Positions 1-29,994 of a stretch of DNA of 29,994 nt are shown in pieces. The stretch spans positions 1 through 29,994 of the IMG/VR virus record IMGVR_UViG_3300021964_000333; one strand, given 5' to 3'. Source of the stretch: a virus. Made by a program: the position numbers and the translations under genes. The notes under the pieces were generated by a model. That model was not told the origin of the DNA and searched no databases. It worked only from the letters and a program-made list of their open reading frames with translations. Numbering within the stretch: the stretch's first letter is position 1; each line of letters opens with the position of its first letter.

Positions 1-1
1 A

Positions 2-133
2 GTAGGACAAGAAGGTCCAGCAGTTCCAGCAGGGGCAGCACCACAGGATCAGACAGGCGCAGGTGGCGGTACTATTGGGACAGGCGTAGCACCAGTACCA
101 GGTGAGGAAGGGTTCTCTGGTAATGTCGCTTAA
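2..133 (+). CDS. C-terminal end of a structural protein, probably the portal
   Basis: Partial gene running in from the left edge; the open frame starts at base 2 and ends in TAA at 131-133, giving the last 43 residues. This tail is rich in Gly, Ala, Pro and Gln (for example PAVPAGAAPQDQTGAGGG), a flexible, probably disordered end. Podovirus portal proteins often end this way, and the portal normally lies just upstream of the scaffold and capsid genes, as here. The identification rests on position only because no conserved portal core is in the window. The next gene starts inside it in another frame (ATG at 123), so the two are probably translationally coupled. Confidence 0.5.
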   Translation, partial: VGQEGPAVPAGAAPQDQTGAGGGTIGTGVAPVPGEEGFSGNVA

Positions 134-314
134 AGCATTCGTAAATAATAAAGCTGAGTGGGACGCATTCTGTGAAGAGCTAGATGAGATGATCGGAATT
201 ATGCAGAAACGCTTAGAACAATCAGAACACGTAGTAGAGATACACAAGACGCAAGGTGGTATTGGTGCACTGCGTAGACTAAAATACTTGAGGGATAAAG
301 TTAATGGCGGATGA
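123..314 (+). CDS. Small conserved-looking phage protein, 63 aa, function unknown
   Basis: Charged, mostly helical 63-residue protein (starts MSLKAFVNN, ends LRDKVNGG) between the probable portal gene and the 605-aa gene. I chose ATG 123 because a GAGGAAGG ribosome-binding sequence lies at 104-111 and because starting at the in-frame GTG at 102 would use up that site. It overlaps the end of the upstream gene by 11 bases and the start of the next (ATG 304) by 11 bases, so the three look co-translated. No cysteines, membrane segment or catalytic motif are visible. I do not recognise the family; the position suggests a head-assembly or virion-related role. Confidence 0.7.
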   Translation: MSLKAFVNNKAEWDAFCEELDEMIGIMQKRLEQSEHVVEIHKTQGGIGALRRLKYLRDKVNGG

Positions 315-2121
315 AAAAGCAGACTTTGAGAGCCTAGAAGACTATAAAGAGTTTCTATCGAGCTTAGATGACATAGCAGAGTTCAGGGATAAAAAGGGCG
401 ATAAATATTCAGAGACAGCTAAGCGAATTAATACTTTTTCTTATCCATCAAGAAAGACTTCTCCGATTACTAGAGTAGAAGGTGTACCTCTTACAATAGC
501 TGGAAATGAAGTCTTAAAGCATAAAGAGTATAAAGATGAATATTTATCTAATAATCCATCACATGAGATAATTAAAGCTGATGGAACAAAGGATAGAGAG
601 TTTTCATACGACTTAAGTAGAGAATCAGGGGCTGCAGAGGGTGCTACGTTTTTAGAGGCTTTAGTAGCTGAGTTTGAGGTACTAGCAAATAAAGAAGCTG
701 AAGGTAAGATATCAGAAAAAGAACAAGGTTTACTTGATTCTTATAGGGTATTCCTGACAGAAAGAACAGGATATGCAGAAGGTGGTATGGCTATGGATGA
801 ACAAATGGATGCGGTATTTAAGTCTAGCCGTACAGATATAGACCCTGTGTCAGGCAACGAAGTACCACCAGGTTCTCTACCTGAAGAAGTACGTGATGAT
901 ATTCCTGCTATGTTAAGTGAGGGTGAATATGTTGTCCCTGCTGATGTTCTACGTTTCTATGGTGTTAAGTTCTTTGAGGACTTACGTGCACAAGCTAAGA
1001 TGGGCTTGGCTGAAATGGAAGCTAATGGTCGTATTGGCGGTGAGCCTATCGAAGAAGAAACGGGTGACGTTGGCATTTCTGATCAAGAGCTTATGGTCAT
1101 CATGGCTCAAGCCCCACAAGAAGAACCGCAACAAGTAATGGCTAATCAAGGTGGACTTATGGGCTTCCAAGCAGGTGGTCTAAACTATCCAGCGTATATC
1201 AAGCAGCCTGACCTAACACAGTTCGGCATGGCAGGTCCAGACTTCCAAGGTGGACTAGAGTATCGTACCTTTACTAACGATGCAGGTATGACTATTACTA
1301 TCCCATTCTTTAATGGTGATCCTATGGGTATGATTCCACCAGGTTATACAGAAGGTGATGCACCTACTAATACAGAACAAGCTGCACCACAGGTAGCGCA
1401 AGATGATGGGTTTGATGCAGCTTCAGCAGAACGTGCACGACAGCGTATTGCAGAACAAAAACCAGATAAAGAAATAGACTTTACTGATCCACAATCTGTA
1501 GAAGGTGCAGTAAATACGTATTACTCTTCTCAACCTTTACTTCAGGCAGGTGCTTCAGCAGTGTTAGGTCTTCCTGGTTTAGCTGCTAGTTACGGTATTA
1601 AGAAGTACGAAAAGAATAATCTACTAAAAGGTATCAATGCTGCAATAGAAGGAAGTGATGATCCTATTATAAAAGCTAAGCTAGAAGCACAGAAAGAACT
1701 TCTAGAAGATAAAGATAAGTGGAAAACTTCCTATGAAAAAAGAACTGAAAGTTTAGGTTTAGTCGATAGCATTAAGAACTTTTTTGGTTTTGGTGAAGAA
1801 GCTAAACAGTATACTAAACCTAAAGAAGTTCCTACAAATGAAAAATGGTCAGAGCAAGCTACAGGCAAGTGGGTAGATGCAACTAACCTTGTTAACTCTC
1901 TAGGCTCTGATGCTGATCCAAAAGAATGGCATGATGCAATACAAGCTCAAGCCGAAGCAAGTAGAGAAGCCACAGCAGCAGCAAAGGCCGCTTCTGGTTG
2001 GGGTACTGAAGATTACACACCAAGCGGTGCACCTGAACCAACAGTTTTTAATAACAATAATGACGAAGAAGAGAATAACAGCATGGGCTGGACTGATGAT
2101 GAAGGTCTAGGCGTAGGCTAA
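304..2121 (+). CDS. Putative virion structural protein, 605 aa
   Basis: Large acidic protein between portal and scaffold. Residues about 190-245 hold a block (PEEVRDDIPAMLSEGEYVVP) that I recognise as recurring in structural or hypothetical proteins of marine phages. A Gly/Met/Gln-rich stretch (GGLMGFQAGGLNYP) lies near residues 280-300, and a helical charged region near 430-500. The end is Ala/Gly/Asn/Glu-rich and probably disordered. There is no signal peptide or clear transmembrane helix. The first ~160 residues use AGA/AGG/CGA for arginine, while residues about 165-390 use mainly CGT, so the N-terminal part may have a separate origin. Role unproven; a head-associated or ejected protein is most likely from position. 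Confidence 0.65.
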   Translation: MADEKADFESLEDYKEFLSSLDDIAEFRDKKGDKYSETAKRINTFSYPSRKTSPITRVEGVPLTIAGNEVLKHKEYKDEYLSNNPSHEIIKADGTKDREFSYDLSRESGAAEGATFLEALVAEFEVLANKEAEGKISEKEQGLLDSYRVFLTERTGYAEGGMAMDEQMDAVFKSSRTDIDPVSGNEVPPGSLPEEVRDDIPAMLSEGEYVVPADVLRFYGVKFFEDLRAQAKMGLAEMEANGRIGGEPIEEETGDVGISDQELMVIMAQAPQEEPQQVMANQGGLMGFQAGGLNYPAYIKQPDLTQFGMAGPDFQGGLEYRTFTNDAGMTITIPFFNGDPMGMIPPGYTEGDAPTNTEQAAPQVAQDDGFDAASAERARQRIAEQKPDKEIDFTDPQSVEGAVNTYYSSQPLLQAGASAVLGLPGLAASYGIKKYEKNNLLKGINAAIEGSDDPIIKAKLEAQKELLEDKDKWKTSYEKRTESLGLVDSIKNFFGFGEEAKQYTKPKEVPTNEKWSEQATGKWVDATNLVNSLGSDADPKEWHDAIQAQAEASREATAAAKAASGWGTEDYTPSGAPEPTVFNNNNDEEENNSMGWTDDEGLGVG

Positions 2122-2187
2122 TATAATCCACATAACTATAAGGCTACCCAGTTATAACTTGACTGGCCCCAACATAAGGAGTAAACA

Positions 2188-3138
2188 ATGGCTGAAGTAG
2201 AACAAGTAGAAGTGCAATCAGTATCGCACTTACGTAACATGGCACGAGTTAATCGTGATGAAGAAGAACTACGTGAGCTTATGAAACAAGCTGGCATGGC
2301 GCAAGAAGATGAAACGCAGGAAGAAACCACCGATAGTGAATCCGATAGCGAAAGCACTGAGAACACCTCAGTTCAGGCAGAAAGTGTACCTGAACAAAAA
2401 GAGAAAAAGCCAGTTAAAGCCGAAGCACAAGAAGCGGATGATGCAGACCTAAGTGCTGAAGAGAAAACCTTTAAGCAACGCTATGGTGATCTACGCCGCC
2501 ACATGCAAGACAAAGAAAAGGAAGTAGCTGCTAAGCTAGAAAAGCTAGAGCAACAACTAGAAGCTGCTACTAAGAATGAGCTTGTACTACCTAAGTCAAA
2601 CGAAGAGATCGAAGCTTGGGCTAAGAAGTATCCAGACGTAGCAGGTATCGTAGAAGCTATTGCTACAAAGAAAGCTGACGAGAAAGCTGCATCACTAGAT
2701 ACTCGCCTGAAAGAGATCGAAGAGCTACGCATCACAGCTAAGCGTGAGAAAGCTGAAGCTGAACTAGCTGCACTACACCCTGACTTTGGTGAGATTCGCT
2801 CAGATGATGTATTCCATGAATGGGCTAAAGATCAGCCTAAGTGGGTACAAGATGCTCTATACGAGAATGTAGATGATGCTAAGTCTGTAGCTCGTGTGAT
2901 TGACTTGTATAAAGTTGACAAGGGTATTACTGGTAAAGTAAAATCTAGTAGTGACAAAGAAGCTGCTTCCTCAGTGAAGACAAAACGCAACACTACGCCA
3001 GAACACGATGAAGCATCTAAGTATCTTAGTGAATCACAAGTAGCTAAGATGTCTATGAAAGAATATGAGAAGCGCATGGAAGAAATATTTGAAGCCCAGC
3101 GCCAAGGAAAGTTTATTTATGATGTGTCAAGAAAATAG
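2188..3138 (+). CDS. Head scaffolding protein
   Basis: This 316-residue protein is strongly acidic and highly charged, lacks cysteine, and is mostly helical with coiled-coil heptads at residues ~95-210. The Ser/Glu/Thr-rich segment 35-85 looks disordered. The element ALHPDFGEIRSDDVFHEW (about residues 192-209) followed by a Trp-containing helix is typical of scaffold proteins of marine T7-like phages. It lies directly before the capsid gene, as gene 9 does before gene 10 in T7. Scaffold binds coat subunits, shapes the procapsid and leaves before DNA fills the head. The basic C-terminal helix (KEYEKRMEEIFEAQRQGK) would be the coat-binding end by analogy. A clear AAGGAG site sits 8-10 bases before the ATG. 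One CCCAGCGC site lies near its 3' end. Confidence 0.85.
   Translation: MAEVEQVEVQSVSHLRNMARVNRDEEELRELMKQAGMAQEDETQEETTDSESDSESTENTSVQAESVPEQKEKKPVKAEAQEADDADLSAEEKTFKQRYGDLRRHMQDKEKEVAAKLEKLEQQLEAATKNELVLPKSNEEIEAWAKKYPDVAGIVEAIATKKADEKAASLDTRLKEIEELRITAKREKAEAELAALHPDFGEIRSDDVFHEWAKDQPKWVQDALYENVDDAKSVARVIDLYKVDKGITGKVKSSSDKEAASSVKTKRNTTPEHDEASKYLSESQVAKMSMKEYEKRMEEIFEAQRQGKFIYDVSRK
3095..3102 (+). repeat. CCCAGCGC dispersed motif, site 1
   Basis: In the scaffold gene, codons gcc cag cgc (AQR). Extended form AGCCCAGCGC. Confidence 0.8.
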
Positions 3139-3170
3139 TTGACAAATGAATATTCATAAGTAAAACTATA

Positions 3171-3203
3171 GTATATACACAAATACAAGTGTGTATGCTT
3201 TTT
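3171..3203 (+). terminator. Possible weak intrinsic terminator after the scaffold gene
   Basis: GTATATACAC (3171-3180) and GTGTGTATGC (3189-3198) form a 10-pair stem with two G-U pairs around an 8-base loop, followed directly by five T. The stem is AT-rich and therefore weak. It could lower read-through into the capsid leader or only be a structural element. Confidence 0.35.
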
Positions 3204-3242
3204 AAGCACTAGCCACAAAAAAGAACTACCTCAACGTATAGG

Positions 3243-3250
3243 CCCAGCGC
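3243..3250 (+). repeat. CCCAGCGC dispersed motif, site 2
   Basis: The only copy outside genes, in the capsid leader; extended form GGCCCAGCGC starting at 3241. Because no protein constrains it, its presence supports a DNA-level role. Confidence 0.85.
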
Positions 3251-3267
3251 AGATAGGGCGGCCACCC

Positions 3268-3294
3268 TTGACGCTAAGCTGACTACCCTAATAT
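3268..3294 (+). promoter_or_regulatory. Candidate sigma70-type promoter before the capsid gene
   Basis: TTGACG (3268-3273) and TAATAT (3289-3294) are separated by 15 bases, shorter than the ideal 17, and the second box matches TATAAT at only four positions. An alternative is TTGACA (3139-3144) with TAAAAC (3161-3166) after 16 bases. Both are weak candidates supported mainly by their place before the most highly expressed gene. Confidence 0.25.
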
Positions 3295-3359
3295 GAAGAG
3301 CCTCTTTAGTGGATATGTAGTGTCTACTTTCACGCCATATCTATAAGGAGAAATTAACT

Positions 3360-4442
3360 ATGGCTATTACATCCGCATCGGGTGGATTTAACGGGAACTT
3401 TTCCCCAATCATCTATTCCAAACAGGCACAGATTGCTCTACGCAAAACTGCTGTCACAAACGCAATCACGAACAACTCCTACTTCGGAGAGATCGCAAAC
3501 CAAGGCGATACAGTTCGTATCCAAAAAGAGCCAGACGTAACAGTCAACTCTTTACAACGTCACACACCTATTTCTGTTGAGAAGCTAGATGACCAAGACT
3601 TCTCTTTGACCATCGACAAAGCTAACTACTTTGCTTTCAAAATGGATGACATCGAAGAGCAGTTCTCGCACGTTGACTTCACATCTTTGGCTGCTGATCG
3701 TGCAGCGTATAAGATGGCTGATTCAATGGACGAAGAAGTTCTTGGTTACCTATCTGGTTACACAGGTGGTGCAGGTTCATGGGCAGTAAACACAACTGCT
3801 TCAGGTGACAAAGCAAACTCAGCCGCCTCCAATGGTTCTGCAGCAGATAAAGTCGGTGCTGAACTTTTGGCAGCTAACCGTCTAGATGCTACAGACTTCG
3901 GAAACTTGACAATCTCTGCTACTGCAGGTGCAGGTTCGTCTATTCCTCTAGCACCACGTCTTCCAGGCGCAACAGCATTGTCAGCAACTACAGTGTCACC
4001 ACTAACAGTTATTGCACGTATGGCACGTATCATGGATACAGCTAACGTGGACTCACGTGGACGTTGGATCGTTCTTGACCCGGTATTTGTAGAAATGCTA
4101 AAAGACGAAGACGCACGTGTACTTAACGCTGATTTCGGCGGCACTGGCCTAATGAATGGCTTGGTATTGAACAACCTACACGGCTTCCGTGTTTATGTTT
4201 CAAATAACCTTCCATACTTGGGAACAGGTGCAGGTACAACAGGCGTGACTGCACAGGAAGCTAACTACGGTGTTATCGTAGCTGGTCAAGACGAAGCAGT
4301 AGCTTCAGCGGAGCAAATCAACAAAGTTGAGAACTACCGTGACCCAGACAGCTTTGCAGACATCGTTCGTGGTATGCACCTATACGGTCGCAAAATCTTG
4401 CGTCCAGAGGCAATTGTCACAGCGAACTACAACGCTGCTTAA
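3360..4442 (+). CDS. Major capsid protein
   Basis: This 360-residue protein forms the phage head shell. The N-terminal stretch (SPIIYSKQAQIALRKTAVTN), the central GDTVRIQKEPDVTVNSL, a peripheral-domain-like segment VLDPVFVEMLKDEDARVLNA and the C-terminal LYGRKILRPEAIVTANY are the kind of blocks seen in HK97-fold coat proteins of marine podoviruses. The position right after the scaffold and the strong AAGGAG (3345-3350, nine bases before ATG) fit the most abundant virion protein. No protease cleavage site or prohead protease is seen, consistent with scaffold-driven assembly. A long hairpin follows the stop codon (4459-4485). The family assignment is by recognition and was not searched. Confidence 0.88.
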   Translation: MAITSASGGFNGNFSPIIYSKQAQIALRKTAVTNAITNNSYFGEIANQGDTVRIQKEPDVTVNSLQRHTPISVEKLDDQDFSLTIDKANYFAFKMDDIEEQFSHVDFTSLAADRAAYKMADSMDEEVLGYLSGYTGGAGSWAVNTTASGDKANSAASNGSAADKVGAELLAANRLDATDFGNLTISATAGAGSSIPLAPRLPGATALSATTVSPLTVIARMARIMDTANVDSRGRWIVLDPVFVEMLKDEDARVLNADFGGTGLMNGLVLNNLHGFRVYVSNNLPYLGTGAGTTGVTAQEANYGVIVAGQDEAVASAEQINKVENYRDPDSFADIVRGMHLYGRKILRPEAIVTANYNAA

Positions 4443-4458
4443 TCTTAGATAAACTATT

Positions 4459-4488
4459 GGGCTGGTCTTGTCAAGAGGCTGGCCCTTT
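4459..4488 (+). terminator. Hairpin terminator directly after the capsid gene
   Basis: GGGCTGGTCTT (4459-4469) and GAGGCTGGCCC (4475-4485) pair over all 11 positions, four of them G-U, around the loop GTCAA, and TTT follows. The short T run suggests partial termination. The place matches T7 T-phi after gene 10, which lets the capsid message exceed that of downstream tail genes. Confidence 0.6.
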
Positions 4489-4524
4489 AGTACATCTACT
4501 TTCTCTTAAAAAGGACTCCAAACA

Positions 4525-4962
4525 ATGGCTATCACAACAGCAATGTGTACAAGCTTTAAGTCGGAACTATTGGGTGGTACTCATGATTTGGATACCCACA
4601 ATATCTATCTTGCACTAATTAAAGCTACACCTACAGGCACATATGGTGCTGCAACTACTAACTACTCTGATGTAACAGGTAACTCTGATGAAGCTACAGG
4701 TACAGGTTACACAGCAGGTGGACAACTATTAGATAACGTTACAATCTCTGTAGACGGCACAACAGCTATCGTAGATATTGATGACGAAGTATTCACATCT
4801 TCTACTATTTCAGCAGACGGTTGTATTATCTACAATGCGTCAGCTTCTAATGCTGCTATTGCAGTAATTGACTTTGGTGGTACACAGACATCAACAAATG
4901 GTGACTATACTATCCAGTTCCCAACTGCAGACGCATCTAACGCAATTATCCGCATCGCATAA
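4525..4962 (+). CDS. Small beta-rich virion protein, possibly head decoration
   Basis: This 145-residue protein is poor in charge and rich in Thr, Ala, Gly, Ser and Ile, with alternating beta-strand patterns throughout (for example TAIVDIDDEVFTSSTISADG). The N-terminus MAITTAMCTSFKSELLGG resembles small structural proteins that follow the capsid gene in several marine podoviruses and siphoviruses. It has a good upstream AAAAGGA site and lies just downstream of the capsid terminator. It could be a head decoration protein or a small tail/fibre component. No catalytic motif or signal peptide is visible. Position and composition support a virion role; the exact role is inference. Confidence 0.6.
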   Translation: MAITTAMCTSFKSELLGGTHDLDTHNIYLALIKATPTGTYGAATTNYSDVTGNSDEATGTGYTAGGQLLDNVTISVDGTTAIVDIDDEVFTSSTISADGCIIYNASASNAAIAVIDFGGTQTSTNGDYTIQFPTADASNAIIRIA

Positions 4963-4976
4963 TAGGAGCATAGACT

Positions 4977-7499
4977 ATGGCTCTCGTAATTAAAGACAGA
5001 GTAAAACAAACTACTACCACTACAGGTACGGGTACTCTTACCCTGAATGGTACAGTAGATGGCTTCCAGACTTTTGCTGCTGCTTTGTCTGACGGTGATA
5101 CTACTTACTATAGTATCTTTGAGCCTAGCACTAATAACTGGGAAGTCGGGCTAGGCACGTGGACAGAAGGTTCATCTCTCCTAGCTCGTACTACCGTATT
5201 AGCAAGTTCTAACTCAGGAAGTGCTGTTAACCTTACTGCACAAGCTGAAGTATTTATTTCACAACCTGCAGGTAAAGCTGCATTCTTTAATGCTGACGGT
5301 GATCTTGAGCTTAATCAAGACCCTACGTCTGCACTACACGCTGCGACAAAAGAGTACGTAGACACGATTGCTGCTGCAGGTTTACACTATCATGATCCAG
5401 TACGTGTTGAACGTGAAGGTAACCTAAGTGCTGATTACGATAATGGTACAGCAGGTGTAGGTGCTACACTTACTAACAACAGCACACAAGCTGCACTAGT
5501 CATTGATGGTGTTACATTAAGCACTAATGACCGTGTACTTATTTATGAACAAACAGATGCTACACAGAACGGTGTATACACTGTAACCAACACAGGTTCT
5601 GTAAGCACTAACTGGGTACTAACCCGATCAACAGACACAGATAGCTATGCCCCATCTGACCCTAACTCGTTTGGTAAAGGTGACGCATTCTTTGTACTAG
5701 AAGGTGCGGCAGGTGCAGGTGAACTATATGTCATGAACACTGAAGATACTATTACCTTTGGTACAACTAATATTACATTTACACAGGTAGCCTCTACTGC
5801 TGTATACAGTGCAGGTAATGGTATTACACTAACAGGTACTGTCTTTGCTGCTGATGCAGGTACAGGTGTTACTGTAGACGGTACAGGCATTAATATTGGT
5901 CAGGCTGTAGAAACAAGCTCTGATGTGACATTTAACACTGTAACAGCAGACCTAACAGGTGATGTCACAGGTAACGTTACTGGTGCAGTCACAGGTAATG
6001 CTTCTACAGCTACCGCCCTACAGACTGCTCGTAACATTGGCGGTGTATCATTTGATGGTACAGCAAGTATTAACCTACCAGGTGTTAACACTACAGGTAA
6101 CCAAGACACAACAGGCAATGCAGCTACTGCAACAGCTTGGGAAACAGGGCGTACTATCAGCCTGACAGGTGATGTTACTGGTAGTGTTACAGGTGTAGAC
6201 GGTACAGGTAACGCAACTATTGCAACTACTATTGCTGCTGATTCTGTAGCACTAGGTACTGACACTACAGGTAACTATGTAACGTCTGTAGCTTCAGGCA
6301 ACTACATTACAGGTGGTGCTGCAGGTTCCGAAGGTGCTGCTCTTACGATTGGCGTAGATGCTACTCCTAACAACACAGCATCTAAAGTTGTAGCACGTGA
6401 TGCATCAGGTAACTTCAGTGCAGGTACTATTACTGCTGCTCTTAGTGGTAACGCAAGTACAGCTACTTCTGCTGCTGCATTAACAACAGCACGTAATATA
6501 GCACTGACAGGTGCGGTTACAGGTAACGTAAACTTTGATGGCTCTGGTAACGTAAGCATTGCAACTACTGCTACATCTGATCCTACTCTTACACTTTCTG
6601 GTGACGTAACAGGTTCTGCGACATTTACTAACCTTGGTAATGCTACACTTACAACAACTATTGCTGATGATAGCCATAACCATATTATAGGTAACGTAGA
6701 TGGATTGCAGTCTGCCCTAGATGCTAAGTTGGCAAGTTCATCCTACACTGCATCTGATGTATTGACGAAGATCAAAACAGTAGACGGCTCTGGTTCTGGC
6801 TTAGATGCTGACAACCTTGATGGTTTGACATGGTTTAGCTCTGGCAAAGACTTACGGGGTACAAACATCTACGCAGATGATTGGTTCCGCAACTATAACT
6901 CTGGTGAAGGTCTTTATAACGAAACAAACCAGATGCACTTTGCAAGCTATGCAAATAATGCTTATAACGTGTATAGCAACCAAACATCATCACGCCTAAA
7001 TATGGCAACAAGCGGCAACGCTATTCGTGGTGCTGTTTATTCCACTGACTCAAACCAAATTGGCTTCTTAGATGCAGGTTCGGCGTGGGCGTATAGACAC
7101 GAATACAACACTTCGCATCATTGGAATATCGCTAACTCAGAATTCATGCGGCTTAACAATGATGGTCTGTTTTTATATGATGGTTCATTGCGTGAGGACT
7201 ATGACGCACTATCAGGCACATCACCAACCTGTAATGTAAGTAGTGGTGGTGCTTTTAGCCTCACAATGTCAGGCAACACTACGTTTACGTTCAGCGGTGC
7301 TACAAGCGGTATGTCTAATGGCTTCGTCCTACAGCTAACAGGTAACGGCTCAACAGTCACATGGCCTAGCTCAGTGAGGTGGGCAGGTGGTACAGCCCCA
7401 GATGCACCTGCAAGCGGTGAGACTGACATCTTGGTTTTCCATACACGTGATGGCGGTTCTAACTGGTACGGTGTACTCGCAAGTGATGCTGCTGCATAA
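4977..7499 (+). CDS. Long tail fibre protein with GDVTG repeats, 840 aa
   Basis: Residues 1-150 form a conserved-looking attachment region (MALVIKDRVKQTTTTTGTG; LHAATKEYVDTIAAAGLHY). Residues ~310-570 are repetitive, built from GDVTG, GNASTAT and TARNI units typical of triple-helical phage fibre shafts. DDSHNH with NVDGLQSALDAKL follows near residues 560-585. Residues ~625-735 (DWFRNYNSGEGLYNE, W- and H-rich) resemble fibre tips of the gp37 type. The last ~95 residues form a beta module (TFTFSGATSG, VTWPS, WYG) that is also found at the end of the 466-aa fibre gene at 11413. The protein probably binds the receptor on the host surface. It lies between capsid and tail-tube genes, not at the end of the late region as in T7. 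Confidence 0.8.
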   Translation: MALVIKDRVKQTTTTTGTGTLTLNGTVDGFQTFAAALSDGDTTYYSIFEPSTNNWEVGLGTWTEGSSLLARTTVLASSNSGSAVNLTAQAEVFISQPAGKAAFFNADGDLELNQDPTSALHAATKEYVDTIAAAGLHYHDPVRVEREGNLSADYDNGTAGVGATLTNNSTQAALVIDGVTLSTNDRVLIYEQTDATQNGVYTVTNTGSVSTNWVLTRSTDTDSYAPSDPNSFGKGDAFFVLEGAAGAGELYVMNTEDTITFGTTNITFTQVASTAVYSAGNGITLTGTVFAADAGTGVTVDGTGINIGQAVETSSDVTFNTVTADLTGDVTGNVTGAVTGNASTATALQTARNIGGVSFDGTASINLPGVNTTGNQDTTGNAATATAWETGRTISLTGDVTGSVTGVDGTGNATIATTIAADSVALGTDTTGNYVTSVASGNYITGGAAGSEGAALTIGVDATPNNTASKVVARDASGNFSAGTITAALSGNASTATSAAALTTARNIALTGAVTGNVNFDGSGNVSIATTATSDPTLTLSGDVTGSATFTNLGNATLTTTIADDSHNHIIGNVDGLQSALDAKLASSSYTASDVLTKIKTVDGSGSGLDADNLDGLTWFSSGKDLRGTNIYADDWFRNYNSGEGLYNETNQMHFASYANNAYNVYSNQTSSRLNMATSGNAIRGAVYSTDSNQIGFLDAGSAWAYRHEYNTSHHWNIANSEFMRLNNDGLFLYDGSLREDYDALSGTSPTCNVSSGGAFSLTMSGNTTFTFSGATSGMSNGFVLQLTGNGSTVTWPSSVRWAGGTAPDAPASGETDILVFHTRDGGSNWYGVLASDAAA

Positions 7500-7509
7500 G
7501 GAGTAAAGC

Positions 7510-8808
7510 ATGGCCTACTCAACTAATCCTTTCTCCGTAGCTACCTTTGGTGAAAGCTATGAACAGGCCGATGCTTCCTTTAGCCTTACAGGTGTAGCAG
7601 GTACAGGTGTAATCAATGGTGCAGGAGTTAGCGTTAGCTCACGTACTACTATTATCCTTACGGGTGTACAAGCTAACGGTGCAGCAGGTAGTGCAACAGC
7701 GGCAGCAGAAGCAGTAGTTGCACCAACGGGTGTAGCAGGTACAGGTGCAGCAGATGATGGCCTAACATTTATCTTAGGCGTTGGTACTACACCTACTATT
7801 ACTGGTGTATCTGCTACAGGTAATATAACTAGCTCTAACTCATTCTCAACATTTACAGCAGAGGGTGATGCACAACTTTCTACAGCACAACAAAAGTTTG
7901 GCACTGCATCATTACTGTTAGATGGAACAGATGATTATGTAGAGTCTGATAGTAACATTGATTTAAGTTCAGGTGATTTCACAGTAGATATGTGGATTAG
8001 ACCTGACAACGTTACAGGTTATAAAGGACTATTTCAGTCTGGTACAAGTTCTCTATTAAGTGTTTATTTAATTGGAGATCAAGTCCAAGGTACTGTAGCA
8101 GGATCAACGACTCTCTTTATTTCTGATACCAGAGTTTCTGCAAATGTCTGGACTATGATTACGGTTGAACGAGAAGGAAACGTTCATAGACTATACATTA
8201 ACGGAACATTAGAGGAATCAAGTTCTAGTGCTAACCGCCCAGACAATGGTACTTTTACTGTAGGTAAAAATGGTTTTGGTGATTTTGATGGTTACATTGA
8301 CGAAGTAAGACTTTCTAATGTAGCACAGTATACTGGAACAGGCTTTACTCCACCTACCTCTGCCTTTACAGTAGATAATGACACGTTAGCATTACTACAT
8401 TTTGATGGTACAAATGCTTCTACAGACATTGTAAATGCAGCTAACCTTGCTTATCTTACTGTAAGCGCTGGGTTTGGTCCTACTATCCAACCTGTAGGGT
8501 TTGGCTTAGAGATTATCACTGACTCACTTCTAGTAGATGGTGACGAAGTTGTAGTTGAGTCAGATGCTAACATCAGTCTAGCAGGTAAAGGTGTAGCAGG
8601 TACAGTATCAGGCAACACTGTTACAACAGATTGTCAAGCTGTAGTATTGCCAGTAGGTGTACAAGGTACGTTTACTGTAGGTGATGAAACAATTAACACA
8701 GTACAGTTTGACTATGAGTCAATTAAACAAAACTATAGCAGAGATCGTACTGCTTACATAGGCGAGTATAGCACACTAGGTAACACAGTGTATGTACGTG
8801 CAGCATAG
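7510..8808 (+). CDS. Fibre/adhesion protein with LamG-like domain, 432 aa
   Basis: Residues 25-110 are a series of short repeats that begin TGV (TGVAGTG, TGVQANG, TGVAGTG, TGVSATG). Residues ~115-290 form a LamG/concanavalin-like jelly roll with characteristic pieces: KFGTASLLLDGTDDYVE, SGDFTVDMWIRP, WTMITVEREGNVHRLYING, GYIDEVRLSNVAQY and ALLHFDG. Such domains usually bind sugars. After residue ~350 TGV-like repeats resume (GKGVAGT, VGVQGT), followed by a C-terminal NYSRDRTAYIG. The LamG segment uses AGA for arginine and GGA for glycine, unlike its flanks (CGT, GGT), which suggests insertion of an adhesion module into an older repeat protein. It contains one CCCAGCGC site on the opposite strand. 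Host-surface sugar binding is inferred from the fold. Confidence 0.75.
   Translation: MAYSTNPFSVATFGESYEQADASFSLTGVAGTGVINGAGVSVSSRTTIILTGVQANGAAGSATAAAEAVVAPTGVAGTGAADDGLTFILGVGTTPTITGVSATGNITSSNSFSTFTAEGDAQLSTAQQKFGTASLLLDGTDDYVESDSNIDLSSGDFTVDMWIRPDNVTGYKGLFQSGTSSLLSVYLIGDQVQGTVAGSTTLFISDTRVSANVWTMITVEREGNVHRLYINGTLEESSSSANRPDNGTFTVGKNGFGDFDGYIDEVRLSNVAQYTGTGFTPPTSAFTVDNDTLALLHFDGTNASTDIVNAANLAYLTVSAGFGPTIQPVGFGLEIITDSLLVDGDEVVVESDANISLAGKGVAGTVSGNTVTTDCQAVVLPVGVQGTFTVGDETINTVQFDYESIKQNYSRDRTAYIGEYSTLGNTVYVRAA
8465..8472 (-). repeat. CCCAGCGC dispersed motif, site 3
   Basis: In the LamG-type fibre gene, reverse orientation (GCGCTGGG on the + strand, encoding SAG). Confidence 0.8.
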
Positions 8809-8819
8809 GAATAATAATA

Positions 8820-9140
8820 ATGTCTCTTAAATGGCCTAACAAAGACCCTGATGAAATACTAGACTACAGCATTGATTGGTCACGCTTTCTTAGTGGTGCA
8901 ACTATCAGCAGTGTTACTTGGTATGTTGATGACGCTGATGGTGTAAAGACACAGCTAATCCCTAGTGGTCAACTTGTTAATGGTATTCAGTTAGTGTCTG
9001 CTACTAACACTGATACAGTTACTACAGCACGTTTAGGTTCAGGCTCTAACAACATACTATATCAGTTCTATTGTCGTATAGCTGACTCGAATGGCTTGGT
9101 AGTGGAGCGCAAGGTTCGTTTACGTGTAAGGAATAAATAA
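8820..9140 (+). CDS. Probable fibre-tail adaptor protein, 106 aa
   Basis: The start SLKWPNKDPDEILDYSIDW, followed by a short beta-rich body ending VERKVRLRVRNK, is a pattern I associate with small proteins named fibre-tail adaptors in tailed phages. It lies between the fibre genes and the gp11-like adaptor gene, consistent with joining fibres to the tail. AGGAA before the ATG is a modest ribosome site. The stop TAA (9138-9140) shares its last A with the ATG of the next gene (TAATG), so translation is probably coupled. The function is inferred from family resemblance and place. Confidence 0.6.
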   Translation: MSLKWPNKDPDEILDYSIDWSRFLSGATISSVTWYVDDADGVKTQLIPSGQLVNGIQLVSATNTDTVTTARLGSGSNNILYQFYCRIADSNGLVVERKVRLRVRNK

Positions 9141-9853
9141 TGGCTTATAACTATCTAGGACTAGTAAACGAGGTTAACCGTAGGCTGAACGAAGTAGAGC
9201 TAACAAGTTCTAACTTTGCTACAGCTTCAGGTTTCTACAATACAGCTAAGGATGCTGTAAATGCTTCACTACGACATATCAACCACGAAGAGTCTAACTG
9301 GCCTTGGAATCACATCTTAGAGGAAGAGACTCTTACAGCAGGTGTAACACGTTACGATTATCCTACAGATGCTAAGCTAATTGACATGAACAGTTTTCGC
9401 ATCAAGAAAGATACTACATTAAATGTAAGTACTACTAAACTAAAATCAATGGATTATCAAGAATACCTTGACAATTACGTTGATTACGAGTATAACTCTG
9501 ATAGTGATATGCAGACTCTTCCACGCCACGTTGTACGTGCACCAAGTCAAGAGTTTATTATTCTTCCTACCCCAGACAAGGCATATGAGCTAGTTTACGA
9601 ATATTATCGCAACCCTGTGTCGCTTGAGTTATATGATGACGTACCAAGTGTACCTTTAGAGTTTAAACATATTATTGTGGACGGTGCTATGTTCTACGCT
9701 TATCAGTTCCGTGCTGACACACAAGCATCACAGATTGCACAAGGTAAGTTTGAACAAGGCATTAAATACATGCGTAGTCTTTACATTAACCGTTATGACT
9801 ATGTACGCTCAACTGTTCTTACTCGTAGTTCCTCTAGTCTAAGAGTTTCATAA
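9140..9853 (+). CDS. Tail tubular protein A-like head-to-tail adaptor (T7 gp11-like)
   Basis: This 237-residue protein begins YNYLGLVNEVNRRLNEVEL and has the features of the T7 gp11 family: an early helical region (AKDAVNASLRHINHEESNWP), a beta segment with VTRYDYPTDAKLI, a middle LPRHVV...FIILPTPD strand pair, and a C-terminal helix with DGAMFYAYQFRAD. In T7, twelve gp11 copies form the ring between portal and nozzle. It is followed after two bases by the gp12-like gene, the conserved order. AAGGAA in the end of the upstream gene serves as its ribosome site. The length is close to family members. Confidence is high from family pattern plus neighbour order. Confidence 0.85.
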   Translation: MAYNYLGLVNEVNRRLNEVELTSSNFATASGFYNTAKDAVNASLRHINHEESNWPWNHILEEETLTAGVTRYDYPTDAKLIDMNSFRIKKDTTLNVSTTKLKSMDYQEYLDNYVDYEYNSDSDMQTLPRHVVRAPSQEFIILPTPDKAYELVYEYYRNPVSLELYDDVPSVPLEFKHIIVDGAMFYAYQFRADTQASQIAQGKFEQGIKYMRSLYINRYDYVRSTVLTRSSSSLRVS

Positions 9854-9855
9854 TT

Positions 9856-11403
9856 ATGGCTACACAGTGGCAAACATTTCCTGTACCTTTTACTGGAGGG
9901 TTGATTACTAATATCAGTCCACTACAACAAGGTATCAACAATGTAGGTTCAGCATTCCAACTGCAGAACTTTGAGCCATCACTAGACGGTGGTTATCGTA
10001 AGGTAGCAGGGTATAATAAGTTTATTAATGCAGCTTTATCGGGTAGTGGTCCAGTACAAGCTTTAGCCATTATACAAGAAGACACTAACGAAAAAGTAAT
10101 TGCTGCACGTAGTGGTGTTTACTACATAGCTAATGCTACAGATGCTACACCTGCTTGGTCATCACTAGCTACTGCACCTAATACAAGTTTTACTAAAGCT
10201 AGACAAGCTCGTTATAACTTTAACAACGCTTATCAGATTTGTTTTGTTGATGGTGTTAACTTCCCTGCTTACTATGATCGTACAGCAAACACACTAACTT
10301 ACATGACAACATCAGCGACTAATGATGCTGTAGAAGGTGCTAGCCACGTATGTTTGTTTAAGAGTACTCTCTTCTTTGGTGTAGGCACAGAGCTAGTCTT
10401 TACAGCACCGTATAGTGCAGATGATCTAGACCCAGCTAATGGTGCAGGAAGTATCAGCATCGGATCAGAGATAACTGGTTTGATTGTATTTCGTGATCAG
10501 CTTATCGTGTTTGCTCTTGATAAGATCATGCGTATCACAGGCTCTAGTGCAGCAGACTTTGTAATGAACGCTGTGACTGAAGACTTAGGATGCTTAAGTG
10601 CTGATACTATCCAAGAGGTCGGCGCTGATGTTATGTTCCTTGGTCCTGATGGGTTACGCACACTAAGCTCAACAGATCGCATTGGTGACTTCGGTATTGA
10701 TGTTGCATCTAAGAACATTAGACCTACTGTAACTAAACTACAGGACTACGCAGCAAGTTTTGCTAGCACAGTTATTCGTGGTAAAGCACAGTATCGCTTA
10801 TTCGCTTATGTAGCAGGTGAACAATCTAAGATCGCTAAGGGTGTGTTAGGCACTAAGTTTGTTGACCAGGGTGGGCAAGGCTTTCAGTGGGCAGAGATAA
10901 AAGGGTTTAAGGTATACATAGCTGACTCTCAGTTTATTGGTGAAGATGAGTATCGTGTATTTGCTAACAACGATGGCTATGTGTATAACATGGATACAGG
11001 TACTAGCTTAGACGGTGAGAACATTGATGCTATATATGAATCACCTTTTATGCCTATCAATGATCCACAGGTACGTAAGACATTCTACAAGTTAGACTTC
11101 TATATTAAACCTTTTGGTGCTATTAACATTAATGCAGGTCTTAGGTTTAACCAAAACAAAACAGGTTACATACAACCACCAACATTTACTATAACACAAA
11201 CAGGTGGCTCTGCTGGTATATTTAGTGATAATACATCAAAGTATGGCAGCGCTGTATTTGGTGCGCCACGCACACAAAGCTACATCAATCAAGTAGTAGG
11301 ATCAGGTGAGACTGTAGCAATCCGCATCGAAGATAAAAGTTCTGATGCTTCATTTTTATTAGACACAGCAATCTTCGAGTTTGCTACAGATGACAGACAG
11401 TAA
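9856..11403 (+). CDS. Tail tubular protein B-like nozzle protein (T7 gp12-like)
   Basis: This 515-residue, mainly beta protein starts with FPVPFTGGLITNISPLQ and continues LQNFEPSLDGGYRKVAGY (about residues 38-55), the usual opening of nozzle or tail-stabilising proteins in podoviruses. The central region has repeated beta blades (LIVFRDQLIVFALDKIMRI; VMFLGPDGLRTLSS), typical of the family. It should form the distal tail tube and carry the fibres. It is shorter than T7 gp12 (about 790 residues), as is common in marine relatives. It follows the gp11-like gene almost without a gap and has no strong ribosome site, so it probably depends on upstream translation. Confidence 0.8.
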   Translation: MATQWQTFPVPFTGGLITNISPLQQGINNVGSAFQLQNFEPSLDGGYRKVAGYNKFINAALSGSGPVQALAIIQEDTNEKVIAARSGVYYIANATDATPAWSSLATAPNTSFTKARQARYNFNNAYQICFVDGVNFPAYYDRTANTLTYMTTSATNDAVEGASHVCLFKSTLFFGVGTELVFTAPYSADDLDPANGAGSISIGSEITGLIVFRDQLIVFALDKIMRITGSSAADFVMNAVTEDLGCLSADTIQEVGADVMFLGPDGLRTLSSTDRIGDFGIDVASKNIRPTVTKLQDYAASFASTVIRGKAQYRLFAYVAGEQSKIAKGVLGTKFVDQGGQGFQWAEIKGFKVYIADSQFIGEDEYRVFANNDGYVYNMDTGTSLDGENIDAIYESPFMPINDPQVRKTFYKLDFYIKPFGAININAGLRFNQNKTGYIQPPTFTITQTGGSAGIFSDNTSKYGSAVFGAPRTQSYINQVVGSGETVAIRIEDKSSDASFLLDTAIFEFATDDRQ

Positions 11404-11412
11404 GGAAATCTT

Positions 11413-12813
11413 ATGGGTACAGGTTACGTAAGAGCAGATACAGCTAACAACATTGCTAACGGTAATGTTATTGATGCTGATGATCTAGACAACGAGTTTA
11501 ACGCTGTAGAAGCAGCCTTTAACGCTAGCACAGGCCACACACACGATGGCACTACTAGTGAAGGTGCACCTATTGAGGTTATCGGCCCAGCGCAAGACAT
11601 TGTAGCTACAACTACTGTACTACGCCCTAAGACAAACAATACAGTAGACTTGGGTACATCTAGCCTGAAATACAAAGATGTTTATCTAGCAGGTGACCTT
11701 AATCTTGATGGCTCTATTACATCTACAGGTTCTGTTAACTTAGGTTCTACTTCTATTACTGGTACATTAGCAGTATCAACTGACACAACACTTACAGGTA
11801 ACCTTACTGCTAATGGTAATACTACACTAGGTAATGCAGCTACAGATACGGTGACAGTAAATGCAGATGTTGCGTCAAGTCTTATTCCTTCTGTTGATGA
11901 TTCTTACGATCTTGGTGCTGTTGGAAGCGAATGGCGTAATGCATATATTGATGGCACTGCTTATATTGATACAGGCTCTATTGATACTGCTAATGTGGCG
12001 ACTTTAAATGTCACAGGTAATGCAGACGTAGATGGTGACCTTACTGTTACAGGTAATATTAATGCATCTATTACAGGTACAGCAGCACAAGCAGATGCTC
12101 TTACAACAGCACGTACTATTAGTTTAGCAGGTGATGTAGCAGGTGCAGCTAACTTTGATGGCTCAGCTAACATCACTATCACTACAGTTATTGCTGATGA
12201 TAGTCACAACCACACTATTGCTAACGTAGACGGGTTACAGGCTGCGCTAGATACTAAGATAGAAAACTTAGCTGGTCTTGATGTAACTGCTAGTTATACA
12301 GAGTTAAACATTCTTGATGGTGCTACTTTAACAACAGCAGAGTTAAACTTTGTAGACGGTGTAACGTCAAACATTCAGACACAACTTGATACTAAGCTTG
12401 ATAGTCTATCTACTTACACAGGAGATATTGACATTGATGGCGAACTTGTGGTAACATCTTACAATGAAACATTTGCTGCTGTAACATCATCAAGTAACGC
12501 AACTACGATTGACTGTGAAGCAGGTAACGTATTTAGCCATACACTAAGTGAGAACACTACGTTTACATTTAGCAATCCACCTTCTAGTGGTACAGCTTAT
12601 GGTTTCTCACTTAAGATTGTACAGGATGCAAGTGCTAGTGGTTATACTGTAACATGGCCTAGTGCTATTATATGGCCTAATGCAGATCAGTATGCAGCCT
12701 CTGGTGTACCTCAACTTACAAGTACAGCATCTGCAGTAGATCAGTTTGTGTTCTACACACATGATGGTGGTACTACGTGGTATGGCTTTACAGCAGGTTT
12801 AGACTTAGGATAA
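11413..12813 (+). CDS. Tail fibre protein, 466 aa
   Basis: Residues 1-65 (MGTGYVRADTANNIANGNVI, DDLDNEFNAVEAAF, TGHTHDG) are a typical fibre N-terminus that attaches to the tail. Residues ~70-230 hold repeats of the kind PKTNNTVDLGTSSLKYKDVYL and NLDGSITSTGSVNLGS, a beta-helix-like shaft. Near residue 260 DDSHNH and NVDGLQAALDTKI match the 840-aa fibre, and the last ~110 residues match its C-terminal module (TFTFS, VTWPS, FYTHDGGTTWYGF). The shared pieces are diverged at DNA level, so this is an older duplication or repeated capture. It carries one GGCCCAGCGC site. AAGGAAA precedes the ATG. Confidence 0.8.
   Translation: MGTGYVRADTANNIANGNVIDADDLDNEFNAVEAAFNASTGHTHDGTTSEGAPIEVIGPAQDIVATTTVLRPKTNNTVDLGTSSLKYKDVYLAGDLNLDGSITSTGSVNLGSTSITGTLAVSTDTTLTGNLTANGNTTLGNAATDTVTVNADVASSLIPSVDDSYDLGAVGSEWRNAYIDGTAYIDTGSIDTANVATLNVTGNADVDGDLTVTGNINASITGTAAQADALTTARTISLAGDVAGAANFDGSANITITTVIADDSHNHTIANVDGLQAALDTKIENLAGLDVTASYTELNILDGATLTTAELNFVDGVTSNIQTQLDTKLDSLSTYTGDIDIDGELVVTSYNETFAAVTSSSNATTIDCEAGNVFSHTLSENTTFTFSNPPSSGTAYGFSLKIVQDASASGYTVTWPSAIIWPNADQYAASGVPQLTSTASAVDQFVFYTHDGGTTWYGFTAGLDLG
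11586..11593 (+). repeat. CCCAGCGC dispersed motif, site 4
   Basis: In the 466-aa fibre gene, extended GGCCCAGCGC, codons ggc cca gcg (GPA). Confidence 0.8.
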
Positions 12814-12819
12814 CATAGA

Positions 12820-14784
12820 ATGAGTAACATTAAAAAGTTAATGATGTCTGCAGCAGGTGGTGGTGGCCTGAATGTTGAGGATGTGTTTAGCACTTATGTA
12901 TATGATGGTACAGGAACAACCAAAATTATTTCTAATGGAATAGACTTGGACACTGAAGGTGGAATGACGTGGTTTAAACGTAGAAATGGTACTAGTGACC
13001 ATCAACTTTTTGATAGTGAAAGAGGTGGTAGATATAGGATAGAGTCTAATACTGGAGCTTCACAAGCTGATGAAGGTGGTACTGTATGGTCTACACGAAC
13101 AGATGGTTTTAGTATAGGCGGTGACGGTGGTGCACAAATATACAATAGTAGTACTGATGAATACGTTTCTTGGACATTCCGCAAAGCCTCAGGTTTTTTT
13201 GATGTAGTCAGTTATACTGGGAACGGAACTGCAGGTCGTACTGTTAGTCATAATCTTGGTAGTGTTCCTGGGTGTATTATTGTTAAATCTTTAAATGATT
13301 ATAGTGATTGGCCTGTTTACCACAAAGGAACTCACGCAAGTACTCCAGAGGATTATAGATTACGTTTAAACTCTAATGTTGCTATAGTACCATCTGCTCC
13401 TGAATGGAATAGCACAGCACCAACAGCAACTAACTTTACATTAAGTAATTCGGGTGATGTTAATGCTAATGGTAAAAACTATATTGCCTACATTTTTGCT
13501 TCCCATGATGGTGATGGTACTTTTGGTGAAACTGGAGATCAAGACATTATTCGTTGTGATAAAGTACCTGCAAGTACAGCTACTGATGTTGACTTAGGTT
13601 ATGAACCTCAGTGGATAATGATTAAAAGAACAGATTCTGGAGGGGATTGGCAAATATACGACAATATACGGGGTATGTTTGTTAGATCACATGATCCAAG
13701 AAGATTATACGCAAACCAAAGTAATGCAGAAGAAAATGGTAACTCTGATTATTTATACCCAAAACCAAATGGTTTTCATATAAACACAAACTACTTTGGT
13801 GGTGGCCCTTACGTTTACATAGCCATACGCCGTGGTCCAATGGCAACTCCAACAGATGTTGATGATGTCTTTGCTATTGATACAAGAGGTGGCACATCAC
13901 CCACACCACCAGAACTTTATTCAGGCTTTGTAACGGATTTTCTTTTATATCCTAATAACATTGACACACAAAATGACAAAAGAGTTATTGACAGATTAAG
14001 AGGTAAACGTTTTATTTATACAAATAAAAGAGATTTAGAATCTAATGTTGTTGGTGAATGGGATTACATGAACGGTCATGGCGAATACACAAACGTAGAC
14101 TCAAATGATATAGGTTTTATGTGGAAACGTGCGCCAGGTTTTTTTGATATAGTTACATGGAATGTAGACGGAACTGGCAACACCACCATACCTCACAATC
14201 TTGGTGTTGTACCAGAAATGGTTTGGTCAAAAAACAGAAATGATAGTGGTTACGGTTCAGGCTCTTGGTTTATTGCTCATGATCACCTAACAGGTTGGGA
14301 TAGTTCTAATGAAAACGATAGACATGTTTTCCAAGACTTTGGAACAGGTGCATCAACACAACAAGGATATCACAGAGACTTTACTGATACGTCTATTAGA
14401 TTAACCAGTAATGCAGCAGGTGGATATACTACATCACATAAATGTATAGCTTATCTATTTGCTTCGTTAGACGGTGTGTCTAAGGTGGGGAGTTATACTG
14501 GTGACGGTAATACAGAGCAGAATATTGACTGTGGCTTTAGTAGCGGTTCCAGATTTGTGCTAATTAAGAAAAGTTCTCACGCTGGAAGCTGGTTTTTGTT
14601 CGATAGTGAAAGAGGTATTATTTCAGGTAATAGTCCGTATTTGGAACTAAACACAACTGCCGCAGAAAATTCTTCATACAATGAATTAAGTCCTTATTCT
14701 TCGGGCTTTACCGTGCGCAATGGTGGTGGGTTAAACCTTAACTACAATGGCCATACCTTTATTTTCTACGCAATCGCAGCATAA
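12820..14784 (+). CDS. Tail fibre/receptor-binding protein with duplicated domain, 654 aa
   Basis: The repeated units are WFKRRNGTSDHQLFDSERGG (residues ~51-70) with a second form FLFDSERG near 600, FFDVVSYTGNGT near 127 with FFDIVTWNVDGTG near 444, and YIAYIFASHDG near 222 with KCIAYLFASLDG near 544. I recognise this pattern from fibre proteins of marine phages (a DUF7483-like domain; name from memory). The two halves therefore look like a tandem duplication of a carbohydrate-facing domain. Arginine is mostly AGA and glycine often GGA, unlike neighbouring tail genes, suggesting recent acquisition. Only a weak AGGA ribosome site precedes ATG 12820, which lies six bases after the previous stop. 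Receptor binding is inferred. Confidence 0.7.
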   Translation: MSNIKKLMMSAAGGGGLNVEDVFSTYVYDGTGTTKIISNGIDLDTEGGMTWFKRRNGTSDHQLFDSERGGRYRIESNTGASQADEGGTVWSTRTDGFSIGGDGGAQIYNSSTDEYVSWTFRKASGFFDVVSYTGNGTAGRTVSHNLGSVPGCIIVKSLNDYSDWPVYHKGTHASTPEDYRLRLNSNVAIVPSAPEWNSTAPTATNFTLSNSGDVNANGKNYIAYIFASHDGDGTFGETGDQDIIRCDKVPASTATDVDLGYEPQWIMIKRTDSGGDWQIYDNIRGMFVRSHDPRRLYANQSNAEENGNSDYLYPKPNGFHINTNYFGGGPYVYIAIRRGPMATPTDVDDVFAIDTRGGTSPTPPELYSGFVTDFLLYPNNIDTQNDKRVIDRLRGKRFIYTNKRDLESNVVGEWDYMNGHGEYTNVDSNDIGFMWKRAPGFFDIVTWNVDGTGNTTIPHNLGVVPEMVWSKNRNDSGYGSGSWFIAHDHLTGWDSSNENDRHVFQDFGTGASTQQGYHRDFTDTSIRLTSNAAGGYTTSHKCIAYLFASLDGVSKVGSYTGDGNTEQNIDCGFSSGSRFVLIKKSSHAGSWFLFDSERGIISGNSPYLELNTTAAENSSYNELSPYSSGFTVRNGGGLNLNYNGHTFIFYAIAA

Positions 14785-14811
14785 CTCAAGGTCAGAAAGG
14801 AGAATCAACTA

Positions 14812-15315
14812 ATGGCTGAATATCGTGATCGCACAACAGGCGAAATAAAAACACAGGGTGAACTTAGACGTGACAACCCAAATATGTCCATGCCTCGTGT
14901 ATGGAATAATAATGTGCATGACGCACTTAACGTAGACCCAGTGCTACGTGCACCTAAACCTACAGAGGGCATTGGTGCATATCAAACAGCACGCCGTAAT
15001 GGTGTAGTACAGGATAGCTTAGGCAACTGGGTTGAGGCTTGGGAAATAGCTGACATGTTCAGTGACACCACAGAAGATGGTGTTACAACTACTAAAGCAG
15101 AACATGAAGCAGCTTATCAAGCTCGTCTTGACAGTGATGCAGCAGAACGTAATCGTAATGAACGTGACAGCCTTATTGCTGAAACAGATTGGTGGGCTAC
15201 ATCAGATCGTACTATGACTGCTGAACAAACAGCCTACCGTCAAGCACTACGTGACATTACTACACATGCTAACTGGCCTCATCTAAGTGAGGACGATTGG
15301 CCTACTAAACCGTAA
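14812..15315 (+). CDS. Tail-assembly-chaperone-like protein, 167 aa
   Basis: Residues ~115-167 (RDSLIAETDWWATSDRTMTA, then YRQALRDIT and NWPHLSEDDWPTKP) match the phage tail assembly chaperone / fibre-accessory pattern (Phage_tail_APC type: T-D-W, Q-x-x-YRQALRD, W-P). The first half (YRDRTTGEIKTQGELRRDNPN, VWNNNVHDALNV) is the usual N-terminal extension. Such genes follow fibre genes and may help fibre folding or form part of the tail, and here it directly follows two fibre genes. A strong AAAGGAG site precedes the ATG. The biochemical role of this family in podoviruses is not settled. Confidence 0.65.
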   Translation: MAEYRDRTTGEIKTQGELRRDNPNMSMPRVWNNNVHDALNVDPVLRAPKPTEGIGAYQTARRNGVVQDSLGNWVEAWEIADMFSDTTEDGVTTTKAEHEAAYQARLDSDAAERNRNERDSLIAETDWWATSDRTMTAEQTAYRQALRDITTHANWPHLSEDDWPTKP

Positions 15316-15325
15316 GAGTTAGGCC

Positions 15326-15580
15326 ATGTCGGACATTAAGCTAACATCTGATGAACTAGAAGCTATGCTAGATCGTGCAGCAAGACGTGGGGCAAAGGAA
15401 GCTTTACGTTCTATTGGACTGCTAGATGATGACGCACACAAAGATATAACTGAGATGCGTAGCTTACTAGAAGCATGGCGTGATACTCGTAAGTCTGTGT
15501 GGTCTACTGTAACAAGACTAGTCACTGTTGCCGTACTAACGTTTATTGCTGGCGCAGTATGGATGACAATGAATAAATAA
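15326..15580 (+). CDS. Small one-TM membrane protein (DUF6127-like)
   Basis: This 84-residue protein has a charged helical N-terminal part (LTSDELEAMLDRAARRGAKE, residues 6-25) and a single transmembrane helix at about 61-80 (TRLVTVAVLTFIAGAVWM). The pattern resembles the DUF6127 family, found after fibre genes in many phages of Alphaproteobacteria. The topology (soluble N-terminus, C-terminal anchor) would allow a holin-like, antiholin or spanin-related role, but nothing in the sequence proves this. It lies ten bases after the chaperone-like gene. An antisense ORF over the same bases is ignored because it lacks a ribosome site. Confidence 0.6.
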   Translation: MSDIKLTSDELEAMLDRAARRGAKEALRSIGLLDDDAHKDITEMRSLLEAWRDTRKSVWSTVTRLVTVAVLTFIAGAVWMTMNK

Positions 15581-15591
15581 GGTAAAACATT

Positions 15592-18261
15592 ATGGCTAAA
15601 CGTTTTGGTGGATTCACACCGCAACAACAACAAACACTGTTATCTAAGATGGGCTACACAGGCCCAGCGCAACAGGATGACATTAATAAGTTCATGATGT
15701 CTAGCCCTAAAGCTGCATCTATGATGGGCAAGTATGCACAGATGGCTAAGGCTCGTGTAGAAGGTGGTCCACAGACAGCTATGCAAGTAGGTGGCTACAT
15801 GGCTCCTCCTACTCCTATGCAACAGATGCAACAACAAGCTGCTACACTTGACTATAATCGCTTGTATGCTCAGCCTAATCAGCAACCTATGCAACCTCCT
15901 GTAGCTATGCAGGTTGGTGGTATGACTAACCAGCCTAACACTACAGGTGGGTTTGATGTTGCTCCTACACCTTATCCTACTCTTGTACAACCTCCTGCTC
16001 CTTATGATCCTACTGCAGGTCTACCTACTGCTGTAGAAGCTCCTGATGTTACTTCTTACTTAGAAGACACATCTGCAGGTCAAACCGCCCATCTTAAAAC
16101 AGGTGTCCAAAATTTGTTAGCTAGTGGAGACTTACCAGAAGATCCTAGCAATTACACTATTACAGGTGGTAAACGTAACTGGACTATTACTTTTGATAAT
16201 GGTCAAACAGTAAAGTCAACTGTACGTAACCCTGCAAGTGCTGAGAATGATGCAAAAATGATTGCTGAAGCTATAGCAGGTTACAAAGGTAGTGACATCT
16301 ATAAAGGGTATCAACAACAGCAACAACAGTATGAGCAGAACTTAGGTCAGTATCAAGACTACTATCGCACACAGGCTGGTACAGCAGTACAAGACCCTGA
16401 GACTATTCGTGCTAATCTAAACACTGCACAACAGACGCTAGGACAAGAGCAAGGTCTACTACAGCAATACACTAATCAGCTTGCTAACATGGCTGCTGAT
16501 GATCCACAACGTGCTACACTACAAGGTCTTATTGATCAGCAACAAGTTAAAGTAACACAAGCTCGTGCAGGTGTATCTACAGCACAGACTGCACTAGAGA
16601 CTGTAGGTATGCCTAGCACTACAGAGCTACGTTCTACAGCATTAGATAAACCTGAAGAGCTAGTCACTAAGCAGGATGTAGTTCAGGTATCAGATGCACA
16701 GCGTGAAGCTGGTATGATTGCTGAAGGTGTAGGTCAAGCACCAGAGGATGCTGTTAAAGCACAACAAACTATTGCTAAGCTACGTGCTGATGTACCTCTA
16801 GCTAAAGAGTTCGAAGCTGCTGGTATGACTACTGCTGAAGCTGCACAAGAAGTAGCTAACGTAATGTCTAAGCTAACTGCTGTAACAGGTAAGCCTAGCG
16901 CAGAAGCATTAGCTGATGCAGCTACTATGGACCCGCAACAGCTAGCACAGTTAGGTCTTACAGTAGATCAGATTGATCGTGCTCGTAGAGTAGAAGCTAT
17001 CCCAGCGCTAGAAGTTACACCAGAGATGGAAGTAACAGGTGCTGTAGACATGGAACGTGCTAAGGCAGAGACTAACTTTGCTGCAGCTACTGGTGTTCCA
17101 TCTACTGAAGCTACTGTACAAGGTCAGCTTACACAGCTTATGGAGCAGTTCGAGGATGGTGAGACTCCTGCGTGGGCTGCTGGTGCTATGAGAGCCGCTA
17201 CCCAGCGCATGGCTGCACGAGGTTTGTCAGCTTCTAGTATGGCTGGTCAAGCTATCGTACAAGCTGCTATGGAGTCTGCACTACCTATTGCACAGATGGA
17301 TGCACAGACACGTGCTCAGTTCGAAGCTCAGAACTTAAGTAACCGCCAACAAGCTGCTATGTTTGCTGCAGAGCAACGCTCTAAGTTCCTTGGCATGGAG
17401 TTTGACCAAGAGTTCCAAGCACGTGTACAGAACGCTGCACGTATCGCTGATATAGCACAGATTAACTTTACTGCTGAGCAACAGGTAGCACTAGAGAATG
17501 CACGTATGGCGCAGACTGTAGACATTGCTAACCTTGATGCTAAGAATGCTAAGATCATGGCAGATGCTGCAGCTATGTCACAGCTTGATCTGACTAACCT
17601 TAACAATAGACAACAGGCAGCAATCCAAAAAGCTAAAGCATTCCTAGACTTTGATATGTCTAGCATGTCTAACCAACAGCAAGTTGCTATGTTTAAGGCT
17701 CAAAGCTTAGCAAGTGTATTTATGTCTGATACTGCTGCTGAGAATGCTACACGTCAGTTTAACGCTTCTAGCCAAGATCAAGTAGGTATGTTTTTCTCTA
17801 ACTTGCAGACACAGATTCAGCAGTTTAACAATGAGCAAGCTAATGCTATGGAGAAGTTTAACGCTGGTGAAGCTAATGCTATCTCACAATTTAATGCAGC
17901 ACAACAGAATGCACGTGATCAGTTTAACGCATCCCAAGCTCTTGTAGTTGAGCAAGCTAATGCTCAGTGGGAACAAGCTATCACTACTATGGATAACGCT
18001 GCACAGAACCAAGCTAACCGTGATGCAGCTATTGCAGCTAATGGTTATACTGAGACTACGTATAACAATATGCTACAGCAAGAGCGTGATGCTTTAGATT
18101 ATGCATGGCGTACATCAGATAATGAACTTACTCGTGAAAACTCTTACATGATTGCTGAGCTTCAGAGGAACGGTCAAGTAGCAGCAGCTAAAGGTGAAGC
18201 TGCAGGAAGCATTGCTGCTGTAGCTACAGATTATCTACTTAAAAAGTTTCTTCCTATTTAA
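15592..18261 (+). CDS. Internal virion (ejection-type) protein with 22-residue repeats, 889 aa
   Basis: Residues 1-160 are Gln/Met/Pro/Gly-rich with repeats of MQVGG (AMQVGGYM, AMQVGGMT) and probably disordered. Residues ~190-215 form a small beta segment (YTITGGKRNWTITFDNGQT). Residues ~235-340 are coiled coil, including a Gln run near 241-245. Residues 480-575 contain an Ala-rich helical part. Residues 582-823 form eleven gapless 22-residue repeats (for example LSNRQQAAMFA, LNNRQQAAIQK, MSNQQQVAMFK). The C-terminus is a short hydrophobic helix (YLLKKFLPI). The size, helical content and place after the tail genes fit an internal virion protein injected with DNA, like T7 gp14-16, but no enzyme motif is present. 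It contains three CCCAGCGC sites. Confidence 0.7.
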   Translation: MAKRFGGFTPQQQQTLLSKMGYTGPAQQDDINKFMMSSPKAASMMGKYAQMAKARVEGGPQTAMQVGGYMAPPTPMQQMQQQAATLDYNRLYAQPNQQPMQPPVAMQVGGMTNQPNTTGGFDVAPTPYPTLVQPPAPYDPTAGLPTAVEAPDVTSYLEDTSAGQTAHLKTGVQNLLASGDLPEDPSNYTITGGKRNWTITFDNGQTVKSTVRNPASAENDAKMIAEAIAGYKGSDIYKGYQQQQQQYEQNLGQYQDYYRTQAGTAVQDPETIRANLNTAQQTLGQEQGLLQQYTNQLANMAADDPQRATLQGLIDQQQVKVTQARAGVSTAQTALETVGMPSTTELRSTALDKPEELVTKQDVVQVSDAQREAGMIAEGVGQAPEDAVKAQQTIAKLRADVPLAKEFEAAGMTTAEAAQEVANVMSKLTAVTGKPSAEALADAATMDPQQLAQLGLTVDQIDRARRVEAIPALEVTPEMEVTGAVDMERAKAETNFAAATGVPSTEATVQGQLTQLMEQFEDGETPAWAAGAMRAATQRMAARGLSASSMAGQAIVQAAMESALPIAQMDAQTRAQFEAQNLSNRQQAAMFAAEQRSKFLGMEFDQEFQARVQNAARIADIAQINFTAEQQVALENARMAQTVDIANLDAKNAKIMADAAAMSQLDLTNLNNRQQAAIQKAKAFLDFDMSSMSNQQQVAMFKAQSLASVFMSDTAAENATRQFNASSQDQVGMFFSNLQTQIQQFNNEQANAMEKFNAGEANAISQFNAAQQNARDQFNASQALVVEQANAQWEQAITTMDNAAQNQANRDAAIAANGYTETTYNNMLQQERDALDYAWRTSDNELTRENSYMIAELQRNGQVAAAKGEAAGSIAAVATDYLLKKFLPI
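15663..15670 (+). repeat. CCCAGCGC dispersed motif, site 5
   Basis: Near the start of the 889-aa gene, extended GGCCCAGCGC, codons ggc cca gcg (GPA). Confidence 0.8.
17001..17008 (+). repeat. CCCAGCGC dispersed motif, site 6
   Basis: In the 889-aa gene, codons atc cca gcg (IPA); core only, preceded by AT. Confidence 0.8.
17201..17208 (+). repeat. CCCAGCGC dispersed motif, site 7
   Basis: 200 bases after site 6 but in another reading frame: acc cag cgc (TQR). Confidence 0.8.
17335..18060 (+). repeat. Eleven 66-bp coding repeats (22-residue helical units)
   Basis: Protein residues 582-823 of the internal virion protein divide into eleven consecutive 22-residue units without an insertion or deletion. 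Related unit starts are LSNRQQAAMFA, FTAEQQVALEN, LDAKNAKIMAD, LNNRQQAAIQK and MSNQQQVAMFK; later units carry QFNA/KFNA every 11 residues. The DNA is diverged, so the period is kept by selection on the protein and not by recent duplication. Confidence 0.75.
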
Positions 18262-18273
18262 AGGTAACGTATA

Positions 18274-19449
18274 ATGGCAGGTTTAACAGAATTATCAAAA
18301 ACAACGGACCCGATAGAGATACTACGTATTCTTCAGGAAGAGGCGTATAAAGCAGAACTACCTAAGTCTGAGCAACAAGGTTTGTTAACTAAGCCTACTA
18401 TAAGTAAAGATGACGAGTCTTACGGTATAGTAAAGTTTATATCTGATTGGTGGACAGACTCAGAAGAAAAAGTAAAAGAGGCACGTAAGGAAGTACTAGA
18501 AGGTTTAGTCAATATGCCTACACCTACACTACCTCAACCACCTGTGCCAGATGAACTTATGGATGTACCTACTGCTGATTCAGAGCCTGTTATAGAAGGT
18601 GTACCAGAGCAGCCTGAGATGCTTGTGCCTGAACCATATAAACTAGATGCTGACACACGAGGTAATGAGTTAGGACTTCGTGGTTTGATGTCTCCTGAGT
18701 TAAAGGAAAGTATAGATGAAACTGTTTCTGATGTTGTTACTGAGTCTGTCGCTGATGGGGTGCAGCTTGGGAAACCTACAGAGGTTGTACAAAAAGCTTT
18801 AGACCTAAATAAAGAAAACACAACCTTAAATAAAGACACAGTAGAAGAACAGATAGTAAGTATCTTAGGTAAGAATATGTATGCTGCTTCTGCTCTAGGT
18901 GCATTTACTTTAGAGTCTGGTACAAACTTTGATAGTTTAACTGAAAGCATGGGTTATAGTTTAAAGAATGCAAAAGACGCTAATATTAGTCAAAGTAAAA
19001 TAGATAAGGCTATAGCAAAGCTATCCGATGCGGATAAAGCTAAATTAAATGCAGGTCAAAATCTATTTAGTTTTGGTAAAGCCCTGTTTGATAGCGCATA
19101 TGAAGGTGGTGTTAAATACAGAGGCCGTGGTTTAATTCACATAACCCATAAAAGCATGTACAAAAAGGTAGGTGATAAAATAGGTGTTGATCTTGTTAAG
19201 AATCCTGAACTAGTAAATGACCCTAAGTATGCAGTACCTGCTGCTATTGCTTTCTTAGACATTAAAGGTTTCTTTGATAAAACACCTACAGCAAACTCTT
19301 TACACAAAGCTGTTAATCCTGGCTCTGGAAGTAAAAAGAAAAAAGACAGATGGACAGCAGCTACAACTTACTTAGACTCTTTTAATAAATCAGAAGATCG
19401 TAGCACATCACAACGTCCTATGTTACGTCCTGACGAAGAAGAAGAATAA
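18274..19449 (+). CDS. GH19-type lysin (chitinase-like endolysin or virion hydrolase)
   Basis: The C-terminal half, residues ~185-370, resembles glycoside hydrolase 19 / lysozyme-like endolysins: AASALGAFTLESGTNFDSLT (E214 the likely catalytic Glu), SMGYS, then YRGRGLIHITHKSMYKKVG (282-300) and NPELVNDPKYAVPAAIAFL. These enzymes cut glycan strands of peptidoglycan. The N-terminal ~180 residues are acidic, Pro-rich and disordered (PTPTLPQPPVPDE), an extension not needed for a simple endolysin, so it may be virion-bound and aid DNA entry. It has no signal peptide, and its TAA overlaps the ATG of the holin candidate by one base (TAATG), so a lysis cassette is the simpler reading. Confidence 0.75.
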   Translation: MAGLTELSKTTDPIEILRILQEEAYKAELPKSEQQGLLTKPTISKDDESYGIVKFISDWWTDSEEKVKEARKEVLEGLVNMPTPTLPQPPVPDELMDVPTADSEPVIEGVPEQPEMLVPEPYKLDADTRGNELGLRGLMSPELKESIDETVSDVVTESVADGVQLGKPTEVVQKALDLNKENTTLNKDTVEEQIVSILGKNMYAASALGAFTLESGTNFDSLTESMGYSLKNAKDANISQSKIDKAIAKLSDADKAKLNAGQNLFSFGKALFDSAYEGGVKYRGRGLIHITHKSMYKKVGDKIGVDLVKNPELVNDPKYAVPAAIAFLDIKGFFDKTPTANSLHKAVNPGSGSKKKKDRWTAATTYLDSFNKSEDRSTSQRPMLRPDEEEE

Positions 19450-19892
19450 TGTTTGGCTTACCCCTAGAACTAATCACTATGCTATTCTCCACTGTGCTAG
19501 GTGGTGTAATGTCTATCTGGGGTCAGTCTATGAAAGCCCGTCAGATGCAGAACGAGATGCTTATGCAACGTGCAGAGTTTAACCGTAGTGCTGTAGCTGA
19601 TGCACGTGATGCAGGTAAGAATGACAAACACTTTGCTTGGACACGTAGGCTTATCGCTTTATCTGCTGTATTCTCTATTATTGTCTTGCCAAAGCTAGTC
19701 GCTGTATGGTATCCTGATGTCAGCGTATATGTAGGGTACACTGAAGCTACTGGTGGTCCGTTAGCTTGGCTCTTTGGTCCAGCAGAAGCAATACAGTGGA
19801 AGATGGCTAAAGGCTTTGTAATCACTCCACTAGACACACATATCGTATCAGCCATTGTAGGACTCTACTTCGGCGCAGGTTTCACTAAATAA
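19449..19892 (+). CDS. Holin candidate, three transmembrane segments
   Basis: This 147-residue protein has hydrophobic segments at about 4-24 (LPLELITMLFSTVLGGVMSI), 67-88 (RLIALSAVFSIIVLPKLVAV) and 131-145 (HIVSAIVGLYFGAGF), separated by a charged stretch (MKARQMQNEMLMQRAEFNRS) and a Gly/Pro loop. It is coupled by a TAATG overlap to the GH19 lysin gene. A small multi-span membrane protein next to a lysin is the classic holin arrangement. The aromatic, Gly-rich loop between TM2 and TM3 (YVGYTEATGGPLAWLFGP) is unusual for a holin. A membrane channel for DNA entry is the alternative. Confidence 0.6.
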   Translation: MFGLPLELITMLFSTVLGGVMSIWGQSMKARQMQNEMLMQRAEFNRSAVADARDAGKNDKHFAWTRRLIALSAVFSIIVLPKLVAVWYPDVSVYVGYTEATGGPLAWLFGPAEAIQWKMAKGFVITPLDTHIVSAIVGLYFGAGFTK

Positions 19893-19904
19893 GGTATAAC
19901 AAAA

Positions 19905-20465
19905 ATGTCACTATCTCCTTTTGATGGACCTATCCCAGGTCAGTCTCTTACAGCAGAACCAGGTAACGCTCCTTGGGAGAAACCTTCTAAGTTCTCTGAT
20001 CCTATGGATGTACTAGAAATGTATATGGAAAAGCTAGGCAATGAAGAGATTGTAGATGATGTAATAGATATGCTCGACGTAGGTATTCCTATTGAGACAG
20101 TAGCAGGTACTATGTTAGGTATGGGTGTGATGAATGGTATGCACACTGTAGATGTTAAGATGTTATTGCTGCCTCTTGTAAGCGCACATATTAAATCGCT
20201 AGCTGATGTTGTAGGTGTAGAGTATAAGATGTCTATGGCAGACTACGATGATAAAGATGCTAAAGCTAGACAGAAACGACAGGCTAAACTAGAAGCTAAA
20301 CTTGCTATGAAAACTGGTAAGATTGTACCTCAGAAAGCTGACGAAGGTGAGAAGCTTATGATGGAAACACAAGAACAGCTAGAAGCGCCACAACAAGAAG
20401 AACAAGTAATGGAAGAAGCACCTGCAGAAGAAATGCCTGTAGGACTAATGGCACGAGGACAATAA
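19905..20465 (+). CDS. Putative virion protein, 186 aa (GQSLTAEPGNAPWE family)
   Basis: The N-terminus SPFDGPIPGQSLTAEPGNAP, then PSKFSDPMDVLEMYMEKL, is a block I recognise from hypothetical proteins of cyanophages and pelagiphages. The middle is helical and hydrophobic (GTMLGMGVMNGMHTVDVKML, VKMLLLPLVSAHIKSLADVV), possibly membrane-interacting. Residues ~120-186 are a highly charged, Gln/Glu-rich coiled or disordered tail. It lies one base before the next virion gene. No enzymatic motif is visible. Function unknown; co-location with internal virion genes suggests it is carried in or needed for the particle. Confidence 0.55.
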   Translation: MSLSPFDGPIPGQSLTAEPGNAPWEKPSKFSDPMDVLEMYMEKLGNEEIVDDVIDMLDVGIPIETVAGTMLGMGVMNGMHTVDVKMLLLPLVSAHIKSLADVVGVEYKMSMADYDDKDAKARQKRQAKLEAKLAMKTGKIVPQKADEGEKLMMETQEQLEAPQQEEQVMEEAPAEEMPVGLMARGQ

Positions 20466-20466
20466 T

Positions 20467-22275
20467 ATGAGTTTTGCAGCAGGTTTCGCTAAAGGTTTTG
20501 CTAATACATTTGTTAGTAACCTAAAGGATAGACGAGAGCGTATCCAAGACTTAGTTGATCAGGGTATTGCTTCAGCTAAAGCTGTGGCTCCTCGTTATGC
20601 ACAAGCTACAGCAGAATATAAAAACATTCTTGAGATTGGTGACATCATGAAGACACGCTATAATGTGTCAGATGAAGAGTTTGTTGCACTAGCTCAAGGT
20701 ACAGACATAACAAAGTTATATCAAAATATCATTAATGAGGACGCTGCTCGTACTGCAGCAGGACGTTCTGGTGTAAGTAAGCAAGACTTCATTAACGTTG
20801 TTGATATGCCTGAAGCTGTACTACCAGAGAACACTACACGTGAACAAGCTATTGCACAGATCATGGGTCTACAAAGCGTAATGCTAGAGAAAGAAGAAGA
20901 CCCTAAAAGCGAAGCTGCTAAAACACGTACAGGTGCTGCAAGTCTTGGTGAGTTTCTTGGGTATAACCCTAAGCTGTCTGCTGAGAAACAACTAGAGGCA
21001 ATGAAGATTATGGGTTATGATGTGTCTGACCTAGAATACTTCCAAGCTACACAAGGTACTAAACAGAAAGTTATTCCTGGTGTTACACGTACACGTGATG
21101 TTGTGTTTGATGACATTGACTACGATAAGAATAGCTATGATGGAACACAGCGTAAGTTTAATTCCATGATTGCTACACGCTTAGCAGGTGCAGACATTTC
21201 TGATCCTGACATCTTCCGTACAACTACAGGTATTAAATCTGATGATAAGACTGTGATGCGTGACAATGCGCTAGAGGCATCTATGTCTATGGCTAAACTT
21301 GAGCTAGAGATTATTAACTCAGGCGCTGGGCTAGGTTTGATTGGTCCTGCTGCTAGACGTAATCTACTAGAAGGTATCTTCTCACAGATTGATGGTGGTA
21401 CTGCAGGAGTACAAGAGATACAAACTCTTATGGCTAACGTAGAGAAGGGTAACGCTATCGCAGCTATCAATGCTATCTATAATGAGAAGGGACGCTTCAC
21501 TGCAGAGGATTATCAAGCTATCATCAATGGTGTTGTACCTAAAACATCAACAAGAGAATCACTAACTGATGACGACATGGGTTTACCTAGTGGTCCTGTT
21601 ACACTTGATGAACAGACGGAGGAAGCGCTAACAGATGATGACATGGGTTTGCCTACTGGTCCTGTTACACTTGATGAACAACCAGATGTAGCTTCAGTAG
21701 CTCCTACACCACCTGTAGTAGAAGATGAAGAGATAGAAGAACTAAAGAGTAAGATAGAAGCTGAGACTGATCCTGTTGTACAGCAAGCTTTAGAGAACGA
21801 GCTAAAGCAAATACAAGCTGAAGCAGAGAAGCCACCAGCTATCGGTAGTGCACGTGAAGTAGCTAAGCGTAATCTAGAAAACAAAGATCGTATGCGTGAA
21901 GCTATGGCATCTGTAACTAAAGAGCAATGGAATGAAATGTCTCGTGAGGAACGCAGAGATGCAGGTCTACCTGTACGCCCACTAGACATGTGGTTCGCAG
22001 GTAGTGATGCGTTTAAAGGTGATGTTGAGGAAGACACATCTACAGAGCTAAAAAATACAACAGACTTCTTAACAGAATACAACAGCGATATTATATCTTT
22101 CTTACGTGAAGATGGAATGACAGGAGAGGAAGACGAAGAAGAGTTTAAGTATGCTCTAGCTGCGTGGTTTGATGAAAACTCTAACCGCTTAGATATACCA
22201 GCTATGACATCTGATGCTAATTTAGACACAATAGCTAAGATATACAAAACTGTACTCACTAACCTTAACCAGTAA
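20467..22275 (+). CDS. Internal virion-type protein, 602 aa
   Basis: The first ~20 residues (SFAAGFAKGFANTFVSNLKD) form an amphipathic Gly/Ala/Phe helix. The body to ~residue 365 is helical with TGAASLGEFLGYNPKLSAEK and GIKSDDKTVMRDNALEASMS; residues 366-410 hold a duplicated 22-residue acidic unit (LTDDDMGLP...GPVTLDEQ); the remainder is a charged coiled coil and a C-terminal helical domain. There is no catalytic motif or signal peptide. The neighbours on both sides are large virion proteins, so a T7 gp15-like ejection role is plausible but not shown. It contains one CCCAGCGC site on the opposite strand. Confidence 0.6.
   Translation: MSFAAGFAKGFANTFVSNLKDRRERIQDLVDQGIASAKAVAPRYAQATAEYKNILEIGDIMKTRYNVSDEEFVALAQGTDITKLYQNIINEDAARTAAGRSGVSKQDFINVVDMPEAVLPENTTREQAIAQIMGLQSVMLEKEEDPKSEAAKTRTGAASLGEFLGYNPKLSAEKQLEAMKIMGYDVSDLEYFQATQGTKQKVIPGVTRTRDVVFDDIDYDKNSYDGTQRKFNSMIATRLAGADISDPDIFRTTTGIKSDDKTVMRDNALEASMSMAKLELEIINSGAGLGLIGPAARRNLLEGIFSQIDGGTAGVQEIQTLMANVEKGNAIAAINAIYNEKGRFTAEDYQAIINGVVPKTSTRESLTDDDMGLPSGPVTLDEQTEEALTDDDMGLPTGPVTLDEQPDVASVAPTPPVVEDEEIEELKSKIEAETDPVVQQALENELKQIQAEAEKPPAIGSAREVAKRNLENKDRMREAMASVTKEQWNEMSREERRDAGLPVRPLDMWFAGSDAFKGDVEEDTSTELKNTTDFLTEYNSDIISFLREDGMTGEEDEEEFKYALAAWFDENSNRLDIPAMTSDANLDTIAKIYKTVLTNLNQ
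21323..21330 (-). repeat. CCCAGCGC dispersed motif, site 8
   Basis: In the 602-aa gene, reverse orientation, codons ggc gct ggg (GAG); extended AGCCCAGCGC. Confidence 0.8.
21562..21681 (+). repeat. Two-copy tandem repeat inside the 602-aa gene
   Basis: Units 21562-21615 and 21628-21681 (period 66 bp) both encode LTDDDMGLPxGPVTLDEQ, with x being Ser then Thr, so 17 of 18 residues match. The DNA copies differ at several, mostly third, positions, so the duplication is not brand new. Confidence 0.85.
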
Positions 22276-22286
22276 GGACTAGCACT

Positions 22287-25200
22287 GTGGCTGACCCATA
22301 TAACTATTACACAGCAGAATCAATGCAGGACAAGAAGCTGTCTGACTTACGTACAGATAGTGCTTTCCTTAAAGATGCTGTAACATTCCTGAAGAGTAAT
22401 CGTTTAGAATACACAGACGAAGACTTACAGGATATGTCTGCATCTGACATCACAGATAAAGTCCTTGAGCATATGCGTTACCAATCAGTTAATGAACGCA
22501 CTATGTATAAAGACTATTACTATCTAGCTGATCAAACTACGCCAACACAAGAACGTGAAGCTTTCAGTCGTTTGATGTTTGCTTTTGATAATGCTAAAGG
22601 TGAAGGTTGGTTTGACCGTGGTGGTGAAAAGATACAAGACTATGCAGGTGCTGTACTATCATCTCCTACTACAATGGCTTCTGCTGCTGCAGGTTTGTTT
22701 ACTGCAGGTACTGGTGCTGTAGCTATTAAAGCGGGTGCTGAGTTAGCTAAAGGTGCAGGTAAGGCTGTATCTGCTTCTATGCTACGTGGCGCAGCTATGA
22801 ATAACCTTAAGAAAGCTGGTATCGTTGCTGCTGCAGATGGTAGCATCGGTGCTTTAACTGATTTAGCTAATCAACGTATTCGTCAGATAGGTGGTAAGTC
22901 TATTGGTGAAGAGCGTGACATTAGCTTAGGACAAGCTGCAGTGTCGGGTGCACTTAGTGCTGCACCAGGTGTAGCCTTATACGGCGCTGGGAAGCTTGTA
23001 TCTAACCGTGCATCTAAGAAACTTGTAGAGGCAGGTCAGATGGGAGAGGAGGCACTAAACGAAAGACGTGTCGCCGCAAAAGAGGCAGCTAAGAAGCTGT
23101 CTGATAAAGCTAAGAAGACACCAGAAGGTAAAGCTCTACTAAGCTACGTGTCAAACAATATGCTACGTGCTATTGATCCACGTATGGTAGAGGAAGGTAA
23201 AGTTGTACGTCAAGACATCTTTAGTGCTGACTTACCTGATGGGCTTATCGGTGGCTTTGATGTAGACACTATCCAGCGTATCGCTGCTGCAGGTTATGAA
23301 GTAGCAGAAGAGCTAGGTGTTACAGATGATATGATCAAGCAAGGTAAGCGTATCACTGAAGTGATTGCTGATAGTATCACTAGTGGCGATGGTAAGGCTC
23401 TCGCTGTCATTGATAATATACGTGAGAAGTATAGCCTGTCACGTGAACAACTATCAGTAGCTTATGCATCAGAAGTATCAGACGCTGCTCGTATCTTGCG
23501 TAGCTCTCGTACAGCTAGAGATAAAGTTTATGCTAAGAGAGTTGACTCTTTGTTTGAGGCAGGGATGTCACCCGTTACGTCTGACGAAATGAAGGTCATG
23601 AAAGATGTACAGAAAAGTATGTCTTCTATTGTGATCAACAATCTGAAAGACCTTGAGAATGCTAGACGTATGTTCATGACTTCTCAACCAGCTACAACTA
23701 TGCGTAACAACATCTTCTCTGTAGCTATGACAGGTATCGACTTGATAGATCAGGTGACTACTGCTGCAGTACGTACTGTGCGTAACAACCCTGAAGCTTC
23801 AGCAGGTGCAACACTACAAGGCTCATTGGATAACATCAAGTATCTTACATTTGATAATTATGTCGCTGAAGCTTTGACTACTATGTTACACGAGAGCGCA
23901 CCTAAGCGTATGCAGAAAGTATTCTATGATGCAGCTATAGCTGAACAGGCTGTGGTAGGCTCTAATAAGTTCTCTAAAGTAGGCGCAGCTATGAACGTTC
24001 TGAACACTATGTCAGACCGTGTAGTTAAACGTGCTGTGATTGCTGGTAGCATTGACCGTCAGCTTAAGCAATTAGGCAATAAAGAGCTAGGCACTGACGT
24101 TCTAGACATGATGCGTAAAGGACGTACACAAGACTTACCTGATGATATCCTACAAGCTGCACTAGATGAATCACTAGCGTTTACATTCCAGCGTAGGTTT
24201 GGTGGTAAAGATGCTAGCGCTGTGAATAAAGCTGCAGCTAGTGCTATCCGTACAATCCACAACTACGGGCTTACACTAGCCATTCCATTCCCACGATACT
24301 TGGCATCACAAGCTAAGTTCGTGTCGGACTACACAGGACTTACTGTAGCTCGTCGTATTGTTTCAGGTAGACGTGTAGCAGATGAAGAATATGGTAAACT
24401 TGCCACTGGTTGGATGGGTACGTATGGATTAATAAACGTTTATCAGAATAAGATATACGATGGTACTAGCTGGAACGAAGTAGTAGACCCTAATAATAAT
24501 CGTACATATGATGCTCAATCAGCTATGGGTCCACTGACTGCACAAGCATACATATCAGACCACCTTGCTCGTAGATTAGAAGGTATGCCTGTTAAACCTG
24601 GAAAAGAAGTAAGGGCAGACTTAGCTAAGATATTAGGTACATCTGAGTTCCGTGTTGATACAGGTTTAGTTGATGCTGTTATGTCAGGTCTAGATGGTAA
24701 AGGCTGGGATAAGTTTAACAGAACTATGTCTGATACAGTAATACCTGTAACATATCCTTTTGCTGTGTTTAAAGACTTCTATGGACAGTTTGATCCACGT
24801 AGTTCTTACATCCCTAACACAGAAGACCCAACATTCTCTATGCTAGACTTCCACGGCATGAATGTTCCTATGAATCTGTATCAACGTGTAACACGTCAGC
24901 TACCAGACTTTAACACAGATGAAATGGCTAACACCTTTAACGAAATGTTTGATACTAACATTGATAGTGACGGTGTTATGAAGTATCTAGAGTTCTTCTC
25001 TTCAGCTACACGTACACAGTTCCAGAATGATTATGCTAAAGATGCATTCGGTGATGACCTTAAGTATGATGCTATCCGCATGAATGTCTTGGGTGATGGA
25101 CCACTACGTATCCTAGACCCACTAGATAAACAGCTTACTGGACTTGTAGGTAGACCACCAAAGAATGCATTAGAGCGTGAAGTAACACGTCTACAGCTTG

Positions 25201-25760
25201 ATCCGTTTAAAGACTTGTATAACCCTTACGCTGAGAAGAACCGCTTATTAGAGACAGGCTTCCAACAGTTTGCACAAGGGCGTATGGCTCATGATATGGA
25301 GCAGTACATGGAGACTGAAACATACCGCAACATGACGGACGAACAGAAACGCTTAGAGCTACCTAAACAGTTTAATGCTCTAGAGACTTTGTATCGTGGT
25401 GTAGTAGAAGATCAGCTATTACGCTATGCTCAAGCAGAGCCATCACGTAGACGTGACTACCAGTACTACATCAGAGGTGAGTACGAAGCTATGTCTGACC
25501 AAGATAGAGCGTATGGTGAAGAAGCTTGGAAAGCAGATCGTGGATACTACTCACAAAGCATCGGCTCTATCTTCGAGACACGTGATATGACTATTGATGA
25601 TGCAGTAGAGTTTATAAGAACAAATGAAGACTTCACTGATGAAGAGAAGAACATATACGAGACTAACTTGTATCGCAGTTATGTAGATGCTGCTGCATTA
25701 GTACGGAAGCGTTCACAACAAAGAGCTAGAGGCGCAGCAGAAGCACTAGCAGCAGATTAA
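22287..25760 (+). CDS. Very large internal virion protein, 1157 aa
   Basis: The longest gene in the window and the last of the late block, starting with GTG at 22287 (ADPYNYYTAESMQ), seven bases after TAAGGA. Residues ~117-165 are Ala/Gly-rich and hydrophobic (MASAAAGLFTAGTGAVAIKA), and 210-235 again (AAVSGALSAAPGVALYGAGK), which could enter membranes. The rest is helical and charged, with a proline/aromatic part at ~790-850 (VIPVTYPFAVFKDFYGQFDP). I see no transglycosylase or protease signature. The size and terminal place match T7 gp16 and the giant ejection proteins of marine podoviruses, which help make the DNA channel across the envelope. That role is inference. It holds one CCCAGCGC site on the opposite strand. 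Confidence 0.65.
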   Translation: MADPYNYYTAESMQDKKLSDLRTDSAFLKDAVTFLKSNRLEYTDEDLQDMSASDITDKVLEHMRYQSVNERTMYKDYYYLADQTTPTQEREAFSRLMFAFDNAKGEGWFDRGGEKIQDYAGAVLSSPTTMASAAAGLFTAGTGAVAIKAGAELAKGAGKAVSASMLRGAAMNNLKKAGIVAAADGSIGALTDLANQRIRQIGGKSIGEERDISLGQAAVSGALSAAPGVALYGAGKLVSNRASKKLVEAGQMGEEALNERRVAAKEAAKKLSDKAKKTPEGKALLSYVSNNMLRAIDPRMVEEGKVVRQDIFSADLPDGLIGGFDVDTIQRIAAAGYEVAEELGVTDDMIKQGKRITEVIADSITSGDGKALAVIDNIREKYSLSREQLSVAYASEVSDAARILRSSRTARDKVYAKRVDSLFEAGMSPVTSDEMKVMKDVQKSMSSIVINNLKDLENARRMFMTSQPATTMRNNIFSVAMTGIDLIDQVTTAAVRTVRNNPEASAGATLQGSLDNIKYLTFDNYVAEALTTMLHESAPKRMQKVFYDAAIAEQAVVGSNKFSKVGAAMNVLNTMSDRVVKRAVIAGSIDRQLKQLGNKELGTDVLDMMRKGRTQDLPDDILQAALDESLAFTFQRRFGGKDASAVNKAAASAIRTIHNYGLTLAIPFPRYLASQAKFVSDYTGLTVARRIVSGRRVADEEYGKLATGWMGTYGLINVYQNKIYDGTSWNEVVDPNNNRTYDAQSAMGPLTAQAYISDHLARRLEGMPVKPGKEVRADLAKILGTSEFRVDTGLVDAVMSGLDGKGWDKFNRTMSDTVIPVTYPFAVFKDFYGQFDPRSSYIPNTEDPTFSMLDFHGMNVPMNLYQRVTRQLPDFNTDEMANTFNEMFDTNIDSDGVMKYLEFFSSATRTQFQNDYAKDAFGDDLKYDAIRMNVLGDGPLRILDPLDKQLTGLVGRPPKNALEREVTRLQLDPFKDLYNPYAEKNRLLETGFQQFAQGRMAHDMEQYMETETYRNMTDEQKRLELPKQFNALETLYRGVVEDQLLRYAQAEPSRRRDYQYYIRGEYEAMSDQDRAYGEEAWKADRGYYSQSIGSIFETRDMTIDDAVEFIRTNEDFTDEEKNIYETNLYRSYVDAAALVRKRSQQRARGAAEALAAD
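22984..22991 (-). repeat. CCCAGCGC dispersed motif, site 9
   Basis: In the 1157-aa gene, reverse orientation, codons ggc gct ggg (GAG); core only. Confidence 0.8.
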
Positions 25761-25765
25761 AAGAG

Positions 25766-25796
25766 AGGGGCCAAGCGGCCCCTTTACTTTTTTATA
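25766..25796. terminator. Bidirectional intrinsic terminator at the convergent boundary
   Basis: AGGGGCC (25766-25772), loop AAGC, GGCCCCT (25777-25783): a perfect seven-pair GC-rich stem. On the + side it is followed by TTACTTTTTT; read on the - strand the stem is followed by CTCTTTTAATC. It sits five bases after the late-gene stop and touches the stop codon of the convergent 68-aa gene, so it can end transcripts from both sides. Confidence 0.85.
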
Positions 25797-25990
25797 CCAT
25801 GCATTGATGCACTTCGTTCTGCCCACATCTGCACCTCTATTAAGTTCTTTAGTGCTTCGTGTTTCTCTTCTGTGCTGTGTAAGTTATCCACTATGTATTG
25901 CTGTAGATTCCTGACACCTTCATGTAACCCTGCCCTAAACTGCTTATGTCTCCCAGAGATGAATGCTTGTGCTTCTTTCTCTAGACTCAT
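25784..25990 (-). CDS. Acb2/Tad1-like small protein, candidate anti-CBASS nucleotide sponge
   Basis: A 68-residue helical-hairpin protein: helix one about 21-37 (GLHEGVRNLQQYIVDNL), a short turn with STEE, then a second helix 40-64 containing HEALKNLIEVQMWAERSASM. The turn S/T-x-E-K, the A-L-x-x-L spacing and E-x-x-MWA resemble the C-terminal signature of the Acb2/Tad1 hairpin family (DUF7681), known to bind cyclic nucleotides and block CBASS. The N-terminal part is shorter and divergent, and I cannot confirm the ligand-binding residues, so a generic small phage protein remains possible. It starts directly after the HNH gene stop (TAAATG), using GAAAGGAAA as ribosome site, and ends at the shared terminator. 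Confidence 0.5.
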   Translation of the reverse strand: MSLEKEAQAFISGRHKQFRAGLHEGVRNLQQYIVDNLHSTEEKHEALKNLIEVQMWAERSASMHGIKK

Positions 25991-26431
25991 TTATTTCCTT
26001 TCATGCCTTTCTAGATAGTCTATTCCTTTTTGTAGTCCTTCTATGTTGTCACCCATCTTACCTATACCACTATTGCAAGACTTACATAACCAACCTCTAA
26101 AAGCATATGTTATATGGTCATGATCTAGTTGTATGTTTTCAGGTTGTATTACAATACCACAGCAATCGCAAGGTGTAGGCACGGTAGGTTTTGGTGGTGC
26201 TTCTTTTCTTGCTACACGTATACCTTTATCATACTCTTGTCTACAGGCTCTGCAGCACTTAGCTTTACCTCCAGCACTAAAACCAGCTACACCTTTTTCT
26301 CTATTAAATATAGCTATTGCATAAGAAGCAAAAGCTCTTTCAGGTAAATCTTTCTTACAGCCTTGACAGTAATATGTATCTCCTTGTGGTTCTGGTTGTT
26401 TAGGTTCTTCGTTAAACAATTTAAGTTGCAT
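25991..26431 (-). CDS. Endonuclease VII-like HNH nuclease
   Basis: This 146-residue protein has two zinc-binding parts. An N-terminal ribbon has C22-x2-C25 and C60-x2-C63. The nuclease core has C88-x-C90-C91, then QLDHDH (101-106), FRGWLCKSCNSGIGKMGDN (111-129) with C116-x2-C119-N. This His/Asp/Asn set is the recombination endonuclease VII (T4 gp49-type) beta-beta-alpha-metal fold, which cuts branched DNA such as four-way junctions and clears replicative DNA for packaging. It could also act as a free-standing homing-type HNH enzyme, but the DHDH and FRGWLC...CN pattern fits endonuclease VII better. The GAGG site lies before ATG. It follows a non-coding gap after the 44-aa gene. Confidence 0.8.
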   Translation of the reverse strand: MQLKLFNEEPKQPEPQGDTYYCQGCKKDLPERAFASYAIAIFNREKGVAGFSAGGKAKCCRACRQEYDKGIRVARKEAPPKPTVPTPCDCCGIVIQPENIQLDHDHITYAFRGWLCKSCNSGIGKMGDNIEGLQKGIDYLERHERK

Positions 26432-26463
26432 TACATCCTCGTTGGATTTTTAGGTGCAAGATG

Positions 26464-26497
26464 AAAGGTAGCCATAAATTATACAGCTACCCTTTTT
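26464..26497. terminator. Hairpin between the RNR operon and the endonuclease gene
   Basis: AAAGGTAGC (26464-26472) pairs with GCTACCCTTT (26486-26495) with one bulged base and a 13-base AT-rich loop. On the + strand it ends in TTTTT; on the - strand, the coding direction here, only TTTC follows. It may weakly end the nucleotide operon or stop antisense read-through. Confidence 0.4.
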
Positions 26498-26501
26498 GTT
26501 A

Positions 26502-26636
26502 TTAGTCTGCTTCTGTGCCGATAATTAGTTCTTTACCTTTCTCATAAGCGTATGCACCTGCTGGTACTACTACATCATTAGCTACACCTATTGCAATAAA
26601 GGCCGTTACTACGATTGATACTACTGTTGCGAACAT
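26502..26636 (-). CDS. 44-aa membrane peptide at the end of the RNR operon
   Basis: The short ORF reads MFATVVSIVVTAFIAIGVAN, then DVVVPAGAYAYEKGKELIIG and TEAD. Residues 3-19 form one transmembrane helix or uncleaved signal-like segment, and the remainder is a short charged tail. Its reality is supported by an excellent ribosome site (AGAAGGAG, seven bases before ATG) located at the end of the glutaredoxin gene, and by starting one base after that gene's stop. The function is unknown; small phage membrane peptides of this kind can act on host membranes, but nothing here specifies it. Confidence 0.65.
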   Translation of the reverse strand: MFATVVSIVVTAFIAIGVANDVVVPAGAYAYEKGKELIIGTEAD

Positions 26637-26637
26637 A

Positions 26638-26868
26638 TTATTCTCCTTCTATATGTTTCTCTAGTTCTTGGTAGCCACCAATGTAGTCGCCACCTATTGT
26701 CCAAACTTGTGGTACTGTACGTATATCAGCTTTCTTGAATAAGTCAAGCACCCACTTGGAATCGTTGAGAGAGTAGTAATTAACTACTCCCCCGTTATCT
26801 CTTATAAGCCCTACCGCTTTGCTGCAGTACATACAGTCGGCTCTACCTACTACAACGTACTGGTTCAT
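26638..26868 (-). CDS. Glutaredoxin
   Basis: A compact 76-residue thioredoxin-fold protein. The redox motif is C12-M-Y-C15 after an early strand (YVVVGRADCMYC); the cis-proline TVP is at 51-53 and the GGY glutathione-contact turn at 64-66 (DYIGGYQELE). The length is at the short end of phage glutaredoxins. It should reduce disulphides, here most likely the C-terminal cysteine pair of the phage ribonucleotide reductase. Its ATG overlaps the TGA of that gene in ATGA, so the two are probably made in step. The CMYC motif differs from the classic CPYC, which may alter redox potential; whether it uses glutathione or thioredoxin reductase cannot be told. Confidence 0.88.
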   Translation of the reverse strand: MNQYVVVGRADCMYCSKAVGLIRDNGGVVNYYSLNDSKWVLDLFKKADIRTVPQVWTIGGDYIGGYQELEKHIEGE

Positions 26869-28760
26869 ACTAGGTCTACAATCTCACAGCTATCACCAGA
26901 GCAAGCCATTGTCTGCATAGCTACAGTGTTGTCTTCCTGCTCGTACTCGTTTAGCTTAGACCAATCAATACGTTCAGGCATTAGCTTAAGTAGTTCTTTA
27001 TACTCTTGCTTCGTGCAGTCTTGGTAAGGTGCTTGCTGATAAGTATGGTCACTGTGTGGTAGGAATGATACGCCTGACATCTCGTCAAAGTGTTCGTACA
27101 CAAACGCACCTACAGCTAGCCATTCATGGTCACGAACTGAGATAGTCACCGATGGTTTATGCTCACACCAGTGACGCTGATACGTAAGCCATGTCTCTAG
27201 CTGCTCAATAGCTGTCATATCATTACGAGTCACTGCGCCTGGTGGTGCTTTTTGTGGGAAGCTGAATACTGTAGTTGTATCACCTTTAAACACACAAGGC
27301 TCATTAGGAATACCTTGATCAATCATGAACTGAGTAAGTGGGTCTTTGTTATCTCCCCGTACAGTCCTAATGTAATAAGAGTTATGACGAGCATGGATGC
27401 CACTAGCAGAGTCCACCAATTGTGATACCGTCCCAGATGGTTTAACGCAAGTGATAGCAGTAGATACAGGGATACCAAGACGTTCAGCCCAAATAGCATT
27501 AGTATCAACTGCGACATTTCGTAAGTGTTCAAGAGTCTTCTCCAATCCTTTGTTCTTAGAAGTCAGTAATGGATTATCCATGATGCCTGTTAGACTTACA
27601 CCTAGTAGTCTTTCTTCTTCTGTGTTACGTTGCCAGATTTTACGTAGATAGGGGAATTTTGTGTATGTTGCTTGGATAGTTCCAAGGATAGTTGCAAGGC
27701 GTACCTTTCGCTCCAAGTCATCCACATTGTCTGTAGCCCTGACCACAACTTCCGTAAGGTTACAGAACTGATACGGGCGCAAGCTGATTTCACTGCACGG
27801 GTTGCAGCCGAACTCTTGATTAGGATCACGCCGCCCATACTTCTTAGCAATTTTAACACAAGCTTCACGGTTAAATACTCCTCGCTCTCCTGACTTACTC
27901 TCTACTAGAGCTAGCCATTCACGCATAAATGTTTCGATGTCAGGTTTCTCTGTGTATGCTACACTGTTGTTAGCCAATGCACGATGTGCTGCAGTTTCCC
28001 ACCACTGCCCTGACTTAGCATGGCGCATACGGTCATCACTTAGGTTAGACAAAGAGATCATAGCACTACGACGAACACCACCTACCACAACGATCTGCCC
28101 AATGAAACACATTAGGTCATGGCATTCTATGCTAGATAACTTACGTCCTTGTGCATTCTTGAATGTAGTGATAGCAAAGTTAAACAGTTCTACTAAAGGC
28201 GCTGGGCCTGATGCTCTGCCGCCAAACGTTTTAAGTCTTGCACCTGCAGGACGTACCAAACTAATATCCCACTTAGGAATTTCACCAGCCCAAAGGAGAG
28301 CTAACAATTGACGGAAAGCCTTAGCCCACCCCTCCTTACTATCTTTAACGACGATAGTAGTGTCACTGTCATAGAGGACAGGCACTTCGGGAAGCTTAGA
28401 TATGTATTGACGTTCAACAGAGAAGCCGACTCCAGTACCGCAGAGGAGGATGTACATCGCTTCGTCGAAGCTCTTAGGGTCATCTACGGGTAGGTATGAA
28501 CAGTTGTAACCTGCTGTGTTGTCACGCTCTAGCGCTGGGCCAGCAGTCATCATAGCTCTCATGGATGGCATGATCTCTAGACCTACAATAGCTTGCTCTA
28601 GGTCATGCTTAGTCTCTGCATCTACCTTGTCACCAATGACGTTAGTAGAGTAACGTGTCACGGTATCATCCCATGACTCACGTCCGTAGTTATCAAAGTA
28701 CTTAGCGTAACGTGATTTGTGAATAAATGATTGGTAGTCTGTCGGTAAGTAGTTGCTCAT
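26865..28760 (-). CDS. nrdJ: Adenosylcobalamin-dependent (class II) ribonucleotide reductase, monomeric
   Basis: This 631-residue enzyme reduces ribonucleoside triphosphates to deoxy forms for phage replication and needs coenzyme B12. All expected residues are present: redox C87 (YNCSY), the finger loop GCNPCSEI with N320, thiyl C322 and E324, the partner C333 (QFCNLTEV; the 11-residue spacing equals that of C408/C419 in the Lactobacillus leichmannii enzyme), and a C-terminal CX4C pair C620/C625 (CSGDSC). It lacks the AdoCbl-independent radical subunit gene, as expected for class II, and shows no intein. It is about 100 residues shorter than the bacterial enzyme. It is ATGA-coupled both to the 53-aa gene before it and to glutaredoxin after it, and has two GGCCCAGCGC sites. 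Confidence 0.93.
   Translation of the reverse strand: MSNYLPTDYQSFIHKSRYAKYFDNYGRESWDDTVTRYSTNVIGDKVDAETKHDLEQAIVGLEIMPSMRAMMTAGPALERDNTAGYNCSYLPVDDPKSFDEAMYILLCGTGVGFSVERQYISKLPEVPVLYDSDTTIVVKDSKEGWAKAFRQLLALLWAGEIPKWDISLVRPAGARLKTFGGRASGPAPLVELFNFAITTFKNAQGRKLSSIECHDLMCFIGQIVVVGGVRRSAMISLSNLSDDRMRHAKSGQWWETAAHRALANNSVAYTEKPDIETFMREWLALVESKSGERGVFNREACVKIAKKYGRRDPNQEFGCNPCSEISLRPYQFCNLTEVVVRATDNVDDLERKVRLATILGTIQATYTKFPYLRKIWQRNTEEERLLGVSLTGIMDNPLLTSKNKGLEKTLEHLRNVAVDTNAIWAERLGIPVSTAITCVKPSGTVSQLVDSASGIHARHNSYYIRTVRGDNKDPLTQFMIDQGIPNEPCVFKGDTTTVFSFPQKAPPGAVTRNDMTAIEQLETWLTYQRHWCEHKPSVTISVRDHEWLAVGAFVYEHFDEMSGVSFLPHSDHTYQQAPYQDCTKQEYKELLKLMPERIDWSKLNEYEQEDNTVAMQTMACSGDSCEIVDLV
28199..28206 (-). 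repeat. CCCAGCGC dispersed motif, site 10
   Basis: In the reductase gene, sense orientation for that gene, extended GGCCCAGCGC (GPA). Confidence 0.8.
28532..28539 (-). repeat. CCCAGCGC dispersed motif, site 11
   Basis: Second copy in the reductase gene, 333 bases from site 10, extended GGCCCAGCGC (GPA). Confidence 0.8.
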
Positions 28761-28918
28761 GATTTTCTTTTCACCTCTATCTGTTTAATCTTTGCATCTA
28801 TATCGTATACAACATCCTGTATAAGTTCCTTCACGGTTTGCTCATACATATCTTCTGATATAGGAAGTATGTTGTCTTCTTCATCTATATCTATAGTCAT
28901 TTTAATGTCAAACTTCAT
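28757..28918 (-). CDS. 53-aa acidic protein in the nucleotide operon, function unknown
   Basis: Short ORF that begins MKFDIKMTIDIDEEDNILPI and ends with a charged helix (DIDAKIKQIEVKRKS). It is acidic at the start and basic at the end, with no cysteine or membrane part. Reality is supported by two exact ATGA overlaps: its ATG (28916-28918) sits in the stop of the MazG-like gene, and its TGA (28757-28759) sits in the start of the reductase gene. No homologue comes to mind; a regulatory or coupling peptide for the reductase is possible but unproven. Confidence 0.7.
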   Translation of the reverse strand: MKFDIKMTIDIDEEDNILPISEDMYEQTVKELIQDVVYDIDAKIKQIEVKRKS

Positions 28919-29379
28919 GCCGCCTTTTCCAGTAAATCAGTAAGATCGGGCTTCTTATAGTTTGGCCCTTTCATAACCTTGCCATCTTCACGCAGGATAG
29001 GGTTGCCGTTGCTGTCTAGCTTAGACATGTTACTGTTATGCACACGTGCGAATGCTTCCATAAATACAGCCTCTCCGTAATACTCTAGTCCACCTTCTAA
29101 TGCACGACTTACCTGCCCTTGCTGTTTAAGTGTAGCTTCACGTTCCTCTTCACGTAGGAGCATACCTATATGATCGGGTGCTGTAAGAGCTAGACCTGTC
29201 GATACATATAGTAGATCACATAGTTCCTTCAAGTGTTCTGCTGTACCAAACTGCTCAGCCCTGTACTCCTCTAGTTCTTCATCAATAAGTTTAACCCACA
29301 AGCGTGGGTCAAGTGATCCTTTGAAAGCTTTAATGAAAGCGCCAACCTTATCATGTGGCATTTCTACTTTGTCATTCAT
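28915..29379 (-). CDS. MazG-like nucleoside triphosphate pyrophosphohydrolase
   Basis: This 154-residue all-helical protein has the metal-binding acidic motif of the MazG/PRA-PH superfamily: E34-E35-x-E37-E38 (DEELEEYR), then E52-x2-D55 (ELCDLLYV). The C-terminal block VHNSNMSKLDSNG, REDGKVMKGPNYKKPDL is characteristic of the phage branch. These enzymes hydrolyse NTPs or dNTPs to monophosphates, which may salvage nucleotides or remove signalling or non-canonical nucleotides. A signalling role such as ppGpp removal has been proposed for phage MazG but cannot be read from sequence. The gene sits in the reductase operon, coupled by ATGA to DUF3310 before it and to the 53-aa gene after it. Confidence 0.85.
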   Translation of the reverse strand: MNDKVEMPHDKVGAFIKAFKGSLDPRLWVKLIDEELEEYRAEQFGTAEHLKELCDLLYVSTGLALTAPDHIGMLLREEEREATLKQQGQVSRALEGGLEYYGEAVFMEAFARVHNSNMSKLDSNGNPILREDGKVMKGPNYKKPDLTDLLEKAA

Positions 29380-29645
29380 TTATGAAACTCCTTATAGCGA
29401 TCACGTAGTCTGTTGAGATACCAAATAGCTTTATCAATATCCTCTAAGCCATTCTTGTATTCGTGTCGCCACAGGTACTTCAATACGTTTGCAGCATGTG
29501 GTGCTACAGTACTAGACATGTTCTCAGTCATAGCTTCGATAGCCTCAATACATTCAATGCCAGCTTGGTTGTAATGTATAGGTTTGTTTACTGGATCAAT
29601 GTCATCGTCAAACGAAATAGTTGTTAGTGTTGGCTCTATCTTCAT
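29376..29645 (-). CDS. DUF3310 protein (T7 gp1.7-like family)
   Basis: An 89-residue protein containing the DUF3310 signature: NKPIHY (about 20-25), GIECIEAIEAMT (29-40), a helix ending ANVLKYLWRHEYKNGLEDID (53-72) and KAIWYLNRLRD. The family occurs widely in phages, and some members are annotated as nucleotide kinases after T7 gp1.7. I mention that from memory and cannot confirm activity here; no P-loop is visible, which agrees with the unusual, P-loop-free kinase of T7. It lies in the nucleotide-metabolism operon with ATGA overlaps at both ends, consistent with a role in dNTP supply. Confidence 0.82.
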   Translation of the reverse strand: MKIEPTLTTISFDDDIDPVNKPIHYNQAGIECIEAIEAMTENMSSTVAPHAANVLKYLWRHEYKNGLEDIDKAIWYLNRLRDRYKEFHK

Positions 29646-29974
29646 GCGTTACCTTTCGTCTTTGTCCATGTGTTTAATCTATATACATTACCTTCACGTG
29701 TAACTTGTAGCTCTTCTTCTTCATCATCGTCAATACCCATAAGATAGTTACGATGCTCTTCTACTAAGTCATACACGTCAGGATGTTCTGCTGCTACATC
29801 AAGGAATGCTGACATCATAGTAGCTACATTCATGATGTGTGCCATAACTACGTTAGGTACTGGGCTATCCTGAGATGTAACTAACTCTATAGAGCAATCA
29901 CCATCCCATTCATCTTCATAGTTGTTAGGGCGTATGACGATAGCTAGTTCATCGTCCCGTAATGTATGTCCCAT
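29642..29974 (-). CDS. 110-aa acidic phage protein, function unknown
   Basis: First visible gene of the minus-strand operon. Beta-strand-like pieces (ELAIVIRPNNYEDEWDGDC, SIELVTSQDSP) are followed by a helix (MAHIMNVATMMSAFLDVAAE, HPDVYDLVEEHRNYLM), an acidic run (IDDDEEEE) and a final strand pair (REGNVYRLNTWTKTK). It has no catalytic motif that I can name. AAGGAAAG lies seven bases before ATG, the only independent ribosome site at the start of this operon, and its TGA overlaps the DUF3310 ATG. It might be an accessory factor for nucleotide metabolism, but that is only association. Confidence 0.7.
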   Translation of the reverse strand: MGHTLRDDELAIVIRPNNYEDEWDGDCSIELVTSQDSPVPNVVMAHIMNVATMMSAFLDVAAEHPDVYDLVEEHRNYLMGIDDDEEEELQVTREGNVYRLNTWTKTKGNA

Positions 29975-29994
29975 TATACTTTCCTTTTTGTTTT

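Follow-up and report, generated by a model that had tools for sequence, protein, structure and literature searches.

A strict octamer dispersed through the genomes of two groups of marine Roseobacter phages is a candidate Chi site

Two distinct groups of marine-Roseobacter phages carry the octamer CCCAGCGC (complement GCGCTGGG) far beyond chance, and GCGCTGGG is probably a Chi site, whose reader would be AddAB, the helicase-nuclease of Rhodobacteraceae, and which some phages would exploit. The word was found in the window, i.e., the whole stretch of 29,994 nucleotides that was analyzed, which is part of an HMO-2011-type podophage near the Roseobacter phages CRP-603 and CRP-2. The assignment is based on the major coat protein, which matches CRP-2 at 79.7%, the 'putative coat protein' of CRP-603 at 78.9%, and HMO-2011 at 61.4%.

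All 11 exact copies that a sequence-only reading had placed on both strands of the window were found (Table 1). Its estimate of well under one copy by chance agrees with 100 dinucleotide-preserving shuffles, in which the chance count was 0.29, the maximum was 2, and 11 copies were never reached (0/100). With Markov models of order 2 and of order 3 alike, the word takes first place among the 15,394 8-mers of the window. As had been described, five copies extend to GGCCCAGCGC, two extend to AGCCCAGCGC, and one is non-coding, and the GC content, given as roughly 40%, is 0.42. A large share of the GCGC tetramers indeed falls in the word, but 11 of 41 (27%) is below the third that had been proposed. 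Ten of the 11 copies are located in ORFs of at least 90 aa, seven in sense and three in antisense orientation, and three of the six frames are used.

Table 1. Copies of the word and the coat protein gene in the window. Shared sites are from flank grouping across 14 genomes (the window and 13 other word-rich genomes).
Feature	Position	Strand	Location	Site shared with
CCCAGCGC	3095..3102	+	sense, ORF 2188-3138 (316 aa, phrog_13678)	CRP-603, CRP-2 (matching place)
CCCAGCGC	3243..3250	+	sole inter-ORF copy (gap 3138 to 3360, ahead of coat protein gene)	CRP-603, V005, V008, V010, V017, V018
major coat protein gene	3360..4442	+	marks window as HMO-2011-type	
CCCAGCGC	8465..8472	-	antisense, ORF 7510-8808	CRP-603
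CCCAGCGC	11586..11593	+	sense, ORF 11413-12813	ungrouped with sites of the 13 other genomes; on visual inspection, possibly equivalent to CRP-207 29686
CCCAGCGC	15663..15670	+	sense, ORF 15592-18261 (889 aa)	CRP-603
CCCAGCGC	17001..17008	+	sense, ORF 15592-18261	no partner
CCCAGCGC	17201..17208	+	sense, ORF 15592-18261	CRP-603
CCCAGCGC	21323..21330	-	antisense, ORF 20467-22275	no partner
CCCAGCGC	22984..22991	-	antisense, ORF 22287-25760	no partner
CCCAGCGC	28199..28206	-	sense, ribonucleotide reductase gene 26865-28760 (-)	CRP-2, CRP-207, CRP-603, V005, V010, V025, CRP-4 (another family)
CCCAGCGC	28532..28539	-	sense, ribonucleotide reductase gene 26865-28760 (-)	CRP-2, CRP-207, V005, V017

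The Markov-corrected excess is also present in the whole genomes of relatives, with 19 copies in CRP-603 and 18 in CRP-2, and the highest copy number is that of V025 (25). Under the order-3 model the word ranks first in 13 of the 37 genomes or contigs studied, which belong to two families, second in CRP-207, and third in CRP-235. Among those with rank 1 are four roseophages of the Zobellviridae, namely SIO1, ICBM1, P12053L, and CRP-4. Other phages that share a host strain with word-rich ones contain few copies; for strain FZCC0023, the 18 copies of CRP-2 compare with 2, 2, and 3 in CRP-1, CRP-9, and CRP-13, respectively. None of the four relatives that infect SAR116, SAR11, or Sinorhizobium contains the word. 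As in Bobay 2013, some phages, but not their relatives, have more copies than a trinucleotide model predicts. This lineage pattern recurs in metagenomic contigs, which contain 236 copies versus 9.9 expected for coat-gene relatives and 58 versus 1.8 for relatives of the SIO1 exonuclease (at least 61% identity), compared with 0 versus 0.7 and 2 versus 2.4 for relatives of the CRP-1 exonuclease (at least 87% and 66-82%, respectively). Relatives of the CRP-5 exonuclease had been predicted to be word-poor, but were mildly enriched (9 versus 1.6 expected). In the group of CRP-207, V005, V008, and CRP-235, selection acts on a word with one additional base, GCGCTGGGC. The base after the word is C in 10 of 11 copies in CRP-207 and 6 of 7 in CRP-235, which are distant phages of one strain, FZCC0040, with exonucleases that are 33% identical. 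In two other phages of that strain, the nonamer accounts for only 2/6 (CRP-3) and 2/4 (CRP-212) copies.

The sequence of the word is strict. The window, CRP-603, CRP-2, and CRP-207 together contain 59 copies versus 2.1 expected, and the 24 one-base variants occur 0-7 times in these four genomes, near chance. The word is equally strict in SIO1, as it is in ICBM1 and CRP-4 taken together. Shuffling of synonymous codons reduced the 10 coding copies of the window to 0.11 and the 16 of CRP-603 to 0.37, which supports the earlier proposal that selection acts on the DNA and not on the protein. The information content is 0.39 and 0.35 bits at the two bases next to the word, and no other flanking position within ten bases exceeds 0.17 bits. 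The 177 sites of the 14 genomes fall into 101 flank groups, which reveals that sites were repeatedly gained anew. Sites at matching places in relatives, as anticipated for close relatives, were found in 269 of 625 ordered comparisons versus 139 expected from comparable words, with much turnover. Six of the 11 window copies have a same-place site in CRP-603, and for three of the seven CRP-4 copies the flanking sequence is homologous to that of sites in phages of the HMO type.

Of the roles that the sequence-only reading had offered, a Chi-like signal fits best, because the word is a strict, non-palindromic octamer with little flank information, because it is common to phages of two families on one host family, and because AddAB is encoded in relatives of the hosts and part of the host DNA exhibits a strand bias. 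A short word without wider flanks and with a G-rich GCGCTGGG strand also corresponds to what characterizes Chi. A restriction or methylation target is unlikely, because such sites tend to be avoided by phages, as are CGCG (0 versus 16.3 expected) and CCGG (1 versus 11.9) in the same window, while CCCAGCGC is enriched.

We infer that AddAB reads GCGCTGGG and that the phages benefit. AddAB starts at a double-strand end and degrades the DNA until Chi is read on the 3'-ending strand; there it slows down and ceases destruction, and RecA is allowed onto the DNA. For a phage that leaves AddAB unblocked, many Chi sites would be of advantage: its ends and broken forks would escape degradation and serve as substrates for recombination. 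This route would be taken by the window phage, by its relatives CRP-603, CRP-2, and CRP-207, and, in another family, by the Siovirus group, while CRP-1, CRP-9, CRP-13, CRP-5, and ICBM2 would use another route.

Host genomes give partial support. AddB (TIGR02786) scored above the curated cut-off in eight of eight Rhodobacteraceae genomes, which are relatives of the hosts and not the host strains, and RecB in none of these eight. The observed/expected ratio of GCGCTGGG is about 1.3 to 1.5 (order 2, three host samples), and a value of 2.29 has been reported for Chi in E. coli (PMC3784561). Among 12 dinucleotide-matched words its frequency ranks 7th, 11th, 7th, and 3rd in four host samples. Host DNA therefore shows no clear over-representation of the word. 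Many but not all Chi sites are over-represented in the host chromosome; as this is not a strict requirement, its lack lowers the Chi claim without excluding it. The leading:lagging ratio of GCGCTGGG is 28:1 beside rRNA operons (118 loci), 34:7 in Planktomarina, and 56:16 in Leisingera, while there is little bias in AG-319-F15 (23:17) and none in MED193 (30:23; controls 397:236). Against 11 words of equal dinucleotide content, the strand bias has a CMH z of 2.9 (four host sets) or 2.85 (five), which drops to 2.05 without the rRNA-adjacent set. The order-5 leading-strand excess has z values of 2.7 in Planktomarina, 0.4 in Leisingera, and -0.9 in MED193. Leading-strand bias of Chi holds for E. 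coli, but not for all species. As a polar host word GCGCTGGG ranks 177 of 51,319 8-mers, and others score better; the most polar over-represented 8-mer in three host samples is GGGCAGGG (25:2, 52:10, 48:5). A role as KOPS was rejected, because GCGCTGGG differs from the GGGNAGGG-type polar word and KOPS-type polarity is carried by GGGCAGGG in the same samples.

Several observations stand against Chi. Phages of one host strain, FZCC0023, differ in word content, CRP-3 and CRP-212 show the nonamer less often than their co-strain phages, and the mild enrichment in CRP-5-exonuclease relatives was unexpected. The spacing of the word is random in seven genomes, its orientation in the phage genomes does not show a clean protection of both ends, and another word, AGCGG, has been assigned to a Paracoccus AddAB (PMC3925955). 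It is conceivable, with a lower probability, that the octamer is not Chi and is read by an undescribed Rhodobacteraceae or phage-borne factor, with 8-base and 9-base specificity classes by phage group. Examples would be a defence nuclease that spares word-bearing DNA or a recombination system of the phage that has a Chi-like site of its own.

It seems rather unlikely that another host factor, e.g., a Rhodobacteraceae defence nuclease, a replication/segregation protein, or an uptake system, reads the word. The sharing of the word by two phage families on one host family and the strand bias seen in some of the host sets would be in agreement with it, and the weak host over-representation would fit a non-Chi factor. 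However, the KOPS-type polarity sits on a different word, and we know of no host factor of this sort for a strict octamer like GCGCTGGG.

Somewhat more doubtful still is a phage-encoded DNA-binding or processing protein (a nucleoid-like, replication, or recombination factor) that was moved between families by gene exchange, although it would explain why phages of one strain differ. A winged-helix HTH_39 family is present in nine of the 13 word-rich genomes (ten if the longer ORF of SIO1 is counted) and otherwise only in CRP-804, among 37, and a small family of 77-102 aa is found in 11 of 13 and in one word-poor phage, CRP-13. However, V025, the richest genome, lacks both, and no phage protein was found in all 12 word-rich and none of 8 word-poor genomes. 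Because of this, primase, packaging, and phage regulator sites, which had also been suggested, fit less well. A Cas4-like exonuclease is encoded in 13 of 13 enriched phages, compared with seven of the 17 roseophages or relatives that are not enriched; 13 of the 20 phages with the exonuclease are enriched, versus none of the 10 other roseophages or relatives. The associations of all three protein families ignore kinship. The exonuclease sequence does not track word content, as the enzyme of word-poor CRP-1 is 53-60% identical to those of word-rich HMO phages and that of word-rich SIO1 only 27-30%. A DUF932 protein occurs in four of six word-poor versus none of eight word-rich HMO-type genomes.

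That the word is a side effect of codon usage, repeats in proteins, common descent, or composition could account for the inherited copies shared in place with CRP-603 and for the homologous flanks in CRP-4, but is highly improbable in view of the synonymous shuffle, the many flank groups with weak flank information, and the near-chance variants.

If GCGCTGGG is indeed Chi, a candidate Chi octamer for marine Rhodobacteraceae would have been reached via phage rather than host genomes. The choice to 'manipulate or supersede host recombination', known from lambdoid phages, would then also apply to abundant phages of the ocean whose hosts use AddAB. The way would be opened to AddAB assays, Roseobacter recombination tools, and a search for anti-AddAB genes in word-poor phages.

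Like the stoperators of cluster A mycobacteriophages, the word is asymmetric and scattered in many copies, with a specificity that varies between relatives. However, stoperators are repressor-bound sites of about 13 bp in short intergenic gaps, and a stoperator-type site was rejected because of the location of nearly all window copies inside ORFs; furthermore, the word is common to two phage families. Paracoccus aminophilus belongs to the same bacterial order as these hosts. Among the matches listed (titles and abstract openings), no Chi octamer for Roseobacter was found, and the sole statement for the wider group was the assignment of the B. subtilis Chi 5'-AGCGG-3' to P. aminophilus AddAB (PMC3925955). 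In the passage seen, this 5-base word, which is found in neither strand of GCGCTGGG, is adopted by citing a review, without a test. The Chi sites of the RecBCD enzymes of Pseudomonas syringae, 5'-GCTGGCGC-3', and E. coli, 5'-GCTGGTGG-3', are other words and not read by AddAB, but are also G-rich octamers with GCTGG; the P. syringae Chi is reported to be over-represented without strand skew, and its 7-of-8 variants are partly recognized (PMC5959072). The AddAB of Caulobacter crescentus is alphaproteobacterial, and its Chi, 5'-GCGGTGGT-3', is likewise a G-rich octamer that is commoner on one replication strand; it is another word, and an array of it was tested in cells (PMC5443536), while GCGCTGGG is a candidate from sequence analysis. 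In three Rhodobacteraceae samples GCGGTGGT gave no signal comparable to GCGCTGGG. A precedent is given by lambdoid E. coli phages without recombinases, which over-represent Chi; there, whether Chi is present goes with the recombinase and RecBCD/AddAB inhibitor genes of the phage (Bobay, Touchon and Rocha, 2013, PMC3784561). The word, the host family, and the AddAB of the hosts differ here, the Chi is a candidate deduced from genomes, and no anti-AddAB (inhibitor) gene was identified in word-poor phages. As in the lambdoid and T5/P1-like phages of that study, a strict octamer is dispersed through phage genomes, its excess is at least as strong as that in the host genome, and phages with a strong excess have relatives without it, which in that study depends on the recombination strategy.

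The sequence-only reading had counted 11 copies of the octamer CCCAGCGC (complement GCGCTGGG) in the window, and all of them were recovered at their positions, against 0.29 expected from shuffles. The excess also withstood Markov correction, the word being rank 1 of the 15,394 8-mers of the window under order-2 and order-3 models. Judged from its sequence, the window, an IMG/VR virus record of 29,994 bases, represents part of an HMO-2011-type podophage genome. The coat protein shares 79.7% identity with that of Roseobacter phage CRP-2, 78.9% with that of CRP-603 and 61.4% with that of HMO-2011; late genes run forward as far as 25,760, and beyond them lie genes in reverse orientation, ribonucleotide reductase among them. 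Whole records of CRP-603, CRP-2 and CRP-207 contain 19, 18 and 11 copies, respectively, and 9 to 25 each are found in five related contigs (V005, V008, V010, V018, V025) that measure 52-57 kb. The word is strict: together, the window, CRP-603, CRP-2 and CRP-207 carry 59 copies versus 2.1 expected, while each of the 24 one-base variants occurs 0 to 7 times in these four, which is about expectation.

The earlier proposal that selection acts on the DNA is borne out by shuffling of synonymous codons within each genome, which leaves 0.11 copies in the ORFs of the window versus 10 observed, 0.37 versus 16 in CRP-603, and 0.36 versus 18 in CRP-2. Across genomes, the word in coding DNA occupies all six frames. 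Sites also recur at matching places in relatives, being intact in 269 of 625 ordered comparisons of HMO-type phages, the pairs of which are not independent, versus an expectation of 139 derived from other 8-mers that contain 7 or 8 G+C. Turnover is high, and 177 sites from 14 word-rich genomes fall into 101 groups by flank homology, 84 restricted to HMO-type phages, 14 restricted to the Zobellviridae, a second phage family, and 3 present in both, all via CRP-4. The site in the ribonucleotide reductase gene (window 28199) has homologous flanks at CRP-2 16709 and at CRP-4 11382, CRP-4 belonging to the other family. Based on this site and the recurrence in CRP-4, site-bearing genes appear to move between phage families.

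Over the 101 groups, the flanks hold 0.39 and 0.35 bits at the two adjoining bases and at most 0.17 bits elsewhere within ten bases. A C in front of the word is avoided, which goes along with a scarcity of CGCGCT in the seven genomes inspected. The one-base-longer nonamer GCGCTGGGC is selected in one group, CRP-207, V005, V008 and CRP-235, with C as ninth base in 41 of 46 cases (T 4, A 1), in comparison to C 35, T 25, A 22 and G 3 in the window, CRP-603, CRP-2, V025 and V017. No even spacing of sites was found in 7 genomes, and their orientation in the phages has no clear order; a mid-genome switch of orientation seen in CRP-603 was set aside, as it is not clean in CRP-2, V008 and ICBM1.

In a survey of 37 phage genomes or contigs, the word has rank 1 (order 3) in 13. 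These are the HMO-type window, CRP-603, CRP-2, V005, V008, V010, V017, V018 and V025, and the Zobellviridae (Cobavirinae) SIO1 (8 found versus 0.12 expected), ICBM1 (9 versus 0.15), P12053L (8 versus 0.13) and CRP-4 (7 versus 0.09). The word has rank 2 in CRP-207 and rank 3 in CRP-235. Enrichment is at most weak in CRP-901 (8 versus 2.7), CRP-804 (5 versus 1.3), CRP-3 (6 versus 1.1), CRP-6 (4 versus 0.84) and CRP-212 (4 versus 1.2), RDJL Phi 1 is near expectation (4 versus 3.2), and the word is scarce (0 to 3 copies) in CRP-1, CRP-9, CRP-13, CRP-345, CRP-738, CRP-5, ICBM2, CRP-7, CRP-811, ctYwJ313, the 33.7-kb contig V020 and EE36phi1. Four relatives with other hosts, HMO-2011 (SAR116), HTVC115P and HTVC033P (SAR11) and phiM6 (Sinorhizobium), contain no copy. 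When nine non-HMO roseophages were pooled, the word ranked only 6th (40 found versus 12.2 expected), a result of its absence from several of the nine. Metagenomic contigs (79 of 80 loci taken; L494, a partial match, left out) show the same split: among coat-gene relatives there are 236 copies versus 9.9 expected, among those of the SIO1 exonuclease 58 versus 1.8 at identities of at least 61% and 0 versus 1.5 at 44-55%, and among those of the CRP-1 exonuclease 0 versus 0.7 (close) and 2 versus 2.4 (farther). Relatives of the different exonuclease of CRP-5 have a mild, unpredicted excess (9 versus 1.6), and a further set of them, at 41-58% identity, has 1 copy versus 2.3 expected.

Other words were considered for comparison. 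The 19 copies of CAGCGGCT in CRP-738 (1.6 expected) are scattered on both strands, and this is possibly another word, for host strain FZCC0089; it was rejected as a comparable word because it is less strict, its variants reaching 7 copies. GGCGCTGG in CRP-3 (14 copies, GGCGGTGG likewise 14) is also less strict, and 13 of the 21 copies of GCTACTGG in CRP-6 are packed into 35,572-36,328. CGCG and CCGG are nearly missing from the window (0 versus 16.3 and 1 versus 11.9 expected in 1-29994), CRP-603, CRP-2, V025, SIO1, ICBM1, CRP-1 and CRP-9; other gaps are GATC in HMO-2011 (0 versus 170), GTAC in RDJL Phi 1 (1 versus 73.9) and CGCG in CRP-3 (0 versus 116.5). This scarcity of tetramers looks like restriction-site avoidance.

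Two phage families on several Rhodobacteraceae converge on one word. The host alone does not decide, since phages of one strain differ in copy number (FZCC0023: CRP-2 18, CRP-4 7, CRP-1 2, CRP-9 2, CRP-13 3; Lentibacter SH36: ICBM1 9, ICBM2 2). Most simply, the word would have a reader in the host, exploited by some phages and bypassed by others. AddB scores above the curated cut-off in 8 of 8 Rhodobacteraceae genomes and RecB in none of the 8, all bacterial genomes used being relatives of the hosts rather than the host strains themselves. Strand bias of GCGCTGGG was compared with 11 control words of equal dinucleotide content. rRNA operons run with replication, and orientation beside them assumes this; elsewhere, the sign of the GC skew gave the orientation of each stretch. 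The leading:lagging ratio is 28:1 (controls 326:121) at 118 loci beside rRNA operons, some of them titled as other taxa (L192, L221), 34:7 (321:145) over 400 kb from a Planktomarina contig, 56:16 (782:451) in the Leisingera sample, 30:23 (397:236) in MED193 and 23:17 in AG-319-F15. By eye, two homologous places (L230/L207/L259; L207/L259) account for five of the 28 leading rRNA-adjacent copies, which reduces that ratio to about 25:1 with controls not thinned. Over the first four sets, CMH gives a z of 2.9. It becomes 2.85 when AG-319-F15 is included as fifth (at first left out because its skew was too weak for orientation, and added later), 2.76 when the rRNA set is thinned to 25:1, and 2.05 when that set is omitted.

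Over-representation in hosts failed as proof of Chi, as the word reaches just 1.3 to 1.5 times expectation, and some of its permutations are more common in host DNA. Against an order-5 model, the excess of the word on the leading strand has a z of 2.7 in Planktomarina, 0.4 in Leisingera and -0.9 in MED193, and an unsupervised ranking of polar over-represented host words places it 177th of 51,319. The most polar over-represented 8-mer over these three samples is GGGCAGGG (25:2, 52:10, 48:5), a KOPS-type word like that of E. coli. In MED193, one stretch of low GC holding five copies of GCGCTGGG was dismissed, its low GC being due to masked bases. Because of the weak host excess, the polarity results, the use of genomes other than those of the host strains and the unordered phage sites, we hold with moderate confidence that the word is Chi, consider it unlikely that another host factor reads it, and regard a phage factor as marginally less likely than that.

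All-against-all phmmer of the ORFs (40 aa or longer) of the 37 genomes or contigs, scored for 12 word-rich versus 8 word-poor genomes, found no protein in all of the former and none of the latter; the best candidate for a phage-encoded reader occurs in no word-poor genome (0 of 8) and in 6 of 8 plus 3 of 4 word-rich ones. A Cas4-like exonuclease is present in 13 of 13 enriched roseophages or relatives versus 7 of 17 others, a table that omits 7 of the 37, namely the window and V020 (short contigs, exonuclease not found) and five with other or unknown hosts (HMO-2011, HTVC115P, HTVC033P, phiM6, ctYwJ313). The first four of these five have the exonuclease and no copy of the word, and exonuclease similarity does not track the word; the enzyme looks like a component of the strategy rather than the reader. 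A small winged-helix (HTH_39) family has members in 9 of 13 word-rich phages (10 counting a longer ORF of SIO1) and otherwise only in CRP-804 among the 37. Of the 13 word-rich phages, 11, from two phage families, encode proteins of a 77-102 aa family, which has CRP-13 as its one word-poor carrier; the V018 member is acidic, and those of V008, SIO1 and CRP-603 gave no PHROG or Pfam match. A DUF932 protein, a candidate for an alternative strategy, is encoded by CRP-1, CRP-345, CRP-738, HMO-2011, CRP-3 and CRP-212 and by none of the 8 word-rich HMO-type genomes; a literature search for it as an annealing protein yielded no useful paper by title. Both word-poor Zobellviridae, CRP-5 and ICBM2, lack the Cas4-like exonuclease that all four word-rich ones carry, and have a 5'-3' exonuclease (phrog_107, PF02739, as found for that of CRP-5), also present in CRP-6, CRP-7, CRP-804 and ctYwJ313.

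Coordinates of phage protein families (selected members)
Family	Phage	Coordinates	Coordinates in locus
HTH_39	CRP-603	4040-4264	
HTH_39	V018	27855-28085	
HTH_39	ICBM1	2878-3159	
77-102 aa	CRP-603	8649-8900	
77-102 aa	V018	31472-31711	
77-102 aa	SIO1	12789-13067	
DUF932	CRP-3	50692-51678	L130:10692-11678
5'-3' exonuclease	CRP-5	8710-9420	
5'-3' exonuclease	ICBM2	9277-9969	

By title, no phage or bacterial paper was found for the exact words CCCAGCGC and GCGCTGGG, and the titles and abstract openings among the matches listed for AddAB or Chi with Caulobacter, phage, Rhodobacter or Roseobacter name no Chi for Roseobacter. In the main HMO-2011-type phage paper, six matches for words starting with "Chi" hold nothing on Chi sites (PMC9038755), and passages of an article about gene transfer agents name AddAB but neither a Chi site nor a Chi sequence (PMC9765227). 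For AddAB of Paracoccus aminophilus, one article, citing a review, gives AGCGG, the Chi word of B. subtilis (PMC3925955). The Caulobacter Chi word, reported as GCGGTGGT (PMC5443536), is unremarkable in three Rhodobacteraceae samples. Chi words are described, in the part of a further article that treats them, as short and mostly GC-rich, and GCGCTGGG contains GCTGG, as do the E. coli and P. syringae words (PMC5959072). According to the pertinent sections of a study of lambdoid E. coli phages, the host Chi octamer is over-represented in phages that lack recombinases and lost from phages that have their own recombinase and an inhibitor; the pattern of the word in roseophages matches this published pattern (PMC3784561).

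Follow-up and report, generated by a model that had tools for sequence, protein, structure and literature searches.

To our knowledge, every characterised hairpin of the Acb2/Tad1 superfamily (that is, Acb2 and Tad1) binds nucleotide signals. In the Acb2 protein of phage T4, Vs.4, the contacts with cGAMP are made by Y8, H11, K23, R79 and F82, and residues L29, A66, A73 and A77 take part in the hexamer (Jenson et al., PMC10097602). Acb2 is also reported to trigger the Panoptes (OptSE) system (PMC12657218). The viral DNA analysed in this work (hereafter the window, 29,994 nucleotides, positions 1 to 29,994 of the IMG/VR record IMGVR_UViG_3300021964_000333) encodes a small protein, P0001, which was compared with these systems. 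The features of its locus are the following:

25784..25990, minus strand: P0001 gene, divergent Acb2/Tad1-hairpin family protein of 68 aa (open reading frame and translation, relatives, dN/dS)
25995..26000, minus strand: RBS-like AAGGAA just 5' of the P0001 ATG (sequence)
25991..26431, minus strand: recombination endonuclease VII (PF02945), the upstream neighbour adjoining P0001 (Pfam match)
25764..25785, no strand: GC stem-loop with T-runs on either side, between the convergent blocks (sequence)
22287..25760, plus strand: 1157-aa protein, the convergent late-block neighbour (list of open reading frames, locus comparison)

The P0001 reading frame consists of an ATG-initiated stretch of 68 codons followed by TAA, with AAAGGAAATAA directly before the ATG, and its translation from the minus strand is MSLEKEAQAFISGRHKQFRAGLHEGVRNLQQYIVDNLHSTEEKHEALKNLIEVQMWAERSASMHGIKK; the opposite (plus) strand across 25784-25990 is riddled with stops. 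The dN/dS ratio was about 0.10-0.21 against most relatives (dS 0.17-1.5) and 0.35 against one near relative (dS 0.07). Given these low ratios and about 79 viral loci (IMG/VR, marine) that encode relatives of P0001, it is a genuine gene under purifying selection and a chance reading frame is excluded, in agreement with the preliminary description, which had listed a 68-aa product here. The same description had placed it last in the early-direction block, at a convergent boundary near a terminator, and this position was confirmed. P0001 starts immediately after the stop of the endonuclease VII gene, the place of which is taken by PhoH upstream of the homologue in phage CRP-603, and is the final gene of the metabolism (early) block, the late block lying opposite, across the stem-loop, which is probably a bidirectional terminator. 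Among the 74 loci with enough downstream sequence, the convergent arrangement with an opposite-strand reading frame was kept in 73, and a GC stem-loop 3' of the gene in 69. Elsewhere in the early block, the product of 28915-29379 gave a weak match (E 0.0065) to MazG/PRA-PH-like pyrophosphohydrolases and is possibly one of them.

Homologues of P0001 were found in the isolated Roseobacter phages CRP-603 (96% identity), CRP-2 (88%) and CRP-207 (46%), and in the CRP-603 and CRP-207 records they carry the label ‘hypothetical protein’. The window itself matches CRP-603 and CRP-2 with 82-90% nucleotide identity across the matched parts, and is therefore assigned to the HMO-2011-type group. This group, in which CRP-603, CRP-207 and others have been described, is reported to be dominant and widespread in marine waters (PMC9038755). 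Pattern and tblastn searches of 84,980 species genomes detected no bacterial relatives of P0001. A host genome, in which the cyclic-nucleotide defence suggested by the preliminary description might be looked for, was sought through the phage ribonucleotide reductase; the matches were confined to metagenome bins from other phyla, which seem to be phage contigs.

The Pfam search with P0001 matched a single family, PF24729 (Acb2/Tad1 hairpin), at 13.9 bits (E 0.064), which falls far short of the gathering cut-off of 27 bits; the best close relative, that of CRP-207, reached 17.2 bits (E 0.0058), and 17 of the 20 aligned family members were matched. Since sub-threshold matches to PF24729 also turned up in 10 of 14 control genomes, the match of P0001 alone is a mere lead. 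In each of three related phage records with the gene, the reading frame equivalent to P0001 was the only PF24729 match of the record, and the homologue in Sulfitobacter phage phiCB2047-B scored above the cut-off. The latter gene (L026:2575-3141) encodes a fusion of RyR (PF02026) to the hairpin, both domains exceeding their cut-offs. One protein cluster, phrog_1454, was matched by P0001 (2.4e-5), T4 Vs.4 (7.1e-4) and the phiCB2047-B hairpin (3.1e-8).

A profile built on ten phage hairpins gave P0001 24.5 bits, and the maximum reached by about 10,000 shuffled sequences (half of them heptad-preserving) was 12.3 bits. In a search of 979 control reading frames with this profile, all matches at E<=1 were hairpin families, as far as the loci could be identified, and the members of the P0001 family ranked right behind the known hairpins. 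Alignment of the P0001-family profile with the ten undoubted hairpins by hhalign yielded 95.7% probability, E 1e-8 and a score of 45.5, the best of 200 heptad-preserving column permutations scoring 16.8; the ten-hairpin set had been gathered from a distant P0001 match, so that these profile and hhalign results are not fully independent, while the Pfam and structure-library results are independent of the set. In the DUF7681/Acb2 profile check proposed in the preliminary description, the single sequence stays below the cut-off, and homology is shown by the profile-profile comparison with its controls. Residues 20-61 align with generic phage hairpins gaplessly at 24% identity. A nine-sequence version of the ten-hairpin profile matched the solved structures of Acb2 homolog 43 (5e-9), Tad1 (6e-5) and, weakly, Vs.4, and the P0001-family profile matched Acb2 homolog 43 at 0.014; hhalign of the family against Vs.4 gave an uninformative 2.7%, Vs.4 being represented by one sequence with no profile. 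The single-sequence search of the PDB with P0001 gave no match, and PADLOC and NCBIfam searches gave nothing relevant. Arthrobacter phage Jasmine gp10 (L125:656-856), which lies beside the hairpin gene gp9 (L125:333-632), scored 26 bits with the hairpin profile, and the two are possibly tandem hairpin genes.

The AlphaFold2 monomer of P0001 is a clean, all-helical antiparallel hairpin (mean pLDDT 88.5) with the turn at residues 37-39 and the following predicted elements:

25799..25936, minus strand: minimal Acb2/Tad1 hairpin domain (PF24729-like), residues 19-64; the profiles align residues 16-61
25883..25984, minus strand: predicted helix 1, residues 3-36 (AlphaFold2 model)
25802..25873, minus strand: predicted helix 2, residues 40-63 (AlphaFold2 model), in which A46, L50, W56, A57 and R59 correspond to A66, L70, W76, A77 and R79 of T4 Vs.4

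The helical hairpin of the preliminary description is thus reproduced by the model, and its proposed turn, STEEKHEAL, is not, since this segment begins helix 2. In the BFVD viral structure search, the first rank went to the homologue of 88% identity, and all proteins at ranks 2-10 were named as Acb2/Tad1 hairpins, with weak E-values (0.1-0.75). Foldseek comparison of the model with solved structures (PDB) revealed nothing below E 0.4, Tad1 and Vs.4 appearing as weak matches at ranks 6, 11 and 18.

Residue equivalences were drawn from an ungapped helix-2 alignment of P0001 with Vs.4, according to which, besides the pairs given above, T68 of Vs.4 corresponds to K48, A73 to V53, S74 to Q54 and F82 to S62. 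Across 30 sequences of the P0001 family A46 and R59 never vary and K48 hardly does, and position 57, equivalent to the interface residue A77, is Ala or Ser. Of the hexamer-interface residues, A66 and A77 are hence preserved in P0001 and A73 is replaced. Among the cGAMP contacts, only R79, which contacts the phosphate, has a conserved counterpart in the family: the position of F82, which stacks on the base, is variable (S/D/A/E/K/R), PaP2 Acb2 itself having Ala there, and that of K23 is variable as well (H/Q/D/G), with no conserved basic residue. The (F/Y)-H motif of the N-terminal arm, which is present in some form in 7 of 9 aligned hairpins, is absent from P0001, and helix 1 of the model runs unbroken from residue 3 to 36, in contrast to the short helix plus loop of Acb2. 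Judged by its sequence, then, the known cyclic-dinucleotide site is missing from P0001, because the arm and an equivalent of K23 are gone, the F82 position is free and helix 1 is unbroken. Two residues invariant in the aligned hairpins, R (R67 in PaP2, which we take to be part of the Acb2 trinucleotide site) and T (T74 in PaP2), are represented by E41 and K48, so that any trinucleotide site would need rebuilding around K48; the same Lys stands in place of Vs.4 T68, the substitution T68M of which reduces binding.

At its N-terminus the family carries a conserved segment of about 14 residues that does not resemble Acb2:

25946..25990, minus strand: N-terminal segment, codons 1-15; carries the motif LEKEAxxF(I/V)Sx(R), cannot be aligned to the N-terminal arm of Acb2 and recurs in unrelated slot proteins

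Residues 3-14, LEKEAxxF(I/V)SxR, are among the best conserved of the family (L3, K5, E6, A7, F10). In related phages the same slot is filled by MazG, namely in HMO-2011 (gp21, record NC_021864), CRP-345 (gp39) and CRP-1 (gp30), or by the 83-aa gp34 in CRP-13. Their N-termini are MNKLEQEASNWMKERYK (HMO-2011 gp21), MKLEEEAKKYMENKYES (CRP-345 gp39), MNKLKEEAEQFLKEKYN (CRP-1 gp30, from an upstream start) and KKKTLEQEAQEFLKKEK (CRP-13 gp34), the motif lying in the slot genes at 25946-25990 of the window, L141:16386-16430, L139:9494-9540, L137:8613-8660 and L138:6720-6770. The pattern [LI][EKQ].[EQ][AV]..[FWY][ILMV] occurred within the first 35 residues of 11 out of 774 genes, nine of these being slot genes, and anywhere in 12 genes in 192,210 residues; it was missing from the slots of CRP-212, CRP-3, CRP-235, CRP-738 and HTVC033P. 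Among the MazG relatives of CRP-345 it was present in 14 of 15 with a convergent reading frame opposite and in 1 of 42 lacking one; this comparison is confounded by relatedness, the slot MazGs belonging to a single clade, and the motif had been defined post hoc on sequences already seen. The motif frequency for gp34 (35/37) is biased, the loci having been partly picked by the motif-containing pattern KKKTLEQE, and was not used as evidence. Independently of these biases, one N-terminal motif is common to three unrelated families that occupy one slot, which suggests a slot-linked N-terminal tag.

The motif was also considered as a DNA-level element, and this was rejected: its Leu codons differ between families (CTA, CTT, TTA), hence it is shared at the protein level. 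Within families its codon use is oddly constant. In the gp34-like genes (L320-L399, sampled partly by the motif) the codons of TLEQEAQEF are almost invariant (CTT GAG ... CAA GAG) and the flanking ones vary, hinting at a nucleotide-level constraint. As for the MazG gene gp30 of CRP-1 (L137:8613-8990), an in-frame upstream ATG at 8613 adds the shared motif to its product, and the true start probably lies upstream of the annotated one (8664). The sharing of the motif may reflect a docking tag or, on another reading, a common 5' end retained through recombination. We propose, tentatively and with considerable doubt, that the end of the early block of HMO-2011-type marine phages is an exchangeable accessory slot, the unrelated cargoes of which (the Acb2-type hairpin, MazG and gp34) would use a short helical tag, L(E/K)xEAxx(F/W/Y)hxx(K/R), for docking one partner and would interfere with nucleotide-based host signalling. 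If functional, the slot-linked motif would allow further accessory proteins to be recognised from their position and tag instead of their sequence family, and, if the proposal is true, loci with this slot architecture could guide the search for new counter-defence proteins.

That P0001 is an unrelated small helical hairpin resembling Acb2 by chance is very improbable: its low single-sequence Pfam score and the lack of a significant match among solved structures would fit such a case, which is opposed by the permutation and shuffle controls, by the unbroken run of nine neighbours named Acb2/Tad1 among the viral structures and by the phrog_1454 link to Vs.4 and the phiCB2047-B hairpin. Homology of P0001 to the Acb2/Tad1 hairpin superfamily is, in our opinion, established with very high confidence. 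An ordinary Acb2, sequestering cyclic dinucleotides at the site used by T4 Vs.4 and PaP2 Acb2, agrees with this homology and with the conservation of R59, A46, A57 and W56, and F10 could in principle replace Y8; this mode is nonetheless unlikely considering the loss of an arm motif found in nearly all aligned hairpins, the variability at the K23 and F82 positions and the single continuous helix of the model. Of the candidate Acb2/Tad1-type anti-CBASS protein of the preliminary description, the superfamily is supported by profile, profile-profile and structure searches with their controls; the anti-CBASS type stays putative, the single-sequence score being far below the Pfam cut-off, the Acb2 arm and pocket residues mostly gone and the beta domain of Tad1 lacking.

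The explanation that we favour is a divergent arm-less hairpin, which would form oligomers and probably capture a nucleotide signal of unspecified kind; because of the residue losses we rate its chances as about even and those of the canonical dinucleotide mode as low. A function related to that of the Acb2/Tad1 sponges is likely, and homology together with the MazG in the slot makes oligomerisation, nucleotide binding and a counter-defence role the most likely assignment. MazG pyrophosphohydrolase represents another nucleotide-handling class, and Atd1, a MazG-like phage protein, was reported to counter TIR-STING CBASS (PMC10419184). The protein would be built of a slot-characteristic N-terminal helical segment of about 14 residues and, joined to it, a minimal hairpin of two helices (about 45-50 residues). 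The hairpins of this early protein would assemble into a small oligomer comparable to the hexamers of Acb2 and Tad1, and the oligomer would hold a nucleotide-derived immune signal of the infected marine host, keeping it from the effector. The ligand would probably lie outside the canonical Acb2 dinucleotide site, the candidate contacts being the conserved basic residues K48 and R59 of helix 2, plus R14 and K67. The hairpin may instead be a homologous module of oligomerisation repurposed for a task other than nucleotide sequestration, for example as a scaffold or as an inhibitor acting by protein contact through the conserved N-terminal segment, which we consider possible and less probable than not. 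Such a module would account for the retention of core and interface residues with most ligand residues lost and for the high conservation of an N-terminal motif common to unrelated slot proteins, and PF24729 hairpins are known in fusions to other domains, e.g., RyR in phiCB2047-B. It is countered by the nucleotide binding of the characterised hairpins, by the retention of R59 and K48, and by the wide variation of ligand residues among Acb2 homologues themselves.

If P0001 is a stripped-down sponge of the Acb2 type, immunity based on nucleotide signals is of importance in Roseobacter-type hosts of the oligotrophic sea, and such a minimal hairpin would reveal the part of Acb2 that is indispensable. 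A phage sponge of the hairpin type is a known kind of protein, and the P0001 branch is apparently unannotated; as far as the primary structure goes, it is set apart from the known hairpins by its N-terminal arm and pocket residues.

Compared with the slot-mates MazG and gp34, P0001 has the same slot and the N-terminal motif L(E/K)xEAxx(F/W/Y) in common, whereas their C-terminal domains are unrelated to its own (PF03819 in MazG; no significant Pfam family in gp34). With Tad1 it shares the hairpin family PF24729, to which the two C-terminal helices of Tad1 belong; unlike Tad1, it is half as long, and the N-terminal four-strand beta-sheet domain is absent from its all-helical 68-aa model. The generic DUF7681/PF24729 hairpins, such as Paenibacillus phage Tripp gp59, Gordonia phage Remus gp51 and Curtobacterium phage JoyLin gp61 (‘cyclic nucleotide sequestering protein’), have R and T at the positions of PaP2 R67 and T74 and mostly an FxFH/FKYH N-terminus, in contrast to E41, K48 and LEKEAxxF in P0001. 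Acb2 (T4 Vs.4, PaP2/PaMx33 Acb2 and ‘Acb2 homolog 43’, PDB 9ptq) differs by its length of 88-94 aa (76 for 9ptq), by helices about eight residues longer each in Vs.4, by the (F/Y)-H arm and by Y8, H11, K23 and F82, which have no equivalents in P0001, and resembles it in being a small stand-alone antiparallel hairpin with the helix-2 pattern AxxxL.E...MWA.R, encoded by a phage gene that lies outside the structural block.
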